From a virus, in IMG/VR virus record IMGVR_UViG_3300020579_000008, positions 1-64,000 of that record: 64,000 nucleotides of DNA. One strand, 5' to 3'. Below the pieces are notes generated by a model. That model was not told the DNA's origin, searched no databases, and saw nothing but the letters and a program-made list of their open reading frames with translations. The position numbers and the translations under genes were made by a program. Within the stretch, counting starts at the first letter, position 1. Every line of letters begins with the position of its first letter. Positions 1-64,000 of this stretch are shown in pieces.

Positions 1-1
1 A

Positions 2-202
2 TGTCCGGCAATACTGCTTGTATTGTGCCTGCTTTCTATAATATCAATTTTTATGGCAGAGGACTCAAAATCACAAATCGTATCCGAGTACGCCTGTGTT
101 AAGAACTACAGCTTTATAGATGCAGAGCGCGTCCCAATTTTAGGACTAGAGCATACGCGAGACATTTGTCCGAGTGGAACTGAAATGGTTAGGCTGAAAT
201 AA
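2..202 (+). CDS. small exported or membrane-anchored protein, 5' end cut by window edge
   Basis: An open frame runs in from the left edge and stops with TAA at 200-202. The first visible residues form a hydrophobic stretch (ILLLVLCLLSIISIF) and are followed by a polar tail with two cysteines. This looks like a signal peptide or single membrane anchor on a short soluble domain of about 45 residues. The true start is outside or at the edge of the window. It ends 12 bases before the next start, so the two are probably co-transcribed. No family is recognised. Confidence 0.5.
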   Translation, partial: CPAILLVLCLLSIISIFMAEDSKSQIVSEYACVKNYSFIDAERVPILGLEHTRDICPSGTEMVRLK

Positions 203-214
203 AGGAAGAAAACA

Positions 215-472
215 ATGCATTACAAAAATGGCCGTGAAGCAAAGAACGGTGACAAGGTTGTTTTAATACCATCTTATGGTAGTCCGGTTATTGGAATCTT
301 ATATGATGCGCAAGCTGGAAATGATTATTGCAACGGGAAAATAGCCCCGACTGCGCCGAATGATCCTTGCCCAAATCTGAAAGAAGTATTGCATTTGGAA
401 GATGTGCTTAAAGCTTTGCCCGCCGACGTACCAAATACGTCTGTAGTTACGCAGAAACATCAGGAGAAATAA
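215..472 (+). CDS. small hypothetical protein (85 aa)
   Basis: Starts at ATG 215 behind a purine-rich AAAGGAAG Shine-Dalgarno sequence. The protein has a short beta-rich N-terminal part (GDKVVLIPSYGSPVIGILYD) that resembles small SH3- or OB-like barrels, then a segment with two cysteines. Its stop is immediately followed by the ATG of the next gene, so translation is likely coupled. Function is not recognised. Confidence 0.6.
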   Translation: MHYKNGREAKNGDKVVLIPSYGSPVIGILYDAQAGNDYCNGKIAPTAPNDPCPNLKEVLHLEDVLKALPADVPNTSVVTQKHQEK

Positions 473-991
473 ATGGCATTTCCCACTAAGGACGGAAAAA
501 AGAAGTTTGGGTCAGGTTTTGTGGCAAAGCGCTACGACTCTATGCACCCCGGAGAATCAGAACCAACGGCAGGACCGGCCAAAGCCCCCGGTGGTCTAGG
601 CTTAAAGAAAGCATCTCCCGCCCCTCTAGGTGAAGATAACCCCTTTGCTGCTAAGCCCACCCCTAGCGCCGCAATGAATCCGGCTCTGGGCGCAGAGCCC
701 GACCCCAACGCGCAGCCTGATCCCAACGCGCCAGAGGACCCGCAGAGTACCGTTGCACAGCACGGGGCTGCCAGCAACGTTACTGTACACCATTCCCATT
801 CTACTGGTAAGCACGTGGTCGTGAGTAAGCACCCCGACGGACATTTGCATCATTCAGTACACGCTACTGCTCAAGACGCCCACAGCGCGGCCAAAACTCT
901 TGGTGGTGGCGCAGAACCTACGCAGGACGAAAATGAACCGCAGTTGGGCGAAGTCGAAGGCGCGGGCGCACCACGCCCCCGTTTCGCATAG
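473..991 (+). CDS. hypothetical protein with Pro/Ala-rich linker, paralog of the next gene
   Basis: 172 residues. It begins MAF-TKDGKK-FGSGFVAKR, continues through a Pro/Ala/Asp-rich low-complexity linker (about residues 35-95), and ends in a His-rich domain (VTVHHSHSTGKHVVVSKH, about 100-150). The next gene has the same plan with the start MAFQSKDGKSYGSAYVAKR and a matching C-terminal HG..HTVHY block, so the two are probably an old tandem duplication. The position just before the portal fits a minor head protein or a packaging-associated role, which is inference only. Confidence 0.6.
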   Translation: MAFPTKDGKKKFGSGFVAKRYDSMHPGESEPTAGPAKAPGGLGLKKASPAPLGEDNPFAAKPTPSAAMNPALGAEPDPNAQPDPNAPEDPQSTVAQHGAASNVTVHHSHSTGKHVVVSKHPDGHLHHSVHATAQDAHSAAKTLGGGAEPTQDENEPQLGEVEGAGAPRPRFA

Positions 992-1000
992 GAGATATTT

Positions 1001-1528
1001 ATGGCATTTCAAAGTAAAGACGGAAAATCGTACGGATCGGCCTATGTGGCTAAGCGTAAAGACAAAGAACACGGTGACGCCGCTAATGAGCCCAAGCGTT
1101 TCGATTCGTATGAAGGTGGGAAGCAGCCCAGCGAAGAGAATGATAATTCCAAGGCAGAGCCTAAGGAACACTCGGAAGACAAGGTGAACGAGTTTAGTAA
1201 ATCCGAGAATGTGCCAAGCGAGCATAATGAGCACGTTGAGCACGAAGCCCCGGAGGCTACTGTGCAGGCGCACGGTTTGGCTCACACTGTTCACTATAAG
1301 TTAGATCATGAGAATGGGCAGCACCAAGTGCGTAGCCTACATGATGATAACTACGAGGCGGAAACAGTGCATGGGAGCACTTCGCAAGCGTTTGGACATG
1401 GCAAGGCTTTGGCTTTCGAGGCGGGTGGGGTAGAGCAGGCAACTTCGCCTAAAAAGAGAAACCACCCAGACCAACAGGGCGCGGAATCCGAAGAAAGACC
1501 ATACGAGCAGCCCGATCTTACAATCTAG
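1001..1528 (+). CDS. hypothetical protein, paralog of the preceding gene
   Basis: 175 residues from ATG 1001, preceded by AGGAGAT. The N-terminal motif (GS-YVAKR) and the C-terminal His-rich block match the preceding gene, while the middle is a charged Glu/Lys/His-rich linker instead of a Pro/Ala linker. The linker is probably disordered. The conserved ends with a divergent middle suggest two short binding segments joined by a spacer. Function is unknown. Confidence 0.6.
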   Translation: MAFQSKDGKSYGSAYVAKRKDKEHGDAANEPKRFDSYEGGKQPSEENDNSKAEPKEHSEDKVNEFSKSENVPSEHNEHVEHEAPEATVQAHGLAHTVHYKLDHENGQHQVRSLHDDNYEAETVHGSTSQAFGHGKALAFEAGGVEQATSPKKRNHPDQQGAESEERPYEQPDLTI

Positions 1529-1537
1529 GATATAAAG

Positions 1538-1699
1538 ATGCCTTATAAATCTAATGCACAAAGAAAGTTCTTTCACGCGAACGAAAAGAAAATGGAAGCG
1601 CAGGGCGTGGATGTCGGTGAGTGGGATGCCGCAAGTAAAGGCAAGAAGTTACCCGAGCGAGCGCCAAAGAAATTCACTTTTGCTAAAAAGGGAAAGTAA
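1538..1699 (+). CDS. small basic protein (53 aa)
   Basis: A 54-codon gene with ATG at 1538 and TAA at 1697-1699. The product starts MPYKSNAQRKFFHANEKK and ends in a Lys-rich tail. Short basic proteins with a similar (K/S)xAQRxFFxAN opening are common next to structural genes in phages. The stop overlaps the next start by one base (TAATG), so translation is coupled. Function is unknown. Confidence 0.6.
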   Translation: MPYKSNAQRKFFHANEKKMEAQGVDVGEWDAASKGKKLPERAPKKFTFAKKGK

Positions 1700-1890
1700 T
1701 GCTTGACAAGGGCCAGGTATATTTCGAGCACCCCGCCGTAGGAACCGGGCAGCACTGCGGTCAGTGCATTCACTTTATCAAGGGCAAAAATAAGTGTGAA
1801 ATTGTCAGCGGTGTTGTTAAGGCAGAAGATTGGTGTGAACGCTTTGAAAAACGAGTATCTAAGTTCCATCAAATAAGCAGGGAGACATGA
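1699..1890 (+). CDS. small four-cysteine protein, HiPIP-like spacing
   Basis: 63 residues. The cysteines are arranged CGQC-HF-(8)-C-(12)-WC, followed by an aromatic residue. This spacing recalls the high-potential iron-sulfur protein-like small proteins annotated in some phages, and a zinc-binding knuckle is an equal possibility. It is coupled to the gene before it by TAATG and to the next by an overlapping ATGATG. The next gene has a related Cys pattern. Metal identity and role cannot be read from the sequence. Confidence 0.55.
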   Translation: MLDKGQVYFEHPAVGTGQHCGQCIHFIKGKNKCEIVSGVVKAEDWCERFEKRVSKFHQISRET

Positions 1891-2153
1891 TGCTGGGGAT
1901 TGGTCGGGAAAAGGCTAAGTTGTTGCAGATTAACTCGGCATCTGTTAAGGGCGAACCTGGGACTGGATTTGAAAAGCGTAAACAGGGTGGAAAGTCTGGG
2001 CCGTTCGAATGTTCCAATTGTGAGCATTTTAAAAACGGAAATGCTTGCGACCAAAAAGACATGATGAAAAATTCCAAAGAACCTAAGCATCCAAATGGAA
2101 CTATAAAGGTCTCTGGTCTTGACTGTTGCGATTATATTGAACGTGTAAAATAA
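1890..2153 (+). CDS. small cysteine-rich protein, possible paralog of the preceding one
   Basis: 87 residues from ATG 1890; an in-frame ATG at 1887 is nearer to the GGGAG signal and could be used instead. The C-terminal half has CSNCEHF-(n)-C-(n)-DCC, resembling the Cys spacing of the preceding protein. A metal-binding fold is likely by inference. It ends 12 bases before the portal gene, behind whose ATG lies a TTGGAGATAAG ribosome-binding site. Confidence 0.5.
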   Translation: MLGIGREKAKLLQINSASVKGEPGTGFEKRKQGGKSGPFECSNCEHFKNGNACDQKDMMKNSKEPKHPNGTIKVSGLDCCDYIERVK

Positions 2154-2165
2154 ATTGGAGATAAG

Positions 2166-4862
2166 ATGGCAGAAAACGATACACCGGCAAATGCTCAGAC
2201 TACCAAGAGCACGCCATCAAATGATCCCAATGATTTTCCTATAGGTTCCTTGGCGTCCTTCCCATATTCTCCAGAACCATTTGCTAAGCTCACTGATGCA
2301 GCTAAGGGCGCACTTATGGCCCTAGATGTAATTGCTACGAAGACAGATGTTGCAGCACGAAGATTAGAAGTTGAGCAAGCCTGGCAGGCTTTGCATTTCT
2401 CAAGGGGTTATCAGCATTTATTTAAAAGACGCGGCGGTGGTTGGGAATTGCCTGGAGAAGGTTCCGGCTTTAATAACGCTAAGAGCCATAGTAACCATGA
2501 CGCCCAATACGAAACTAATATTTATTCCACTAAAGGTGAGGATATAATTGTCGCAGCACTCTCCAGGGAAATTCCTAAGATGGAGTTTTTCCCAGCAAAT
2601 CCTGAGTATGCCCCAGATATTGTGGCGGCAGAAGAGAGTGAAAATTTTAAGCAAATTTGGAGTCGTAACAACAATCTACACGCCTTACTAGTTGAATGCT
2701 CTAGGATTTTTTGGAACGAAGACCGTGTTCTCTTATGGACTCGCTACGAAATAAACGGACAAAAGTACGGGTTTGAGGAAGACAACCTTGAATCTCCGAC
2801 AGTCCCTGAAGATGTTCTTTCTCCCCCAGATTCCGAGCCCACCGGTCAAGAAGGCCAGGAGGACTTTCTCGCGGCAGAAGAAACGCTTCTACCGGAAGGT
2901 ACGACTGATTCTGTGGAGGAATCTCCTGCCGAAGAACAAACCGAAGAGGCGGCAGAAAGCGATGCCGGAGGAGAGGAACTAGTTGACGCTTTGGAAGAAG
3001 TTGCGGAGAGAAAACCCTTGGGCAGAGAGATTACTACTGCTCACGGCAAGTTGGATCATAAGGTTCCGATTGCTGTAGACAACATGTGCGATATGCACTT
3101 TATTCAGTTGTATCAGGATACAGATGAAGCAGTCGCTAAGGCTATGTTTCCTTGGATCGCAGAAAAGATTCATGCTGGCTCAGATGGACAGTCCGAAGTT
3201 GAATTAGACCGCATAGCACGTGAAAACGTGCGCCAAGCAGTATTAGGTTCGTATGTTACGGGAGATTCCCAGCAGCGTCACGTAGTCGTAAAATATACGT
3301 GGTTCCGGCCTTCGATGTTCATGGATAAATCCGTAAACGATGTTTGTAAAGCGGAGTTACTGGAGACATTCCCCAATGGTTGCCTGCTTGTTAAGGCAGG
3401 ATCGGAGTACGCCTTCTCTCGCAATGAGAGCATGGACAAACACTTGGTAATCGGACATGCCTTGGGCGGCAAAGGGCAAAATAGGCGAGCGCTAGGCACG
3501 GCCATGATCCCAATTCAGAAACGTGTGAACGACTGGGTTGACATCATGGATGATTTCTTCAAGCGTACTATTCCTAAGAAGTGGTACAACGCAGAGGCCT
3601 TCGATATGCAAGCTATGAAGGATCAACCGAATATGCCAGGCAGTAGCGGATCGTTCCAACCGCAACCAGGATTGGCGTCTTCAGATCAGTACATGATGGT
3701 CGAGCCTACTCCCCAGCCTCAAGCAGCTTTACCTGATTTCGTTAAGTGGTTTATTACAAGTTTGACTGAAGAAATTTCAGGAGCTCTGCCTTCTCTTTTT
3801 GGGAGCCCGACGAACACAGATACTGTAGGTGGAATTGCGATTCAGCGTGACCAAGCGTTACAAAGAATCGGTTGCCCTTGGAATAATATCCAAGATATGT
3901 TTGCGGAAGCCGCACTTCAAGCTGTATGGTGCGCAGCAGAATGCAGAGACGGCAAAAGAATTACTCAGAATATTCAGGGTAGAGGAAACGTATCGGTTAA
4001 TACGGCTAACCTAGCGGGTAATGTTCTCTGTTATGCGGAATCGAATCCGGCCTTTCCAGAAAGTTGGCAGCAAAAAGAGGCGAAAATTTTGCAGCTTATT
4101 GATGGCAGTGCGAATATTCCCGATCTCGCAAAGTTCTTGTTCCACCCGATAAATTTGCCCGCGCTAGCAGACAGTATTCGCCTAAAGACTTTTAAAGTAC
4201 CGGGTGCATCTTCTATTACGAAACAGAAATCCGAGTTAGAGATACTTCTGCGTAGTGGACCAATGCCGAATCCAAAGGTTGTGCAGATGAAGCAGACTTT
4301 GGACGAAGCAACACAGGGAATGGCGTCTCATGTTACCAGTGGACAACCAATTCCGCCACAAGCCCCGCAGATGATGAATCAGTTGGAGCAGATGATAAAG
4401 TCCCTGCCTCCTACGGTCAGCACTGTCCCCGTGGCGCAAGATGAAAGCGAAGAGCACTTGATAGAAGCCGCTCAATGCTTGGAATGGGCAACTAGTGGAG
4501 AAGGTCAAAAATTTAAGTACGGACTGCCCAAACAAAAAGCGGCGTACGAAAATGTTTTGTTGCATTGGAAAGAGCATATGGAGATGGCTAAGAAAATTGC
4601 CGCCGCTAATGCTCCGTCAAATGTAAAGCCTCCGTCTGAGTCTATCTCCGTGGATGTAAGTAAGATGCCTGGGAATGTCGCTTCGCAAGCACTTGCTAAG
4701 ATGGGTATAGAAGCTACCCCTGCGGATTTTGCTCAGCATATGAATGAGCAAACTAATCAGGCCGTGCAGAAAAAGGCCGTACCCGAGGCTTTGAAAGGCC
4801 CGTCAGATAAAACACCGCCCCCCGGACAGGGACAGGAACCTCCTAGACAGTTGCGGAGGTAA
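2166..4862 (+). CDS. portal protein
   Basis: 898 residues. Called as portal from its size, its position at the head of the structural module, the following scaffold and capsid genes, and the central block containing GQNRRALGTAMIPIQKRVN-W and DDFFKRTIPKKWYN, typical of the alpha-rich wing and stem of podovirus portals. Residues about 204-285 are a strongly acidic Glu/Pro/Ser-rich insert that looks disordered. The C-terminal 150 residues are Pro/Gln/Met-rich and probably form a barrel or tail. It is larger than P22-type portals (about 725 residues), and the insert accounts for part of the excess. Terminase genes are not in the window and should lie upstream. Confidence 0.75.
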   Translation: MAENDTPANAQTTKSTPSNDPNDFPIGSLASFPYSPEPFAKLTDAAKGALMALDVIATKTDVAARRLEVEQAWQALHFSRGYQHLFKRRGGGWELPGEGSGFNNAKSHSNHDAQYETNIYSTKGEDIIVAALSREIPKMEFFPANPEYAPDIVAAEESENFKQIWSRNNNLHALLVECSRIFWNEDRVLLWTRYEINGQKYGFEEDNLESPTVPEDVLSPPDSEPTGQEGQEDFLAAEETLLPEGTTDSVEESPAEEQTEEAAESDAGGEELVDALEEVAERKPLGREITTAHGKLDHKVPIAVDNMCDMHFIQLYQDTDEAVAKAMFPWIAEKIHAGSDGQSEVELDRIARENVRQAVLGSYVTGDSQQRHVVVKYTWFRPSMFMDKSVNDVCKAELLETFPNGCLLVKAGSEYAFSRNESMDKHLVIGHALGGKGQNRRALGTAMIPIQKRVNDWVDIMDDFFKRTIPKKWYNAEAFDMQAMKDQPNMPGSSGSFQPQPGLASSDQYMMVEPTPQPQAALPDFVKWFITSLTEEISGALPSLFGSPTNTDTVGGIAIQRDQALQRIGCPWNNIQDMFAEAALQAVWCAAECRDGKRITQNIQGRGNVSVNTANLAGNVLCYAESNPAFPESWQQKEAKILQLIDGSANIPDLAKFLFHPINLPALADSIRLKTFKVPGASSITKQKSELEILLRSGPMPNPKVVQMKQTLDEATQGMASHVTSGQPIPPQAPQMMNQLEQMIKSLPPTVSTVPVAQDESEEHLIEAAQCLEWATSGEGQKFKYGLPKQKAAYENVLLHWKEHMEMAKKIAAANAPSNVKPPSESISVDVSKMPGNVASQALAKMGIEATPADFAQHMNEQTNQAVQKKAVPEALKGPSDKTPPPGQGQEPPRQLRR

Positions 4863-4864
4863 TT

Positions 4865-5485
4865 ATGCCAGAGAAAACTTTGGTTGGTATTTTGCAGCGG
4901 CACGGGGATACAGATACGAACGAGAAAAACCAGTTTCGTTCTAGACTTGATCCTCCGCTCAACGAAAAAGGCTTTTCGCAGGCGGAGCAGGCTTCCGATA
5001 ACATTATAAGAGACAAGTTTGAAATCAAGAGAATCATTAGCAGCCCTCTTTTGAGAGCAATGCAGACTGCTGATATCTTTAGTGAAAAGCTGGGATTACC
5101 TGTTTCTCAAGATCGGGGCCTTCTTTGCTGGGCTCTTGGCTTTTTATCTGGCAGAGATAAAGATGACTACTCAGACATTCTTGATTATTATGTGGACAAC
5201 CCACATAAAGTAATTCCAGAGGGAGAATCTTTAGATGATCTTGAGCAAAGAACTTTTGAATTTTTCAACGAACATCTTAAAAATGAATTAACTCTTTTTG
5301 TCACGCACACTTCAAATATCATCACGGTTGAGAACCTAGTGAATGGTAATCGAGAAGGGCGACCAGAAAGCGGTGAGTCTAGCGTAGATACTGGCGGAAC
5401 AGTTGGTGTTTACGTAGACGATTCAGGAAAATATAGCACCGAGATTTTATTCGGTAACGAAAAAGAAGCGCAGTATGGAAGTTAG
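4865..5485 (+). CDS. histidine phosphatase superfamily protein (phosphoglycerate-mutase-like)
   Basis: 206 residues. The N-terminal LQRHGDTD motif supplies the RHG catalytic signature (phospho-acceptor His). SSPLLRAMQTADIF gives the second Arg, GESLDDLEQR the conserved acidic region, and FVTHTSNI the second catalytic His. All core residues of the family are present, so it is probably an active phosphatase. It starts two bases after the portal stop and lies before the scaffold gene, so it is co-expressed with head genes. Substrate is unknown; a small metabolite or a phosphoprotein are both possible. Confidence 0.8.
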   Translation: MPEKTLVGILQRHGDTDTNEKNQFRSRLDPPLNEKGFSQAEQASDNIIRDKFEIKRIISSPLLRAMQTADIFSEKLGLPVSQDRGLLCWALGFLSGRDKDDYSDILDYYVDNPHKVIPEGESLDDLEQRTFEFFNEHLKNELTLFVTHTSNIITVENLVNGNREGRPESGESSVDTGGTVGVYVDDSGKYSTEILFGNEKEAQYGS

Positions 5486-5510
5486 ACTCAGAAAGACCAG
5501 GAGATAAAAA

Positions 5511-6953
5511 GTGAGTGAATCAGTATTGGATTTTGCGGGACTAGAAACACAAGTGAGTACAGAAACTCAGGTTGAAACTCCAGAAGTTACTCAAGTTGAA
5601 ACTCCAGAGACTACAACTACTCAGGAACCTACGGAGACAACTACAACCACAGAACCTAAGGTTGAGGGGGCAGAAAAAAAGCAACTTTATAACTCTGACG
5701 GTTCTCCTAAAGAGGAAGTTAAAAAAGAAGAGCCGCTTCCCGGCGGGAAGAACACTCCAGATTCCATACGTCGCGCATTAAAAATGGTGCGTGACGCCAA
5801 CCCTCAGAATAAGGGTTTGGTAAAAGAGCTTCACGATGGCTGGGAACGTAGTGCGGCATACGCAAAGGAATTTCCCACGGTTCAGGAAGCTAGGAATGCA
5901 AAAAGTTTCATAGAACTCGTTGGGGGTCCCGAGGGATATGAGAAGCTTAATCAGACAGTTGAGAATATTAAAGCTAGCGACCAGCTTTTATACAACGGAG
6001 ATGCAACCCTCTTAGATAATATTATTGAGGATTTGAAATCAGAGGGCCGCATAGATGCCTTTGGAAAACTCGCCGCCCCGTTTTTAGACAAACTACGCGA
6101 CTTGGACAGAAAGTCATACAACGATACAGTAGCGCCCCATATTCTCAGTAACCTTGAGTCGGCCAACCTACCGGGAGCCTTAGCAGGCCTTGTGCAAGCG
6201 CTAAACGATCCCGATCCAGCCAAGGCCGTAGCCGCCGCTAAAGAAATCGCTCAGGATATGAACGGTTGGTATAACAAGATTAAGCAGGAACACGCCGATA
6301 AGCTGAAGGCAGCTAAGGCGGAGCCCACACCTGAGCAACTGAAGTTCCAGAAGGAACGCGAAGAATTTACCAAGCAAAAGCAGGAGTTTGAGAAGGGTAA
6401 GCAAACCGAGTTCCAGAACGCGGTTGCTAGTGTACTAGAGAAGAGTAACAATCAGTTGCTAGGCAAATCCCTAGGTCCTTATTTGAAGATGGCGTATTTT
6501 AAGGAGTTCCCACGGACGGCACTTGTGGATTTAGGCAACGGTATTAAAAATAACTTGTATCAAGCCCTCAAAGCAAACAAGGACTATCAGCGCCAAATGG
6601 GTGCAATGTGGAAAGAAAAATCGCCTAATAAAGATAAGATTAAAGAGTACCACGACGCAACCGTGGAGGGCATGGCAGAAGATGTTGTTCGGCAGACAAT
6701 CGAGACCAGATATCCGGGATATGCTAAGGGCGGACAGGCCGCTACTCGCGTAGCCGCTGCCGCTACGAAGACCGCAGCGGTTAACAAGGCGGATGCCACG
6801 GCGGTTGTTACGGGCAAACCTCAGTACGTTGCCGAGAAGCCCAAGAATTTGAATCGAGAGATGGACCCGAAGTCATTTCTTGAGATCGCTGGAAAAGGAT
6901 ACGTTCCAGATGGTAAAGGCGGTCACCGTTTCGTGACCTGGAGAAAAGTTTAA
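5511..6953 (+). CDS. scaffolding-like protein
   Basis: 480 residues from a GTG start at 5511 behind AGGAGATAAAAA. The first 75 residues are Thr/Glu-rich and low in complexity. Residues about 265-310 form a charged coiled coil (FQKEREEFTKQKQEFEKGK). The C-terminal part is basic and Ala/Lys-rich. Composition, length and position between portal and capsid fit a scaffold. No protease motif is seen, so this is not an obvious prohead protease. The call rests on context rather than a sequence signature. Confidence 0.6.
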   Translation: MSESVLDFAGLETQVSTETQVETPEVTQVETPETTTTQEPTETTTTTEPKVEGAEKKQLYNSDGSPKEEVKKEEPLPGGKNTPDSIRRALKMVRDANPQNKGLVKELHDGWERSAAYAKEFPTVQEARNAKSFIELVGGPEGYEKLNQTVENIKASDQLLYNGDATLLDNIIEDLKSEGRIDAFGKLAAPFLDKLRDLDRKSYNDTVAPHILSNLESANLPGALAGLVQALNDPDPAKAVAAAKEIAQDMNGWYNKIKQEHADKLKAAKAEPTPEQLKFQKEREEFTKQKQEFEKGKQTEFQNAVASVLEKSNNQLLGKSLGPYLKMAYFKEFPRTALVDLGNGIKNNLYQALKANKDYQRQMGAMWKEKSPNKDKIKEYHDATVEGMAEDVVRQTIETRYPGYAKGGQAATRVAAAATKTAAVNKADATAVVTGKPQYVAEKPKNLNREMDPKSFLEIAGKGYVPDGKGGHRFVTWRKV

Positions 6954-6991
6954 AATAGCTTTGCAGTTAAATCAATTTAGGAGAAACAATT

Positions 6992-7189
6992 ATGCCAGCA
7001 GTTCCATTTGCATTTACTCGTGCGGGAAAACCTCTACAAGTAGGAGACGCTGTGTCAGTAATTGGCACAGTAACCGCCGTGTCGGGTTCAGGCCCCACCG
7101 CTTCCGTTACTGTCCAGTGGGCGGGTTCAGGTAATACTTCAGCAAACGTCCAGGCCCAAGATGTAGCAGCCGGTGGACAGACGCTCTAG
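6992..7189 (+). CDS. small beta-rich protein, capsid-decoration candidate
   Basis: 65 residues with the pattern GDAVSVIGTVTAVSGSGPTASVTVQW. The same pattern recurs in the genes at 7566 (GDFVSVTGQIVSISGTGPNA) and twice in the gene at 8112. The repeated (N/G)DxVSVxGxVxxISGxGxxAxVT motif predicts a small beta barrel. Several such genes just before the capsid gene would suit decoration or cement proteins, which is inference. RBS is TTTAGGAG. Confidence 0.6.
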   Translation: MPAVPFAFTRAGKPLQVGDAVSVIGTVTAVSGSGPTASVTVQWAGSGNTSANVQAQDVAAGGQTL

Positions 7190-7225
7190 TTTCGCGTAAC
7201 TAAATTCAATTCAGGAGGTGCAACT

Positions 7226-7237
7226 ATGACGCTCTAA
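7226..7237 (+). other. three-codon mini-ORF (Met-Thr-Leu-stop) with consensus ribosome-binding site
   Basis: ATG ACG CTC TAA at 7226-7237 is preceded by AGGAGG at 7213-7218 with the optimal 7-base spacing. Its stop codon overlaps the AAGGAGG that serves the TTG start at 7250, so ribosomes ending here could re-initiate on that gene. The last codons repeat the end of the preceding gene (ACGCTCTA), so the mini-ORF may be the scar of a deleted paralog rather than a functional leader peptide. Confidence 0.4.
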
Positions 7238-7249
7238 GGAGGTCATAAT

Positions 7250-7435
7250 TTGCGCACACCAGAACAAAAACTAGCGACCAAGCAACGCAAGGCGGCGGAA
7301 CGCTTGGCGCACCGAACCAAAGTGTTTACAAAACATCCGCCAAGCGTACGCTACGCCAAGGCAAAGTTTAAAAAAGGTACCAAGCGTCAACGCAAGAATC
7401 GTAAGCCCGCCGTGATAAAACTCGGCGTACAGTAG
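7250..7435 (+). CDS. small very basic protein (61 aa)
   Basis: TTG start at 7250 behind a perfect AAGGAGGTCA. The product is extremely Lys/Arg-rich (ATKQRKAAERLAHR..KFKKGTKRQRKNRKP), suggesting nucleic-acid binding or a charge-neutralising internal head protein. The rare TTG start combined with a very strong RBS is typical of several genes in this phage. No family is recognised. Confidence 0.55.
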   Translation: MRTPEQKLATKQRKAAERLAHRTKVFTKHPPSVRYAKAKFKKGTKRQRKNRKPAVIKLGVQ

Positions 7436-7469
7436 TGTGGTTATCTTCCAGTAAGCAGGAGGTGATCCC

Positions 7470-7475
7470 ATGTAA
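7470..7475 (+). other. start-stop element (ATG TAA) with extended Shine-Dalgarno
   Basis: AGGAGGTGATC at 7457-7467 is an 11-base perfect match to the anti-Shine-Dalgarno end of 16S rRNA, correctly spaced from ATG at 7470, which is followed directly by TAA. A ribosome loaded here could make only formyl-Met. A structured region follows at 7485-7544. It may be a regulatory ribosome stand-by or trap site, or the scar of a deleted gene. Confidence 0.4.
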
Positions 7476-7484
7476 CAACATTTG

Positions 7485-7544
7485 GCATACAGCGGCCTAT
7501 TCATAAGTATGCAGGGGAAGGGCTAAAACCCCTTCTCTGGCCGC
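7485..7544 (+). ncRNA. predicted RNA pseudoknot with an embedded hairpin
   Basis: GCATAC (7485-7490) pairs with GTATGC (7507-7512), and GCGGCC (7492-7497) pairs with GGCCGC (7539-7544). These two perfect 6-bp stems are interleaved. Between the second pair of arms lies a hairpin (about 7514-7537, GAAGGG/CCCTTC extended by G-U pairs). The element is in the 130-base gap between 7435 and 7566, just after the start-stop element and 12 bases before the GGAGG of the gene at 7566. A role in translation of that gene is inference. Confidence 0.4.
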
Positions 7545-7565
7545 GTATATTGTGCGGAGGTACAA

Positions 7566-7754
7566 ATGTCGCAGAGTAGGGCACTATCAATTTCAGGAAA
7601 ACCGGTTCAAAAGGGGGATTTTGTTTCCGTAACGGGCCAGATTGTTTCTATTTCTGGAACGGGACCCAATGCTGCTGCTACCATTAAGGCGCACGATACC
7701 GGCGCTACTTTTACAATTCCGACCAGGGAGCTACACGCTTCACAATCACTTTAA
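7566..7754 (+). CDS. small beta-rich protein, paralog of the genes at 6992 and 8112
   Basis: 62 residues with GDFVSVTGQIVSISGTGPNAAATIKAHD. It shares the (G/N)DxVSVxGxVxxISGxGP motif with its neighbours. RBS is GCGGAGG. It is predicted to be a small beta barrel, possibly a capsid decoration protein given its position. It is separated from the first paralog by the basic protein and the structured start-stop region. Confidence 0.6.
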   Translation: MSQSRALSISGKPVQKGDFVSVTGQIVSISGTGPNAAATIKAHDTGATFTIPTRELHASQSL

Positions 7755-7769
7755 ACAGAGGAGAAACGT

Positions 7770-8108
7770 ATGGAAAAACAACTATTATTTAGCCTAACCA
7801 AGAAGGACTTTGTTATCCAGACGTTCTGCACTGGAGGCAAAGGCGGGCAGCATCGGAATGCCAAGCAAAACGGTGTGAGAATAATCCACCCGGCATCCGG
7901 GGCGCGTGCCGAGCACAGGGATGGTAGGGACCAAGGCAAAAACAAGGCCGAGGCCTTTGAAAAGTTGTCAGAAACCCCTGTTTTTAAGAAATGGCATAAG
8001 GCAGAGGTTGCTAGACGTTTAGGTCAGGTTAGAAGTGATGAAATCGAGGTAGAGCGGGCCGTAGATTTGGCTATGCATGATAAGAATCTAAAGGTTGAGG
8101 TACTTTAA
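7770..8108 (+). CDS. GGQ-domain peptidyl-tRNA hydrolase / class I release-factor-like protein (ArfB/PrfH type)
   Basis: 112 residues. TGGKGGQHRNAKQNGVRI is the class I release-factor catalytic loop, with the Gly-Gly-Gln that hydrolyses peptidyl-tRNA. It is followed by the usual basic strand (HPASGARAEHRDGRDQGKNKAEAFEKL). The codon-recognition domains of RF1/RF2 are absent, so by family logic it resembles stand-alone rescue factors (ArfB, PrfH). The C-terminal helix is mixed-charge rather than the strongly basic mRNA-channel tail of ArfB, so ribosome entry may differ. It sits among head genes 300 bases after an ATG-TAA element. Confidence 0.82.
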   Translation: MEKQLLFSLTKKDFVIQTFCTGGKGGQHRNAKQNGVRIIHPASGARAEHRDGRDQGKNKAEAFEKLSETPVFKKWHKAEVARRLGQVRSDEIEVERAVDLAMHDKNLKVEVL

Positions 8109-8111
8109 TCT

Positions 8112-8474
8112 ATGGCACAAGGAACCAATTACACAGGCGATGTAGTACTGGTTAACGATCAAGTTAGTATTTTAGGTATAGCCACGGCTATCTCTGGAAT
8201 TGGCGTGACCGCCGCCGTTACTGTTCAAACACAATTGGCCGATACTTTCACCACTCAGGCCGGTGACATGTTCGCTTTTCAAGATGACGTTGGTTCTTCG
8301 GAGGCAGAATCTACCGCAGGTAATGATTTTCAGGTGAATGACCAGGTAACCGTGAACGGTGTTGTGACTAATATCACAGGAAAAGGCCAAACCGCCCAAT
8401 TAACCGTGCAGTTGTTCTTTTCTGGTAATTCCGTTGTGTGCAGCGCGGGGACCGTGTATAGTTCGGGTCACTAA
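8112..8474 (+). CDS. two-domain version of the small beta-rich protein
   Basis: 120 residues containing the repeated motif twice: NDQVSILGIATAISGIGVTA near residue 14 and NDQVTVNGVVTNITGKGQTA near residue 76. It looks like an internal duplication of the single-domain proteins encoded at 6992 and 7566. Position before the capsid gene again favours a virion surface or decoration role. The start ATG is 3 bases after the GGQ gene, so the two are translationally linked. Confidence 0.6.
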   Translation: MAQGTNYTGDVVLVNDQVSILGIATAISGIGVTAAVTVQTQLADTFTTQAGDMFAFQDDVGSSEAESTAGNDFQVNDQVTVNGVVTNITGKGQTAQLTVQLFFSGNSVVCSAGTVYSSGH

Positions 8475-8476
8475 TT

Positions 8477-8644
8477 ATGGATTTTTTTACTAAAATGGAA
8501 GTTCTGTTTGCTAGAATGGATGAAGCTATGCACGTCCGCTCCCCGGAAGAAGCTAAGGCTAGGGTAGAGGAATTAAAACAAGAACTTGAAGGCTATTCTG
8601 ATATTATGAAAAAAGTTGTAAACGAAATGCTTAAAGAACTCTAG
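8477..8644 (+). CDS. small helical protein (55 aa)
   Basis: ATG 8477 to TAG 8642-8644. The product starts MDFFTKMEVLFARMDEAM and continues as one charged amphipathic helix (EEAKARVEELKQELEGY). It begins two bases after the previous stop (TAATTATGG). Probably a small coiled coil; role unknown. Confidence 0.55.
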   Translation: MDFFTKMEVLFARMDEAMHVRSPEEAKARVEELKQELEGYSDIMKKVVNEMLKEL

Positions 8645-8655
8645 GCGTTATAAAC

Positions 8656-8718
8656 CTAGCGAGTGCTTGGCAAGTGCTAAGCGAAAGCAAAGCGAGTGCG
8701 GAGCGAACGCGGAGCGAG
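8656..8718. repeat. tandem copies of a dispersed 11-nt repeat (ARGCGAGTGCC)
   Basis: The stretch holds back-to-back 11-base units such as AGCGAGTGCGG, AGCGAACGCGG and AGCGAGTGCCA, preceded by degenerate units. Related units occur inside genes and on both strands at about 19467, 20919, 28168, 30680, 31344, 59992 and 61640-61757. It lies in the gap between the small gene ending at 8644 and the endonuclease leader. Confidence 0.6.
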
Positions 8719-8734
8719 TGCCAAGCCAGAACGG

Positions 8735-8773
8735 GAGGGTGACTTTCACACCCTCTTGTTCGTCCTATGAAAG
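8735..8773 (+). promoter_or_regulatory. pseudoknot-type leader of the GIY-YIG gene, second stem covers the ribosome-binding site
   Basis: Stem 1 is GAGGGTG (8735-8741) with CACCCTC (8749-8755). Stem 2 is CTTTCA (8743-8748) with TGAAAG (8768-8773). The order of arms is interleaved with a 1-base first loop and a 12-base third loop, textbook H-type geometry. The 3' arm of stem 2 runs into the AAAGGGGA that serves ATG 8781, so the fold should limit translation. The same arrangement with unrelated sequence precedes four other endonuclease genes. Confidence 0.6.
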
Positions 8774-8780
8774 GGGACAA

Positions 8781-9410
8781 ATGAACGGGATAATTTACAA
8801 AGTAACAAATATTGAATCTGGAACGTCTTACATTGGACAAACCACAAAAACATTGAAACAGAGGTGGACAGAGCATATTTATGATGCCACCGGTAATAGG
8901 AGCAAGGATAAAGGATGTTATTTTCACCTTGCTATAAAGAAATATGGCCCAGAGGCATTTAAGTTGATTGTTCTGCAAGAATGCTTAAATAAAGAGGCGT
9001 TGGACTCAGTAGAAAAGTTCTATATTTCCCATTTTAATACGGTTCGTCCCTTTGGTTATAATTTGTCTCTCGGAGGCTCTGGAGTAATGCACGGTAGGAA
9101 AATGAGTGCAGAAGCCAGAGCAAAAATTAGCGCGGGGCTTATGGGAAGACCGGGAGCACAATTTAGTCATACCCCAGAAGCCAGAGCAAAAATAAGCGCA
9201 TCCCTTATGGGTAACAAAAGGTCAGTAGGTAGAAAACTTTCAGATGAAACTAAGGCTAAGATGAGAGCCGCTCATTTAGGAAGAACCTACAAAAAGAAAG
9301 ACAAAAGTTTAGATTCAAGCAACGATGCTCATGATAGTGGCGAAAACACTTTAAATATGCGGATTGAGAAAGTTGCGAGTACTAAAGATGACTCAGCGAT
9401 AGGCCAGTAA
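8781..9410 (+). CDS. GIY-YIG homing endonuclease with NUMOD3 repeats
   Basis: 209 residues from ATG 8781 with AAGGGGA upstream. The N-terminal GIIYKVTN(x)6SYIGQTTKTLKQRW is the GIY-YIG catalytic motif (GIY seen as IIY, YIG intact, Arg present), and the conserved Glu lies in the helix ending EKFYISHF. After residue 100, repeated SAEARAKIS and TPEARAKIS elements are NUMOD3 DNA-binding motifs. It is free-standing and ends 57 bases before the intron-riddled capsid gene, so it may drive spread of the capsid introns. It is probably a mobile gene unrelated to virion assembly. Confidence 0.88.
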   Translation: MNGIIYKVTNIESGTSYIGQTTKTLKQRWTEHIYDATGNRSKDKGCYFHLAIKKYGPEAFKLIVLQECLNKEALDSVEKFYISHFNTVRPFGYNLSLGGSGVMHGRKMSAEARAKISAGLMGRPGAQFSHTPEARAKISASLMGNKRSVGRKLSDETKAKMRAAHLGRTYKKKDKSLDSSNDAHDSGENTLNMRIEKVASTKDDSAIGQ

Positions 9411-9467
9411 AATAACTCAGAGGTTTTACTACGTGGCACTTCGTAGTACAGAAGGAAAATAATAACT

Positions 9468-11737
9468 ATGCCATTACTTGAGGCTGCTGTAGAAGCAGTC
9501 GAACTTGATGCATTTGCTAAGGAAATCCCTAGGTAATAAGGTCGGGGATTTTATGCCAAAAATACTTAGGACCTAGTATTTCATGGAACTACAGCATATT
9601 CCATGTTCAAGGCAGAGGCTCAATATTAGGGCCTCGATAAACCCGCTCTAATTGTCTCGAAATCTGAAATGACAACGAGGCGGAAGTCAAGTTTATTTGT
9701 AACAAAACTTGACACCGTGAGAGATCAAGCGAGAGGGAGCCAAAAGGCTATGCAATGATCCGAGCTGCATGAAACAGTAACATGCAGAGGTTAGCAGAAA
9801 TGACTAATCCAAAATACAGTAACAAAGCTGACTAATATTCCTGTGAGCAATCAGTCACAGGCAGGCGGAGTAACTCGTCCGTCATTCCGCATCCCGTTTA
9901 GGGTGCAGGCTGGCGCGTCTATCTCCCAGGGAACCGGAAATGCCGACTCCATGAACCGAGGCACTGGAAGTAAATGGGCTTCCTTTGCGCTAGCACCTGT
10001 TTACCTATTTAACGTCTAAAAATTTCATGGACGTTTAAAATTTCGCTGTATCGGTGGAACGCCTGAAAAGGCCAATACCGAGGCAACCTGCCTAGGCAGA
10101 GAGTCCGTAACGACTACACGCGAAACAGGCATAACGCTTGATGATATAGTCTGAACTGCATGGTAACATGCAGAAGGCAGCAGAAATGACTGCCTCATAA
10201 CCTAAAGTTATGTAACAATTTTTGGTGAAATTTCCTGGCTCGCCCAGGCTTCCACGGATAGCAAGCAACGCGGTCTCTTCGCCGTAAAAGCCCAGGAGAT
10301 GAAGAACTCTTTGGATGCTGCAATGCAGGGCATCGAGGGGTTAATAAATTCCGACGGGAGTGGTATGATCGACCAAATCCCGGCCACCGCAGTCATTAAC
10401 AACGGTACGGGTACTGGTGACAGTACCTCCAGCATCGTTGGGATGAACGTGGCGGTAGCATTCACCGACCAACAGACGGTAACGTTCTGGACGGTTGGTG
10501 GTGTTCAGCGTACGACCGGCGTATCCTCGGCAGTAGTTAGCTACTCCGATGGACCGAGCAACACTTTGTTCTTCAGCACCGCCCTACCGACCGGTGTGGC
10601 AGTAACGGATTACATCGTGGTGAACGGCGCGACCTACGGCTCTGGTGCCTCTATTTTGGGCATCAAGGCTTGGGACGTGAACAGCAATACCGGGAGTATC
10701 GCCGGGCTTAACCGAGCGACTTACCCAGGCCGTCTTAGCACGCCTACCATTAACTTGGCGGGTGCCGCTATTACGCCAGGCATTGCCCAGCGAGCAGAAG
10801 TGCTCCTAGGCCGTGCGTTGGGTCCTGATGCCGACAGCATTAAGTCCGGCATTTGGTATGGGCCGCCCGAGCAAGCCTTTGCGCAGAGCAATCTGATGTG
10901 AACTAAACGCATCATCAACTGGTAACAGTTGAAAGTAAACCAAGAGAATTCGGTGGAACACCCAATAAGGTCAATACCGAGCCGAGCCTGTTAGCGCAGG
11001 AAGGTGTAACGACTATCTCGAAAGAGAGTAGGGTCTAAGTAGACTCGAAGCACTTGGCACCCGTAAGGGTTGAAGATATAGTCTGTTCTCGCAGGTAACT
11101 GTGAGAGGGTAAGCGGAAACGGCTTGCCCGCAACGAACAAGACAACGTTCAAATTGCGAACGCACAGGAAATCAAGGGCGATAAAACGCTAGACATGTCC
11201 AAGAAGTATTTTTCGGATTAACAATAGTCCCCTCAATCGGAAACGGTTGAATGAAAACCGAGAGAATTCAGGGAAACGCCTTAGTGGCCAATCCTGAGCC
11301 GAGCCTCAAAAGAGGAAGGTGCAACGACTATCCTGTAATGGGAGTAGGGGTCAGTGACCTCGAAGCACTTGGGACCCGTAAGGGTTATGATATAGTCTGA
11401 GCTTGTAGGTAACTACAAGAGTTTAGATGGAAACGATCTAAACGTAACGTAACTGACGTTTGGTGGCCGTAAGTATCACAAGAGTTGGACAGCAACCGCA
11501 AGCCGAATGGATTTGCTGGTGCTAGACAACTGGTACATAGGAGAGCTGTCACCGCTAGAACTGTACGATTTTGGCGGCGGCAATGTGGTAGCTCCCGTGC
11601 CCGATATTGGCAACGGGACTTCAAATGGTAGTTATCTTACCTCCCACATGTTTGCTTATAACACATGCTTCAACCTGGCTAATGCAGCTCCGCGAGCTGG
11701 CTTATACGTTCAGAATGCAGCTGTGCCAACTGTGTAG
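9468..11737 (+). CDS. major capsid protein, five exons separated by four group I introns
   Basis: Exons inferred from open frames and from P1 pairing at each 5' splice site: 9468-9530, 9828-10017, 10225-10899, 11142-11218 and 11456-11737. Joined, they give 1,287 bases and one uninterrupted frame of 428 residues. The first joint reads KEIP/LTNIPVSNQ and the last KKYFSD/TFGGRKYHKSW. Length is close to the P22 coat (about 430) and the gene follows the scaffold, the usual capsid position. The Ala/Gly/Thr-rich sequence with little charge fits a coat protein. Splice sites may be off by a few bases. The ORFs visible without splicing would otherwise look like capsid pseudogene fragments. Confidence 0.78.
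9531..9827 (+). ncRNA. group I intron 1 of the capsid gene (297 nt, no ORF)
   Basis: P1 pairs exon AATCCCT with intron GGGGATT, leaving a U-G pair at the splice site after 9530. A P7-like pair AGATCA/TGATC is seen near 9721 and 9757. This core is more diverged than in the other introns, but its 3' part (GCTGCATG..CATGCAG, then AGCAGAAATGACT) is almost the same as in intron 2. The end is placed after G 9827, which restores the frame. Confidence 0.62.
10018..10224 (+). ncRNA. group I intron 2 of the capsid gene (207 nt, no ORF)
   Basis: P1 pairs exon AACGTCT with intron GGACGTT (U-G at the splice site). The core has the P-like TCGGTGGAACGCC, Q-like AATACCGAGG, R-like GTAACGACTA and S-like GATATAGTC segments, with P7 from GACTA/TAGTC. 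A P10 helix can form between intron ATTTCA and the start of exon 3 (TGAAAT). At 207 bases it is near the lower limit for a working group I intron. Confidence 0.75.
10900..11141 (+). ncRNA. group I intron 3 of the capsid gene (242 nt, no ORF)
   Basis: P1 pairs exon TGATGT with intron GCATCA, with U-G at the splice site after 10899. P2 is CAACTG/CAGTTG. Core segments are GAATTCGGTGGAACACC, ATACCGAGCCGAGCC, GTGTAACGACTATC (about 11004-11017) and AAGATATAGTCT (about 11073-11084). It closely resembles introns 4 and 5, so these three are recent relatives. Confidence 0.82.
11219..11455 (+). ncRNA. group I intron 4 of the capsid gene (237 nt, no ORF)
   Basis: P1 is short (exon GGAT with intron GTCC, U-G at the splice site). 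P2 is CAATCG/CGGTTG. Core segments are GAATTCAGGGAAACGCC, ATCCTGAGCCGAGCC, GTGCAACGACTATC (about 11319-11331) and GATATAGTCT (about 11389-11398). The end after G 11455 joins exon 4 to exon 5 in frame. It is a sister of introns 3 and 5. Confidence 0.78.
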
Positions 11738-11788
11738 ATGTAATTGAAAACAAAGAACTTACACGCTTTTTAATTGTAAGTTTTGTAC

Positions 11789-11817
11789 TTGTACTATAAC
11801 GACGGTTATGGTATTCT
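11789..11817 (+). promoter_or_regulatory. possible sigma70-type promoter before the EndoVII gene
   Basis: TTGTAC (11789-11794), a 17-base spacer and TATTCT (11812-11817) resemble a host sigma70 promoter. It lies in the 131-base gap after the capsid gene. An inverted repeat just upstream (AACTTACA ... TGTAAGTT, about 11757-11783) may end capsid transcription, though no long T-run follows it. Confidence 0.35.
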
Positions 11818-11820
11818 AAA

Positions 11821-11861
11821 AGTGGGAGGAGACCTTGAACTTCTCCCACTATATTTCAAGG
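11821..11861 (+). promoter_or_regulatory. pseudoknot-type leader of the EndoVII gene, second stem covers the ribosome-binding site
   Basis: Stem 1 is AGTGGGAGGAG (11821-11831) with CTTCTCCCACT (11840-11850), 11 pairs including one G-U. Stem 2 is CCTTGAA (11833-11839) with TTCAAGG (11855-11861), 7 perfect pairs. The 3' arm includes part of the AAGGAG serving ATG 11869. With only 4 bases in the third loop the two stems may be alternatives rather than a full pseudoknot. Confidence 0.6.
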
Positions 11862-11868
11862 AGAACGA

Positions 11869-12396
11869 ATGGAAAGCAAAGTTTGTACCAATTGCAGTCT
11901 AGAAAAACCATTTTCTGAATTTCAAGAAAATGAAAGATATGCGGACGGGTATTCTACGTGGTGTAAGGAGTGCCATAAGCAAGCTTCTACAAAAAGTAGA
12001 AAAAAGTTATCTAAAGAAAATCCTAATTATCACAAAGATAATGCTCTTAAACACAAACATAAAATAAGTTTAGAACAGTTTGAAGAAAAGCAAGTAGAGC
12101 AGGGCGGACATTGCGCTTTGTGTTTGGCTACTAAAAGCAGTAATGGTGATAGACTAGGAGTAGACCACGATCACAGAATTTGTCCCGGAAAGTATGCTTG
12201 CGATAAGTGTCGAAGAGGTTTATTGTGCAGTTCTTGTAATGCTCGATTGGGCTACCTAGAGGGGTTTTTAGAAGAAGCTTTTGTATTTCCTTTCTTAGGC
12301 AGAGGACAGTGGATACGGAAAGCAGTAGAATACTTAAACTACTATAAGAATGCATTATATCAAGCGTCTCTTTTGGAGTCTACCCAATGCAAGTAA
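11869..12396 (+). CDS. recombination endonuclease VII-type HNH nuclease
   Basis: 175 residues. The N-terminal C-TNC-(n)-CKEC is a zinc knuckle. The C-terminal CALC..LGVDHDHRICPGK-(n)-GLLCSSCNARLGYLEG is the EndoVII core: Asp-His catalytic pair, zinc cysteines and the CN(A)RLG signature. It lies directly after the intron-bearing capsid gene and overlaps the next gene by 10 bases, typical of inserted homing genes. It may collaborate with the GIY-YIG upstream in spreading the capsid introns. Confidence 0.88.
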   Translation: MESKVCTNCSLEKPFSEFQENERYADGYSTWCKECHKQASTKSRKKLSKENPNYHKDNALKHKHKISLEQFEEKQVEQGGHCALCLATKSSNGDRLGVDHDHRICPGKYACDKCRRGLLCSSCNARLGYLEGFLEEAFVFPFLGRGQWIRKAVEYLNYYKNALYQASLLESTQCK

Positions 12397-12941
12397 CTCC
12401 TCTGACCATAAAGCAAGCTAATGAATTGATTTCCAGATTGCATCGGCACCACAAACCAGTAGTAGGACACAGATTTTCCATAGGACTTCTCAACCAAGGG
12501 GTTCTTGTAGGCGCTGCCGTAGTAGGAAGGCCAGTTGCCCGTGAAGTAGAACAATATACCATAGCAGAGGTAACTCGGCTTGTGACGGACGGAACGCCTA
12601 ACGCTTGCTCAATGCTTTATTCAGCGTGTGCACGGGCAGCCAAGGCTATGGGGTTTACGAAGATTCAGACCTATATTTTGGACAGCGAACCGGGAACTAG
12701 TTTAAAAGCCTCTGGCTGGAAACTAGAAGGCAAAACGGCAGGCGGTAATTGGAACCATAGTTGGCGTAAGGGTCGTAGAGAAGATCAACCCATGGAACCC
12801 AAATCTAGATGGGGTTTGGTTCTAAACTCGGTAGAGGAAGTCCAATGTCAACCACCTTCTGCTTCGCCCGTGACCACGACAACAATTACAGAGAATCTCA
12901 CAAGCCTGTGCCAGGAAAATACGATGGTCTCCCCATCGTAA
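12387..12941 (+). CDS. XF1762-type, GNAT-like acetyltransferase-related protein
   Basis: 184 residues. RLHRHHKPVVGHRFSIG, VGAAVVGRPVARE, EVTRLVTDGTPNACSMLY, ARAAKAMGFTKIQTYIL and GTSLKASGWK are the conserved blocks of the XF1762 family found in many phages, with a GNAT-like plan. Homologs as I recall them end near RRxDxPxxPKxRW, so the last 35 residues here (after SRWGL) look like read-through into a neighbour frame. That tail overlaps the next gene, so the C-terminus could reflect an indel. The substrate is unknown. Confidence 0.75.
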   Translation: MQVTPLTIKQANELISRLHRHHKPVVGHRFSIGLLNQGVLVGAAVVGRPVAREVEQYTIAEVTRLVTDGTPNACSMLYSACARAAKAMGFTKIQTYILDSEPGTSLKASGWKLEGKTAGGNWNHSWRKGRREDQPMEPKSRWGLVLNSVEEVQCQPPSASPVTTTTITENLTSLCQENTMVSPS

Positions 12942-13051
12942 CCTGTGCTTGGTGTGGAAGAACTTTAGAATCTACTCAGGAGACTCAGCATGTTCATAGC
13001 GCCCAAGTTCCTCAAAGAGTACCTAAGCACTCGCAAGGCACGTCGCGCTAA
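12845..13051 (+). CDS. small protein with one CxxC motif
   Basis: 68 residues if started at ATG 12845, which has GAGGAAG upstream; the open frame extends to 12809. CAWCGRTLES is a single zinc-ribbon half. It overlaps both the preceding and the following genes in other frames, so it is among the less certain small genes here. Confidence 0.45.
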   Translation: MSTTFCFARDHDNNYRESHKPVPGKYDGLPIVTCAWCGRTLESTQETQHVHSAQVPQRVPKHSQGTSR

Positions 13052-13196
13052 TAACGCCGCCTTCTGGTCTATGATTAACGCCTATATTTACGTGCAGAAT
13101 CTTCCGTGTAGGAACAATCGAGAAGATGTGGCCGCGTCGGACGCATTGCGTATTATTCACTTAGCGCTGTTAGAGCTGGAGAAAAGCCTTAAATGA
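12990..13196 (+). CDS. small hypothetical protein (68 aa)
   Basis: ATG 12990 with AGGAGACTCAGC upstream, a leader form that recurs before several genes in this area (CAGGAGACTCA). The protein is helical with basic and aromatic residues and no recognised family. Its stop overlaps the next start (ATGA), supporting it as a real gene. Confidence 0.55.
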   Translation: MFIAPKFLKEYLSTRKARRANNAAFWSMINAYIYVQNLPCRNNREDVAASDALRIIHLALLELEKSLK

Positions 13197-13465
13197 GCGC
13201 CATCGGCTGGCTTTATAGGAAGTTTAAGATTTTTGCCCATAAGCATAATTGGCATCAGATGGAGCCAAACCCTAATCTAGAGCGCGGCAAAATTCATTAT
13301 TGGTGCCATTGGTGTGGTATCAGGGCGGTTGAAAATGTTCCGTATTTTGATTTTGAATTAAGTGTCGGAACTCTTTTAGAAAACCACGAAGCTGGTAAAA
13401 TACCCGGAATGGACATGAAAACTTATGAAAAGTACTACAAGTCTAAAATAAAGTCATTGGTATAA
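13193..13465 (+). CDS. small zinc-knuckle protein (90 aa)
   Basis: A basic aromatic N-terminus (WLYRKFKIFAHKHNWH) is followed by YWCHWCGIRAV, one CxxC pair, with nearby His that could complete a metal site. It is coupled to the previous gene by ATGA. Role unknown. Confidence 0.55.
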   Translation: MSAIGWLYRKFKIFAHKHNWHQMEPNPNLERGKIHYWCHWCGIRAVENVPYFDFELSVGTLLENHEAGKIPGMDMKTYEKYYKSKIKSLV

Positions 13466-13481
13466 ACACTCAGGAGACTCA

Positions 13482-13904
13482 ATGGAAATCACAGCAGGAC
13501 GCATAGTATTGTATAGGCTATCCGAGGTAGATGTCACGGCAATCGGTAAGCGCGGAAACGGCCACAAAGCTGGGGACATTCTGCCTATGATTGCAGTACG
13601 AGTTTGGCCAGACCAATCCGTAAACGGCCAAGTGTTTATTGATGGACAGGGAACACAGTTTGTGAATACTCGCCGGGAAGGTACCGAGGATGGTACTTGG
13701 CATTGGCCTGTGCATAAACAAGACCCAAAGCTTTATAACCATGTAGAAATTACATCCGGCGCAGGCAATTCCCCGCTTTATGGGGATAATTCAGAGAAGA
13801 TAGCCACTACTTTTGAAGTCCTAGCAGACAAATTAAAGGAGACTCAACATGCCAGCAAAAAAGAACAAAACCAAGAAAGTTGCCAGGCAATCGCCCAGAA
13901 GTAG
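13482..13904 (+). CDS. hypothetical protein (140 aa)
   Basis: Starts at ATG 13482 behind CAGGAGACTCA. The N-terminal two-thirds is beta-rich (RIVLYRL, MIAVRVWPD, VNGQVFIDGQGTQFV) and includes HWPVHK. Phage proteins with this layout are sometimes annotated only by their position near lysis genes. The C-terminal end overlaps the next gene by 56 bases. No function is assigned. Confidence 0.6.
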   Translation: MEITAGRIVLYRLSEVDVTAIGKRGNGHKAGDILPMIAVRVWPDQSVNGQVFIDGQGTQFVNTRREGTEDGTWHWPVHKQDPKLYNHVEITSGAGNSPLYGDNSEKIATTFEVLADKLKETQHASKKEQNQESCQAIAQK

Positions 13905-14181
13905 CGTAGGTTCAACCCGTACTCCTTGCACCTGCCAGTATAACCATAGAATCTCCAAGGCATTTGATGAGAGTTTCGATAAGCTAATTGGCGTGGAAGG
14001 TTTGGAAGAATACCACACGGCCTTGGTTCACTCCGATAAATTTGACGACATTATGGAAGCCTTGGGAGAAGATGATAACGATCCGTATTTGGTGATAGCA
14101 GACGCCGTGCGTATCGGTTTTGACGCAGGAAAAAGAATGAACGAGTGCGATAAGCTCGAAGCGATGGTCGGCTATAAATGA
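13849..14181 (+). CDS. hypothetical protein (110 aa)
   Basis: A Lys-rich N-terminus is followed by an acidic helical domain (FDDIMEALGEDDNDPYLVIADAV). RBS is AAAGGAGACTCAAC, the leader type of this cluster. The stop overlaps the next ATG by 4 bases. The family is not recognised. Confidence 0.55.
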   Translation: MPAKKNKTKKVARQSPRSSVGSTRTPCTCQYNHRISKAFDESFDKLIGVEGLEEYHTALVHSDKFDDIMEALGEDDNDPYLVIADAVRIGFDAGKRMNECDKLEAMVGYK

Positions 14182-14909
14182 AGTTTCCAATTAGTTTCAT
14201 AAACCATAGTACGGTAGTTTCCGACGCGGAAGCGAAGATTGTAATGGGCCATTTGCAGACCCAGGTAAGCCGGGATTTCGCTCCGATTTGGGGTGTAGAC
14301 GCCCAGTTGTTTTTTGTTTCTGCTTCGGGAACTCCTAACCCCGCGTATTGGCAACTCGTGCTCCTAGACGACGCAGACGCGGCGAACGCTCTGGGATACC
14401 ATGAACTAACTTCAGCGGGATTACCCCTTGGCAAAGTGTTTGTGAAGACCACGGCGCAAGCTAAGGGCAAGTGGTCGGTAACCGCATCTCACGAATTATT
14501 GGAGATGCTGATTGATCCCGATATCAACCTCACGGTGTTCGTTCAGGACTCTAATACTTCGGGCCGTATATACGCCTACGAAGTTTGCGATGCGGTTGAA
14601 GACGACAGCTTGGGCTACAATATATATTCGGCTACGGTGTCCGATTTCGTCACCCCAGCATGGTTCGAAGCGCAGGGCTCGTCTTTAAGTCCTAAGTTTG
14701 ATTTCATGGGCCACCTCACTAAACCTTTTGCTCTCGCCTTGAACGGCTACATAGGAATCTTCGACGCGACCGCAGGTACCGGCTGGCAGCAGCTTATGGG
14801 TATGCAAGGCAAGGTCGGGAAGTTCGGAGAGAATAGCAAAGGTGGAGAGGAAGCTAGAAACAAGACGCGTACCATTGGTATGCAGGATCGACGCAGGAGT
14901 AAGAAATAA
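14178..14909 (+). CDS. possible zincin-like metallopeptidase (HELLE motif), lysis-adjacent
   Basis: 243 residues. VTASHELLEMLIDPD carries HExxE, and YAYEVCDAVEDDSLGYN adds acidic residues about 35 positions on. A similar block (SHE-E-DP... YEV-D... F-TPAWF) occurs in a bacterial/phage family I know only as hypothetical. The HEL(L)E helix suggests metal binding, but the third ligand is not clear. It is fused by ATGA-type overlaps to the gene before and directly adjoins the lysozyme, so wall or virion peptide cleavage is plausible. The function is inference. Confidence 0.45.
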   Translation: MKFPISFINHSTVVSDAEAKIVMGHLQTQVSRDFAPIWGVDAQLFFVSASGTPNPAYWQLVLLDDADAANALGYHELTSAGLPLGKVFVKTTAQAKGKWSVTASHELLEMLIDPDINLTVFVQDSNTSGRIYAYEVCDAVEDDSLGYNIYSATVSDFVTPAWFEAQGSSLSPKFDFMGHLTKPFALALNGYIGIFDATAGTGWQQLMGMQGKVGKFGENSKGGEEARNKTRTIGMQDRRRSKK

Positions 14910-15355
14910 TGGGGGCTATCACAAACACCCCAGACCAACTAAAAAGAGACGAAGGGCTACGTTTACAAGTTTACATCGACAGTACCGGCCACCGCAGCAT
15001 TGGCTACGGCCACAATATCGACGCTTCGCCGCTTCCCTTTGATGTGTCCAACGGTATAACTTTACAGCAGGCCTACAATATCCTTGACAATGATATAAAC
15101 GTTACAAGGGCGGCTATTTATGCCGCGTTGCCTTGGGTACGATCTTTGTCCGAACCTAGATTCGGAGTGGTGGTGAACATGGGCTTTAATCTAGGCGTGC
15201 CGGGTTTGCTAAAATTTCACCACACGTTGGCGGCGCTACAAGCCAGAGATTATGCACTAACCGCAGAGGGTATGAGAAATTCTCTGTGGTACCGACAAGT
15301 AGGAGACCGAGCAAGGAGACTCGTGATACAAATGGAGACAGATAGATGGCAGTAA
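14909..15355 (+). CDS. endolysin, GH24 lysozyme (T4 lysozyme family)
   Basis: 148 residues. KRDEGLRLQVYIDSTGHRSIGYGHNID holds the catalytic Glu (DEG), the Asp (YxD) and the Gly-Tyr-Gly-His segment of GH24. VNMGFNLGVPGLLKF and the C-terminal W are typical of short phage lysozymes. There is no signal peptide, so export would need the holin. It overlaps the following membrane-protein gene by 10 bases, marking a lysis cassette. Confidence 0.93.
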   Translation: MGAITNTPDQLKRDEGLRLQVYIDSTGHRSIGYGHNIDASPLPFDVSNGITLQQAYNILDNDINVTRAAIYAALPWVRSLSEPRFGVVVNMGFNLGVPGLLKFHHTLAALQARDYALTAEGMRNSLWYRQVGDRARRLVIQMETDRWQ

Positions 15356-15726
15356 TACTTGTACCACCTGATCCCACAACTGTAAACGCATGGATAACGA
15401 TCCTTACACCGATAGCCATTGCAATATCAACCATAGTAACCTCATTAGGAATTAAATGGGCACAGCAGGCCGCCGAAAGGGCTAATTTGGCAGCTATAAA
15501 TGCTAAAGCAGCCGCCGATGCTTCCAGAATAGCTGAAGCAAAATCCTCAGTTAAACTAGATGAAATTCATACGGCAGTAAACTCCGGGTATAGTGAGTCC
15601 TTAAACATAGGAGCAACCGCCCTGGAAAAGGTTGCCGAATTGACAAATAAACCGGAAGACGCCGAGTTGGCTAAGGCAGCCAGGATTGTATCGGATACTC
15701 ATGCTGCTGGAGGAAATAAAAAGTGA
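15346..15726 (+). CDS. membrane protein with one TM segment and helical tail, holin candidate
   Basis: 126 residues. A hydrophobic segment at about residues 15-37 (AWITILTPIAIAISTIVTSLG) is followed by an Ala-rich charged helix. Position next to the lysozyme suggests a holin or antiholin, but the single TM with a long cytoplasmic helix also fits an i-spanin. It overlaps its neighbours on both sides. Confidence 0.55.
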   Translation: MAVILVPPDPTTVNAWITILTPIAIAISTIVTSLGIKWAQQAAERANLAAINAKAAADASRIAEAKSSVKLDEIHTAVNSGYSESLNIGATALEKVAELTNKPEDAELAKAARIVSDTHAAGGNKK

Positions 15727-15980
15727 GGAGAAAAGTTTTAGCACTAGTTTTTTGCGTAGCCTTGGCATCGGAAGCCTTGGCAGTTGACAGTAAATCGCTC
15801 TTTATAGGCATCGGAATAGGCCTAGGTCTTTATACCTACCAAGGCACCCGTACACACGTGTTTCTACCCGCAGCACACGCCGTACAGCGTACGATTAGAC
15901 CGGTTCCTCAGGATAAGATTGATAAGGCGAATCGAAAAGCAGCAAAACTTGCAAGGAAACAAAACAAGGAGAAGGATTAA
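15723..15980 (+). CDS. small exported protein, lysis-cassette member
   Basis: 85 residues with an N-terminal signal peptide (MRRKVLALVFCVALASEALA, likely cut after ALA), then a Gly-rich hydrophobic segment (LFIGIGIGLGLY) and a basic tail. Coupled by ATGA-type overlap to the membrane protein before it and touching the lipoprotein after it. Pairing of an exported protein with a lipoprotein could be a spanin-like set, though no spanin signature is clear. Confidence 0.5.
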   Translation: MRRKVLALVFCVALASEALAVDSKSLFIGIGIGLGLYTYQGTRTHVFLPAAHAVQRTIRPVPQDKIDKANRKAAKLARKQNKEKD

Positions 15981-16576
15981 TGAAGCAGTCACTTTTAGCA
16001 CTGGTTTTATGTTTTACCATGCTGTTTACTAGTTGTAGTCCGACCTGGTTAACTACCGTGGACACTATCTTAGCTGTTGCCGCCCCAGCCCTAGTTAATA
16101 TTTTGCAGATTGTAGCTATTGCTGAAGGACAGCCGGTAAACACCGGGTTGCAGGCAAAGATTAAGGCGGATGTAGACAACCTTGAAAAATTAGCGCATGA
16201 TTTTTCTGTTGCTTCTGCCGCTGCTAGTCCCGGAGCGTGTCAGCAATTAAAAGCCGGTATCGAGGTATATAGCCAAGACATTCAGTTGGTCTTAAGTGTG
16301 GCCCAGGTAAACAATCCTAATACACAGGCAAAGATTGCCGTTTTATCGGCGTTAGTTGTAGGTACTGTAGAAGCTATTATAGCTCTTATTCCGCAATGCC
16401 AAACTGTGGCAAGAACGGCAAGAACCTCCGTTCCGTTTAATGCGAAGAAGTTTGTTAGCGATTACAATGCTGCTTTAGTGGTTCCAACTGGAGATGTGGC
16501 GGTAGATTCTTTGACGCCCAAACTTAAACTAAAGGCGCATAGTAAGACTTATCGTTACACCGTAGGGCTGTTCTAA
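15980..16576 (+). CDS. lipoprotein with lipobox
   Basis: 198 residues. MKQSLLALVLCFTMLFTSC ends in a lipobox-like LFTSC, predicting signal peptidase II processing and a lipid-anchored Cys. The mature part is Ala-rich and helical with one hydrophobic stretch (VLSALVVGTVEAIIALI). It could be an outer-membrane spanin-type subunit or a superinfection-exclusion lipoprotein. It implies a host with lipoprotein processing. Confidence 0.6.
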   Translation: MKQSLLALVLCFTMLFTSCSPTWLTTVDTILAVAAPALVNILQIVAIAEGQPVNTGLQAKIKADVDNLEKLAHDFSVASAAASPGACQQLKAGIEVYSQDIQLVLSVAQVNNPNTQAKIAVLSALVVGTVEAIIALIPQCQTVARTARTSVPFNAKKFVSDYNAALVVPTGDVAVDSLTPKLKLKAHSKTYRYTVGLF

Positions 16577-16604
16577 ACAAATTAGTGAAAGTAGGAATAA
16601 AAAT

Positions 16605-17630
16605 ATGCCCAAAAAAGTACTTTTTTTGGCAAAATTAGGACCAGGTTATTCTTATTCTGACAATACAACTTACCATGAGCCGAGCGGATTGCTAAATTCT
16701 TCTCGGCTTATCGTAAGAATGTTAAATAAACATGGGGTAAACGCTAAGTTCGTGCAAGTAGTTGACAGCAATTCCATCGACAAGGAAGTAGCAAGCTTTT
16801 CTCCTGACATTGTGATAATCGAGGCGCTCTGGGTTGTGCCGGAGAAGTTCACGGAACTTGCCAAGCTTCACCCAAATGTGCAGTGGTTCGTCCGCATCCA
16901 TAGCGAAGTGCCCTTCTTATCACAAGAAGGCATAGCGATACAGTGGATAAGGTCCTATATTAGACAACCGAATGTGCACGTTGCGTTTAATAGTTCCAAT
17001 ACGTTGCGAGATTTCCTGTGGGTGTTTCCTTCTTCCAAGTATTTGTACCTGCCGAATTATTTCCCGGAGTTCGAGCAAGAGGATTCTATCAGTACTGTTA
17101 GACCAAGTGAACGCTATGTGGACATCGGCAGTTTTGGAGCAATCCGCCCACTTAAGAACCAGCTAATCCAAGCGATGGCGGCTATTTCTTACGCAGATTC
17201 CGTGAGAAAGATGTTGGCGTTCCATATAAATGCCACGCGTGTAGAAGGCGGGGAACAGATTCTAAAAAACCTAAGGGCGCTCTTTGCGAACTCCAAGCAC
17301 AACTTGGTGGAACACGATTGGTTATCCGTTGAGGGTTTCGAAAACCTGCTGGCCCGTATGGACGTGGCTTCTTGTGTGTCCTTCAGCGAATCGTTTTGTA
17401 TAGCGGCAGCCGAGGCGGTGAGCCTAGGCGTTCCGCTGGTTTGTTCGCCGCAAATTAAGTGGGCGTATTCGGCTTCTTATGCGGACCCCACTAATATGGC
17501 AGATATCGTGCAGACGATTACTAGAGTTAAGGACTCCTGGCAGAGCGGTCTTATAAAGAAGTTAAACCGCAGAGGTTTAAAGGAGTACGACAGGAGATCG
17601 GTTAAATTTTGGCTGGAGTTCGTGAAGTAA
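16605..17630 (+). CDS. glycosyltransferase, GT-B fold (GT4-like)
   Basis: 341 residues. The N-terminal half has a Rossmann-like segment (KVLFLAKLGPGYSY) and DIVIIEALWV. The C-terminal half has IGSFGAIRPLKNQ, HDWLSVEGFENLLARMDVASCVSFSESFCIAAAEAVSLGVPLV, the classic E(x)7E-type donor-binding end of GT4 enzymes. It stands alone between the lysis genes and the GroES-like gene. The target could be virion protein, host surface glycan or DNA. Confidence 0.78.
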   Translation: MPKKVLFLAKLGPGYSYSDNTTYHEPSGLLNSSRLIVRMLNKHGVNAKFVQVVDSNSIDKEVASFSPDIVIIEALWVVPEKFTELAKLHPNVQWFVRIHSEVPFLSQEGIAIQWIRSYIRQPNVHVAFNSSNTLRDFLWVFPSSKYLYLPNYFPEFEQEDSISTVRPSERYVDIGSFGAIRPLKNQLIQAMAAISYADSVRKMLAFHINATRVEGGEQILKNLRALFANSKHNLVEHDWLSVEGFENLLARMDVASCVSFSESFCIAAAEAVSLGVPLVCSPQIKWAYSASYADPTNMADIVQTITRVKDSWQSGLIKKLNRRGLKEYDRRSVKFWLEFVK

Positions 17631-17640
17631 ATTAAACTTT

Positions 17641-17722
17641 GCTTGGGATATCCGAAGTAATACCCGAGCAACCGCCGGGATTGGCTTGCTTGCCACTTCG
17701 GAGAGCTAAGCAAGTCCCCGGC
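17641..17722 (+). promoter_or_regulatory. interlaced RNA stems in the leader of the GroES-like gene
   Basis: The 126-base gap 17631-17756 can form GCTTGGG (17641-17647) with CCCGAGC (17663-17669), TCCGAAGT (17651-17658) with ACTTCGGA (17695-17702), and GCCGGG..CTTGCTT (17674-17691) with AAGCAAG..CCCGGC (17708-17722). The three stems are interleaved in a chain. No T-run follows, so it is not a simple terminator. The RBS CAGGAGACTCA at about 17743 is outside the stems. It is not a tRNA. Confidence 0.4.
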
Positions 17723-17756
17723 GTCAATCTTAGTAAATAACTCAGGAGACTCAGAA

Positions 17757-18491
17757 ATGACATTATCAGGTGGAGACCGGCTTGCGTCCGGCCAAAAGAC
17801 GGCGCAATTTGGTGGAGCTGGCAATTTTGTAACCGAATTCGAAAGCGATTTTATCTTCAAATCTCCGGCAGAAGTTTGTAAGAAGTACGGTATTACCGGT
17901 CACGAATACCAACAGTATGATTCGGAAAGACAGAGGGGCGATAGTTTGCCGGATTTGCAGCCCGTGGGGGCAGAACAGGTAAAACCGAGTTTTACTGTTA
18001 CGGATAGGCGCAGTCAATTTCTTCCCAATGCCGGGGTGGTGGAAGCTAAGGTTTCTAAGTATCCAATTAGGGAATATAGACCTTTTTCTGCTATTCTTGA
18101 CAGGATTTTGGTGAAGAGAATAGAGACCGACCCAGATTTAGAAGAACTAGAAGACGGCTCTGCACGAAGTAAGAGAACGGGCTTGGTTATAGCGGCCCGT
18201 TATAGACAGCATAACAATAAAGGCATTGTTTTATCGGTTGGAAATTATATTGGTATTGGGGGACAGTGTATACCTCTTTCTAACTTTGTAAGTGCAGGCG
18301 ATTTAGTAACGTTCGGGAGCTATAACACGGAAAAATTTGAGATGAATTTTAAACAAGCCAAAGATTTATGTCATTCCTTAGGTATAGATCATGAAGAGGG
18401 GGATGAACCATTTCAAATTTTAAGACTACAAGACGTGAGAGGCGTTGAGAAATTTATAGTTCGAGTAAAGTTGGTAACAAATGAAAGCTGA
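17757..18491 (+). CDS. GroES-like co-chaperonin (gp31-type) with long N-terminal extension
   Basis: 244 residues. From about residue 105 the sequence follows the GroES plan: FSAILDRILVKRIET, a mobile-loop region with RSKRTGLVIAAR, KGIVLSVGN, SAGDLVTFGSY and ILRLQDVRGVEKF at the end. The first 100 residues are an added region not found in host GroES. Phage co-chaperonins such as T4 gp31 help GroEL fold the capsid protein, so this one may serve the coat protein. The HNH gene overlaps its last 11 bases. Confidence 0.75.
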   Translation: MTLSGGDRLASGQKTAQFGGAGNFVTEFESDFIFKSPAEVCKKYGITGHEYQQYDSERQRGDSLPDLQPVGAEQVKPSFTVTDRRSQFLPNAGVVEAKVSKYPIREYRPFSAILDRILVKRIETDPDLEELEDGSARSKRTGLVIAARYRQHNNKGIVLSVGNYIGIGGQCIPLSNFVSAGDLVTFGSYNTEKFEMNFKQAKDLCHSLGIDHEEGDEPFQILRLQDVRGVEKFIVRVKLVTNES

Positions 18492-19068
18492 AACTCTCAT
18501 TGGAAATAGATACGGAAGGGTAATTATTCTTGGAAGGGACCCGACTAAGTACAAATCAAACTATGCCATAATAAGGTGCGATTGCGGAAAAAAGAAATCA
18601 GTACTAACAAGAGACTTACTTTTAGGAAAAACTAAAAGTTGTGGATGCTTAAGAGAAGAGATCATAGCAAAAGGAAGAGACAATACCAATAGAAACGCCA
18701 ATAGCCGCGCTTACAACACCAATATTAAAACGGAAGTATTGGGACATTATAGTCCTAATGGAATTTTGAAGTGCTCTGACAACGATTGTTGTATAAATGA
18801 TATCGACATGTTGACTTTGGATCATGTTAATAATGACGGGGCTAAAGACCGACAAGAAGGTAGAAAACAAACCGGAGTAGCTTTATACGGAATGTTAAAA
18901 AGAGCGGGTTATCCAGAAGGATTTTCTACTCTTTGCTGCAATCATCAGATGAAAAAGGATTTAAATCTTAGAAGAAACTTGGCATGTAAAAAAGCTATAT
19001 TTTCTTATATCATACCGATGATGCTCATAGGTTCTTATGGAAAGGACCTTCAAACATGCCCAGTTTAG
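18481..19068 (+). CDS. HNH endonuclease with N-terminal zinc-ribbon domain
   Basis: 195 residues. The N-terminal NRYGRVIILGRD and CDCGKKKSVLTRDLLLGKTKSCGC form the Cys4 domain common on phage HNH enzymes. MLTLDHVNNDGAKDRQ and YPEGFSTLCCNHQMKKD form the HNH core (LDHxNxDG ... LCxNHxxxK). The final 25 residues are hydrophobic and may result from frame change at the insertion point. It overlaps the GroES-like gene before and the small gene after it, and it has no pseudoknot leader. Confidence 0.82.
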   Translation: MKAETLIGNRYGRVIILGRDPTKYKSNYAIIRCDCGKKKSVLTRDLLLGKTKSCGCLREEIIAKGRDNTNRNANSRAYNTNIKTEVLGHYSPNGILKCSDNDCCINDIDMLTLDHVNNDGAKDRQEGRKQTGVALYGMLKRAGYPEGFSTLCCNHQMKKDLNLRRNLACKKAIFSYIIPMMLIGSYGKDLQTCPV

Positions 19069-19319
19069 TAAAGAAGCCACATGATCCCTTTTGGGATGGA
19101 CCATTAACCAGAAAAGAAGCCCAAGCGGCTTTTGATAAGTTGGGAAGAAACGATGCGGAACTATCGGCCATGGCGGATACGGCCTCGATTTTGATAAATT
19201 ATCTCTGTGAAAAGGCTGGTGTAAAGCGAGAAGACGTAGACGCATACGTAGAAGAGAAGAAAGTTTTGATGGCAGTAGAACGGGAACGTTTGCGGCAGGA
19301 AGCAGCGGCTAATGCTTAG
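19056..19319 (+). CDS. small helical protein (87 aa)
   Basis: ATG 19056, overlapping the end of the HNH gene. GPLTRKEAQAAFDKLGRNDAELSAMADTASILINYL is a helical domain, and the end is charged. It overlaps the next gene by 8 bases. Unknown function; a small scaffold or connector chaperone is possible by position only. Confidence 0.55.
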   Translation: MPSLVKKPHDPFWDGPLTRKEAQAAFDKLGRNDAELSAMADTASILINYLCEKAGVKREDVDAYVEEKKVLMAVERERLRQEAAANA

Positions 19320-20037
19320 GGAAGATTACGAGTGCTACGTATGTCCCCAGGAATTCCAAGATAGGTTGACGGAGTTGGGCGGTATAAATAGATATGACAA
19401 ACCTAACTTCCTTTGCGTGTGGGGCCAAGGTGGCCAAGACGAGTGCTTATATCGCTCGGGGGGTGCTTGGCATGTGCCAGGCGAGCCCTCGTATTACGGC
19501 TACCGTGACCTTCTGATTGGCGGGGGTGTGCCGGGGTGGTGCTTGCTTCAGTGGCAGGATGCTATTTGCTTTGGTACGCCCGAGAGTTACTACGTGCAAA
19601 ATCTGGACGAAGAAACGCAGTTGCAGGACCTAGGCGAGTATCCATACCAAGGAAAATACGTTTTGCTATACTCCATGGTGTGGAGAGACATGAGTTCTGG
19701 CAAGATGAAACTCGAATCTATGCCACTGAATTCGTTTATTTTGGATACGGTGGTGCCAATCATAATGGAGGCCAAAGAAATTTCTTGGCTTAAGACCAAA
19801 GCTGCCCTTCAAGATATAAAATCTCGTGAGGACAAGCTAGACTGTGACATGATCGAAGATTGTATGCGAGACGCGGCAGTTCCTTTTAAAGGTTCGCCAG
19901 TGTCTTATGCACGCCAAGGTTGTCGCACAAATTTAATTGACAAAAAAGTAGAATCGCTTACAAGAAATTGGAACAAAATGATCCACAACGCCAAATCATT
20001 GGGTAGAGGCTTAACTCAACGGGGCGTTGCACCATAA
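19312..20037 (+). CDS. hypothetical protein (241 aa)
   Basis: Begins MLREDYECYVCPQEFQDRL and has a Trp/Tyr/Gly-rich middle with repeated aromatic positions (WGQGGQDECLY, WHVPGEPSYYGYRDLL), then an acidic and helical C-terminus. The DNA near 19467-19493 matches the dispersed 11-nt repeat (TGCTTGGCATGTGCCAGGCGAG) split over GGAWHVPGEPS. No family is recognised. Co-directional position between the chaperonin-like and connector genes suggests a head or connector role. Confidence 0.55.
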   Translation: MLREDYECYVCPQEFQDRLTELGGINRYDKPNFLCVWGQGGQDECLYRSGGAWHVPGEPSYYGYRDLLIGGGVPGWCLLQWQDAICFGTPESYYVQNLDEETQLQDLGEYPYQGKYVLLYSMVWRDMSSGKMKLESMPLNSFILDTVVPIIMEAKEISWLKTKAALQDIKSREDKLDCDMIEDCMRDAAVPFKGSPVSYARQGCRTNLIDKKVESLTRNWNKMIHNAKSLGRGLTQRGVAP

Positions 20038-20057
20038 TAGACTTAGGAGAAACAAAA

Positions 20058-20978
20058 ATGGAAGCAACAGTAAGTGCGCCACAGCACAGAGCAGACCTTA
20101 GTGCAGGAATGTCTAAGGCTAATAATCAGGAATTTAATTTTTTTGGAAACCAGTTCCTTAGTAACAGAGAGCCCGAATACTTTGTGTATTTATACAACGT
20201 ATCGGAAACAAAATTTGAAGTGAACCGCACACCCATTGTTGATAGGCTAATCATTGGTCCAAAAAAGTCTGGAGAGGAGTATACACTTGTCGGAAAATTT
20301 CCTCAACCGCTTTTAATCCCAGTGGGCAATATTGATTCTAACGAAATTGAATTGAAGCCCATGGACGCTCGGCGTTTTGCCATGGATATTTGTAACCCAG
20401 ATAATTTTGGGTTAGATCAGAACGCGGTGATTGATCCTAAGCAGGGGACTAGTGCTGGGACTAATAACATTGGCAAGAAGGGCGTGTTCTGGTCTATTAA
20501 TAACCCGCCAAAGCCCGAGGAAGTTAAGGCTGCAATTAAACGTATGGAAGCCTTCTATCTAAGCAAATTAGAGGAAGCCCGTACGGTTGAAGTTTCCGCG
20601 CCCGCTACTTTGAAAGACGTGCTTGGCCCCGAACATCATCAGGCCGCCGATTATTACGCAGAATCATTCAGTTGGCACGGAAAACGTTCAAAGCCCGCCG
20701 ATTGTCCTAACTGCGGTTCTCGTATCATAGCAGGAGCAGCGTTCCACAGAACTGATGAAGGTGGGATGTGTATTATTTCTTGGCCAAAGGCCGTTGCTGC
20801 CGGTGTGAGAACTCGTGCACAAGCGTACGAAGCCACGGGAGATGAGCAGTTTGCTCCGAAGGCTCCTCAGCCGCTTGCCCAAGTAGTCTCCCAGACCACC
20901 GAGACCGCTCCCAAGGCGAACGCTAGGCAAGCACAAGCGGGTACCCAGGCGGGTGCCAAGCAAGAGACCCAAGTTTAA
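20058..20978 (+). CDS. hypothetical protein with a C-terminal zinc-ribbon-like site
   Basis: 306 residues. The first 150 residues are beta-rich (FVYLYNVSETKFEVNRTP, LIPVGNIDSNEIELKPM). DCPNCGSRIIAGAAFHRTDEGGMC near residue 215 is a CxxC...C zinc-ribbon-like segment. The tail (KANARQAQAGTQAGAKQ) is encoded by units of the dispersed 11-nt repeat, so the C-terminus has been extended by repeat invasion. Likely a structural or connector-associated protein; not recognised. Confidence 0.55.
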   Translation: MEATVSAPQHRADLSAGMSKANNQEFNFFGNQFLSNREPEYFVYLYNVSETKFEVNRTPIVDRLIIGPKKSGEEYTLVGKFPQPLLIPVGNIDSNEIELKPMDARRFAMDICNPDNFGLDQNAVIDPKQGTSAGTNNIGKKGVFWSINNPPKPEEVKAAIKRMEAFYLSKLEEARTVEVSAPATLKDVLGPEHHQAADYYAESFSWHGKRSKPADCPNCGSRIIAGAAFHRTDEGGMCIISWPKAVAAGVRTRAQAYEATGDEQFAPKAPQPLAQVVSQTTETAPKANARQAQAGTQAGAKQETQV

Positions 20979-21081
20979 CCACAACCTTGGCATCCAAAAG
21001 GTCCGCCGAATAGGTGCGTCCTGAGTCCGTGCTGAAAAGCAGTGGCTTTGAGGGTGCCATGTTTCACCAGTAGTTGCAAGG
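20979..21081 (+). other. structured intergenic region before a terminator
   Basis: No gene is seen. CCTTGGCATCC near 20986 can pair with GGGTGCC near 21052 and with CAAGG near 21077, enclosing a small GNRA-type hairpin (TGCTGAAAAGCA near 21029). It is probably the 3' untranslated end of the upstream unit, ending in the terminator at 21082. A regulatory RNA cannot be excluded. Confidence 0.3.
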
Positions 21082-21114
21082 CCCGCTCAGGGAACACCTG
21101 GGCGGGTCTTTTTT
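21082..21114 (+). terminator. Rho-independent terminator
   Basis: CCCGCTCAGG (21082-21091) pairs with CCTGGGCGGG (21097-21106), 10 bp with one G-U, loop of 5, followed by TCTTTTTT. It is the clearest terminator in the window and separates the head/connector block from the adaptor and spike genes. Confidence 0.88.
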
Positions 21115-21133
21115 AATTTCTAAGGAGGTTTCA

Positions 21134-21961
21134 TTGAGTAGCCCAACAATTGCATTAGGACCGTACCCGTCCCTTGCTACCATAATGGACCTTACGCGCA
21201 GTCTCGTGAATGATGCCCAGGCAGGTGCTACGGGTACACCAGGCGAAGGCCAGATTTTAACAAATAATCCAGTTATCTCCCCGTTTACACAACCTTTTTT
21301 GAATTCAGCAATTCGCCAATTGTACAGGGAGTTAAGAAACATTGGCCAGGCGACCTTGATAAAAGATAATGTTGTTATTTTAAATATTCCCCCTTTAACT
21401 AGTCCTACTTATGGGCTCGGAATGGCGGACGCCGCTGTACAAACGTTTTTAGGCTTTGGCGGTTATTTCGACGGCTTTCAAATGAATTCCAACATTGTTC
21501 TTCCTAGTGATGTTTTATTCGTAGAAAAGGTTTGGGAACGGCAGAGCAACACACCTAATGATTTTATACCAATGATTCAGCCGCAGTCTGGCCTACGTTC
21601 CCGACGACAAACTCCGGCACTCTACGAGTGGGAATGGAGAAATGATTCTGTATGGATGGTGGGCAGTACGCAAACGCGTGACTTGAGGTTGCGCTACATG
21701 GCTTCTCTCCCGCAATTTTTTAGTCCCACATTAGACCTCACGGCTACGTATGTTCCAGTTATGGACAGTGAAGATGTTTTGGCCTACAAAACTGCGGTTC
21801 TCTATGCGAGAATGTTAGGATCACCCGGTTTGCCTGATTTAATCGCAGAAGCTAAGGAGCAAACATTTCAGTTGAAGAATCAAAATACCCGTAGGGGTCA
21901 ATCGGTCGATTATCATAGAATCCCCCACGGTTCTCATCAAGACTACCACGGAAGGTACTAA
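21134..21961 (+). CDS. head-tail connector / tail adaptor-like protein
   Basis: 275 residues from a TTG start at 21134 behind a perfect TAAGGAGG; an upstream in-frame ATG at 21074 would lie in the terminator and is unlikely. The N-terminal helix region (ATIMDLTRSLVNDA), the middle LPSDVLFVEKVWERQ..W-NDSVWMVG..LRYMASLPQF and the C-terminal DVLAYKTAVLYARMLGSPGLPDLIAEAKEQ match the helical plan of podovirus adaptor proteins. The position after the head genes and before tailspikes supports it. The call rests on context and fold pattern. Confidence 0.55.
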   Translation: MSSPTIALGPYPSLATIMDLTRSLVNDAQAGATGTPGEGQILTNNPVISPFTQPFLNSAIRQLYRELRNIGQATLIKDNVVILNIPPLTSPTYGLGMADAAVQTFLGFGGYFDGFQMNSNIVLPSDVLFVEKVWERQSNTPNDFIPMIQPQSGLRSRRQTPALYEWEWRNDSVWMVGSTQTRDLRLRYMASLPQFFSPTLDLTATYVPVMDSEDVLAYKTAVLYARMLGSPGLPDLIAEAKEQTFQLKNQNTRRGQSVDYHRIPHGSHQDYHGRY

Positions 21962-21964
21962 GTA

Positions 21965-24900
21965 ATGGCATTACTTCGCTACGATGGTTTTGTAAAGAGC
22001 GCTTTGGGACAAGCCATAGCTGGCGCACAGATTTATGCATGTACTCAGCCTGCCAATACCGCTTTTATACCGCCTTCTCCCTTACTATCAATTTTTTCAG
22101 ACATTAATGGGAACTCGTTAATTACCCAACCTCTTCGGGCCGATGGTTTTGGTCATTTTGATTTTTATATCCCCAGCACCACATTCACCCTTGTTATTGT
22201 TAACGGGGGGAAAGTACAACAGGTATACGCAGACCAGGCCCCAATGGGCAGCTTCGGGAGTGGCGGAGGAAGCATTGATTTAGGGGACCTTGCTAGTACC
22301 GACCCGGCATCTGCCTTGAGCCCTTATGTCGCAAACGACGCAAACCCAAACATTGCTTTGAATCAGATTGTAATGATTAATAGGGGCTCCATCCCGGTAG
22401 ATACTAAGCGTAAAGTCCTTAATGTTTATTTGGAGGTTAATGGGCAGCAATCCGGGGCAAATTACGATGGATTTCAATCTAACGTAGGGGTTACGATAGA
22501 TGCAAACACATCCCCCTCCGCAGGGGCAGCCGAAGCCGGAGAATTTTCTACCTCCGTGTTTGGACCGGGTCCCTTTAGTCAGATAAATGCTCTAAAAACA
22601 AGAACCAGCATACTAAACGGGGCTAACTTAACTAATGTAATAGGTTATTCACAGTACCTTCCGCAATTTGATTCTGGAACTACAACTTCTAATTATTTCG
22701 GAATTTTCCAAGATAACCCATCTGGTGGTGGAAACGTTACGAATTGGGTGGGAGCCTCTTTGCAGGCCCCGATTAGCGGGGTTAATGTTACCAATGGCTA
22801 CGGAATTCTATGCAGCGGTGGAACGGCAGCCCTTGTAGCAAACGATGCTACGCCTTCGCATGGTTTCATAGGGCACGGTTCCACCCCTGGGGGCTCGCCT
22901 GGCACTCTCCACGATGGCTGGTATGGCATTACGGGGTCTCCCGAGGGCGTGCTTACTGCTAACATAGGCTCCATAGCTTCTCGCCAAGACGGTGGGCCTG
23001 GTACAGCCCTATACGTAAAGGAAACCGGCTCTGGTAACGTTGGGTGGACGGCGGTGACCTCTACGTCTAACGCAACCAATTTGCAAGGCACCCCAATAAG
23101 TACCGTAGGACCTACTTCTCTTCAAGTTTTGCAGTTCGTAGGGGGGAAGTGGACCCCGGAAACTGTGGCCGGAATCTCCACGTATAACGTGGCTCACTCA
23201 ACGGACTATATTTGGTCTATTGTAGCAGGAGTGGGCTTTGGCGCATTAACTGCGGGAACTCCAGCTACGGTAACCTTTGCTACCGCGCCACAAGGCATTG
23301 ATTGCAGCGGCAGGGCGTGTACGCCGTACTGGATTTATATATCTGGAGTTGGCACAGCCGAAGCCGTAAAGGTTACCGGAGGTACTTGTACTTCTGGTGC
23401 ACTTAATTGCACTGTACAATTTACCCCGTTTTTTAGTCACAGCACCGGCTACACCCTTGGCACTGCTACAGCAGGAATTCAGGAAGCTCTAAACATTGCT
23501 TGTGGTGTTGATCCTAATCCAATTTTGAATGGATATTGCAAAGTTATTGTTCCTCCATCGGCTATAGGGTTTTCTTATCCCGTGCACGCAACTATTACGA
23601 TGTGCACTACGGAGTCTTCTTTAGAGGGGTATGGAGCAACCCTGGCTTGCGATTCTAGGGGGCCGTGCTTGCAAATTGGGGACTTGGTTCTTTCTACCCA
23701 TGCCAATTCTAACACTGTACAGGGCCTTACATTTAGACCGACGCCATTGCTTTCTACTTCCGACTACGTGGGAAACCTAATTACCAGCACTTCTCGTGCT
23801 AGTGGGGTTTCCACGATAAACACCAATGCGTCCCATAATTTTAGAGTGGGCGATCCGGTTACAATTCTTTTTACGGATGACACCCGCTATTGGGGGGATG
23901 TTCCGCAGATCGCATCGGTACCGTCTTCTACATCCTTTACTTACAATTCTACCGGCAGAGGGGATGCTACACTGCAAACAACTCCCGGACTCGTGGCGCT
24001 TACATATGTCTGCGTTTTAGATAACGCCAATGGTACCGCCCTACGTGACTTAAAAGTAGATTATGAGGCCAGCGCGGGGGCTTTTAATGGCATATTCGAT
24101 TTGTGGGACGATGAGGATTGCACTATTGATAATTTTACAAACAATGGGATCGCATTAAACAGAAATATTAACTGGTCTCCTTCGTTTATTGCTTCTTACG
24201 GAGCAAACAATTTACCCAGTGCTACACAGCAGTTAGCCGCTGTTCTTAGCTTATCTAACACAAGTATAACCGCACAATCGGCTAACGCTATTACCTTTTT
24301 TAATTGCAACGGGTTGTATATAGATAACACCGTTTTGCAAGCCACCGGACCTTGGCAGGTAAATTGTTCTAATCAAACGGGCAATTTTCAAGGCGCGTCT
24401 ATTAGAAACCTTTATTCAGAGTCTGGAGCCGGTCTTAATCCGGTTTCTCCGGCTAGAAGTCCTTGGCCCGGCTTGGGAACCGCCGGGCTAATCGCGGGGC
24501 CTTCTACCGGCGCGGCATCCTTTAATATCCGTGGGAATGGTAATGTAGCGGGGGCTTATCCTATAGTTGGAACCGGTTCTACTAATTATATTTATTACGT
24601 AGTAGCCCATGACACCACCGCAGGAACCTCTACTCCACCGCTGCCAGTTATGTATGCCAAATCTAATGGTGGAGCTGTTACCGTATCTTGGCCTAGAATC
24701 GCCAACGGTACCGACGCATTTACTTATGATGTATTAAGGGTAGCTTCAGCAAGTGGAACCATAGCAGACCCATTAAGCATTTCGCCCTATACAGGGGGAT
24801 GCCCAGGCGGATCAACTTCTGCTATGGGCAGTGTTGTAGTTGGACAAGCGCAGCAGTCTGGGTTTATACAAACATTTTCTGATGACACGACAGTTGCTAC

Positions 24901-25636
24901 TACAAGTTATCCAACAGTTCCTACTGGGAATTATTTAGGGAACATTACTTTTTGGCCGGGGCAATCTATCACTACAAACGCTATTGTACACAGCGATTTT
25001 CCTTTGTTTGTAATGCAAACTGGTATGCTCGGGAACCCAACGAATGATTGTATGTACGCAGCAAATGGAGGGGCACAATCTCCTTCTACCACTACAGCGG
25101 TATCAACATTTTGGGACGCCGGTAACGGTCTTGTTAATCACCAAGCATTGGTTCTTAATGACGGGCCTAATAATGGTTCTTGGGGTAGTAATAAAAGAGG
25201 CCGACTAAACTTCGGCACCTCTGGAGGAAGTAGTTTAAATCCGGGACACATTATAACGCTGGTAGATAGCAATCCACTAAAAACCAGAGCGTACTCTTTA
25301 AACCGCCCCCCTAATTCGAGTAACGACACGTTTATCGGCTTAGATAGTGGTAATGTTGGCTTGGCATCCGCTCAGCTCACCCTCGGCGCACCCATAGCTA
25401 TCTCCCAGTATATTTCTAATATCGGTGACGGAGCTTCTTGGTTGGAACGTTTGACTGCCACTAAGAAGCAGTTTGCGGTTCCTGTGCAGTTGGCATCGTA
25501 TACCTTTGCGACCCTTCCTAGTTTGCCGGATGGGTCTTCCGCCTATTGCTCTAACTGTACAAGAGGCGGCGCTTGCGGCAGCGGCGGTACCGGAGCTTTA
25601 GCGGTGCATATTAACGGAGGATGGGCGTGTTTATAA
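21965..25636 (+). CDS. tailspike-like protein with beta-helix-type body
   Basis: 1,223 residues. Residues 1-95 (FVKSALGQAIAGAQIYACTQ ... LRADGFGHFDFYI) are nearly the same as the start of the protein encoded at 25962, so this is a particle-anchoring domain. The rest is Ser/Thr/Asn/Gly-rich with repeated hydrophobic strands and an AGIQEALNIACG segment typical of parallel beta-helix depolymerase entry regions. The C-terminus (ALAVHINGGWAC) is a short beta cap. The likely role is host glycan binding or cleavage; catalytic residues cannot be assigned. Confidence 0.7.
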   Translation: MALLRYDGFVKSALGQAIAGAQIYACTQPANTAFIPPSPLLSIFSDINGNSLITQPLRADGFGHFDFYIPSTTFTLVIVNGGKVQQVYADQAPMGSFGSGGGSIDLGDLASTDPASALSPYVANDANPNIALNQIVMINRGSIPVDTKRKVLNVYLEVNGQQSGANYDGFQSNVGVTIDANTSPSAGAAEAGEFSTSVFGPGPFSQINALKTRTSILNGANLTNVIGYSQYLPQFDSGTTTSNYFGIFQDNPSGGGNVTNWVGASLQAPISGVNVTNGYGILCSGGTAALVANDATPSHGFIGHGSTPGGSPGTLHDGWYGITGSPEGVLTANIGSIASRQDGGPGTALYVKETGSGNVGWTAVTSTSNATNLQGTPISTVGPTSLQVLQFVGGKWTPETVAGISTYNVAHSTDYIWSIVAGVGFGALTAGTPATVTFATAPQGIDCSGRACTPYWIYISGVGTAEAVKVTGGTCTSGALNCTVQFTPFFSHSTGYTLGTATAGIQEALNIACGVDPNPILNGYCKVIVPPSAIGFSYPVHATITMCTTESSLEGYGATLACDSRGPCLQIGDLVLSTHANSNTVQGLTFRPTPLLSTSDYVGNLITSTSRASGVSTINTNASHNFRVGDPVTILFTDDTRYWGDVPQIASVPSSTSFTYNSTGRGDATLQTTPGLVALTYVCVLDNANGTALRDLKVDYEASAGAFNGIFDLWDDEDCTIDNFTNNGIALNRNINWSPSFIASYGANNLPSATQQLAAVLSLSNTSITAQSANAITFFNCNGLYIDNTVLQATGPWQVNCSNQTGNFQGASIRNLYSESGAGLNPVSPARSPWPGLGTAGLIAGPSTGAASFNIRGNGNVAGAYPIVGTGSTNYIYYVVAHDTTAGTSTPPLPVMYAKSNGGAVTVSWPRIANGTDAFTYDVLRVASASGTIADPLSISPYTGGCPGGSTSAMGSVVVGQAQQSGFIQTFSDDTTVATTSYPTVPTGNYLGNITFWPGQSITTNAIVHSDFPLFVMQTGMLGNPTNDCMYAANGGAQSPSTTTAVSTFWDAGNGLVNHQALVLNDGPNNGSWGSNKRGRLNFGTSGGSSLNPGHIITLVDSNPLKTRAYSLNRPPNSSNDTFIGLDSGNVGLASAQLTLGAPIAISQYISNIGDGASWLERLTATKKQFAVPVQLASYTFATLPSLPDGSSAYCSNCTRGGACGSGGTGALAVHINGGWACL

Positions 25637-25962
25637 AACCAAAAATGCCCAAAGCTGTGAGGATTTACACGCAGCTTGGTTGTAATCCGTGCGCAGAAAC
25701 CGAGAAATATTTCGCAGAACACGGGGTATCTACAGAAATAATAATCGTAGATGATTTGCTTAAGCAAGCTATCCCAAAAGAGTTGGGCATGAAGGAAATT
25801 CTAACGCCAATTACCGTATGCTATACAGGAGAAAATCCTCAGCTTGTAGTTGGGTATAACCCACAAGTCTTTGATGTGTTCATTAATAACTCTAAGAATT
25901 TCAAGGAACCAAGATATTTAGGACCGCCGGTTATTGAAGGCGCAACGTTGCAGGAGGCATAA
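25621..25962 (+). CDS. glutaredoxin/thioredoxin-like protein
   Basis: 113 residues. VRIYTQLGCNPCAETEKYFAEHGV is a glutaredoxin beta-strand followed by a CxxC redox site (CNPC). A cis-Pro-like TPITVCYTG appears later, as the fold requires. The ATG at 25621 overlaps the spike end; GTG at 25627 has better spacing from GGAGG and may be the real start. It lies between two spike genes and may form or reduce disulfides in Cys-containing fibre tips. Confidence 0.7.
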   Translation: MGVFIKPKMPKAVRIYTQLGCNPCAETEKYFAEHGVSTEIIIVDDLLKQAIPKELGMKEILTPITVCYTGENPQLVVGYNPQVFDVFINNSKNFKEPRYLGPPVIEGATLQEA

Positions 25963-27293
25963 TGCCAACTTATTTTCGTTATGATTCCTGGGTCAAGTCG
26001 GTTCTTGGTCAGGCCGTAGCTGGGGCACAGATTTGGGTCTGTACACAACCTGCGAATGTAACGCCGCCAGTTACTCCGCCCAGAACTACTCCGGTACCGT
26101 GGGCAGGCCCTAATCCGCAAGCGCCGATTTTCTCAGACCCTAACGGAGTTTCATTAGTTACTCAGCCTCTCCTGAGTGACGGTTTTGGGCATTATAATTT
26201 CTATGCAGCGCCCGGCATTTACACGGTAGTTGTCTACAACCAGGGTAAACTACAAAATTTCTACCCGGATCAATCCCTTGGTAATATCAGTACGAATACC
26301 ATTACGGGCACTTCTATTTTATTCGAAACGAACGGCGTAGCGGATGCCCAGCAATTACTAAGAAATCTTGTGAGTACGCCAAGCGTGTCCGTGGCAACCG
26401 ATGGGTCCGGGAACACCACATTTGGCGTAACGGGGACTGCGTTAACGTTGAAAACCAATGGCGTAGTTAACGGAAACCAGTTTCTTTTGAATTTGCAGGA
26501 TGGGGCTGGCGTTCATATTACGCAGGACGGGGCTGGGAATGTAGCAATTATTAATACTGCTATTCCAATTTTTAAAACTAATGGCGTTACAAACGGGAAC
26601 CAATCACTATTAAATTTAGTAAACGGGACCGGAATTAATATTACTCAAGATGGGTCTGGGAATACTACTATTAACAGTACTATTACCCCTTTGCTGCTAA
26701 AAACCAATGGTACTACAAACGGGAGCCAATCTCTCCTAAATCTTTTAGACGGCACCGGTATCCATATTACACAAGATGGGTCTGGGAATACTACAGTTAA
26801 TTCTACCTTAGCTTTAAAGACTAATGGGGTTACGAACGGCAGTCAGACTCTTTTAAATTTGGTAGACGGAACCGGAACGCATATTACCCAAGACGGAGTT
26901 GGTAACGTTACTATTAATAACACCTCTACACTAAGAACTGGTGCAATTATTTACACAATAGACGGCGGTGGATCGGTAATTACTACCGGAGCAAAAGGGC
27001 AGTTAGATATACCTTTAAATTGCACTGTTACAGGTTGGGTATTAACCGCAGATCAGTCCGGTTCTGCCGTGGTAGATGTTTTGCGTAGTTCTTACGCGGG
27101 ATTTCCTAGTACTAGTAGCATAGCTGGTTCTGATAAACCCACGCTTTCTTCAGTACAGAAGAATGAGAATTTATCAATAGGAGCATGGGGTTCTACCGCA
27201 CTGTTGGCGGGAGACCAGTTGCAATTTAATGTAAACAGCGCCACCACGGTTCAAAGACTAAATCTAGCTCTTATTGTCACAATGACTGGATAA
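25962..27293 (+). CDS. tail fibre with shared anchor domain and tandem repeats
   Basis: 443 residues. The first 105 residues repeat the anchor domain of the 21965 protein (WVKSVLGQAVAGAQIWVCTQ). Next come five to six repeats of about 37 residues with the core KTNGVTNGSQSLLNLVDG and ITQDGSGNTTIN. A beta-rich C-terminal domain (GGGSVITTGAKGQLDIP onwards) resembles fibre tips. The repeats likely form a trimeric shaft. Its ATG overlaps the stop of the glutaredoxin-like gene. Confidence 0.7.
   Translation: MPTYFRYDSWVKSVLGQAVAGAQIWVCTQPANVTPPVTPPRTTPVPWAGPNPQAPIFSDPNGVSLVTQPLLSDGFGHYNFYAAPGIYTVVVYNQGKLQNFYPDQSLGNISTNTITGTSILFETNGVADAQQLLRNLVSTPSVSVATDGSGNTTFGVTGTALTLKTNGVVNGNQFLLNLQDGAGVHITQDGAGNVAIINTAIPIFKTNGVTNGNQSLLNLVNGTGINITQDGSGNTTINSTITPLLLKTNGTTNGSQSLLNLLDGTGIHITQDGSGNTTVNSTLALKTNGVTNGSQTLLNLVDGTGTHITQDGVGNVTINNTSTLRTGAIIYTIDGGGSVITTGAKGQLDIPLNCTVTGWVLTADQSGSAVVDVLRSSYAGFPSTSSIAGSDKPTLSSVQKNENLSIGAWGSTALLAGDQLQFNVNSATTVQRLNLALIVTMTG
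26317..26930 (+). repeat. tandem coding repeats in a fibre shaft
   Basis: Roughly 110-base units encode KTNGxxNGxQxLLNLxDGxGxxITQDGxGNxTxN, five to six times. The units differ at silent sites, so the array is old and kept by protein selection, not a recent slippage product. Confidence 0.7.
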
Positions 27294-27297
27294 ATAC

Positions 27298-28059
27298 ATG
27301 TCTTATGCATTAGTGCACAGCGGAAGTTATGGGTTAGGTACTTTTTTTACTACTACAACTAATACTACGACCGGCCATTATTCAGTTACTACACAAGCCG
27401 GTAATTTGTTGATACTTGTTATTGCATTTATTAACCAAGACCCAAATGCGTCAGTCCCATCTATAGGCACACCGTCTACCCCTGGATTTACATGGGTATT
27501 GGCCGGAACAATTACGAGTGATAATTATTTTGATGGTACATTTAATAATCAGCAGTCAATAGCCGTATATTATATAGATAATGCACCTTCGATGGCGGCC
27601 AGCGTAATAACTTCTGTTGTAGGAACACTGAGTGTAGCTCCCAATAATCATAATGACACATTGAGCTTTGAATTAAGTGAATGGAGCGGTGAAGTTATTG
27701 GAAGTGTAATAGATGTAACCGCAACTGCTAAAGGAATAAGTACTGTTCCATCGGCAGGAAGTATTAACACCAATTTTACAGATTTATTACTTGTTAGTGC
27801 TACAGATATAGGAGGAAATACAGAAGGATCGGGGTTTACAGCGCTGAATAATCATAACCCTCCGCCGCATATTACAGCTATAGCAGGGGCAATTAATCAG
27901 TATATTTTGAATGCAGTTCCGGGGACGTATAATACATCGTTTGTTGCTTCGGCTGGAGTTCCACTATATTGCTGGGGGTGTGTTGCCATTGGATTTAAAG
28001 CTACCGGTGGAGGAGGCGGTGGATTTCCTTACTCACACGGCACTCTCATAGGTTTTTAA
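27298..28059 (+). CDS. virion surface beta-sandwich protein (fibre or lectin-like)
   Basis: 253 residues, starting 4 bases after the fibre gene. Thr/Asn/Ser-rich beta strands (HYSVTTQAGNLLILVIAF ... YYIDNAPSMAASVITSVVG ... FELSEWSGEV) are typical of secreted or phage beta-sandwich domains of the type GNLLIVxxxxx...ISVYYxxNAxSG...LxLxEYSG. The end is Gly-rich (ATGGGGGGFPYSHGTLIGF). Likely fibre-associated; no catalytic motif. Confidence 0.6.
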   Translation: MSYALVHSGSYGLGTFFTTTTNTTTGHYSVTTQAGNLLILVIAFINQDPNASVPSIGTPSTPGFTWVLAGTITSDNYFDGTFNNQQSIAVYYIDNAPSMAASVITSVVGTLSVAPNNHNDTLSFELSEWSGEVIGSVIDVTATAKGISTVPSAGSINTNFTDLLLVSATDIGGNTEGSGFTALNNHNPPPHITAIAGAINQYILNAVPGTYNTSFVASAGVPLYCWGCVAIGFKATGGGGGGFPYSHGTLIGF

Positions 28060-28734
28060 ATGCGCGTCCTTATAGCCGTTCTTAGTTGCTGGGCAATGCG
28101 CCACTATGAAGATAGCATACGCAATACGTGGGCTAAGGAAGTTCCAGAGGGTGTTGATTATCGGTTTTTTCTAGGCGAGCCCCAAGCAAGTGCGGCACCT
28201 GATGAAGTGTTCCTGCCCGTACAAGATACGTTTGACGGGGTGACCCATAAAGTCGTAGCAATGCTTCAGTGGGCGCTAGATCAAGAGTATTCTCATGTTT
28301 TTAAGGCAGACCTAGACACCCTGATTCGGCCAGCTTCTTTACTACAGAGTGGATTTGAGCAGTATGATTGGGTTGGTGGACAGAACGGATTTTTTCTCAG
28401 TGGCGGCGGGGGCTATTGGTTGAGCAGGAAGGCTATGCAATGCGTGGTAGCTACCCCAATAGAAGGGGGACAGGCTGAGGATGTAAACGTAGCGCGGGTG
28501 CTCCTAGCAAACGGTATAGAACTCCAAGCGGATGCCAGGTATCTATTTTACCCCGGCTCTGTTATGAACGACCAAACGCTTACGATGCATTTATCGAGCG
28601 TTAGAGGTTGGAATGTTAAAGCAACGCCTCAGATGATGTTGGATACGTGGGAAGATCAGAAAAATAGAGTATACAAGAGATATACGTCAGAGCTAGAAGT
28701 TAAGTTTACTAGGGCACTCAGGAGATTCAGGTGA
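28060..28734 (+). CDS. glycosyltransferase, GT31 (beta-1,3-galactosyltransferase)-like
   Basis: 224 residues. VLIAVLSCWAMRHYEDSIRNTWAKE is the GT31 opening (RxxRxTW type). VFKADLDTLIRP is the DxD metal/UDP-sugar site, and GGGGYWLSRKAM matches the acceptor-side GGGYVLS segment. A related gene lies at 30731. It begins the sugar cluster 28060-31459 and overlaps the epimerase gene by 4 bases. The acceptor is unknown; fibre glycosylation is a reasonable guess. Confidence 0.82.
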   Translation: MRVLIAVLSCWAMRHYEDSIRNTWAKEVPEGVDYRFFLGEPQASAAPDEVFLPVQDTFDGVTHKVVAMLQWALDQEYSHVFKADLDTLIRPASLLQSGFEQYDWVGGQNGFFLSGGGGYWLSRKAMQCVVATPIEGGQAEDVNVARVLLANGIELQADARYLFYPGSVMNDQTLTMHLSSVRGWNVKATPQMMLDTWEDQKNRVYKRYTSELEVKFTRALRRFR

Positions 28735-29606
28735 GTTTAACAATTTTTGGCGGTAGCGGGTTTGTAGGTAGTGAGTACAAACGGCAGTTTTACCATCACG
28801 CTGTGGGGAACATATACGCATTCAACAAGCGAGACGACTACAGCGTTTTTAGTAAGGACATTCTTTATCTACTTTCTACCGTTCATAATTATCATATTTT
28901 TGACGCCCCCCTTTTAGATGTAGAAACAAATCTAATTATTTTGGTAAAAGTTTTAGAAAGTTGGAGAAAATACCAAGAGGAATCTGGACAAAAGGGTGTG
29001 TTCAACTTCGCGTCTAGTTGGAGCGTTTACGGAGACCAAAAAGAATTGCCAGTCGCAGAGAACGCTATATGTAACCCAAAAGGGTGGTATATTATTACCA
29101 AAAGATGTGCTGAGCAACTTCTTATTGAATATTGCACTACTTTTCATTTGAATTACAAGATTTTACGTTTTGCGAACGTTATAGGATCGCACGACAAGAA
29201 GGCTTCGGAAAAGAAAAACGTTCTTCAGCATTTAGTTAACAAATTGGCCAAAAACGAAGATGTTGAAATATTTGGAGATGGCTCTTTTCTCCGCGATTTT
29301 ATCCACGTTAGTGATTGCGTTGCCGCCGTACAGTTAGTAATGGACAAGGGAAAGTCTAACGAAATCTACAACGTTGGGAATGGTCGGACCTGGTATTACA
29401 AAGATATTCTGCTCTATGCCAAACAAAATCTTGGTTCTACCGGGCGGATACTGCATGTAGAGCCAAGCGAATTCCAGGCGAATGTGCCGGTGCAAAATTT
29501 TTATATGGACAACACTAAGATTCGTAGACTAGGATACTACCCCCGATACACGGGAGAACAACTGTTTAATACGCTTCTGCCCACCGGAAAAGTGGAGTAT
29601 GAATAA
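28731..29606 (+). CDS. NAD-dependent nucleotide-sugar epimerase/dehydratase (extended SDR)
   Basis: 291 residues from GTG 28731. IFGGSGFVGSEY is the Rossmann GxxGxxG loop. FASSWSVYGD gives the catalytic Ser region and GWYIITKRCAEQ the YxxxK. RDFIHVSDCVAAVQL and YNVGNGRTW are the standard C-terminal blocks. All catalytic residues are present, so it should be active on a nucleotide sugar and supply the neighbouring glycosyltransferases. It overlaps both neighbours. Confidence 0.88.
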   Translation: MSLTIFGGSGFVGSEYKRQFYHHAVGNIYAFNKRDDYSVFSKDILYLLSTVHNYHIFDAPLLDVETNLIILVKVLESWRKYQEESGQKGVFNFASSWSVYGDQKELPVAENAICNPKGWYIITKRCAEQLLIEYCTTFHLNYKILRFANVIGSHDKKASEKKNVLQHLVNKLAKNEDVEIFGDGSFLRDFIHVSDCVAAVQLVMDKGKSNEIYNVGNGRTWYYKDILLYAKQNLGSTGRILHVEPSEFQANVPVQNFYMDNTKIRRLGYYPRYTGEQLFNTLLPTGKVEYE

Positions 29607-30726
29607 AACTCAGGATGTTATTCTTGGCGTTCTCTCAGGTCCCAATTATGGTTTTAAGTACCCCGGTGTCGAGTCATACATTGTCAGTATAAATCGCTCG
29701 GGATTTGCCGGGCGTAAAGTAATGATCGTCTGGAATATTCATCCAGAAACGCGTAGGGCGTTGGTTGTACACGGGTTTGAAGTTGTAGATTTATCGCCGT
29801 GGCCCCCTGACCGCTTCTTCCACGCTAGAATGCGCGTGGCGTGGGAGTACATGCGGGATCATTATAAAGAATTCAGATATTGTTTTTGGCTCGACATTAA
29901 GGACCTTTTGCTGCAATCCGATCCGAGTTTATGGATGGAACAAAACATTGGAAAAGCGCAACTCGTAGGTTCAACCGAGTGTACCGCGCTTGCCGAATGC
30001 GAAACAAACAACCTTTGGATTCGTACAATTTTTGGGGACAAAGTTTTCAACCAAATTGGTCACGAAGAAACAATAAATGGCGGGACTTGGGCAGGTTATG
30101 CTGAGCCCATGATGGAAGTATTCCATAGGGTTCATAATTTGATTAAAGACTATGGCGGCCCTTATCCGCCGTGTCAAGCAGGCATAAACGTAGCTCTGCA
30201 TACAGATTTTAAAAGTATGCTATACATTCCTAGATGGGAGAAGGGCTTTGCTGCGTGCATGCATCCGTTTTGGAGTCCTTGGCGTGTGCCAATGGCCCCT
30301 TATTTACGAGATAAGCCGCCCGTTCTTGATTTGAGAACGTGTGTACTCTATCCGGGAATAGTTAGCGGCCCTAACAACAAAGCAATCCCATTTAACGGCA
30401 ATTGGGGGCAGAATAAGGATTTCAGCATTTGCTCGGCATCCGCCGGGCCTATGCACTGCGTAGAATGCGTGGAAAACTCCCAGAATCGGCCATTTTCTAT
30501 TTTGCACGGGTATGATCGTGATTGGAATCTTAAAGAAATGTTTGAGTTCAAGTACCGTTTCGACCAAGGCGATTGGAACTTGCAAAAGTTCAAGGAATAT
30601 AAGGAGCTGATGGTGCCGTCGTACCAAAGGGAATTCAAGAGGGGTCTCAGGAGACCCGAGGCTGTTATGGCAGGTGCTAGGTTGGGAACCCAAGCGAGTG
30701 CCAGGCAGTTGCATAGGAGACCTTAA
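29599..30726 (+). CDS. GT-A-like glycosyltransferase
   Basis: 375 residues. YCFWLDIKDLLLQSDPSLWM has the W-DxxD-x(n)-DP pattern of a metal-dependent GT-A donor site. INGGTWAGYAEPMMEVF and ILHGYDRDWNLKEMF follow as in bacterial enzymes of this type. The C-terminal end (AGARLGTQASARQ) is encoded by the dispersed 11-nt repeat, so the original stop was probably earlier. It is part of the four-gene sugar cluster. Confidence 0.65.
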   Translation: MNKTQDVILGVLSGPNYGFKYPGVESYIVSINRSGFAGRKVMIVWNIHPETRRALVVHGFEVVDLSPWPPDRFFHARMRVAWEYMRDHYKEFRYCFWLDIKDLLLQSDPSLWMEQNIGKAQLVGSTECTALAECETNNLWIRTIFGDKVFNQIGHEETINGGTWAGYAEPMMEVFHRVHNLIKDYGGPYPPCQAGINVALHTDFKSMLYIPRWEKGFAACMHPFWSPWRVPMAPYLRDKPPVLDLRTCVLYPGIVSGPNNKAIPFNGNWGQNKDFSICSASAGPMHCVECVENSQNRPFSILHGYDRDWNLKEMFEFKYRFDQGDWNLQKFKEYKELMVPSYQREFKRGLRRPEAVMAGARLGTQASARQLHRRP

Positions 30727-30730
30727 ACCT

Positions 30731-31459
30731 ATGAAAGTACTTATAGGGGTGATTACCTGCCATAAGCACTCGGCGTTTCAGCAAGCCATAAGAAACACTT
30801 GGCTACCACATACCCCTAAAGAGGTAGACGTAAGGTTTTTCTCGGGGAGGGGAGCTAAGCGAGAACCAAGGGAAGACGAAGTTTTTTTAGAAAATGCGGG
30901 TGACGAATACCTTGATCTGCCAGAAAAGGTCAAGGCAATGTTCACTTGGGCGTATGAACATGGCTATGATTTTGCCATGAAACTAGATAACGACGTGGTT
31001 TTAAAACCACAGGAATGGTACAACGGTTTTTATCGGGACGACTTCTCGGGCTATGGTGATGTCAACGTAAAAAATGGGGAAATCAAAACTCCATGGGGAT
31101 TCGCCTACGTCCTCAGCAGGAAAGCAATGGAGTTGATAGTGAACGCTCCGCTTCCGGGACAGCCCGGTTCTATGTGGAGTACGTCGCATTCTAACGATGA
31201 AGCGTTTGTAAGCTCAGTTTTGCACTGGAACGGTATTTATTTGCACAACGACTCTAGATACGTGCTATTCAGGGGGAAACCGACTGAGCGAGACCTAAGC
31301 AAGGTGCATAGACCATTGCGTAGGCCTAGGCCGATGGAAAAAGAGTGCCAGGCGGGTGCATTTGCTACCTGTATTTATTTGAACTGGAACGGATTTCATA
31401 TGACTCCAGACGAAGAGATTCTCAGAGAGTTTCATAGAGTATTTTCTGAGGGTAAGTAG
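30731..31459 (+). CDS. second GT31-like glycosyltransferase
   Basis: 242 residues from ATG 30731 (in-frame upstream codons to 30674 lie in repeat DNA and lack an RBS; ATAGGAGACC precedes 30731). VLIGVITCHKHSAFQQAIRNTWLPH, FAMKLDNDVVLKP and GFAYVLSRKAMELI match the gene at 28060 block for block, and HSNDEAFVSSVLHWNGI adds the usual EDV-like acidic site. It is probably a paralog acting on a related linkage. GAFATC-type repeat DNA occurs near 31344. Confidence 0.8.
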   Translation: MKVLIGVITCHKHSAFQQAIRNTWLPHTPKEVDVRFFSGRGAKREPREDEVFLENAGDEYLDLPEKVKAMFTWAYEHGYDFAMKLDNDVVLKPQEWYNGFYRDDFSGYGDVNVKNGEIKTPWGFAYVLSRKAMELIVNAPLPGQPGSMWSTSHSNDEAFVSSVLHWNGIYLHNDSRYVLFRGKPTERDLSKVHRPLRRPRPMEKECQAGAFATCIYLNWNGFHMTPDEEILREFHRVFSEGK

Positions 31460-31464
31460 AACAA

Positions 31465-31484
31465 AAATTAACTAATTGTATCCG
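31465..31484 (+). repeat. 20-bp leader repeat, copy 1
   Basis: The 20 bases at 31465-31484 recur exactly at 31945-31964. Each copy stands before a small hairpin (CCGA/TCGG here) and the RBS of one of two paralogous virion genes. It marks a tandem duplication of gene plus leader and may hold a control site. Confidence 0.7.
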
Positions 31485-31509
31485 ACTAGCTCGGGGAGGA
31501 AATTAAATT

Positions 31510-31932
31510 ATGCCACAAGTACAATTCGAGTTACCAGAGCAGCCTATCGGCTCGGCAACAAGTGCAACATCACAAGTCAGTTTGCTGGAATTAACGTTTC
31601 CAGACATTACGCAAAAAAGTATACGAGCATGGGGCATCATTACATTTAGTCCGGGCTCTTATGTAAAGGGCGGACTGTTTGTAAACCTCATGCAATTCGC
31701 GGATGACCGAGCAATCGACTTCAACGGATTTTTGCGTTGCAAAGTTTGGAACGAAGACCCGGTTCCGCCGGGTGGAATTAATTATACGTACCACTATGCA
31801 CCAACTTCGGACGTTGTTCAAATTTTTAATAACGGAGTGGAGTTAGCTACTGGGACGCAAATTCCTGCGGCTATTCTGAATGACGATACCTTGTTTTTAG
31901 CCACCTGGGACCGTACTAACGTTCGTGGATAA
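31510..31932 (+). CDS. virion-associated beta-domain protein
   Basis: 140 residues, Gly/Pro/Asn-rich, with LTFPDITQKSIRAWGIITFSPG, MQFADDRAIDFNGFLRCKVW and the end LATWDRTNVRG. The same domain forms the C-terminal third of the protein encoded at 31996. It is probably a small particle or fibre-linked domain. The two genes plus leaders are a tandem duplication. Confidence 0.6.
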   Translation: MPQVQFELPEQPIGSATSATSQVSLLELTFPDITQKSIRAWGIITFSPGSYVKGGLFVNLMQFADDRAIDFNGFLRCKVWNEDPVPPGGINYTYHYAPTSDVVQIFNNGVELATGTQIPAAILNDDTLFLATWDRTNVRG

Positions 31933-31944
31933 GATTTTAGAAGT

Positions 31945-31964
31945 AAATTAACTAATTGTATCCG
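31945..31964 (+). repeat. 20-bp leader repeat, copy 2
   Basis: Exact second copy of the 31465-31484 sequence, followed by a CCGC/GCGG hairpin and the start of the ice-binding-domain gene at 31996. Confidence 0.7.
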
Positions 31965-31995
31965 CCAAAAAGCGCGGGGAAATGGAAAAAAAATT

Positions 31996-33048
31996 ATGCC
32001 AACACTTGATTCATTATTGGGTACCGCATCAAACTTTGATGTACTTGCGGGCTCTACGGTTACAAACTCTGGAGCAACTGTTCTTACTGGAGGTGATCTA
32101 GGTCTTTCTCCTGGTTCATCTGTAACGGGCTTTCCGCCAGGCGTAGTTACTCCTCCTAATGTACAGCACATTACCGATTCTGTCGCAGCCAAGGGTCAAT
32201 CCGACCTTACTGCCGCATATACGTACTTTGCCGGATTAGCCGGAGCTACGCCTATCGTTGGAAACTTAAACGGTCAAACATTTGTTCCCGGTTTGTATAG
32301 CGGCGGCGCGATTGATCTGGCAGTAGGTGGAACCGTAACCCTTAACGGAAACGGCGACCCAACTGCGGAATTTATTTTCCAAGCCGCGTCCACTCTTACC
32401 TTCAACAACGGTTCTACTGTTGTCCTTACAAATGGTGCAACCGCCAAAAACATTATATGGCAAGTTGGAAGCTCTGCAACCATCGGAACCACGGCGGTTG
32501 TTTCTGGGGACATCGTGGCGCTGACTTCAATTTCCGTGAACACCGGGGCCACGGTCAACGGCAGATTACTCGCCAGAAACGGCGCGGTGACGTTGAGTGG
32601 TAACACTGTTACTGCCCCGGCAACTGGCGCGGGAACGGGTACGGGAGGTGGCGTAGTAGCGATAGGCACATCCTCAGCGAGTGCCACGGTGACGCTAAGC
32701 GAACTCACACACCCAGATATTACAGGAAAAAGTTTAAGATCATGGGGAGTGGTGACTATTAATCCTGGAGGTTACACAAGCGGAGGAATTCCGTTCGGAT
32801 TGATGCAGTACGCGGACCAACGTACGGTGGATTTTAATGGGTTCTTGCGTTGTGAGGTCTACGGCGAGGAACCTAAGAACAACATCATATTGGCAACTAT
32901 TGCATACCGTTATACCCCAGTCACAGATTCTCTCCAGATTTTTAATAACGGGGTAGAACTTGCCGGGGGCTCTGCTATACCAGTCTCTGTGTTATCTGAC
33001 ACCTTGCTTTTTGAGGCACAGTGGGATCGCACTAGCGTAAGAGGATAA
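31996..33048 (+). CDS. DUF3494 ice-binding-type domain fused to a virion domain
   Basis: 350 residues without a signal peptide. Residues 1-205 follow the DUF3494 ice-binding protein family closely: LLGTASNFDVLAGSTVTNSG, GGDLGLSPGSSVTGFPPG, AYTYFAGLAG, LNGQTFVPGLYSGG, DPTAEFIFQAASTLTF, IIWQVGSSATIGT, ALTSISVNTGATVNGRLLAR. Residues 225-350 are a copy of the protein encoded at 31510. Family members bind ice or act as adhesins; on a particle it could bind a surface or ice. Whether the flat ice-binding face is intact is not known. Confidence 0.85.
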   Translation: MPTLDSLLGTASNFDVLAGSTVTNSGATVLTGGDLGLSPGSSVTGFPPGVVTPPNVQHITDSVAAKGQSDLTAAYTYFAGLAGATPIVGNLNGQTFVPGLYSGGAIDLAVGGTVTLNGNGDPTAEFIFQAASTLTFNNGSTVVLTNGATAKNIIWQVGSSATIGTTAVVSGDIVALTSISVNTGATVNGRLLARNGAVTLSGNTVTAPATGAGTGTGGGVVAIGTSSASATVTLSELTHPDITGKSLRSWGVVTINPGGYTSGGIPFGLMQYADQRTVDFNGFLRCEVYGEEPKNNIILATIAYRYTPVTDSLQIFNNGVELAGGSAIPVSVLSDTLLFEAQWDRTSVRG

Positions 33049-33090
33049 TTCAACAACAATTTCCTGAGATTAATTACCTCAGGCAGCCGT

Positions 33091-33137
33091 GGGGAATGCC
33101 TACCTATGCATGGGCATTCTCCGCGCATCTTCATAGG
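33091..33137 (+). promoter_or_regulatory. pseudoknot-type leader of the EndoVII-like gene, second stem covers the ribosome-binding site
   Basis: Stem 1 is GGGGAATGCC (33091-33100) with GGCATTCTCC (33113-33122), 10 pairs with one G-U. Stem 2 is CCTATG (33103-33108) with CATAGG (33132-33137). The 3' arm of stem 2 is the start of the AGGAGA serving ATG 33147. The arms are interleaved. Confidence 0.6.
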
Positions 33138-33146
33138 AGAAAAATA

Positions 33147-33800
33147 ATGCCGCATCATAAGAATACACATTGTAAGCATGGACATGAGTACACGGTAGAA
33201 AATACAAGGATATTACCTAACGGGGCAAGAGTTTGTCGAGCATGTAAGCGTGAATGGGCAAGAGAAAACACGGGATTAGAAGAGGGGGAAGTAAAGCAAA
33301 ATAAAAATCAGAACACTGACAAAACCCATTGTCTTCGTGGTCACGAGTTTACATCGGAAAACACATACATGAAGGGCGAACGTAGGATTTGTATAATTTG
33401 TAGGAATGCCGCCCAGCGCGATAGACAAAGGATTGCAGAAGCAAAATACAGAGCGTTAAAGAAATCCAGCCCTGAATTATGGGAAAAAGAAAGACGAAGA
33501 AGAAGGGCACAACAACTTAAAAGAGTCGGTTGGAATATTGATCTTTTTGAAGAGACCCTAAACCTGCAAGAAAATAAATGCGCCGTTTGTAGAACTGTTC
33601 TAGATATTAATGCTATAAAGAACGGCGCTACTAACCAGGCTCATGCTGACCATGAGCACGTAGAGCCTCCAAAGCCTAGAGGTATTTTATGTGGCAATTG
33701 TAATTTAGGCATTGGAAATTTAAAAGAAAACCCAGAAATTATGTTGGCAGCAATTGCCTACGTAACTAAATGGAAGGAAGAGAGGTCGTACGGGCCATAA
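33147..33800 (+). CDS. recombination endonuclease VII-type HNH nuclease with two N-terminal zinc motifs
   Basis: 217 residues from ATG 33147 (AGGAGA upstream). Two copies of C-xGHE-T-ENT-(n)-R-C--C lie in the first 90 residues. The C-terminal CAVCRTVLDIN..HADHEHVEPPKPRGILCGNCNLGIGNLKENPEIM is the EndoVII core with Asp-His and zinc cysteines. The frame is open upstream to 33096, but that part lies in the leader stem. It ends 16 bases before the fifth intron and is likely its homing partner. Confidence 0.86.
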   Translation: MPHHKNTHCKHGHEYTVENTRILPNGARVCRACKREWARENTGLEEGEVKQNKNQNTDKTHCLRGHEFTSENTYMKGERRICIICRNAAQRDRQRIAEAKYRALKKSSPELWEKERRRRRAQQLKRVGWNIDLFEETLNLQENKCAVCRTVLDINAIKNGATNQAHADHEHVEPPKPRGILCGNCNLGIGNLKENPEIMLAAIAYVTKWKEERSYGP

Positions 33801-35100
33801 TTTATCGCAGTTAGGTAAGTAATTGCCTCATCAATCAGCAATGATTGTTTGTAACCTAGAGAATTCGGTGGAACACCCGATAGGGTCAATACCGAGCCGA
33901 GCCCAGAAATGGGAAGGTGTAACGACTATCTCGAAAGAGAGTAGGGAACAGCGTTCCCGAAGCACTAGGGGTCCTGCAAAGGGATCAAGATATAGTCTGG
34001 ACTTATTAGTAATAATAAGAGAGTAAGCGGACGCGGCTTATTTGTAACAATAATCGACAGCATCATTAGACGCCTTTTCTGGATTAATCACCATAGCCGA
34101 TGCAGTGGACCTCCCTGAAGGCGCGAGTCCTAGAAATTGGGACGTTCAGTTTAACGTAGGTAGCGTACGCACCAGGTCCGGTTTATTGAGCGTGTACTCT
34201 TACGCGACCACATTAATAATCACTTCCTATGTTCTTCATTACGGTATAGCAGTGTTTGGGTATACTGGCGTAGAACCAACGGTTAATGAGGGGTTTTTGT
34301 TGTCCGGTTTTATAAACAACCTTTCATATCTGAATGGCCTCCAGGTATTTGTCGTTTCCGCGACAGCAACAACCTTCTCGGTTTTCTTGCCATTTAAGGA
34401 CGACGGTCCATTTTTCAATCTCACAGGTTCTGCGGTCTCCCTTTCAGGCGCATTCGCTGGGCCTAACCTAGGCAACACCGTAACTTCCACCGGGTGGACC
34501 AACCCCAGTGGAATCCTAGGTAACGTTTCTTACGCCTCGGCAGTCGGTGGCGCAGCCTTATCAGCAACAATGGTTCCTACGGCGGCAGGAAATGAGTCGT
34601 CTAGTAATCCGGCGTGGACCGCCCCTGGCAACGTATACACTACCGGCTCGGCATTCGCCCAAGTTACTCTATCTATCGCCGCAGGTGGTGGCGGAGGGGG
34701 CGGTGGTGGTGGCGGGGGTGGAGGTGGAGGGGGTGGCGGCGGAGGCGGTTGCTTCTCCGCAGCGGTTTCCGTTCGTACCCCAGAAGGTCTTATCGAGCTG
34801 GGAAATGCGCCCGGCACTCTCCAAGTTTCTAACGAAACCGGTACGCATAGTGCGCGGCTTATCGTTCACAAGGATTACAAAGGTTGGATGGTGGTAATCG
34901 AAGAGGATAAGCTTGTCACCATAGATCACGTTATGAGGTCCGGGGATAAATGGGAACCGGCTGGGCTTAAATATCACAATCTACGCCGAGTCTGGTTCGT
35001 GGGTACGGTCTTCGATTTACACGTTATCTCCGATAATGAGGCAGATCATCACTACATACTGTGGAACGGTGACATAGCCCATAACAAACAACTAAAATAG
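33790..35100 (+). CDS. tail hub N-terminal fragment with C-terminal Hint (intein-like) module, interrupted by a group I intron
   Basis: Exon 2 (34057-35100) is open and starts TASLDAFSGLITIADA; exon 1 is proposed as 33790-33816, where an ACG codon follows GGAAGAGAGG and reads GHNLSQLG. ACG initiation is unusual and uncertain. After a beta-rich tail part comes a run of 22 glycines, then the Hint module (34750-35097, 116 residues): Cys first residue (CFSAAVSV-TPEG), block B TIDH (TxxH), VFDLHVIS and terminal AHN before KQLK. No Ser/Thr/Cys follows the Asn, so full splicing is unlikely but cleavage is possible. The next gene looks like the rest of the same tail domain. Confidence 0.7.
33817..34056 (+). 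ncRNA. group I intron 5 (240 nt, no ORF) in the tail-hub gene
   Basis: P1 pairs TTAGGT with GCCTCA-like IGS (AGGT/GCCT plus an outer pair, U-G at the splice site after 33816). P2 is CAATCA/TGATTG. Core segments GAATTCGGTGGAACACC, ATACCGAGCCGAGCC, GTGTAACGACTATC (about 33917-33930) and AAGATATAGTCT (about 33987-33998) match capsid intron 3 closely. It ends after G 34056, joining in frame to exon 2. Confidence 0.78.
34684..34749 (+). repeat. poly-glycine codon tract (22 GGN codons)
   Basis: An uninterrupted run of GGN codons encodes the linker before the Hint module. The + strand is rich in runs of three or more G, so it could form G-quadruplexes in DNA or mRNA and is prone to slippage. Opposite-strand poly-proline frames are artefacts. 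Confidence 0.8.
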
Positions 35101-35112
35101 AAGGGAGTAACC

Positions 35113-38100
35113 ATGGCGGTATCCGCATTGCTGCTGGCAAGCAGTATAAACTTTAACATACCCAGTAGCGCTACCGTGCTTGGCATTTCCACGTCGTTCG
35201 CAGCGCAAGCCGTGGGCACCGGAACTCCCTCTATTAACATTGAACTTGCTTTAAACGGGGCACCGATAGGGTCGTATATAAACGTTCCTATCGGCAGCTC
35301 CCTGAAGACCTATACTCAGGGTTCTTCCGCATTTCAATGGGGAACTACGTTAACACCCGCCATTGTAGATGGCAGTTCGCTTGGCATTCTCCTGCAAGCC
35401 GAGTTGGACACCTCCGGGACCTCAGCGGTCAGCTCCACGTTTAGCGTAAACAACCTCTCGGTGTCGGTATACTACACCACGTCTTTGCTTTCTGAAATTT
35501 TGCAGGTCGAGACGTTTTCCTTTGCGGTACCGGCAACATCTGGTATATCCGGCATCGGGGTGAGCTTTGTTGCGTATTCCAGCCTTACTACTAACTTGTC
35601 GGTGCAGATGATTAAGGCCGAGGTGCCGGTTGGTACGCCGAAAAGCGTAACGCTAAGCAGCACACCTACTATCTACACGATTGGGGCATCGAACGATCTG
35701 TGGGGCACCACGTGGATTTCTTCTGATATCAACAACACAGGTTTCGGTGTACAGATAACCGGGTCGGGGGTTGGTACTACATTTGCCAAAGATTTAGATA
35801 TCTTGGCTTACCTTACTCCGTCTTTGGCTGATTTTCTGTACGTAAAAACATATGAGCAGAACAACGGGCAAATTACTACTCTTGCCTTAGATGATTCTGG
35901 AATCATGTGGAAGGAGGACGTTAACAATAACCCTAACGTTCTTTCCACGGCCTTGGTTGGTATTATTCCCGGTTCTTATGCCAAGAGCGCCACGGCGGAT
36001 AACCAAGAGTACATCATGTTCTCAGACCTCTCCATTGGCACGGAGAGACCCAGAGTTTTAAGCGGTAACACTTTTTATCCCCTGTCTCAAGTAGGACCGG
36101 GAGCACCGCCATCGTTCCAGGCATCAATCGGCTCGATAAGCAATATACTGAGCCTTAGCCATTATTCTCTATCTGGGAATGTAGTTACCTTTACCTATAC
36201 GGGTACTATGCCTACGGTAGGCAGCATTTATATTCTCAGCAATGTTGTTTCCTACCTAAACGGACAGTCGGTTATTGTACTTAGTACCGGATTATCGCCC
36301 ACCACGTTTGAGGTGCAATTTCAACACCCTGATGATATTGGCTCAGCAATTAATGGTACGGCCACGCCTACTTTTAGTTATTCCATCCAGTCGATTACGC
36401 AACCGGTGCCCTATTCTGGCATCGCAGAATTTTTGTGGAGCGCGGGTCCGGGACAGACTTCTCCGGGATCAACGGTTACGGTTTATTATAAGCACGATAC
36501 AACTGGTGGACAGGACCCAGGGTTATCTTCCACAACAAACCCTGTTTATGTTAACTTAGCACATGCTACAGGAGGGGCGGCACAGTTTAATGGTACATGG
36601 CTTGTTAATGGCACGGGATTAGGAAATCCTCCGGGGGTAGGGGGTAATTATTGGTACTTTACGTTTACTTATACGGCATCCGGTAGTTACAGTCAAATTT
36701 TTCCTCCAGGAAATCCTGTTTCATACCAAATTACCCTTGCAACCTTAACCACATCTACGCCCATCCCTAACCTTACAGCGGGTAGTCCGATTACTATTAC
36801 CGGGGTTACACCCACCGGTTGGAATAGCAACTGGACAATAGTTACACCCCTGACTAGCGGAGTTCTTAATATTAGTGGCACCCAGATGGATGCCTCCGGT
36901 AACGCCTCGTATACGTACAACGTACAAAGCGGGGCCGGTCCTTTAGTCGGGGAAATTGTTACTGTTACGAATTGTACCAATGCGGCTATATTTAATGCCA
37001 CCGGAGTTATTTCTTCTGTGGCAGGCGGAATATTTCAGATTGCCGGATTCCCGCCAAATCATCCCATACCGTTTGCGTTTGAAGCTAATGGCGTGGGTTC
37101 TACGTTTGGTACGCAGTTTACATTTGATCCCGGCGCAGTGGTCGCGGGCACTACCGGCCAATCTATTTTTGGCAACGCTGGTTCTGGTGGAAAGGTTACC
37201 ATTGTTGGCAGCTCGATTCAGCCTTTAGGGGCCGGTACTCGCCAAGCGGTAGTGTTCTTTATTACGCAAAGCGGCCTGGAGACTGCCGTGTCGCCGCCGG
37301 TAACATTTACCACGTCTTCTAACGCCAATGAACTAGAGGTTACTAATATTCCTATCGGCCCTCCAAATGTCATTGCAAGAGGCATAGCGATTACCGAGGC
37401 GGGCGCTAACGGTGTGCCGGGAGCTAGTTTTTACGTGATCCCTAACAACGTTGTGTTAACCGTGGGAAACACCGTCACTACGTACCCATCCACAATTATT
37501 AGGGATAATATTACCACATCTGCTAAGCTTTCGTTTACGGACGCGGTGCTCCTGTCTTCCCAAGAAATAGATGTGCAGGGCAACAACCTGTTTAATCTAA
37601 TCGAGCTGGGCAGTTCCGCTTGGTGCCTGCCTTACGCATCCCGCATGTTCTACGGAATGCAGCTAAACAAGGTTGATAACTTTAATAACCTCACGTTCGA
37701 TGGTGGTTACCTACCAAACCCAGGAGGTAACTTATTTCCACTTGGTTGGATTGGAACCGATGTAGCCAATACCAATCTTATTAACAGCCCGGTTACCGGC
37801 ATGTCTCTATACATCAAGAACGCCGGTTCTACGGTAAAGTCCGGGGTTGGTCTAGTTTATCAGACTGCCTACACGGACCCCTACCAAGTTCCAATAATTT
37901 TGCCGAATACCTTGTATTCCGTTAGAGTGGCAGCAAGCAATCCTTCTGGAAACGCGGTGGGGTCTCTGGTTATCGACTTGACGGACTTCAATACGGGAAT
38001 CGGATTTGGCATCACCTACGGAACGTTCTCGGTGCTGTTAGCCAGCATGTCTACGAATACTTCGGTATTTACTGGGGCATTGCTAACCACACCCTTTACA

Positions 38101-39378
38101 CAAGGCGTAAGCCCTGCTTTGCAACTAAGGGTGAGCTTAGCGAATGCCGGGCCGGGGGCCGATGTACAGGTGGACAGGATAGAGGTATTCCCGACTTTGG
38201 AGCCTTATCTGCTCACGCAGGTCTATGGCTCGTACATTGATAATTTGGAGGCGATAGATGCCAGCGGTTCCGGGGGGATTATTAATACCGCCTCGGAAAA
38301 TAGCCAAACGTGCACGGGCGGGTTCGTGATGCACGACATCATGTATTTGCTCAAAACGAACTCGCTTTATTCCACGCAAGATATCCCAACGAGCGAACCG
38401 GGAGGCTGGAGCCTCAGAGAGGTGAGTAATAAGGCCGGTTCTATTGGAATACATTCTTATTCCTCAGGCGAAGAGTGGGCAGTGATGGCGTGCCGTGCGG
38501 GGATTTATGGTTTTAACGGCGGGCAACCTGTTCCCATTAATTGGGAAATCAGACAAATTTGGGAAGCAATTAATTGGGACGCTGGTAAGACAATTGTATT
38601 GCGCAATGATGTAACTAATAAAATGATGTATTGTGCAATCCCTTTGCCGACCGGTACTGACCCAGTTACAGGTATAACTACAAAGTCTATAAAGTGGCTT
38701 CCTTTTGCCCCCTATAACCCGGCTCCTATATCTCCAAATGTTATGTTGGTTCTTAATTACCAAGCAATGGATTCTTTTGAGGAACTAATAGGAGCATCAG
38801 GAATTAGGACCACGATGTTTGGCACGCTTGCCGCTGTTGATATGAAGCGTAAGTGGACTATTTGGCAGATACCAAGTCCGTACATGGATTTTATTATGAG
38901 GCCAAATGGAATTGATACTCCTCTATTCGTGTGTAACGGAATTGATTCTTCAAAAATTTATGAATTCGAAGACAACCAATTTAGCGATGATGGTACAGCA
39001 ATTTTCAGCCTCTATACAACCTATGGGCATGTTAATGCTGCTAAGAGTGCGACCATACCCCTGTTCGGTTATCACGCGAAGAGATACACGGTATTTCAAG
39101 TGAACGCAAAAGGATCGGGTAACATGCAAGTTAGAGTTATACCTAATGTGCTTGAAGCTCGTTACCCTTATACTATACCAGGCGGAATTAATCTTTTTGA
39201 CCCAGCTAATGACGATGCCTTTAGACCTTTAAACATAAAAGGTAATAGAGTGTTTTTGGAATTTTCTACCAATGCCGTTGGTTCATGGTTCCAAGTTTCT
39301 AAATCACTGTTAACTGGCAAGGCCGATCCTTGGTCCAGTTTGAATCCGACCGGAGGATTAAATACCGGCATAAAATAA
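35113..39378 (+). CDS. large tail hub/nozzle-like structural protein
   Basis: 1,421 residues, ATG 35113 with AAGGGAG upstream, 12 bases after the Hint-bearing gene. The first 120 residues (SALLLASSINFNIPSSATVLGISTSF) begin in the middle of a beta-sandwich, and a full related copy follows (SEILQVETFSFAVPATSGIS). Further on are Ser/Thr/Gly-rich beta repeats and a C-terminal region with GGFVMHDIMYLLKTNSLYST, WAVMACRAGIYGFNGG and RKWTIWQIPSPYMDF, suggesting a beta-propeller-like nozzle as in P22 gp10-type proteins. The missing N-terminal strands appear at the end of the preceding protein. Confidence 0.6.
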   Translation: MAVSALLLASSINFNIPSSATVLGISTSFAAQAVGTGTPSINIELALNGAPIGSYINVPIGSSLKTYTQGSSAFQWGTTLTPAIVDGSSLGILLQAELDTSGTSAVSSTFSVNNLSVSVYYTTSLLSEILQVETFSFAVPATSGISGIGVSFVAYSSLTTNLSVQMIKAEVPVGTPKSVTLSSTPTIYTIGASNDLWGTTWISSDINNTGFGVQITGSGVGTTFAKDLDILAYLTPSLADFLYVKTYEQNNGQITTLALDDSGIMWKEDVNNNPNVLSTALVGIIPGSYAKSATADNQEYIMFSDLSIGTERPRVLSGNTFYPLSQVGPGAPPSFQASIGSISNILSLSHYSLSGNVVTFTYTGTMPTVGSIYILSNVVSYLNGQSVIVLSTGLSPTTFEVQFQHPDDIGSAINGTATPTFSYSIQSITQPVPYSGIAEFLWSAGPGQTSPGSTVTVYYKHDTTGGQDPGLSSTTNPVYVNLAHATGGAAQFNGTWLVNGTGLGNPPGVGGNYWYFTFTYTASGSYSQIFPPGNPVSYQITLATLTTSTPIPNLTAGSPITITGVTPTGWNSNWTIVTPLTSGVLNISGTQMDASGNASYTYNVQSGAGPLVGEIVTVTNCTNAAIFNATGVISSVAGGIFQIAGFPPNHPIPFAFEANGVGSTFGTQFTFDPGAVVAGTTGQSIFGNAGSGGKVTIVGSSIQPLGAGTRQAVVFFITQSGLETAVSPPVTFTTSSNANELEVTNIPIGPPNVIARGIAITEAGANGVPGASFYVIPNNVVLTVGNTVTTYPSTIIRDNITTSAKLSFTDAVLLSSQEIDVQGNNLFNLIELGSSAWCLPYASRMFYGMQLNKVDNFNNLTFDGGYLPNPGGNLFPLGWIGTDVANTNLINSPVTGMSLYIKNAGSTVKSGVGLVYQTAYTDPYQVPIILPNTLYSVRVAASNPSGNAVGSLVIDLTDFNTGIGFGITYGTFSVLLASMSTNTSVFTGALLTTPFTQGVSPALQLRVSLANAGPGADVQVDRIEVFPTLEPYLLTQVYGSYIDNLEAIDASGSGGIINTASENSQTCTGGFVMHDIMYLLKTNSLYSTQDIPTSEPGGWSLREVSNKAGSIGIHSYSSGEEWAVMACRAGIYGFNGGQPVPINWEIRQIWEAINWDAGKTIVLRNDVTNKMMYCAIPLPTGTDPVTGITTKSIKWLPFAPYNPAPISPNVMLVLNYQAMDSFEELIGASGIRTTMFGTLAAVDMKRKWTIWQIPSPYMDFIMRPNGIDTPLFVCNGIDSSKIYEFEDNQFSDDGTAIFSLYTTYGHVNAAKSATIPLFGYHAKRYTVFQVNAKGSGNMQVRVIPNVLEARYPYTIPGGINLFDPANDDAFRPLNIKGNRVFLEFSTNAVGSWFQVSKSLLTGKADPWSSLNPTGGLNTGIK

Positions 39379-39406
39379 TATCTCATAGCTTAGCGGCTTT
39401 GAGCTA

Positions 39407-39450
39407 GAGCTGGAACAGCCTGATACTGCTTCCAGCTCGATCTTATCAGG
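39407..39450 (+). promoter_or_regulatory. pseudoknot-type leader of the second GIY-YIG gene, second stem covers the ribosome-binding site
   Basis: Stem 1 is GAGCTGGAA (39407-39415) with TTCCAGCTC (39430-39438), 9 perfect pairs. Stem 2 is CCTGATA (39419-39425) with TATCAGG (39444-39450), 7 perfect pairs. The 3' arm of stem 2 provides the first bases of the AGGAGAG before ATG 39458. Confidence 0.62.
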
Positions 39451-39457
39451 AGAGAAA

Positions 39458-40087
39458 ATGATAGTATATTTAGTAACAAACAAACATAACGGAAAACAAT
39501 ATGTAGGGCAGACCGTAAAACCTCTTCAAACTAGATGGGCGCAGCATGGGAATGACACTTCTCATGTATCTCTCTTACGCAACGCTTTGAAAAAGTATGG
39601 AACAAATTCTTTCGTAATAGAAATTATCCATGAATGTCTGCATAAAGAAGAAATGGATTTTGTAGAAATATTCTACATTTCATTTTTGAATACTAAATCT
39701 CCTAATGGTTATAATTTAACAGACGGGGGAGAGGGAAGTTTAGGGCATACGCCTACAAAAGAAGCAAGAGTTAAAATGAGTTTGGCTAAGAAAGGATTAC
39801 TACCGCCAAAGCCCATAAAAAGGGGACAAAGGTTATCCCCGAGTACAGAAATTAAAAAGGGACAAAGATTATCTCCTAGTACTGAATTTAAAGCCGGATT
39901 TATTCCTTGGAATAAAGGTAAGTCGCATCTAAAAGGGGCGCTTAATCCTTTTTACCACAAAAAACATTCTCCCGAAGCTTTACAAAAAATGCGACTAGCT
40001 AAACTCGGTAGAAAGCAATCTCCAGAACATGTAGCTAAGAGAATGGCCAGTATATTAAAAAGGAAGGAACTAGATGGCTCACGGTGA
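39458..40087 (+). CDS. GIY-YIG homing endonuclease with NUMOD3 repeats
   Basis: 209 residues. IVYLVTNKHNGKQYVGQTVKPLQTRW is the GIY-YIG motif (here VYL and YVG) with the conserved Arg. The following helix has FVEIFYISFL with the metal-binding Glu. The C-terminal half has repeated SPEHVAKRMAS and TKEARVKMS NUMOD3 units. It is a paralog of the 8781 gene. Its end overlaps the next gene by 14 bases, so it is inserted exactly at a gene start. Confidence 0.87.
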   Translation: MIVYLVTNKHNGKQYVGQTVKPLQTRWAQHGNDTSHVSLLRNALKKYGTNSFVIEIIHECLHKEEMDFVEIFYISFLNTKSPNGYNLTDGGEGSLGHTPTKEARVKMSLAKKGLLPPKPIKRGQRLSPSTEIKKGQRLSPSTEFKAGFIPWNKGKSHLKGALNPFYHKKHSPEALQKMRLAKLGRKQSPEHVAKRMASILKRKELDGSR

Positions 40088-40703
40088 ACATGCAATTCTA
40101 GAAGGTGGCCGTGAACTCCCATTTCTAAGCCAACAAAACACTTATCTAGGTTCTATTCTTCAGCGCATCCTTGACGCCGTGAACCTTACCGCAAAGAACG
40201 CCGGTGTTTCATCCGTGGGCAAAATTGCACCCCCTGATCCGGTGGACAGTGTGAATATACAAGGTACTCAACTTGGTTCTAAATTAATCGCTCCTTCTGA
40301 AATATTGCATCTGACCTTAACTCATAATGGGCCTGTAAAGAAAAACGTCCAGTACATAACAGAAGTCGCTACGGACAGTAACTTTTCTAATCCGCATATT
40401 ATAGATCACGGATGTAGCCGCTCGGCATTCGTTCATCTTCCTACTTATCTTGACGATGGCGTTACTAAGCAAATCTATTATGTTCGCTCGTATCCGCAAT
40501 ATCCCGGCAGCGATCCCGCCAGACCGACCGTATTTGGGGGTCTAGCGCAGCCAATACAGGTGCAGATGACCGGTTCATCCGCAGGTACCTTACTACAGTC
40601 TACGGGCAGCGGAACTGCCTCTCCGACCGGTAATCAGGGCGGACACGGCTTGGGCAAGATTCTAGACAGACCGGCTACGGGGCCGAAACGTAATTTGGTG
40701 TAA
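40074..40703 (+). CDS. virion-associated protein (209 aa)
   Basis: Begins MAHGEHAILEGGRELPFLSQQNTYLGSILQRILDAVN and continues as a fibronectin-like beta domain (LHLTLTHNGPVKKNVQYITEVATDSNFSNPHIID, YYVRSYPQYPGSDP). The C-terminus is Gly/Ser-rich. It probably belongs to the tail surface. The start lies within the end of the GIY-YIG gene. Confidence 0.6.
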   Translation: MAHGEHAILEGGRELPFLSQQNTYLGSILQRILDAVNLTAKNAGVSSVGKIAPPDPVDSVNIQGTQLGSKLIAPSEILHLTLTHNGPVKKNVQYITEVATDSNFSNPHIIDHGCSRSAFVHLPTYLDDGVTKQIYYVRSYPQYPGSDPARPTVFGGLAQPIQVQMTGSSAGTLLQSTGSGTASPTGNQGGHGLGKILDRPATGPKRNLV

Positions 40704-40705
40704 CT

Positions 40706-40885
40706 ATGGCAGAGAAAAAACAAACGTTAAACTTGAAGATGTACGCCGGGGTACTATTCCCAGATGACTCCGTGCAAACGAGCGCACTTCTCTCCGGTTC
40801 GCCCGGTCAGCTAACACAGACGCAGATGCCCCCTGTTATTGACCCTACTGGTACCCTGACTCAAATTGATCTAGGTGTTTTCTAA
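40706..40885 (+). CDS. short fibre-anchor-like protein (59 aa)
   Basis: ATG 40706 to TAA 40883-40885. Contains LKMYAGVLFPDDSVQTSA and ends in LTQIDLGVF. The pattern of a short anchor (F-DG-x-QTTA-type) followed by a Gln/Pro/Thr-rich linker is seen at fibre N-termini. The stop overlaps the next ATG by one base. Confidence 0.55.
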   Translation: MAEKKQTLNLKMYAGVLFPDDSVQTSALLSGSPGQLTQTQMPPVIDPTGTLTQIDLGVF

Positions 40886-41526
40886 TGTCAATCGCAATCC
40901 AACATAAACGAGGCCTAAAAGCCAATCTACCCGCGTCTGGCGCGGCGGGTGAGTTCTTCGTAACAACGGATACCCATGAGATAACCATCGGTACCGGCGC
41001 GGGAACAAGCCCACTCAAGGTCGATGCGTCAAACGTAACTAATTTGCCCGCAGCAACTCAGCCTGTGAATGCGCAGACCGGTACAACGTACGCTATAGTT
41101 GGAGGAGACGCCGGTAAACTTGTTACGTTGTCTAATGCCTCCCCAGTGGCGGTATCAATTCCCCAAGCTGGAACCGGGTTGTTTACCAGTACTTTCTTTG
41201 TTGACCTACAAAATCTAGGGGCGGGTGCGGTAACCATTACACCGACCACTTCTACGATTAACGGCGCGGCGACCTTCGTTCTACAGAAGAACCAGGGCAT
41301 TCGCCTGAATTCCGATGGGGCTAATTACCAGGTTCAAACTGGTATGAAGCCGGCGAAGTTCACGGCGGTTGCTAACCAGTTCCTAACTAGCGTGGACGAC
41401 AGTGGCAACTTCTCGGCAGCACAGCCCGCGTTTACGAACATCTCGGGAACTTTGGTTGAAGGACAGTTGCCCAGCACCATTGACGGAGTAACAGGGCTAG
41501 CAACTATAGATTGCGGCACATTTTAA
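40885..41526 (+). CDS. tail fibre with tropism-determinant-like N-terminus
   Basis: 213 residues. [34 protein letters not shown] is the short fibre anchor motif (IQxRRG..A.LPA..GE..FxTDT..ItIGtG). A beta-rich body follows with regular strand repeats. The start overlaps the previous stop. There is no reverse transcriptase or template repeat nearby, so diversification is not suggested. Confidence 0.65.
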
Positions 41527-41534
41527 AGGAAATT

Positions 41535-42341
41535 ATGAAACTATCTATTTCTACTTTGTTATTGCTGTTAAGTTCATACGTGGGCGCACAGTGTACGGCT
41601 ACGGTACCGCCGCCCGGTACAGATTGCCAAGGGCCGGTTAATGTGGTAGGTAATCCAACAGTTCAATCTGCAACTATTTTGAAAGATAATGGAAAGCCGG
41701 TTTCTGACCCCGCCGCAAATCTTTATATCCAAACAATTTTAAATGGGATCATTCAAGAATCCGATAATGGCGGACCTTACCATTCTCTTGTCGGCCCGCA
41801 AGGACCGGCGGGACCAATAGGTTTAACTGGCGCACAGGGTCCCCAAGGTGCCGCAGGAGCAACCGGTGCTCAAGGCCCAGCAGGCCCGCAGGGACAACCT
41901 GGTCCGCAAGGCTTAGTAGGCCCCACTGGTAATACTGGTCCCGCAGGTCCGCAAGGAAACCCAGGACCAGCGGGCGTAGCCGGAGCAACTGGCCCGCAAG
42001 GTTTGCAAGGCGTACAAGGTAACCCTGGTAACGACGGAGCAGTTGGCCCGGCTGGTCCTCAAGGTGTGCCGGGCGCAACCGGCCCGGCGGGCGCTGATGG
42101 TGCCCCTGGCCCACAAGGTCCTACTGGTCAGACAGGCCCAGCAGGGACAACCGGACCACAGGGTCCGACAGGCGCAACCGGGGCTACGGGGCCGCAAGGA
42201 CCTCAGGGTGTGCAAGGCGTACCAGGCATCGTCGTAGGTCAAACCTTTACTGGACTATTAACCTGCGTAGCAGATGCCCACCATTCCGTGGTGTATGGGT
42301 TCTCCACTACGTGTACCTATAAAATAATGGCGATTAAATAG
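41535..42341 (+). CDS. collagen-like protein with signal peptide
   Basis: 268 residues from ATG 41535 (AAAGGAAATT upstream). [19 protein letters not shown] is a Sec-type signal peptide, unusual for a fibre. Residues about 85-240 are Gly-X-Y repeats rich in GPQ, GPA and GATG, predicted to form a collagen-like triple helix. The short C-terminal domain has two Cys. It may be an exported filament or a virion spike assembled outside the cytoplasm; the signal peptide makes the second less simple. Confidence 0.75.
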
Positions 42342-42647
42342 ATGCCGATCCAGATACAGGTCAAGAGGGGTTCGCAGGCCAATATGCCTGTATTGGCCTT
42401 AGGAGAAATGTATTTTTGCAGTGATACTAATAAGTTGTTTTTTGGAACGCCGGGCGTAGGAATTGGAAAAATACAAATTGGGGATATTACTAACGTGAAT
42501 GAAACACTTTTACAATTGCTTATGGAAATGCGTAGTATTCGCCTAGCACTCGTTCAGTTAGCCTGTGAGGGTGGCCGAGCGAACCCCAGGGATTTTGATC
42601 CACAAATTTTAGCGGCGGACGCCGAAGTAGCAGTAGACGCTTTATAA
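42342..42647 (+). CDS. short fibre-anchor protein (101 aa)
   Basis: IQVKRGSQANMPVLALGEMYFCSDTNKLFFGTPG is the same anchor motif as in the 40885 protein. After it comes a helical segment (NETLLQLLMEMRSIRLALVQLACE) and no fibre body. It may cap or attach other fibre subunits. It starts directly after the collagen-like gene stop. Confidence 0.6.
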   Translation: MPIQIQVKRGSQANMPVLALGEMYFCSDTNKLFFGTPGVGIGKIQIGDITNVNETLLQLLMEMRSIRLALVQLACEGGRANPRDFDPQILAADAEVAVDAL

Positions 42648-42657
42648 GGAGATATAG

Positions 42658-43293
42658 ATGCTGTTCCAACTTAACCAAGGGCAAACGGGCAAGGCAGTTG
42701 GCCAAAATCTTGTTGCTGGGTGCGGGGAGTTTTCCGAAGTTTTAGTGACGGAGCTTCAGCCCCGATATTACGAGAACACTTATCGCGGACAAAAATTTTC
42801 CGCCCAAGTTGCTAATGCAAATCCGACTGGTGTAAGCACCGGAATATTGGGGGCTGCCGGAACACCGCTTTTACTTGTTTGGAATCCGACAGGGACCGGT
42901 AAAAATTTAGTTGTTGTGCAGACATATATCGCCATAAGGAATAACGGCACTGTTTCTCCCGGCAGCTTTGTCTGGTCGGCAGGACCTACAACCCCCGTTA
43001 CGGCCAATCTTAGTCAGCCTCTTAATATGCTTACATATCAGGCTTCCGGTTCTGTGGCTAAGTTTGTAGCTAATGCCGCTGCTACTGGATTATCTGCGCT
43101 TCTTTACGTCCGACCTATTATGGGCGTTGGCGCGGCCACCACGGCGACCACTACCGGGTTTCCGCAAGGGTATGAAGAAACGGCGGGCGGACTTATCGTT
43201 CCTCCGGGATGCGCAGCCGCCATTATTTCCACTGTAACCGGAACAGCCGCAGCCGTGGACGCAGGTATTGTGTGGGACGAAGTGGCGGTGTAA
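42658..43293 (+). CDS. virion beta protein (211 aa)
   Basis: ATG 42658 behind AAGGAGATATAG. The body is Gly/Ala/Val/Thr-rich with many beta strands (PLLLVWNPTGTGKNLVVVQTYIAI, ALLYVRPIMGVG, GLIVPPGCAAAIISTVTGTAAAVDAGIVWDE). The end pattern (IxPGxAAxxxxxxAAA..xAxxxWxE) is typical of phage fibre tip or minor tail proteins. No enzymatic motif. Confidence 0.6.
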   Translation: MLFQLNQGQTGKAVGQNLVAGCGEFSEVLVTELQPRYYENTYRGQKFSAQVANANPTGVSTGILGAAGTPLLLVWNPTGTGKNLVVVQTYIAIRNNGTVSPGSFVWSAGPTTPVTANLSQPLNMLTYQASGSVAKFVANAAATGLSALLYVRPIMGVGAATTATTTGFPQGYEETAGGLIVPPGCAAAIISTVTGTAAAVDAGIVWDEVAV

Positions 43294-43295
43294 GC

Positions 43296-43721
43296 ATGAA
43301 TGACTCAGGGGCAGCGATTAGGGATTATAAGCCAAGCGATTTTTCAGCGATTGCCACGATTCACGAAGAGTCAGGGATTGATTATAAATTGCCCGACTTG
43401 GAATCCCCGCTATTTCTCATAAAACAGGTGGCAGAATACGAAGGAAAAGTTGTGGCGGCGCTCGGAGCCTTGCTCCAAACAGAATTTTATCTTTGGCTTA
43501 GTAAAGAAGAATGGGGAACTCCAGAGCAAAAGTTTTCTGTGCTAAAAGAATTAGATGAAAGTGTGATATCTGAAGTTTGGCTAAAAGGCGTAGATTCCGC
43601 CGTACTCTATTTACCTCCAAATATGGAACGTTTTAGTAGGAGATTAACAGAAGATTTTGGCTGGTCTACTCCGAGGCCGGGGTGGAAAGCTTTTTCAAAG
43701 ACAACTGGAAGGAAGCAATGA
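43296..43721 (+). CDS. GNAT-like acetyltransferase-type protein
   Basis: 141 residues. IRDYKPSDFSAIATIHEESGIDYKLPD is a GNAT-type opening, followed by VAEYEGKVVAALGALLQTEFYLWL (strands 2-4) and an RRLTEDFGWSTPRPGWKAF end. The acetyl-CoA pyrophosphate loop (Q/RxxGxG/A) is not clearly present, so it may be inactive or a structural use of the fold. The stop overlaps the HNH start by ATGA. Confidence 0.5.
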   Translation: MNDSGAAIRDYKPSDFSAIATIHEESGIDYKLPDLESPLFLIKQVAEYEGKVVAALGALLQTEFYLWLSKEEWGTPEQKFSVLKELDESVISEVWLKGVDSAVLYLPPNMERFSRRLTEDFGWSTPRPGWKAFSKTTGRKQ

Positions 43722-44131
43722 AAAGAGAAAAGATGTCCCCCGAGGAATATAAAATAGCCAGGGATAAGGCCAAGAAAAAGTGGAGAGAAAATAATAACGA
43801 AGAGGCGCGTGCCACCGCTACTAGGGCTAGAAGGAAAATGAGGGCGTTAGCCTATGCAAAGCTTGGGGGAAGATGCAATAGTCCAGAATGTAAATGGGTA
43901 AATTCTGATGGTACTTTTGGTTGCACGGATGTGCGATGCCTACATATAGACCATGTAAATGGAGATGGGTACTTAGAGATACATGAAAGTGGCTATCAGT
44001 TATGTAAAAGAGCTTTAAATGACACAGAGGGTAGGTACCAACTTCTATGCTCAAATTGTAATTGGATAAAAAGAGTGATTAATGGAGAATTGTGTTTGAG
44101 GCATAGAGTTAAAAAAGTGGAGACAAAGTAA
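43718..44131 (+). CDS. HNH endonuclease
   Basis: 137 residues from ATG 43718. A Lys/Arg-rich helix is followed by CNSPECKWVNSDGTFGCTDVRCLHIDHVNGDG and YQLLCSNCNWIKR, the HNH core (IDHxxGDG ... LCxNCNxxK). It is coupled to both neighbours by one- to four-base overlaps and has no separate leader. Probably a homing-type gene inserted between the acetyltransferase-like and internal-virion genes. Confidence 0.82.
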   Translation: MKREKMSPEEYKIARDKAKKKWRENNNEEARATATRARRKMRALAYAKLGGRCNSPECKWVNSDGTFGCTDVRCLHIDHVNGDGYLEIHESGYQLCKRALNDTEGRYQLLCSNCNWIKRVINGELCLRHRVKKVETK

Positions 44132-44793
44132 TGAAGGTATATATTGAACTTAAATACCAAATGTTGCCAGACGGCGGCTTGGAGCTTATCTCCGAAAAAT
44201 CTTATGATTATACTGGCCCTATAGCACTTTGCGATAGATGGGGACAGGGCGCGGCTAAGGACGCAGCAAACACTGCCAAGACTACTGCCGTTGGTTACGG
44301 ACAAGAAGCGGGCGCAGAAGGTGCAGCACTCAATCCATTTTTTAGACAAGAAATGACGGCTGAGCACGGCTTCGATCCAACGCAGACTAATGAATTGCTA
44401 ACGGCAGCAGGCGCTGGCACAGGCGGCGCAACTAGCGCCCTTACCGGCCAAGCGGAACTCGAAGCTGCTCGAACGCGCAATCCTTCAGGATTTACTAAAA
44501 GTCTCGACGAAGTTGCCCGTGACAAACAGAAAGCCTTAGCAGGTTCCTCCGAAGCAATCGCAGTGCAAGACGTATTAGGGGCTAAGCAACTGAACCAAGA
44601 AGGTGCTAGGGGTATGGAAGGGCTGTACGGAACAAATGTAAAGGGACAACTTGATGCGATGGGACAGCAGGCTCAAGATATTAACTCCGAAGTTAATGCT
44701 GGAAAATCAGGATGGTACCAAAATCTTCTGGCTGGTGTAGACGCAGGAGCTAATGTATTTAAGGCGTTATACCCCAAAGGTCTTCAGGGTTAA
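44131..44793 (+). CDS. minor virion protein, internal-core candidate (220 aa)
   Basis: Starts in the stop of the HNH gene (TAATG). The first 35 residues (MKVYIELKYQMLPDGGLELI..) are beta-like; the rest is Ala/Gly/Gln-rich and helical with many small residues. This composition and the following two large genes resemble the internal-core or ejection proteins of podoviruses. Inference from context. Confidence 0.5.
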   Translation: MKVYIELKYQMLPDGGLELISEKSYDYTGPIALCDRWGQGAAKDAANTAKTTAVGYGQEAGAEGAALNPFFRQEMTAEHGFDPTQTNELLTAAGAGTGGATSALTGQAELEAARTRNPSGFTKSLDEVARDKQKALAGSSEAIAVQDVLGAKQLNQEGARGMEGLYGTNVKGQLDAMGQQAQDINSEVNAGKSGWYQNLLAGVDAGANVFKALYPKGLQG

Positions 44794-44802
44794 GGAGAAA
44801 AC

Positions 44803-47133
44803 ATGGCAACAAGTTTAATGAGAAATCTCGGAGACGACGCCACGGACGCTGCTCCTCAGGACGAGTTCGCAGAAAATCAGCGCCACATAGACGAGTATAA
44901 TCGGGCGCAACTTAAGGAACAAGGTTATCCTAGTGAACAATCCGATCCTAATTTTCCTGTAAACCCTAAGTATGCCCCAGAAGTTCCTAGGATGAACAAC
45001 GCAAAGATGGGTGTAGAAAACGCACCCGCTCAGCAATTTCCTGTATCTTCCACTGAGCAGTCCGCAGGGCATCCGCTTGGCACATCCTCAGTTCCTCGCA
45101 TGTCTCCTCCCCAATCTTCGGCAATGAAGCCGCTGGGCGGAGAAGACTTACCGCCAGGACAATCGGAGCAATTATCTCCAGAGGAACTTAAGAAACAAGG
45201 GTATCCAGACGCGCAATCCGATCCAAATTTTGCAGTAAATCCTAAGTACGCCCCAGAAGTTCCTAAAAAAGAAATTCATCCAGATACCAAGGCTATTATA
45301 GGGGCGCAGCGCACGATGTTGGCTAAGGAGGCCACCGATAAGGCCGCTAAGGGCGATCTATTGGGTGCGGGGAACGCCAAGATCGCTATGAATCAGTTAA
45401 TGGAACACGTCGATACCGATCCATTTAAAGAAAAAGAGGCCGATCCTTATGTACAGGGCGGTGGACCTATGCGGCCAGAACCAAACGTGGCTGCTCCAGA
45501 AGCTAATGCCGCTTCTGCTCCGAATCCGGCGGATGTTACCCCGGCTTCCACAGCAATGGTACCGTTAGGCCAAGAAAAACCTCCGATGCCCGCATACACA
45601 GGTACGCAGCGCATAGGTAAGGGTACGCCGGGCGAAGCCGAGTTACACAATGATTTAGAGACTCAGCGTGGACATCTTAGAAATATCATTGCTACCGGGA
45701 ATGAAACCCAAGCAGCCGAAGCTAGGTTACAACTTGCTCGATTGAACGAGATGAATCCTTATGGGTCTCCCGCAAACCACCCCGGAGCTTTGGGCCGCAT
45801 TGGCCATATTGCTGCGAAAGTTGGTAATGTGGCGGGAAACGTATTAGCCCCAGAAGTCATGGCTAATATCCCCGGTACCGATCTTAATAAACAAATACAG
45901 GTAGGACAAGCAGAGCGGGAGCTTAAGGATGCGGCTGGGCACGACCTAACGGTTGCCGAAACCGCTAAGAACCGGGCGGAAGCAAATAAACCGCCTTCGG
46001 CAGAACAACAGTTAATTAATGCTCAGGCCGAATTGCGTGCCGCTACAACCCCAGAGGCCAAGGCCGCAGCGCAGGCTAAAGTTAACGATTTGACTGCCGC
46101 TATGGGGGCAGGCAAGGCGGCACCCAAGGATTCTTCCCCGGCGCAGCAAGCTATTGATGCCGAGGCAGCCTTAGTCGCCGCAAAGGCCACGGGTGATCCT
46201 GCAAAGATTACTGCCGCGCAGTCTGCATTGGATAGCATAGTTAAGGGCGCACACGATGTAACGGCGGTTAAGCCGGAGACGCAGGAACAAAACAAACTTG
46301 CGTTTCAGAACGCTATAGCCAAGGTGGCAGCAGAGGGACTCCCTACTGGTCCTAATCAACTTACTAAATCCATAAACAGTTCTAAAACACTCAAACCAGA
46401 AGAAAAGGCAGCGGCGGAAGCGTATATGGCCGCCAATCCGACACCGGCTACTAATTTAGAAGTAAAAGTAGACGCCGGAGATGAAGCCAATAAGCACGCC
46501 CTTGATAAGCACTTCCAAGGCAGCGAAGTGGTAGCAACAATGCCGGATGGTAAGCGCGTACAGATGTCTTATGGGCAGGCTAAAGAGTTAGGCCTTGATC
46601 CCAATAATTTGGAAAAGCTGAATTCTAAGCAGGCTCAAGATAACCGTGATAAACACGCTTCCATGGACAGTACTTTTAAAACCTTGGATACGTATCGAAC
46701 AGATATGAAGAACGCTAAACTTAGTTCTAAAGATAGGGATGCCCTAAGGGTATTAACCGATCACGCCCCGGAGGCAACCTCTGGATTATTGGCGGGAATG
46801 TTTGATGAGATTCCTCTTGCTGGTCCTCTGGGTAAATATGGAAATAAGTTGATGAACGGAACAATAACAAGCGATCAGTATAATGCCCTTTCATCGGCGG
46901 CACAAAAACTTTTAGCTGACTATTACACGGCGGTTGTCGATAATTTTGCTGCTATGAAGGCACGTTTAGGTTCTGTTGGCAGAAACCCAGCTTTGATCCA
47001 GGCCGAGAATATTACCATTCCTTTACCGTACATAGAGTGGAATGCGGTTGCTCCGGCTTTTGAAGCAAAAAGACAAACTATGTCTGGTTATACATCAGAA
47101 TGGCCGGACCTTTACAAACCTTCGAGTAAATAG
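44803..47133 (+). CDS. large internal-virion-like protein (776 aa)
   Basis: RBS is TAAGGAG. Residues 1-150 hold two copies of LK(E/K)QGYP(S/D)..SDPNF.VNPKYAPEVP. The motif (A)M(K/V)PLG occurs twice (SSAMKPLGG and STAMVPLGQ). The remaining 550 residues are Ala/Lys/Glu-rich helices with coiled-coil character. Size, composition and position fit a DNA-ejection or internal-core protein. No lytic or protease motif is evident. Confidence 0.55.
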   Translation: MATSLMRNLGDDATDAAPQDEFAENQRHIDEYNRAQLKEQGYPSEQSDPNFPVNPKYAPEVPRMNNAKMGVENAPAQQFPVSSTEQSAGHPLGTSSVPRMSPPQSSAMKPLGGEDLPPGQSEQLSPEELKKQGYPDAQSDPNFAVNPKYAPEVPKKEIHPDTKAIIGAQRTMLAKEATDKAAKGDLLGAGNAKIAMNQLMEHVDTDPFKEKEADPYVQGGGPMRPEPNVAAPEANAASAPNPADVTPASTAMVPLGQEKPPMPAYTGTQRIGKGTPGEAELHNDLETQRGHLRNIIATGNETQAAEARLQLARLNEMNPYGSPANHPGALGRIGHIAAKVGNVAGNVLAPEVMANIPGTDLNKQIQVGQAERELKDAAGHDLTVAETAKNRAEANKPPSAEQQLINAQAELRAATTPEAKAAAQAKVNDLTAAMGAGKAAPKDSSPAQQAIDAEAALVAAKATGDPAKITAAQSALDSIVKGAHDVTAVKPETQEQNKLAFQNAIAKVAAEGLPTGPNQLTKSINSSKTLKPEEKAAAEAYMAANPTPATNLEVKVDAGDEANKHALDKHFQGSEVVATMPDGKRVQMSYGQAKELGLDPNNLEKLNSKQAQDNRDKHASMDSTFKTLDTYRTDMKNAKLSSKDRDALRVLTDHAPEATSGLLAGMFDEIPLAGPLGKYGNKLMNGTITSDQYNALSSAAQKLLADYYTAVVDNFAAMKARLGSVGRNPALIQAENITIPLPYIEWNAVAPAFEAKRQTMSGYTSEWPDLYKPSSK

Positions 47134-47145
47134 AAAGGACCACCA

Positions 47146-49071
47146 ATGTCTAATGACCGTTTTGCGTGGTCAGATGAGGGGGCGAAGCAGGAAGCGCCCC
47201 CGGCTACAAACAATATACCCGACCGTTTTACATGGAGCGATACAAAGGAAGGAACTCCTGCTCAGTCCCAGACGGCTGCTCAAGAAGAGCCTAGTTTTTT
47301 AGATAAGGCCGATGCAAATATTAATAAGGCTTTAGCGCCAAACCCTAAAAACTATAGCAGCCTTATGAGGACCAATGCTATAGAGGTTCCCAAAACTTTA
47401 GGCAGAGAAGTGTATTCTACTGCTAAGTCTGCTTTGGGGGTAATCCCCGGCATCTACCACGCATTCGCAGATGAGGCTACGCCCGAAGAAAAAGCTCAGA
47501 ACGCCTCATTTGAACAGGCGCACGGAGAAGAACCCGGAGCGGAAACCTCTGGATTTAAGCGCATCGGCTTGGGAGTCCAGCGTATGTCTGGAATACCCGC
47601 CGCTATAGACGCGTACAAAACATACGCCAATCCTGCTACCCGCCCCACTTTAGATCAAGCTTTAAGCGTTGCTCCAGAAGCTATAGGACAGGGAGCGGGA
47701 ACCGTTCTTGGAGCAGAAGCCGCAGGCAAGGCCGGAATGAAAGTGGCAGAAAAAGCTCCGGCAATATACGACAAGTACCAATTGTATAAGTTTCATGCCG
47801 ATAAAGTAGGAGAAGCGAAGAAGGTCTACGATGCGGCTCAAAAAGAGGCCGACTTTTATAAGAATTCCCCAGAAGGTCCTCCAGAGGCGGTAACGAATAA
47901 GCTTGCTAAGGCCCATGCGGATTACGCGGAGGCCGCTAAGCACGCTAATAACGCCCGTAATGGTAGACCCGCACCAGCGCAAGCAAATATTACTGTGCAA
48001 CCACAAGTAGATAATGCTGTGCCAACGCAAGTAGAACCTGCCGTACAAGATACGCAAATGCGGCCAGCCGCCCCTGAAACGCCCGGTAGCTTGGGTTCTC
48101 TAAAGGCACGCGGTGGTAAAGTTGTGGATACCGATCCTCAAGGCCTAAACGAAGCCTTGAAAATGTCATTAGCTCCAGATAAGACCGCTAAGCCATTCGC
48201 CATGAAACCCCTTGGCACACCCCCGGCGGAACCCCAGGCAGTCCCGCCCATAGAAAGCCGGGCAGCGCCCCGTACCGGTGGGTTTATAGATAAGGCAGAT
48301 GATGCCGTAGGCAAGGAGTTCAGGAAGAACGGGGTTGCTATGCGTCCACTTGGTTCTGCCGTTCCCGGAGACGTAAAGGAGTTCGGATTCGACTTTAGGC
48401 CCGCCGAGGACATTGGAAATAAGATAAGGGGTGAGCAGCCGGTTAAACCTAAAGCTGAACCTAAGTCCGAACCTAAGGCGGAAGAAACTAAGCCCGCTAC
48501 AGTAGAACAAACTAAAGAAGAACCGAAGAAAGAAGAACCTAGCGAAGGCCAAGAGAGTGCCGAGCAACCAGCACCAAAGGAAAAAGAAGTGGCAGTTAAC
48601 CCCGAGAACAGAACTAGGACTGAAGAAGTGGTTTCTCAACATACCGATCAAGACCTGATTAAGCTAGGAGATAAACTAGGGCTTAAGCACGATCAGTACG
48701 ATTTCTCTAGACGAGATTCCCACCGCCATCGGGTTGATCGGGATCAGTATGTAAAAGATGTAATTGCTAAGATGCCGCAGAGCAAGATTGACGATATTGC
48801 CGCCAAGGCCGCCAAATACGACAAGAGCGAGCAAGAAAACAACGAATTTCCCTTCGAAGAGGCATCGAGAAGCAGTTTATCTAAGGCAGAACGAGCCCGA
48901 GCTATTATGAAGGCGCACGAAGCCGGGGAAACCGTGGGCACTAAAGAAGGTGCAACCGCCGATACCAATCACTATGAGAATGCCAAGAAGGAGCTAGGCG
49001 AAGGCGCTAGTACTTCGGACATTCTTAAAAGAGCGCAAGAGATGAAGGACCAAGCAAATAAGAAAGAGTAG
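47146..49071 (+). CDS. large internal-virion-like protein (641 aa)
   Basis: RBS is AAAGGACC. Starts with two DRF(A/T)WSD motifs, followed by an amphipathic region with a Gly/Ala helix (AIGQGAGTVLGAEAAGKAGMK) that could insert in membranes. AMKPLG and AMRPLG repeat the short motif seen in the preceding protein. The C-terminal 250 residues are Lys/Glu/Pro-rich and coiled. Together with the previous gene it is likely an ejection-protein pair, by inference. Confidence 0.55.
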   Translation: MSNDRFAWSDEGAKQEAPPATNNIPDRFTWSDTKEGTPAQSQTAAQEEPSFLDKADANINKALAPNPKNYSSLMRTNAIEVPKTLGREVYSTAKSALGVIPGIYHAFADEATPEEKAQNASFEQAHGEEPGAETSGFKRIGLGVQRMSGIPAAIDAYKTYANPATRPTLDQALSVAPEAIGQGAGTVLGAEAAGKAGMKVAEKAPAIYDKYQLYKFHADKVGEAKKVYDAAQKEADFYKNSPEGPPEAVTNKLAKAHADYAEAAKHANNARNGRPAPAQANITVQPQVDNAVPTQVEPAVQDTQMRPAAPETPGSLGSLKARGGKVVDTDPQGLNEALKMSLAPDKTAKPFAMKPLGTPPAEPQAVPPIESRAAPRTGGFIDKADDAVGKEFRKNGVAMRPLGSAVPGDVKEFGFDFRPAEDIGNKIRGEQPVKPKAEPKSEPKAEETKPATVEQTKEEPKKEEPSEGQESAEQPAPKEKEVAVNPENRTRTEEVVSQHTDQDLIKLGDKLGLKHDQYDFSRRDSHRHRVDRDQYVKDVIAKMPQSKIDDIAAKAAKYDKSEQENNEFPFEEASRSSLSKAERARAIMKAHEAGETVGTKEGATADTNHYENAKKELGEGASTSDILKRAQEMKDQANKKE

Positions 49072-49108
49072 AAACGCAAACCTGAAAGTCCCGCTTTGAT
49101 GCGGGGGA

Positions 49109-49900
49109 ATGAGAATAACCAAAATGAGTCTATATGTAAAGTCTCCGTTTAAGAATAGCCCGGCCCTGATGGTCCAAGGTTCCATGTCTTATCTATTTGG
49201 CACATGGAGCGATAAAGTTGGTCCAACCCTAGGAACGGTTTTATCGGACAGCGGCAACGGTGCAACATCCACTGTTAAATTTCTAATTACGTCTGGGAAC
49301 GTCCCGGTTGTAGATTCTTTGGTTACAATCGTTGGCACGGCAAATGCTGCCGGAGCCTATAACGTAACCAACGCTAGTATTTTGTCGGTGACAGCCCTAA
49401 CAAATCCAGACGCTGGTGTATACTCTATTACTTTTTCTGGAACCGGAAATAGCGCCTCGGCCACTGATTCTGGTCAGCTAATTATTCCACAACCGGAGAT
49501 CGGAGACGTGCTAACTGTTGGCATTGTTGCAGCTCTACCTGCTTCATCTGCCCCCGTAGTCTCTCCCGTTGCTGGGCCTAATTCGGTTGGTAAATCGCTT
49601 AGCGCCACTGTGAAGTTTCCCGCTAACACCGTTGCTAATCCTAGCACCCTTTCTGGGGTAACTGTTGTTATCCAAGGTAGCAACACTGATTTTGACACAG
49701 ATTACAACACGATTGGCACGGTTACTACTACGGGTGCTGCCGGGCAAACGCTTAGTTGGCAAAGTGGACAAAGCGTCGGAACCGTATCTCCGGGTACCCT
49801 TGCCGCAGGTAGTGTGGACTTAATTAATTTTCGCTTTTATCGCTTTCAGGTTACCGCAGCCACGGGTGCCGGGCCAATAATTGCTAAGCTGATGCAATAA
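49109..49900 (+). CDS. virion beta protein (263 aa)
   Basis: ATG 49109 follows a small hairpin (CCCGC/GCGGG, 49089-49104); ATG 49124 is an alternative start. The protein is rich in Ser/Thr/Gly strands (SATVKFPANTVANPSTLSGVTVVIQGSNTDF, FYRFQVTAATGAG). This looks like a minor tail or fibre-base domain. No enzymatic motif. Confidence 0.55.
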   Translation: MRITKMSLYVKSPFKNSPALMVQGSMSYLFGTWSDKVGPTLGTVLSDSGNGATSTVKFLITSGNVPVVDSLVTIVGTANAAGAYNVTNASILSVTALTNPDAGVYSITFSGTGNSASATDSGQLIIPQPEIGDVLTVGIVAALPASSAPVVSPVAGPNSVGKSLSATVKFPANTVANPSTLSGVTVVIQGSNTDFDTDYNTIGTVTTTGAAGQTLSWQSGQSVGTVSPGTLAAGSVDLINFRFYRFQVTAATGAGPIIAKLMQ

Positions 49901-49913
49901 GGAAGGAATTACT

Positions 49914-50552
49914 ATGGCAGATACGTACCCAGAAATAGCAATAACCCCCAACCTACAGATGAGCATTACCGGTATGGCGGTAAACATTGCTCAGGATTTC
50001 CTTATCTTAGACTCCCAGTTTGGGTCTGGAGGCGGCCTGGTCACTTCCGTATTTGGTCGTAATGGAGATATCCTAGCCCTTACCGGGGATTATACCGTAG
50101 CTATGATTACCGGCGCGGCCCCAATAGATTCCCCTTTGTTCACGGGAACACCATCTGGCCCTACCGCTCCCTTTGGCACCAACACTACGCAGTTAGCCAC
50201 CACCGCTTATGTGCAGGCCAACAAAGGCGGAGGCGGCGGAGGTAGCACGCCGGAGTCAGTTCAAACTAAATCTGCAAACGCAACTATAGGATTTGCCGGA
50301 GCTATTAATACCTTAGTTGAAGCCACGGCTGGAGTTGGTGGTATTACATTAACGTTGCCCACCGCCGTGGGTGTTGTTGGGCAAACTATAAGAATTATCA
50401 TGGTAGATGCCGGTGCTGGTGGGGTGAATATAGTTACCACATCCAGTCAAACCATAAACGGAGCTACTACTTATAAATTAACAAATCAATGGCAAACTAT
50501 TTCTATGGAGTCAGACAATGCGAACTGGGTTATCGTTTCTTCAAACGGCTAA
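49914..50552 (+). CDS. tail fibre with GGGGGG hinge (212 aa)
   Basis: The N-terminus (ITPNLQMSITGMAVNIAQDFLILD) is a short helical anchor, also seen in modified form at the start of the 56224 protein. VFGRNGDILALTGDYTVAMI and SPLFTGTPSGPTAPFGTN-TTQLATTAYV are classic phage fibre repeats. A Gly hinge precedes a beta tip. The stop lies inside the next gene's signal peptide region. Confidence 0.68.
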   Translation: MADTYPEIAITPNLQMSITGMAVNIAQDFLILDSQFGSGGGLVTSVFGRNGDILALTGDYTVAMITGAAPIDSPLFTGTPSGPTAPFGTNTTQLATTAYVQANKGGGGGGSTPESVQTKSANATIGFAGAINTLVEATAGVGGITLTLPTAVGVVGQTIRIIMVDAGAGGVNIVTTSSQTINGATTYKLTNQWQTISMESDNANWVIVSSNG

Positions 50553-51528
50553 GTTTTTTCTACTAGCCTGTGTACTTTCTATATGTGCGGCGGGGCAAAC
50601 TCCGACGCCGATTCGTGCCGTTACTACATTGCCCGCAACTTGCAAAGGAGGCAGCGCTACGGCTTCGACCGATGTGGTGTTTTTGATAACCGGAACATCG
50701 GGGGAGTTTTACAGGTGCTGGGCTTCCAATACGTGGGTTGTCATGGGTACCATGCCGTCTGACGGTGTACATGCCGGATCGGTACAACTAGGAGGCAATA
50801 CTACACCCCCAGTTTTGAACTCTAATATTTTTGCTTGGATTGGCCCTAATTCCAGTTCTTTTACCTCCTGGGGCATAGAGATGCCAAGTGCTGAGCCCTC
50901 CGGCACGGTTCTTTTGGCTGTAGGCGCGGCGTCTTCTCATGTGTCTCAAGGGTCATTACTTGCGTTGCAGGGCACGGGAGCCAGCGTACAAACCGCCGGA
51001 ACCGTCGCTGCCTCACAGCGTGCCGTTTGCACAGACGGAAACGCAGCGACAACTACATCTTGTCCTAAAAATGTTATGGTTTTATTTGTAACCGCCGATC
51101 AAGTTATAAGTACTACGTCCTTAAATTCAATTCCTGGATTAAGCGCAACTATTACTTCTGCTGTCCCTTCTGTTGTCTCTATGGACTGTGACATTATGTA
51201 CAGCCAGCAAACATCGGCTGTAGCCGATAATTTTGGGATATCCGATACCTCTGCCCCAACTAACATAAATGCGCAAGCATCAGAAGGTACCAACTTAAAC
51301 GGAGGCGGTCGAGTTGAGAGTAACATAATTGGGTTAACAACAACTGTGGCCACCAGCTTTGCTAATTTTACTCCGGCTGCTACTAATGTCGTATACAACA
51401 CTCAAATTCATATTTTGGCTGAACAACCGGCTTCTACGGCGGCCCTTAGTATTCTAGTATCGACCGGGAATGCTTCCGACTCGATTACGATTAAGCGTGG
51501 TAGCAAGTGCGTGGTAAATTTCCAGTAA
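50518..51528 (+). CDS. exported beta protein with signal peptide (336 aa)
   Basis: ATG 50518 overlaps the preceding fibre gene by 35 bases. The start is MRTGLSFLQTAKFFLLACVLSICAAGQ shortened: a basic n-region, a hydrophobic core (FFLLACVLSI) and an Ala-rich cleavage site. The mature part is Thr/Ser/Gly-rich beta sequence similar in style to the fibre tips here. It may be secreted by the infected cell or matured in the periplasm. Confidence 0.6.
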   Translation: MRTGLSFLQTAKFFLLACVLSICAAGQTPTPIRAVTTLPATCKGGSATASTDVVFLITGTSGEFYRCWASNTWVVMGTMPSDGVHAGSVQLGGNTTPPVLNSNIFAWIGPNSSSFTSWGIEMPSAEPSGTVLLAVGAASSHVSQGSLLALQGTGASVQTAGTVAASQRAVCTDGNAATTTSCPKNVMVLFVTADQVISTTSLNSIPGLSATITSAVPSVVSMDCDIMYSQQTSAVADNFGISDTSAPTNINAQASEGTNLNGGGRVESNIIGLTTTVATSFANFTPAATNVVYNTQIHILAEQPASTAALSILVSTGNASDSITIKRGSKCVVNFQ

Positions 51529-51538
51529 GAGACTATCT

Positions 51539-54500
51539 ATGAAAAAACTATTATATTTGCTTAGCATTTGCCTAGCCTTTTCCATATCTTCCTATGCTCA
51601 GGGACCCTTGGGGTTCGCCGCGCTTCCCACTCAGTGGGTTGACAACTCTATTTGCAATCCCCCAGGAAACGCCTACGATGTAACCATTGTGCTCGATGGT
51701 GTTACCTCCACTAACAATGGACCAAATTTAACCAGTGGGGGTATCGGATCAAAGTACCCAAACACCGTTAATGGTTTACTAGACGCCATGAATAATTGGA
51801 GAGATAACGGCGCTAATGCTAATGGTGGTAATAGTTATACAGATGCGTGGTGGCTAATTAAGATTCCGTCTGGATCACTCCTACACGGTAATACACTTGA
51901 CAGCAATCAGTCTTTGGTTACGTTACCGGGAAAGCTTAACGGTAGTACGGAACCTACAAAGTGTCTTGTATTGGAATCCACAACGCCTTTGCCTGTAGGG
52001 CAGATGGCGTGCGGTAGAGGTTTGCCCGGTTTTGGCGGGGCACGTAATCCGGGGTGTACTTCTCCAAACGACAAAGCAAACATGTGGCGTTTGCAATTAG
52101 ATGGTCCTCTTTCTGGAGTTGGCAAAACAGTTATGACCGCAGGGCAAAGTCTAATTGATCCAGCTAAGTATACCAACCACGTCGTGGTTAGGGATGTTGA
52201 ACTAACGGTGCAACCAGGCGCGGCCCAAAGCGCGGCGGGCAGTAAAGCAGTTCGATACTTTGTTGCTTTAAGCGCATTTAGCGGACAATCTGTGTTCGGA
52301 GTTGGACCAACTTTACGCCCGGAAGCCCACGTAATTGGCTTAGATCGCTATTATGCGCACGGGTGGAATCCGGGCGATCCCGGTCAACCTTCGGGAAGCG
52401 GGCCTAATGGCGCTTGCTCAGCTTGGACTAAATCTGGAACTGTTACTACAACCGACAACCACGATGGTACCTTCTTAATAACGCGTGCTACTGGAAGTTA
52501 TTTTGGTCTGACCTTTACTGTAGGGTCTCCGGTTACTATTAACGGAAACGTTTATACAATTACTAATTCTAGCGATATATTAAACGGAGTATCTAATTCT
52601 ACTTTTACGGTTTCCGGTCCCGCAATTGCTAATGGAACTTACTCCTACACGGAATCAAACCCACCGGCACAGTACGCCATAGGTTGCGGAGACGACTCCG
52701 AAGTAGGCGTCGTTTTTGACTGCGATTATTGCTGGAGAATGAACGGCTATATTGAAAAAATCCATTGGTGGGCAAACGAATCACACTCTTCGTCCCAAGG
52801 TTTTGATAACGGGCCTCAGAAGTTTGTTAACAATTGGGAAGAAGGTGGCTCGGCGGGGTGGTTTTCTGGTGGTGGTGCCGTAGATTCAAACGGTGGTCCC
52901 GGCGGCAACATGGAAATAAGGAGAAATTATTTTGGCAGGGATTTAAGTTGGAGAAATCTGTCTGCGGGTGCGGGGCAGAGCCCCAGTCCTCCGTGGGGAT
53001 GCGGCCCAATAGATGGCAACGGGTCGCATGATACCTGTCCGTTTAATTACGCTATTAAGAACTCTATAGAACTAAAGTTGGGCCATAATGTGTTAGTTGA
53101 TGGAAACATTATAGAAAATAACTGGTCCGATGCACAACCCGGCTCGGTGGTTGTTATTAATGCCCGTACGTGCTCCGGCGGATCGGTTTGTGGTATCTTC
53201 GATCCCAACAGTACGCCTCCAGGGCTGCCTAAAACAGGAATTGATAACATACGATTTTCTAATAATTGGATACGTAATTCTCCGAAAACAATTGAGATGG
53301 CCAATCGTTCTGGTATACCGGGAGAAGGGGGCGGTTTAAGTCTTCCCGTAAGGAACAACGATTTTATTAACAATGCACAAACAAACGTCGGTGACACAAA
53401 TCAGTTTGGAAATCCGGGAAATGGCTGGCAATTTGTATCTGGCTCCAATTTGTTTAATTGTAATATGTCCAGCGTCGGAACAACGGTAACGGCCTCCTGT
53501 TTCCCCGGACAAGCAGACATAACCGGCCACATCGGTAAGATTGCGAGTGTAAACAATGTAGTGACCATAACCTATACTCAGGCGCGTCTCGATCCTATGT
53601 TGTGTCTTACTACTCCGACACTTTGCATAGCTAATGGACAAACTCTTATAATATCTAAGCACCCAGGGTGGAATGGAGTGTTTGCTATGGCAGATTCTGC
53701 CGGTAAGTGGGCAGCCGATGGTACCGGAGGAAATAACATTGTTTACACAGACAATATCAACAACCCCGGAACCGCTACTTTGTGCAGCAATACTACTACG
53801 TGCGCGGCTCTATTAGGTAATGGCGATGTTGTTTACACATCCCTTGGTTACAAGCTGACTGATATATTGGTTAATGATAATGTATACGCTCACAATATAA
53901 CCAAGGCGGCGGTAATCACCAGTGTTTCTTCTAACGGTACCACCGCGTCACTTACATTGTCCGACAATACTTATACAGAGACTAACAGCTTGGTTGTCGG
54001 TCAATCAATTAGCATTTCAAAATTAACGGGTTCTAATAGTGTACTGAACTGCACCGGTTGTATAGTTACTAGTGTGTCGGGCTCTAATCCGCAAGTCGGG
54101 TTCACAGTTAGTTCCTCCGCGAATATAGTACTTAATACAACTGCGGGACAACTAGATGACAATACCTGCACCGCGAGTGGATACGCGGTCGGTTCTTCTT
54201 CCGCAAATACTACCTATGCCCAGGCCGGTACTCTACCGAACGGTTTAACTGTTGTATATACCGCGCCTTCCCCTACCGGAACCGCTAAGTGCATAATTGA
54301 AAACGGGGCCGGACAACCCAAAAACGTTACTATACAAAACAACACGGTTCTGTCTCCCAGCTTGTTTGCGATTACGTCCTTCGGACAATTTTGGCAGTCT
54401 AGCGGCAGCCGGTTCTTTAAAAACGTATTTATTACCAACGATACTGGGCGGAATTCCGATGTAACCTGTACCAATCAAGGAGGTGGGACCTCTGCTTTTA

Positions 54501-55048
54501 CTTGTTGGGACCCGAACACTTTTGAATATTGGCAAAACGTTATGCCGGGACAGCTCTCAACAGCTTGGAGTACCCCCGATCCATTAGGGTTGTGTCCGGG
54601 GTGTCTTAATTATTTCCCGCCAAATGGAAGCCCAAGTGGATTTGGTGGTGGAAGCCAGGGAGTAAACTGCGCCACCGGTACCGCTAATCCTAATTGCTTG
54701 GGATTCTCCGGGTTTATGAACGGAGCATCCGCACTGGTTACCTTCCCAACCGGGCCGTGTCCAGACGCCAATGCGCCGTATAATTGCCCGCTGATGTCTT
54801 TGCCCTACGCGGATAATTTAAGGCTGTCCCACCTTTCTTATGTCGGGTCTAGTTCGTATTCGGCATTTGGGGTTAACACGGCGCAGATGACCACGGCTAT
54901 GACACAGACCTTGTATATCTGCCCAATCGGGGCGAACTGCGGTCCCCATGGGCCTTATCCCGATGGCGGTGTTAACACCGGTCTAGGAATTAATGGGGTT
55001 ATATTGACACCGTTTACCATCCTAACATCGGGCGCGGTAGAAAAGTAA
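51539..55048 (+). CDS. large exported beta-helix-type protein (1,169 aa)
   Basis: MKKLLYLLSICLAFSISSYAQ is a strong signal peptide. The mature protein has a Trp-rich N-terminal part (ALPTQWVDNSICNPPGNAYDV) and then Asn/Gly/Thr-rich coils with DNIRFSNNWIRNSPKTIEM and NVTIQNNTVLS, typical of right-handed parallel beta-helices. Cys are frequent, which suits an oxidising compartment. It may be a polysaccharide-active spike or secreted enzyme. Catalytic residues cannot be named. Confidence 0.6.
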   Translation: MKKLLYLLSICLAFSISSYAQGPLGFAALPTQWVDNSICNPPGNAYDVTIVLDGVTSTNNGPNLTSGGIGSKYPNTVNGLLDAMNNWRDNGANANGGNSYTDAWWLIKIPSGSLLHGNTLDSNQSLVTLPGKLNGSTEPTKCLVLESTTPLPVGQMACGRGLPGFGGARNPGCTSPNDKANMWRLQLDGPLSGVGKTVMTAGQSLIDPAKYTNHVVVRDVELTVQPGAAQSAAGSKAVRYFVALSAFSGQSVFGVGPTLRPEAHVIGLDRYYAHGWNPGDPGQPSGSGPNGACSAWTKSGTVTTTDNHDGTFLITRATGSYFGLTFTVGSPVTINGNVYTITNSSDILNGVSNSTFTVSGPAIANGTYSYTESNPPAQYAIGCGDDSEVGVVFDCDYCWRMNGYIEKIHWWANESHSSSQGFDNGPQKFVNNWEEGGSAGWFSGGGAVDSNGGPGGNMEIRRNYFGRDLSWRNLSAGAGQSPSPPWGCGPIDGNGSHDTCPFNYAIKNSIELKLGHNVLVDGNIIENNWSDAQPGSVVVINARTCSGGSVCGIFDPNSTPPGLPKTGIDNIRFSNNWIRNSPKTIEMANRSGIPGEGGGLSLPVRNNDFINNAQTNVGDTNQFGNPGNGWQFVSGSNLFNCNMSSVGTTVTASCFPGQADITGHIGKIASVNNVVTITYTQARLDPMLCLTTPTLCIANGQTLIISKHPGWNGVFAMADSAGKWAADGTGGNNIVYTDNINNPGTATLCSNTTTCAALLGNGDVVYTSLGYKLTDILVNDNVYAHNITKAAVITSVSSNGTTASLTLSDNTYTETNSLVVGQSISISKLTGSNSVLNCTGCIVTSVSGSNPQVGFTVSSSANIVLNTTAGQLDDNTCTASGYAVGSSSANTTYAQAGTLPNGLTVVYTAPSPTGTAKCIIENGAGQPKNVTIQNNTVLSPSLFAITSFGQFWQSSGSRFFKNVFITNDTGRNSDVTCTNQGGGTSAFTCWDPNTFEYWQNVMPGQLSTAWSTPDPLGLCPGCLNYFPPNGSPSGFGGGSQGVNCATGTANPNCLGFSGFMNGASALVTFPTGPCPDANAPYNCPLMSLPYADNLRLSHLSYVGSSSYSAFGVNTAQMTTAMTQTLYICPIGANCGPHGPYPDGGVNTGLGINGVILTPFTILTSGAVEK

Positions 55049-55061
55049 AAAGGAGGACTAA

Positions 55062-55520
55062 GTGGGTACAAACTTAAACGACATAGCATTGGCGCTGGAA
55101 GAACGTGCACAAGAACTAGAACGGCAGAAGGCCAGCGCCGTGCACTCGCATAGAATTGAACTGGCTAAACTTAAGAAGCAAAGGGAAACCGAGCAAGCCC
55201 GCCAAGAAGCCGAGTATAGAACCAAGGTTGCCGAGCACGAGCGTATTAAACGAGAAAAAAAGGAAGCCGCAGAGAGAGAACTACGCGAGGAAGCCGTACG
55301 GCGTTCGGAGAAGGACATGGAGTACGCCAAGAAGCAGGCGGAGATAGACTTGGCGGCTAAGAAGGCGGAGGAGCTTAGGGCGCAGATGGTGGAGCTGGAG
55401 AACAACCAGGCGAAAGCCAAGCAAGCGGAACTGGACTACTTAGAAAGCCTTAAGCCAAAAGTTAACAGCGAGAGAATCATGCCGAACCCAATGCAAAGGT
55501 TCTTTCAGGCCCAAGAATAA
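55062..55520 (+). CDS. coiled-coil protein (152 aa)
   Basis: GTG start at 55062 behind AAAAAGGAGGAC. Almost the whole protein is one charged helix (Glu/Lys/Arg/Ala) with heptad periodicity, ending in ERIMPNPMQRFFQAQE. It could be a fibre chaperone or a rod-like virion piece. No family is recognised. Confidence 0.6.
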   Translation: MGTNLNDIALALEERAQELERQKASAVHSHRIELAKLKKQRETEQARQEAEYRTKVAEHERIKREKKEAAERELREEAVRRSEKDMEYAKKQAEIDLAAKKAEELRAQMVELENNQAKAKQAELDYLESLKPKVNSERIMPNPMQRFFQAQE

Positions 55521-55545
55521 TTTTAAAAAATCTCAAACTTTGATC

Positions 55546-55599
55546 GGTTTGAGCCAGGGCCTCGTTGCCCGTAAGCAGCGGGGCTCAACCTACTTACGG
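55546..55599 (+). promoter_or_regulatory. pseudoknot-type leader of the HNH gene, second stem reaches the ribosome-binding site
   Basis: Stem 1 is GGTTTGAGCC (55546-55555) with GGCTCAACC (55582-55590), 9 pairs with one bulged T. Stem 2 is CCGTAAG (55569-55575) with CTTACGG (55593-55599), 7 perfect pairs whose 3' arm supplies the first two bases of the GGAGG before ATG 55608. The arms are interleaved; the first loop is longer (13 bases) than in the other four leaders. Confidence 0.58.
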
Positions 55600-55607
55600 A
55601 GGAATTT

Positions 55608-56219
55608 ATGAAATTTATAGACATAACTGGTCATACTTATGGAGAATTAACTGTTATAAAAAGAAGGCCGGGAAATAGCAAGAATAAAAGAGCAATGTGG
55701 GTTTGTATGTGTAGTTGCGGCAAAGAGCATATAGTAGACAGTAATAGATTACGCTCTGGGAATACTACAAGTTGCGGCCATTTAATTACCCATTGTTTGC
55801 GTGGGCATTTAAGAATTCCTGAAAACTTATATGATAATGGCGGCTGTAAACAATGTAAAAAAGAAAAGGGCAATTCTTTACACAAAAGAGACCCAGAAGC
55901 GCATAGAATAGCGTGCCAACGCTGGACGGATAGAACTAAATTAGAAGCCTTAACTCATTATGGTCCGGGTGGAAAATTAGGATGTTGCTGGGAAGGTTGT
56001 GTGGTAGAAGATATAGACATGCTTAGTTTAGATCACATCAAGGATGATGGTAATACACACTGGCAAAAAACTGGAGCAAAGTACGGCGGTGGGGCGCTGT
56101 ATACTTGGGCCAGAAAGAATGGTTGGCCAAAAGTATTACAAACTCTATGCTTTAACCACCAATTTAAAAAGAGAATGAATAAAGTCAGGGCAGATAGATT
56201 AAAGCCCTTAGGAGAATAA
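55608..56219 (+). CDS. HNH endonuclease with N-terminal zinc-ribbon domain
   Basis: 203 residues. GHTYGELTVIKRRPG and CMCSCGKEHIVDSNRLRSGNTTSCG match the N-terminal domain of the 18481 protein. HCLRGHLRIPENLY..GCKQCKK adds a second zinc knuckle like that in the 33147 protein. MLSLDHIKDDGNTHWQ and WPKVLQTLCFNHQFKKR form the HNH core. The combination suggests module shuffling among the endonucleases of this phage. It lies 4 bases before the next fibre gene. Confidence 0.83.
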   Translation: MKFIDITGHTYGELTVIKRRPGNSKNKRAMWVCMCSCGKEHIVDSNRLRSGNTTSCGHLITHCLRGHLRIPENLYDNGGCKQCKKEKGNSLHKRDPEAHRIACQRWTDRTKLEALTHYGPGGKLGCCWEGCVVEDIDMLSLDHIKDDGNTHWQKTGAKYGGGALYTWARKNGWPKVLQTLCFNHQFKKRMNKVRADRLKPLGE

Positions 56220-56223
56220 AATA

Positions 56224-58302
56224 ATGGCAGTTACTCTTTATCCCGGCGGCGATAACCCTGTCACTGTAAATTTTGGACTGGCTCTTTGGGATATGAGCTT
56301 TACAATGGCTGAAAATTTTGAGATTATAGACCAGTTTCTCGGAGGTGGGGGAGGTTCATCTTCTTTTAGTAGCATTACAAGCGGGACAAATACTAATCAT
56401 ACCCTAACTGTAGGAAATTTATCTTCCCTAACTTTTACTGGAACCGGAGTTGTGAACGCAAACGAACTTAACGGAATAGGTATCGGCGGTACTTTGACCC
56501 ATGCCGGGCAAATCCTTATCAGTCAGCCCGGTAATACCACAGCAGTTTGGGCAGACCCCTTGGTACAAGGTATTCAAGCAGAGGGCACAACCGCGTCCAC
56601 GGTTAATCCCGTTCTTATAGCGGGCAAGGACAACTTAGGAAATCTTAGGGATTTAACGCTGGATTCTAGCGGAAACCTTTTAGTTACTGGCTCACTCACA
56701 ACGACACCCCCGGCGAATGCGTCTACGAATGTCACACAGTTTGGCAGTAATAACATTGTTACGGGTACCGGAGCGAGTGGCCTAGGAATTCCTCGCTTCA
56801 CTATTGCCAATGATTCTTCCCTTGCGGCCAACCAAAGCGTAAATGTAAATCAAATCGGAGGGTCCGCCATCACAGAAGGGCAGAAAACTATGGCCGCTTC
56901 TGTACCCGTGGTTATTGCCTCGGATCAGACTGCTATACCAGTTTCTTTAGGCTCTATTTCAACCGTAGACATTCAAAAATGGGCCGGTACTTCTCTTGGC
57001 ACACCTGCTAATTTTGGTGTTAGTCCCGGTTCAGTTATCTCGGGCTCTGTTAATGCCTCATTGTTTGCCGGTAGTACCGCACTTTCAGCTACAGGATCAA
57101 ATCTTAATGTAAATGTTAGTGGAGGAAGCACAAATCCGGCGGCTGGACTTACGGGATCGGCACCCCCAACATCGGCAGACTATAGCGGTATTAACGTTGG
57201 CGCGACACTTCGTGGACGAACCGGGGTTAATCCTACCGGCACAGTATATGCAGCGCAAACCGATCTTACTTCTCTTAACGGTGTCTCTCTTGGTTCTCCT
57301 GCCGCATATGGTACGTCTCCGGGGGCGGTAAACGCCCTCGGTGTAAACGCGTTTATTACTAATACTCCAGCCGTAACGTTAACTTCAACCACAATAACAG
57401 GTACCGTGGCTGTTACGCAAAGCACTTCTCCTTGGGTTGATAATCTTACACAGGTGGCCGGGACAGTTTTGGGATCAACGGCGGTTGTTAATTTTGGTAC
57501 CGCTCCCGCCGCTGCCGCTGTACCTGGAGTCAATGCTTCTTTGTTTTCTGGCACTACAGCATTGACCAATACTGGCGGGGCTTTAAATGTTAATGTTTCA
57601 ACCGCCCCGCTTACAACAGTAAACCTAACCCAATGGGCCAGTACTGCCCTTGGTACTCCAACTAACTTTGGCACCACACCTGGAGCTGTAGTTGCTGGAA
57701 GTGTTAATTCATCTCTGTTTCTTGGCACAACGGCAGCGGCGCTGGCGGGAGGCACCGCTGGTGTGCAAAAAGTTGGAATTGTTGGGGGCACAGCCGCTAC
57801 GATTGATGCCACAATTGCTGCTGGTACCGCGCCTACTAATGGTCTAGCGGTTTTAACTCAATATAATAGCGCTACTGCCGTACCAACAGCCGCCCAAACT
57901 GTAGTTTTACAAAGCGATTCCTGGGGCAACCTACTTACTAGGCCTTATAGAAGAGCAAAGATAACCGGACAAGCTACTACAATTACAAATTCTTCTGCGG
58001 CTACTACGGTATTTGCTGCGCAGGGCGTTGGCACATTTGGTGACATCTCCAATTTTGTACTTACGGCGACACCAGCGGCAACCACCGCCGTAGCGTTTAC
58101 CGCCACCCTTTCTGATGGCACAGTTAGTTACATTTTTGATATGGATACCGGATCGGTAGCGGCCCCAAGTGTGCCTACAAATATTAATTTCGACCCACCC
58201 CTTCCCGGCACCACAGCTAATACGGTGTGGACAGTGGCGCTTAGTGTAAATACTATTACGGTTCATATTACCGTTGTGGGAGTTGCACAAAAATCTAGTT
58301 AA
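56224..58302 (+). CDS. long tail fibre (692 aa)
   Basis: The N-terminus (NFGLALWDMSFTMAENFEIIDQFLGGGGGSSS) resembles the anchor and Gly hinge of the 49914 fibre. Then come several repeats of about 45 residues of the type QWAGT-LGTPTNFGTTPGAV-AGSVNSSLF-GTTAL, plus an EGQKTMAASVPVVIASDQTAIPVS block common in phage fibres. A beta-rich tip closes the protein. It is the last gene of the late block. Confidence 0.72.
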   Translation: MAVTLYPGGDNPVTVNFGLALWDMSFTMAENFEIIDQFLGGGGGSSSFSSITSGTNTNHTLTVGNLSSLTFTGTGVVNANELNGIGIGGTLTHAGQILISQPGNTTAVWADPLVQGIQAEGTTASTVNPVLIAGKDNLGNLRDLTLDSSGNLLVTGSLTTTPPANASTNVTQFGSNNIVTGTGASGLGIPRFTIANDSSLAANQSVNVNQIGGSAITEGQKTMAASVPVVIASDQTAIPVSLGSISTVDIQKWAGTSLGTPANFGVSPGSVISGSVNASLFAGSTALSATGSNLNVNVSGGSTNPAAGLTGSAPPTSADYSGINVGATLRGRTGVNPTGTVYAAQTDLTSLNGVSLGSPAAYGTSPGAVNALGVNAFITNTPAVTLTSTTITGTVAVTQSTSPWVDNLTQVAGTVLGSTAVVNFGTAPAAAAVPGVNASLFSGTTALTNTGGALNVNVSTAPLTTVNLTQWASTALGTPTNFGTTPGAVVAGSVNSSLFLGTTAAALAGGTAGVQKVGIVGGTAATIDATIAAGTAPTNGLAVLTQYNSATAVPTAAQTVVLQSDSWGNLLTRPYRRAKITGQATTITNSSAATTVFAAQGVGTFGDISNFVLTATPAATTAVAFTATLSDGTVSYIFDMDTGSVAAPSVPTNINFDPPLPGTTANTVWTVALSVNTITVHITVVGVAQKSS

Positions 58303-58316
58303 AATTAAGAAAGTGC

Positions 58317-58345
58317 TTGACACGTAATTTGGTTTATGCTATGCT
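58317..58345 (+). promoter_or_regulatory. sigma70-type promoter
   Basis: TTGACA (58317-58322), a 17-base spacer and TATGCT (58340-58345): a perfect -35 and a good -10 for host RNA polymerase. It lies between the last fibre gene and the exonuclease gene and probably drives an early or middle unit of 58398-60584. Confidence 0.8.
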
Positions 58346-58397
58346 TTCTGTAGACCAACCTGCTGTAAAATCATAAATTGATTCGGGGAAGGCAATA

Positions 58398-59153
58398 ATG
58401 CTATCTAAGCCAAGGATTTTGCTGTTGGACGTTGAGACTTTTCCAAACGTTGCGTATGTCTGGGGAAAATATGAGCAGAATGTCATTGAATACAAACAAG
58501 AGAGTTGCCTTGCAACCTTTGCTTATAAATGGCTAGACGAAGACAAAGTGTACGTTAGGGGATTGCCGGACTACAGCGGGTATAAAAGGGGCTCCTACAA
58601 CGACAAAAAGCTGGTTACCGACTTGTGGAAGCTGTTGGACGCTGCCGATATTGTAGTGGCCCATAACGGGGATGCCTTCGACGTACGGGTGTGCAACTAC
58701 CGGTTTATTGTTAACGGGTTAATGCCGCCAAGCCCATACAAGACGGTAGATACCAAGAAGGCCACCAAGCGAGTGGCTCGTTTCAACTCAAACAAGATAG
58801 ACGACCTTGGTACCATATTGGGAATGGGGCAGAAAATAAAGACGGACTTCTCGCTCTGGCGTGGGTGTATTGAAGGCGATCCGGCAGAGTGGAAGAAAAT
58901 GATGGACTACAACAAGCAGGATGTTTTGTTGCTGGAGAAGCTGTACCTTCGTATACGCCCGTGGATCAGCAACCATCCTAATTTTACAGTCGAAAATGGG
59001 GCGAGTTGCCCGAAATGTAACGCATTTGATATTCAATACCGGGGCTATGCAATTACTAATACCAGGCGCTACAGACGTTTCCAGTGCAATAGCTGCGGAG
59101 GCTGGGGCCGGGTAGTAAAGAGCGAGGGCAGCGCGAAGGTTACAAATGCTTAG
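58398..59153 (+). CDS. DnaQ/RNase H-like 3'-5' exonuclease with C-terminal zinc ribbon
   Basis: 251 residues. LLLDVETFP (Exo I, DxE), IVVAHNGDAFDVR (Exo II) and DYNKQDVLLLEKLY (Exo III, YxxxD) give the four acidic residues of DEDDy exonucleases. CPKCNAFDIQYRGYAITNTRRYRRFQCNSC split by 20 residues is a zinc ribbon, a frequent addition on stand-alone phage versions. A role in DNA processing or nucleotide recycling is likely. It is the first gene after a strong promoter. Confidence 0.85.
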   Translation: MLSKPRILLLDVETFPNVAYVWGKYEQNVIEYKQESCLATFAYKWLDEDKVYVRGLPDYSGYKRGSYNDKKLVTDLWKLLDAADIVVAHNGDAFDVRVCNYRFIVNGLMPPSPYKTVDTKKATKRVARFNSNKIDDLGTILGMGQKIKTDFSLWRGCIEGDPAEWKKMMDYNKQDVLLLEKLYLRIRPWISNHPNFTVENGASCPKCNAFDIQYRGYAITNTRRYRRFQCNSCGGWGRVVKSEGSAKVTNA

Positions 59154-59165
59154 GGAGAAAAAGTA

Positions 59166-59804
59166 ATGTTGCAAGACTCAGAGACAATACATTCAATTGT
59201 AATAGGACTAGGGTTTCGCGCACGCAGCGGCAAGGATTCTGCTGCGGCTGCGATTATAGGGACCCATAGTAACCAGTACAGCATCAAAAGATTTGCATTT
59301 GCCGACGAACTCAAACGCGAAGTTAATGAGATGGCTCAGCAAGCTGGTGGTATGCAAAACTTATTCCTAAAGCATAAAGGAATCTGGCCTTCTTGGGTTG
59401 GATACGAAAAAGATGCTCCTATAGACTACCTTTGTCCTGAAGGAAAGCAGAGGCGGCTCTTACAATATTGGGGAGTATATCGAAGAGAGCAAGATGAAAA
59501 TTATTGGGTAGAAAAGGTCGCCAAGAAAATTTCTGAGGATCAGCCAATGGTTGCGCTGGTTAGCGACCTCAGATTTAAGAATGAGAAAAAATGGATTGAA
59601 CAATACGGGGACAGTATAAGGGTAGATAGGCCTGGCTTGGATTCCTTAGACAGCCACATTTCAGAACAAGAACTGGCAAAGGTGCCGGATTACGAATGGG
59701 GCGCAATCCTCAAAAACGATTGTAGTTTAGAAGAATTTCAAACTCGCGCAGTAAACGTCTTTGATTATCTAATGGAACGTCCACAAGGAGTGAAAAATGC
59801 TTAG
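59166..59804 (+). CDS. deoxynucleoside monophosphate kinase-like protein
   Basis: 212 residues. GLGFRARSGKDSAAAAI is a P-loop of the type GxxxxGKD(S) used by T4 gp1-like dNMP kinases. FAFADELKREVNEMAQQ, RRLLQYWGVYRR and VALVSDLRFKNEKKWIEQYG match the substrate and lid segments. It would convert dNMPs to dNDPs for phage DNA synthesis. It follows the exonuclease by 12 bases and overlaps a tiny membrane-protein gene. Confidence 0.8.
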   Translation: MLQDSETIHSIVIGLGFRARSGKDSAAAAIIGTHSNQYSIKRFAFADELKREVNEMAQQAGGMQNLFLKHKGIWPSWVGYEKDAPIDYLCPEGKQRRLLQYWGVYRREQDENYWVEKVAKKISEDQPMVALVSDLRFKNEKKWIEQYGDSIRVDRPGLDSLDSHISEQELAKVPDYEWGAILKNDCSLEEFQTRAVNVFDYLMERPQGVKNA

Positions 59805-59889
59805 CACACCCGAGCGTATCCTTATCGTCGTAACCTGTTCAATGTGGCTCATAATTAGTGTGGTTGTTATCTGGCAGGGTCTAATATGA
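59797..59889 (+). CDS. tiny single-TM membrane protein (30 aa)
   Basis: ATG 59797 (AAGGAGTG upstream) to TGA 59887-59889. The product is MLSTPERILIVVTCSMWLII and ten more hydrophobic residues, a single membrane helix. It overlaps the dNMP kinase by 8 bases and the protease gene by ATGA, so it is under tight translational coupling. It could be an accessory to the membrane protease. Confidence 0.55.
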   Translation: MLSTPERILIVVTCSMWLIISVVVIWQGLI

Positions 59890-60584
59890 ACATATCTAGG
59901 GATTATCTTAACAAATTCGTTGTGGTCGTGGGTATAGCTTGGCTCACCCTCGGCATCACCCTTCTGTTCTTAGTAAAGCACTGGCGTCACCAGACGAGTA
60001 CCCAAGCGAGCGGCCAAGCGATTTCCTGGCAAAAGCAGCACGCCTCTACGCATCGTATTGGTATATATTCCGTGTTTGAAGCCATTGATGATCTGGGCAA
60101 AGCCCATTGCAGTGGCACGGCGGTTGCCAAGCACGCCCTGCTTACGGCGCAGCACTGCTTTCATAACAGCAACGAAGTCTTGCTAGATGATTCTTGGAGA
60201 AAGAATATAATCGTGGCCGCATTTCCCGACGGTAATGACCACGTTATTCTACTCCTAGATCACACATTTTACGACTACGCTTCTATTTCTCAGAGGGAGC
60301 TGGTACCGGGAGAAAAAGTAGGTATTTTTGGCAACCCCGGACATAGAAGTGACGTATATCATACGGGTTACTTCGATTCCATGCGGTATTACAAAGATTT
60401 TGACCGAAATTTTCAGGTGTTTGAGCTACCGGTATTTAGAGGGGACTCCGGCGCTGGTATTTTCGATGAAAAAGGCAGAGTAATTTCGGTAGTATCGCTT
60501 TCTAATGAGTCCTCGGAGGCGGTATCCCTTCCTTTGTCCTTTAGCGAAAACCAGTTAAGGGCTATAGAGCAGGCCGCTCCTTAA
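59886..60584 (+). CDS. membrane-anchored trypsin-like serine protease
   Basis: 232 residues. An N-terminal TM segment (VVVVGIAWLTLGITLLFLV) is followed by a chymotrypsin-fold domain: AKHALLTAQHCF (His), FYDYASISQ (Asp) and FRGDSGAGIFDEKG (Ser, GDSGAG). All three catalytic residues are present. The linker after the TM (STQASGQAISW) is encoded by the dispersed 11-nt repeat. It would act on the periplasmic side, perhaps on host envelope proteins or phage exported proteins. Confidence 0.8.
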   Translation: MNISRDYLNKFVVVVGIAWLTLGITLLFLVKHWRHQTSTQASGQAISWQKQHASTHRIGIYSVFEAIDDLGKAHCSGTAVAKHALLTAQHCFHNSNEVLLDDSWRKNIIVAAFPDGNDHVILLLDHTFYDYASISQRELVPGEKVGIFGNPGHRSDVYHTGYFDSMRYYKDFDRNFQVFELPVFRGDSGAGIFDEKGRVISVVSLSNESSEAVSLPLSFSENQLRAIEQAAP

Positions 60585-61359
60585 ACCATTTATCCCAATC
60601 TTTTCTCCAATCAGTACCGGTAGGAATTTCCCATCCACTTGATGATCCCCCTTTGCTTTCGCTATATACCACTACGGGGTGTCCGAGCTTATCTGCCCAT
60701 TCTTGCCCAAGTTTCTTTAGCCTGTTAAACGAACCAATTACAGGCTCGGTATCTGCGTGGAAGATGCCATGAAACTCTTGTACACCTGAGTACGAATTTG
60801 GTTTATGCTTGTAGATTCTATTCTTTGCCACGCAGCCATATGTCCGCGACGTATTACGTACGTCTACACCAGTTGCGGCGTACATTGCGTCTGAACTAGA
60901 ATGCCAAGGACCTTTCGCGGCGTACGTCGTACCGTCTTCTAAGGTAAAGTGCAATGTTGAACCGCCGTAACCATCGGATTTCAAGTCCTTCGGATCGTGG
61001 AAGTGTACCTGCTCTGCCGGAGTCTCGGAGTTAATCGGGTACAGCCACACGTGGCCTTTTTTATCTACCAATTTGCGGTAGATAAATTTTGTTGCTTCCC
61101 CGGCCCCAGAGAACATCTGGTACGGTTTGTCTACGACAAATATATCACCATCTAGGCCAACTTTTGTCGGGGGATCGGGCTTGTCTTTACCAAAGACACT
61201 ATCTTGGCACTTCTGGCACATGCCGCTGATTTCAAACTCCCGTTTGCTTAACGCGTTCCTGAATTTTCCTATAGGTTTACTACAAATTGGGCACCTGCCC
61301 ATATCAATGGCTTTTAGTTCTTCTCCAAACCCCGCCGCCTCCATAATCGTCCTATTCAT
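60562..61359 (-). CDS. hypothetical protein with N-terminal zinc finger (265 aa)
   Basis: Two CxxC pairs (CPICSKPIG and CQKCQD) form a zinc ribbon in the first 55 residues. The rest is aromatic and polar (KDLKSDGYGGSTLHFTLEDGTTYAAKGPWHSSSDAMY), with HGIFHADTEPVIGSFNRLKKLGQEWADKLGHPVVVYS near the end. Its 3' end overlaps the convergent protease gene by 23 bases. It starts in the stop of the RlpA-like gene. No family is recognised. Confidence 0.55.
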   Translation of the reverse strand: MNRTIMEAAGFGEELKAIDMGRCPICSKPIGKFRNALSKREFEISGMCQKCQDSVFGKDKPDPPTKVGLDGDIFVVDKPYQMFSGAGEATKFIYRKLVDKKGHVWLYPINSETPAEQVHFHDPKDLKSDGYGGSTLHFTLEDGTTYAAKGPWHSSSDAMYAATGVDVRNTSRTYGCVAKNRIYKHKPNSYSGVQEFHGIFHADTEPVIGSFNRLKKLGQEWADKLGHPVVVYSESKGGSSSGWEIPTGTDWRKDWDKWFKERPAL

Positions 61360-61757
61360 TGTCCCTCCACAGGAATAATTTCAACCCAGGCAATTCCTAC
61401 CTTACGTATCCCCAAAATCGTGGCTGCTCGTTCGGATAAATCTAAAATTCGGCCACTTACAGACGGCCCCCTATCGTTTACTCGTACTGTCACGGATGTC
61501 CCGCCTTTAGGGTATTTGACTAACAGCATTGCACCGTATTTATAGTGCCTAGAAGCGCACGTGAGGGCATCCGGGTCGAATACCTCGCCGTACGCCGTAC
61601 GTTTGCCTTTGAATTTAACCCCATAATAGCTAGCTACACCCTTGGTACTCGCCTGGCGTCCGCTTGGTTTTCCTAAGCAGAGCGTAGCGAGTGCTAGGAG
61701 CGTAGCGAGGAGAATTGCCAGTGGTATGACTAGGGGAGTGCCAAGCGAGCGCTTCAT
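61356..61757 (-). CDS. RlpA-like double-psi beta-barrel protein with signal/TM segment
   Basis: 133 residues from ATG 61755-61757, which overlaps the upstream stop (ATGA). The N-terminal hydrophobic segment (LVIPLAILLATLLALATLCLG) is a signal peptide or anchor. GVASYYGVKFKGKRTAYGEVFD, LTCASRHYKYGAMLLVKYP and VTVRVNDRGPSVSGRILDLSERAATIL are the RlpA blocks, with the conserved His position replaced by Tyr in part of the motif. Family members bind or cleave naked glycan strands. The 11-nt repeat encodes part of the linker (SGRQAST). Confidence 0.82.
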   Translation of the reverse strand: MKRSLGTPLVIPLAILLATLLALATLCLGKPSGRQASTKGVASYYGVKFKGKRTAYGEVFDPDALTCASRHYKYGAMLLVKYPKGGTSVTVRVNDRGPSVSGRILDLSERAATILGIRKVGIAWVEIIPVEGQ

Positions 61758-61900
61758 TGGCTGAATAAATATGCTAAGGCCCAAAGCATAGCGGTCCATG
61801 GCCACACTCTACTTACTGGTACGCCTCCGCATACAGTAATGAGGCCACCAATAAAACAAGTAAACACCCCAACAGTACCAATAACAACTCTAAGTTTCAT
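61754..61900 (-). CDS. small two-TM membrane protein (48 aa)
   Basis: ATG 61898-61900 to TGA 61754-61756. Two hydrophobic stretches (VVIGTVGVFTCFIGGLITV and AMLWALAYLF) flank a short VSRVWPW turn. It overlaps both neighbours. A small two-TM protein next to an exported wall-active protein could be a holin-like factor; this is inference. Confidence 0.5.
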   Translation of the reverse strand: MKLRVVIGTVGVFTCFIGGLITVCGGVPVSRVWPWTAMLWALAYLFSQ

Positions 61901-62144
61901 TTGAATTCTCCTTTGGTGGTTCCGGTAATTCATTGATAGTTTTAATATCTGGTTGTGCGTCGTACTCGATGGTTAGATAATACCACAAAAGCTTTATGGC
62001 GTGTTCCAATTCTACCTTCTGCTGCTCTTCCCCCGATGTTAGTTTTCCTCTGCTCAAAATTTCCAAGCCTGCTGACCAGATGTCGTATAACTCCATGAGG
62101 TGGTCCTGCCTAGTCCCGACATCCGCCATGGAAATTAGGGGCAT
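61890..62144 (-). CDS. small helical protein (84 aa)
   Basis: Charged helices (HLMELYDIWSAGLEIL, EEQQKVELEHAIKLLWYYL) with an acidic Pro-rich end. It overlaps both neighbours by about 10 bases within the - strand operon. No family is recognised. Confidence 0.55.
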   Translation of the reverse strand: MPLISMADVGTRQDHLMELYDIWSAGLEILSRGKLTSGEEQQKVELEHAIKLLWYYLTIEYDAQPDIKTINELPEPPKENSNET

Positions 62145-62347
62145 AATGTGCTTCCCATTTCTCGTAAATCTTTAAGAATTTTTCGAACACGCCGTTCTTT
62201 TGCGGCACCCATTCCCATAGGCATACCGTTAGCGGTATTAAGACAAGGCTGTTTATTCTCCCGAACTACAAGAACTTCTGCTAGTAACCTTTTAAGCAAT
62301 TTATTTTCGTAAAACAAGCTTGCGCAGTCGTGACAATAAATTGCCAT
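62135..62347 (-). CDS. small protein with CHDC motif (70 aa)
   Basis: Begins MAIYCHDCASLFYENKLLKRLLAEVL: one CxxC near the start followed by a helix, and a basic middle (AAKERRVRKILKDL). Its start directly follows the stop of the gene upstream in the operon. Role unknown. Confidence 0.5.
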   Translation of the reverse strand: MAIYCHDCASLFYENKLLKRLLAEVLVVRENKQPCLNTANGMPMGMGAAKERRVRKILKDLREMGSTLCP

Positions 62348-62596
62348 CTATGTCTCCTTTGCGACTTTCTTAACAAGTAGCGTGACGTTTACGCGAAGTT
62401 GTTTTAGGAGGGATTCCAAGAGGTCGTAGCGGTCTTGGAGATGTTGGTGCTCCTCTCGCGCCTGCTTAAGCCTTGATTCTGCTCCTTCATACTGCATCCA
62501 GGCGGCGTTTCTCGATGCTTTTTCCATGTAAAACTGCTTTGCCAATTCGTCCTTTTCTTCATTGGTTACCTTTGCAAGTTTCTTATAGTTGAACAT
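62348..62596 (-). CDS. coiled-coil protein (82 aa)
   Basis: One long charged helix (EEKDELAKQFYMEKAS..GAESRLKQAREEHQHLQDRYDLLESLL). The start overlaps the end of the HNH gene by 14 bases, the same insertion pattern as other endonucleases here. Function unknown. Confidence 0.55.
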   Translation of the reverse strand: MFNYKKLAKVTNEEKDELAKQFYMEKASRNAAWMQYEGAESRLKQAREEHQHLQDRYDLLESLLKQLRVNVTLLVKKVAKET

Positions 62597-63137
62597 TTGG
62601 TACCTCCTGATTAACTGACAATCTGTAAAGTTTTAGTGCTGCGGCCATTGCTTTCCATTCCCCATATGTATACCTGGCACCTTTTCCTCCATTACAGTCC
62701 TTACAACATACAACACAATTGTCTACTGTGTATCCTATATCATTATCTGTTCTATCAAGGTTATACCTACAACTTTTTGCCCCGTATTCCTTGAAAATCA
62801 CCGCAGAATCACAATAATGACAAATTGGATTAGAAGCAAAATTCACAAAGTCTTCGTACGTTATAGCAACTTCTCTAGTTGAAACTCTTGCGGCTCTAAG
62901 AAATAAATTGTAAAGAGCCTCATAAGGCCTACTGCGAAGATTAATGTTCTTTTTACAACCACAGCTTTTGGTGTCACCGGCCCTTAACGAGCCGCCAGAG
63001 ACAGTGTGCTTATTTCCGCATACGCATATTACGTCCCATTTTGTTCTATACCCATCTTTGTTTTTCGCTTCAGATCGCCCAACTACCGTCCAAAATCCGA
63101 AGATTTTCCCTTCAAGTTCAGTGTATTTGCCTTGCAC
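62583..63137 (-). CDS. HNH endonuclease with N-terminal zinc-ribbon domain
   Basis: 184 residues from GTG 63135-63137. GKIFGFWTVVGRSEAKN and CVCGNKHTVSGGSLRAGDTKSCGC are the same N-terminal domain as in the 18481 and 55608 proteins. CHYCDSAVIF, YNLDRTDNDIGYTVDNCVVCCKDCNGGKG form the HNH core (LDRxxNDxGYtxxNCvxCCxxCN). It overlaps both neighbours and has no separate leader. It is the only endonuclease gene on the - strand in the window. Confidence 0.85.
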   Translation of the reverse strand: MQGKYTELEGKIFGFWTVVGRSEAKNKDGYRTKWDVICVCGNKHTVSGGSLRAGDTKSCGCKKNINLRSRPYEALYNLFLRAARVSTREVAITYEDFVNFASNPICHYCDSAVIFKEYGAKSCRYNLDRTDNDIGYTVDNCVVCCKDCNGGKGARYTYGEWKAMAAALKLYRLSVNQEVPNVQL

Positions 63138-63385
63138 TCTTCCGCCTTTCTCACAGTTACTTTACAAAGTTCATTACAATTTGAGCAGCGCCAACCGCCC
63201 AAACCCTTCCATTCCGGCGTCTTGCCGTCCTTACCGTTTCCTACACGCCCGCATGGTTGTTTCGTGGCCTGGACCTTACAACAAACAGATTGGTAGTAGT
63301 TCACAGGGCCGGTTTTGACTTTTACTGGCTTGGGCTTGTTGCTCGATTTTTCTGCGTATCGGCTTTTGCCTTTGGTTTTGCTCAC
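63083..63385 (-). CDS. small basic zinc-ribbon-like protein (100 aa)
   Basis: GTG start at 63383-63385 in a GTGA overlap with the HD-domain gene. Lys-rich N-terminus, then VCCKVQATKQPC and WRCSNCNELCKV, which could form a zinc ribbon. The last 18 residues overlap the HNH gene and may have been changed by its insertion. Role unknown. Confidence 0.55.
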   Translation of the reverse strand: MSKTKGKSRYAEKSSNKPKPVKVKTGPVNYYQSVCCKVQATKQPCGRVGNGKDGKTPEWKGLGGWRCSNCNELCKVTVRKAEECKANTLNLKGKSSDFGR

Positions 63386-63966
63386 GCCGCACCTCTAGTA
63401 GACAGCCTATAGAAAGTCCGGGTATTTGTCAACTCATAAAAACGCATCAAAAATATACGCTTGGCTTCCTCCGGGGTCCACGGCACGATTTTCTCTGGCA
63501 AAGGCTCAATGTCCATGAACGGTTCACCCCAAAGCAAATCTCTCTGCTCTGTAATAAGAAGCCTGTTGTCTGCATCTTTGACTTCGGCGGGCTCTTCAAA
63601 TGGCAATTCGAAGTGCTCCATAATAGCATCTAAGCCCTGCCTTTCATATATACGGTATGTTTCCATACCAACGCTGTGCTTGAGGGGCCGGGAAATATCC
63701 CCTAGGAAGGCCTCCGCGCTATCATGAAGCAAAGCTCGTAACTGGTTTTCTGGAGAACAAAGATAAGACACGCGTACGCTGTGCTCTGCCACGCTATAAA
63801 ACTTAGAACAGTGGCCCGTAAACCTACAAATGTTGCTTAGACTATTTGCAATGTCTTCTATACTTATCTCCTCAGCAAGTGGCCAGCCAAAATAGTACTT
63901 TTTACGCCAAAAAGTATAGATATGGGGCAGAGATTTTCTTGGTGTGTAGGTCACCGCTCTGTCCAA
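63382..63966 (-). CDS. HD-domain nucleotidase (YfbR-like 5'-deoxynucleotidase)
   Basis: 194 residues if started at TTG 63964-63966; GTG 63952-63954 (reading MTYTPRKSLPHIYTF) is a likelier alternative. RFTGHCSKFYSVAEHSVRVSYL, ALLHDSAEAFLGDISRPLK and VKDADNRLLITEQRDLLW hold the H...HD...D metal ligands of YfbR-type phosphohydrolases. It would hydrolyse dNMPs and so bias the nucleotide pool, opposite in direction to the dNMP kinase at 59166. First gene of the visible - strand operon; its promoter lies to the right. Confidence 0.85.
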   Translation of the reverse strand: MDRAVTYTPRKSLPHIYTFWRKKYYFGWPLAEEISIEDIANSLSNICRFTGHCSKFYSVAEHSVRVSYLCSPENQLRALLHDSAEAFLGDISRPLKHSVGMETYRIYERQGLDAIMEHFELPFEEPAEVKDADNRLLITEQRDLLWGEPFMDIEPLPEKIVPWTPEEAKRIFLMRFYELTNTRTFYRLSTRGAA

Positions 63967-64000
63967 TCTTCTGGATCGGTGTCAATTACAATGTGACCGA

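Follow-up and report, generated by a model that had tools for sequence, protein, structure and literature searches.

We propose that the leaders of a set of mobile endonuclease genes, found in one phage and its relatives, belong to a single RNA family that would hide the ribosome-binding site (RBS) by means of two kissing hairpins, A and B, and so repress translation; we give this reading a probability of roughly three in four. Hairpin A (stem S1, usually 11 to 14 bp, with a loop of 6 to 7 nt) would be transcribed first, its loop being complementary to a downstream segment, R2. R2 would itself form the loop of hairpin B, a small one in which l3 (often GACCU) and the bases past R2 on the Shine-Dalgarno (SD) side would make up the stem, S3. 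If the two loops kiss over 6 to 7 bp, the SD would be held by both this kiss and S3, and its closure would reduce the binding of 30S subunits and hold endonuclease synthesis at a low level. The predicted core is about 45 nt long, and 75 to 100 nt when an upstream hairpin, P0, is included. On our best reading, these leaders are a new RNA family and a candidate for Rfam.

The sequence analysed, called the window below, is a stretch of 64,000 nt from IMG/VR virus record IMGVR_UViG_3300020579_000008 (positions 1 to 64,000). It was scanned on both strands for interleaved folds with S1 of at least 6 bp (capped by the scanner at 14 bp), a perfect second stem, S2 (arms L2 and R2), of at least 6 bp and short loops, start codons being ignored. 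An earlier note had described five leaders with arms in the order L1-L2-R1-R2. Their positions and arm order were recovered by this gene-blind scan, which returned 158 interleaved folds over the 64 kb and placed the five at ranks 1, 2, 3, 4 and 6 (energies -37.9, -34.5, -33.1, -32.8 and -31.2; next fold -29.7), rank 5 being the antisense of the fifth leader. The S1 stem, described in the note as 7 to 11 bp, is longer, reaching 11 to 14 bp in the five leaders once outer pairs are counted. In every one of them, R2 lies 7 to 9 nt from the ATG. A longer assembly of this phage carries a sixth leader, beyond the window.

All features of the window given here are on the plus strand. The HEG1 leader (8729..8778) consists of S1 8729-8741/8749-8761, the putative kissing arms L2 8743-8748 and R2 8768-8773, and S3 8762-8766/8774-8778, which covers the SD; it precedes HEG1 (8781..9410), a GIY-YIG and NUMOD3 endonuclease (Pfam PF01541, PF07460; PHROG 314, homing endonuclease). 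Upstream, a P0-like hairpin read from the sequence, CTAGG-(CGTTATAAA)-CCTAG (8641..8659), contains the TAG stop of the preceding gene. Its loop resembles the ACTTATAA class, it is weaker than other P0s, and about 69 nt of GCGAGTGC-type repeats separate it from S1. The HEG2 leader (11821..11861) comprises S1 11821-11831/11840-11850, L2 11833-11839 and R2 11855-11861, with S3 undetected, in front of an endonuclease VII family gene (11869..12396; Pfam PF02945, E=2e-12). HEG2 has no typical P0. Just 5' of its leader, a weak sigma70-like promoter, TTGTAC-17-TATTCT (11789..11817), can be read from the sequence; the scripted promoter search picked another weak match.

At HEG3, a P0 hairpin (33063..33083, loop ATTAATTAC) is followed by the leader (33088..33140), with S1 33088-33101/33112-33125, L2 33103-33108, R2 33132-33137 and S3 33128-33130/33138-33140, and by a second endonuclease VII family gene (33147..33800; Pfam PF02945, E=4.2e-12). 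The HEG4 leader (39407..39453) has S1 39407-39418/39426-39438, L2 39419-39425, R2 39444-39450 and S3 39441-39443/39451-39453; it stands between a P0 of the CTTAGCGG loop class (39382..39403) and a GIY-YIG and NUMOD3 endonuclease gene (39458..40087; Pfam PF01541, PF07460). In the case of the fifth leader, the L1 proposed in the note (from 55546) proved to be the right arm of P0 (55532..55553, TTTGATCG loop class), and a better S1, of 12 bp, is found at 55557-55568/55575-55586. This leader (55557..55602) has L2 at 55569-55574(5) and R2 at 55593/4-55599; its S3 pairs CCT 55589-55591 with AGG 55600-55602 at an offset of 2 in the MFE fold, and the in-register test scored S3 as absent. HEG5 (55608..56219) encodes an HNH-type endonuclease (PHROG 374, HNH endonuclease, E=1.1e-17; no Pfam match).

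Chance does not produce such folds at this rate. With tighter loop limits and E <= -26, the real window holds 6 folds, and 200 dinucleotide shuffles of it average 0.285; folds with an ATG 5 to 10 nt after R2 number 5 in the window against a shuffled mean of 0.03, an outcome in favour of the note, which had proposed the shuffle test. Local shuffles equalled leaders 1 to 5 in 1, 0, 0, 0 and 0 of 1000 trials, respectively.

The note had also proposed looking for covarying matches in other phages, and these were found in relatives. We collected 80 non-redundant leaders across 91 loci of this phage and its relatives, starting from 85 rows, of which 84 reached E <= -26 and one, L145, had -24.4. From these we removed four with atypical folds (L126:8473, L108:1486, L147:362 and L190 minus, with l3 of 1 or 20) and after them L146, a spurious antisense ORF; 3 of the 80 leaders run past the contig end. 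All 77 leaders with a usable ORF stand before nuclease-like genes, of the GIY-YIG, endonuclease VII and HNH families and, by reading, one PD-(D/E)XK, in agreement with the claim that the element is not tied to one protein family. The protein set A3 holds 81 distinct downstream proteins, one empty entry excluded, and its Pfam and PHROG scans give family totals with no per-protein verdict; by reading, the five dropped entries are not nucleases. L188:11793 is an HNH_3-like gene of which the script had read the wrong frame, and L123:632 (PD-(D/E)XK-like) and L188:13226, which have no Pfam nuclease match, are nucleases by reading only. With a weaker cut-off (E <= -24), folds without an ORF are about as frequent (86) as those with one (90).

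To leave S2 unselected, 209 hairpins were picked with no criteria other than S1 and an ORF close by. In 70 of them, loop and tail are complementary over 6 nt or more, the maximum over 1000 permutations being 8, which confirms the loop-to-SD pairing by a permutation test free of second-stem selection. Covariation was measured on alignment A4, made of 54 leaders picked by hand from 73 listed: 90.5% of cells are paired, as against 66.3% when shuffled (0/500 as high) and at most 49.1% when slid, with a covariation score of 0.654 versus 0.207. The claim that pairing is preserved by covariation is thereby upheld. The accompanying claim that the sequences differ completely holds only in part: L2 takes 46 different sequences in 80 leaders, and comparison with relatives reveals shared elements, namely a loop beginning with CC (63/80), an l3 ending in GACCT (28/80) and the P0 loop classes.

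P0 is an extra hairpin located after the upstream stop codon and ahead of the lock; the distance from stop to S1 is 11 to 45 nt in 55 of 57 P0-bearing leaders that have an upstream ORF. Its loops fall into few classes (CTTAGCGG, ACTAATTA, CCTCGAA, GTTGCT and CTTGATCA), its stems covary, and it precedes differing endonuclease families. A search with this loop list, itself taken from the same leaders, found 113 P0-like hairpins in redundant loci, 87 preceding a lock and 26 not; by reading, the latter are remnants, S1 loops themselves, or chance. Apparent P0 remnants where gene or lock has been lost were read in L205, L132, L162, L136, L108 and L190:6783. A promoter-like site within 75 nt upstream is absent from 61 of 68 P0-bearing leaders and present in 8 of 9 P0-less ones, and P0-less leaders have higher promoter-like scores (Mann-Whitney p = 2.8e-8), 'P0-less' being here the call of a script that missed the P0s of HEG1 and HEG4. 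The strict promoter motif occurs within 250 nt of 4/81 leaders (background 2.6%). HEG2 and L022 had suggested an I-TevI-like promoter within the 5' arm; this was rejected, promoter-like sites being rare overall.

These few loop classes and covarying stems, ahead of different endonuclease families, are what one would expect of a true switch or regulon, in which some protein or RNA factor, of phage or host origin, reads the P0 loops and at a set point in time opens or stabilises the lock. However, no ligand pocket conserved across S1, S2 and S3 is visible by inspection, and P0 may simply be a stable spacer; we consider the switch possible, on the doubtful side. The more elaborate proposal of a portable intramolecular kissing-loop lock, swapped as a cassette and placed by a common reader of the few P0 loop types under one post-transcriptional endonuclease regulon, is similarly tentative. 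Autoregulation by the encoded protein via P0 was rejected, since by inspection the loop class does not track the endonuclease family; so was a riboswitch, since inspection reveals no conserved pocket and Rfam gives no match.

The topology of the lock itself was described in the note as pseudoknot-type, with interleaved arms. The arms stand; adjacent hairpins with kissing loops fit better than a simple pseudoknot, and S3 and P0 had been overlooked. Both junction loops are zero in 68/85 folds and S2 measures 6 to 7 bp in 84/85, which fits fully paired kissing loops. R2 is 7 to 9 nt from the start codon in 64/85, and an SD-like string lies inside R2 plus the next 6 nt in 79/80 leaders. In 75/80 leaders l3 can pair with the bases after R2 over at least 3 bp, so that L2/R2 is probably a loop-loop kiss of 6 to 7 bp. 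S3 averages 3.61 bp over the 80 leaders, against 2.83 on average and 3.05 at most in 5000 permutations, and it reaches at least 4 bp in 36/80 (permutation maximum 22). Perfect replacements are seen (AATTCTC/GAGAATT, GATCT/AGATC, ACTCT/AGAGT). Since permuted partners still average 2.83 bp, a good deal of the CCU/AGG pairing reflects plain conservation of l3 and the SD. Computationally, two hairpins with fully paired loops of 6 to 7 nt are thus found, hairpin B being weak or absent in 5/80; a single nested hairpin does not describe the leaders, in which S1 and S2 interleave.

The two stems ordered L1-L2-R1-R2 also agree with a classical H-type pseudoknot, in which the SD would be hidden and a genuine second hairpin would be lacking. 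S1 and S2 are certain, and S3 is short in many leaders: exactly 3 bp in 39/80 and below 3 bp in 5/80, among them window leaders 2 and 5, where it is not in register. In A4, moreover, the two bases of the outermost S3 pair mostly do not match, and S2 plus S3 gave no significant result on the further-types measure (83/500). With S3 short or unsupported in part of the set, some leaders may form the classical pseudoknot. For the family, we judge it unlikely: an l3 of mostly 4 to 6 nt would need to cross an S1 of 11 to 14 bp, the junction loops are mostly zero, and l3 covaries with the bases past R2 above all 5000 permutations.

Not every endonuclease gene carries the element. The three endonuclease-like genes that overlap the upstream gene (18481, 43718, 62583) do lack it, as the note had said, the 43682/43718 gene being HNH-like by eye only (no Pfam or PHROG match). 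Across the same loci, 109 endonuclease-like ORFs were counted, and by threshold 30 of them lack the element; this share is probably an underestimate, as most search queries were locked genes themselves. By reading, the 30 include ORFs that overlap the gene upstream, fragments, and two ORFs (L160 and L121:5757) with a weaker or wobble version. Of two near-identical contigs, L022 and L024, both keep the gene and L024 is without P0 and L1-L2-R1; the lock is therefore not essential for the presence of the gene.

Unrelated endonucleases have exchanged leaders. In 6 of 2926 leader pairs, identity is 90% or higher and phmmer detects no match (E <= 1) between the proteins that follow. The suggestion that the element travels with, or is selected for, endonuclease control thus stands as to travel. 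Within what was searched, the element is restricted to one phage group and does not belong to endonuclease genes at large. Homologous endonucleases elsewhere mostly have no element (72/78 and 75/79). A scan of bacterial genome contigs gave at least 118 stretches; among the 118 checked, only L243 folded, weakly and with no ORF, so that these stretches read as chance, and bacterial hosts or prophages were rejected as carriers. The terminase shows 24 to 25% identity to INPHARED entries among the 12 matches listed of 80.

The swapping of leaders between genes, and P0 remnants read where gene or lock is gone, could also point to a role at the DNA level, the leader being a homing, recombination or insertion signal with incidental RNA pairing; a DNA site would not be expected to keep an almost fixed distance from the start codon, to lie on the sense strand or to pair over the SD, which makes this improbable. 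A terminator, attenuator or RNA-processing site of the upstream gene, suggested by two stable hairpins directly past the stop codon, is most improbable, since inspection shows no U-run after S1 (l3 closes with GACCT in 28/80) and the SD complementarity would go unexplained. Part of a group I intron was likewise rejected: the window holds four group I cores, one of which (Rfam RF00028, 33807-34019) begins 6 nt past the HEG3 stop codon, and Rfam finds nothing in the leaders.

We return to the kissing-hairpin lock. The endonuclease genes sit beside structural genes and, we infer, would mostly be read by run-through transcription; folded in the cell as predicted, the lock would keep their translation from such transcripts low, and P0 may shield it from terminating ribosomes. 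Leader and gene would form a cassette, with leaders swapped among unrelated endonucleases. Unrelated nuclease families of one phage group share a common RNA design that is exchanged between genes, so that the control of selfish genes would be a heritable module. The shared design offers a direct test of why endonucleases must stay quiet, and kissing loops over the SD, if that is what they are, would make a compact, sequence-programmable translational lock of use in RNA engineering.

Among known RNAs, Rfam 15 (4227 families, gathering score) matched only group I introns and tRNAs in the window and 8 relative loci, and a lenient search of 8000-35200 only introns. The preQ1-I/II and SAM-II riboswitches are compact pseudoknotted 5' UTRs over the SD; the leaders differ in that inspection shows no conserved aptamer sequence and Rfam no match. 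The antisense systems ColE1 RNA I/RNA II and TAR/TAR* pair kissing loops of 6 to 7 nt completely, between two RNA molecules; the loop size is the same here, and the kiss would lie within one mRNA and include SD bases. The T4 gene 32 mRNA pseudoknot, a phage translational operator bound by gp32 67 nt 5' of the start codon (PMC3014915), does not, as described there, itself hold the SD, whereas the pairing of the window leaders includes it. The closest parallel comes from T4-type endonuclease genes, both intron-borne and free-standing, for which cis RNA structures covering the SD are described (PMC2988022, PMC3014915): in the cases of I-TevI, I-TevII, I-TevIII, segB and Aeh1 mobE these are hairpins, and a late promoter is so positioned that the late transcripts do not contain the structure. 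None of 15 T4 endonuclease leaders scored as the present element. As far as these accounts go, the leaders differ from the T4-type hairpins in having two hairpins with loop-loop pairing, one family across unrelated nucleases, an additional P0 and usually no promoter-like site nearby. They resemble them in placing the endonuclease SD inside an RNA structure, and on the best reading would work in the same way, by hiding the RBS.

The earlier note had described five leaders with interleaved arms (L1-L2-R1-R2) in the window, and each was found at its place, ahead of one of the five endonuclease genes HEG1 to HEG5. A scanner for the interleaved fold, blind to start codons, put them at ranks 1, 2, 3, 4 and 6 among 158 matches on both strands of the window. 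With stricter loop limits and a fold score E (more negative is better) of -26 or less, six matches were retained, five of them upstream of an ATG, whereas 200 dinucleotide shuffles, the control initially proposed, averaged 0.285 matches, and 0.03 before an ATG. The families named for the five genes were borne out by Pfam and PHROG: GIY-YIG with NUMOD3 (starts at 8781 and 39458), endonuclease VII (11869 and 33147) and HNH (55608, PHROG only). The 101-kb record IMGVR_UViG_3300050821_006485, identical over the 21 kb compared, is a longer assembly of the same phage; beyond the window it carries a third GIY-YIG match (E-value 9.6e-4, below Pfam's cut-off) and, immediately 5' of it, a leader of the same form, the top scanner match in that 12-kb stretch. 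The window also holds four group I intron cores recognized with Rfam (10007-10173, 10890-11105, 11210-11419 and 33807-34019), three of them clustered around 10-11.4 kb, and a phage gene with an Ice-binding-like domain at 31996-33048 (PF11999, E-value 1.8e-50), for which tblastn gave no match in INPHARED.

A clean test of S2, the L2/R2 helix that pairs the hairpin loop with the Shine-Dalgarno (SD) region, used 209 hairpins picked solely on S1 (the L1/R1 stem) and a nearby ORF. Their loop-to-tail complementarity is bimodal, reaching at least 6 nt in 70 hairpins and 5 nt in just 4; with permuted partners (1000 permutations), at most 8 of the 209 reached 6 nt or more. In A4, a hand-picked alignment of 54 leaders, paired cells amount to 93.1% in P0 (an additional hairpin 5' of S1), 94.4% in S1 and 83 to 85% in S2, both sides change at 20 of 21 pairs, and the covariation score is 0.654, versus 0.207 when shuffled and at most 0.148 when slid; A4 alone is not selection-free, because its leaders were found via S1 and S2 and then hand-picked among P0 carriers. 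The claim that pairing is kept by covariation is upheld by this score, and S2 is confirmed in the test that did not select for it. In our judgement the probability of a real structure under selection is about 97%.

The fold could be a plain pseudoknot or a kissing loop. Predicted folds suggested a further helix, S3, which was then tested separately as pairing of l3 (the stretch between R1 and R2) with the nucleotides that follow R2. Three or more base pairs can form in 75 of 80 leaders; the mean is 3.61 bp, compared with 2.83 on average and 3.05 at most under permutation, and over 48 distinct combinations it is 3.81 bp, against a permuted maximum of 3.31. Such pairing would turn R2 into the loop of another hairpin, with S2 as the helix between the two loops. 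Zero-length junctions, present in 68 of 85 leaders, agree better with this arrangement than with a classical pseudoknot. Of the helices, S3 is the weakest; none in register was found in window leaders 2 and 5. Overall, a kissing loop is the likely form.

Through terminase relatives (57 to 67% identity), 79 loci from related phages, 846 kb in total, were obtained and scanned irrespective of genes. The best-scoring matches were mostly leaders upstream of nuclease-like ORFs. Non-redundant matches with and without an ORF numbered 34 versus 2 at E <= -34, 70 versus 14 at -30 and 84 versus 47 at -26. Other phages, which the earlier note had suggested searching, returned leaders with arms that covary (A4). 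The 91 loci (1.03 Mb) together contain 80 typical leaders after removal of redundancy, with 46 different sequences at L2; at least one leader occurs in 56 of the 91, some of which are the same phage.

A nuclease-like gene lies downstream in all 77 leaders with a usable ORF, as judged by motif or our own reading, with backing from the Pfam and PHROG family totals. Among 81 proteins, Pfam (E-value <= 0.01) recognized endonuclease VII in 22, GIY-YIG in 13, HNH in 8, HNH_5 in 7, HNH_3 in 4, and MUG113 and SprT-like in 2 each. Of the endonuclease-like ORFs with sufficient sequence upstream, 109 after removal of redundancy, 79 are preceded by the element and 30 are not, a count that favours presence because the queries were mostly genes that carry it. 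Some endonuclease VII-like ORFs behind leaders continue in frame into the next phage gene (L127:5971-7134, L157:4832-5755, L164:1257-2027 and L179:8409-9245), as though the start of that gene had acquired the endonuclease by fusion.

Among 78 IMG/VR relatives of the GIY-YIG protein of HEG4, the leader was seen in the nearly identical contigs L017-L019, in L021 and L022 and, once 2-nt bulges were permitted, in L020; the scan found none at the other 72, three of which have less than 130 nt of upstream sequence. In a second GIY-YIG subfamily, 4 of 79 relatives (the best 80 among the matches listed, self left out) carry the element, 3 of them on contigs already known here for leaders, and it was found at none of the 15 homing endonuclease genes of phage T4. 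Within the sequences searched, the element is a property of one phage group, not of a protein family. In L022, the 182 nt at 70-251, comprising a promoter-like TTGACA-17-TATTCT site, P0 and L1-L2-R1, are missing from the nearly identical L024, which retains the same endonuclease gene.

The leader behaves like a cassette. Six leader pairs at least 90% identical stand ahead of proteins without a phmmer match at E-value <= 1; for instance, an identical 44-nt sequence occurs before three genes, one HNH_3, one endonuclease VII-like and one further gene (L148, L150). A site upstream of terminase is uninterrupted in several phages, for example TAAGGACTCAGC-ATG in L158. L020 carries an insertion of a leader and a GIY-YIG gene at this site, a TAG stop being provided by P0; in L205 P0 alone remains, as would be expected after deletion between GGCTAG repeats. 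The terminase gene lies in two ORFs in L017 (3563 and 4316) and L020 (1794 and 2494), the interval being possibly an intron. The DNA pattern of one P0 class, searched over all IMG/VR, gave 45 stretches (40 new loci and 5 known). The leader precedes a nuclease-like ORF in 19 of the 40, 7 of these on contigs new to the analysis, and is present in four of the five (L139, L147, L157, L165); L108 and L205 are remnants, and the remaining 20 look like chance matches.

P0 precedes S1, usually by a gap of 3 nt, with loops from few classes. Short repeats of the GCGAGTGC type lie between P0 and S1 of HEG1 (8660-8725), and this phage has similar strings at other places, for example in L007 near 1380. In 57 of 68 leaders with P0, an ORF of 80 codons or more ends within 160 nt upstream, its end lying 11 to 45 nt before S1 in 55 of the 57 (mode 28). 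Twelve leaders were scored by script as P0-less, three of which carry P0 by eye (L136:7216, L166:9197 and window 39406); a promoter-like score of at least 7 is reached by 8 of the other 9, versus 5 of the 68 with P0 and about 5% of random stretches. We infer that P0 goes with a run-through context, and it may protect the leader fold against terminating ribosomes.

The effect of the element is quite probably to lower translation. Titles and abstract openings in open-licence PubMed Central gave no account of this form for homing endonuclease genes, and no Rfam 15 family matches it; we therefore regard it as a new RNA family and a variant of a control type already known from structures over endonuclease ribosome-binding sites (RBSs). 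According to PMC2988022 and PMC3014915, the RBSs of I-TevI, I-TevII, I-TevIII, segB and Aeh1 mobE are covered by stable RNA structures, and a late promoter gives transcripts without them. At a GIY-YIG gene on the minus strand of L186 (near 5019 in strand coordinates), at the same site as in L421, a TTGACA-17-TATCCT sequence immediately precedes the SD; its -10 box could base-pair with this SD when the RNA is made by read-through, a situation that would be similar to the control of I-TevI.
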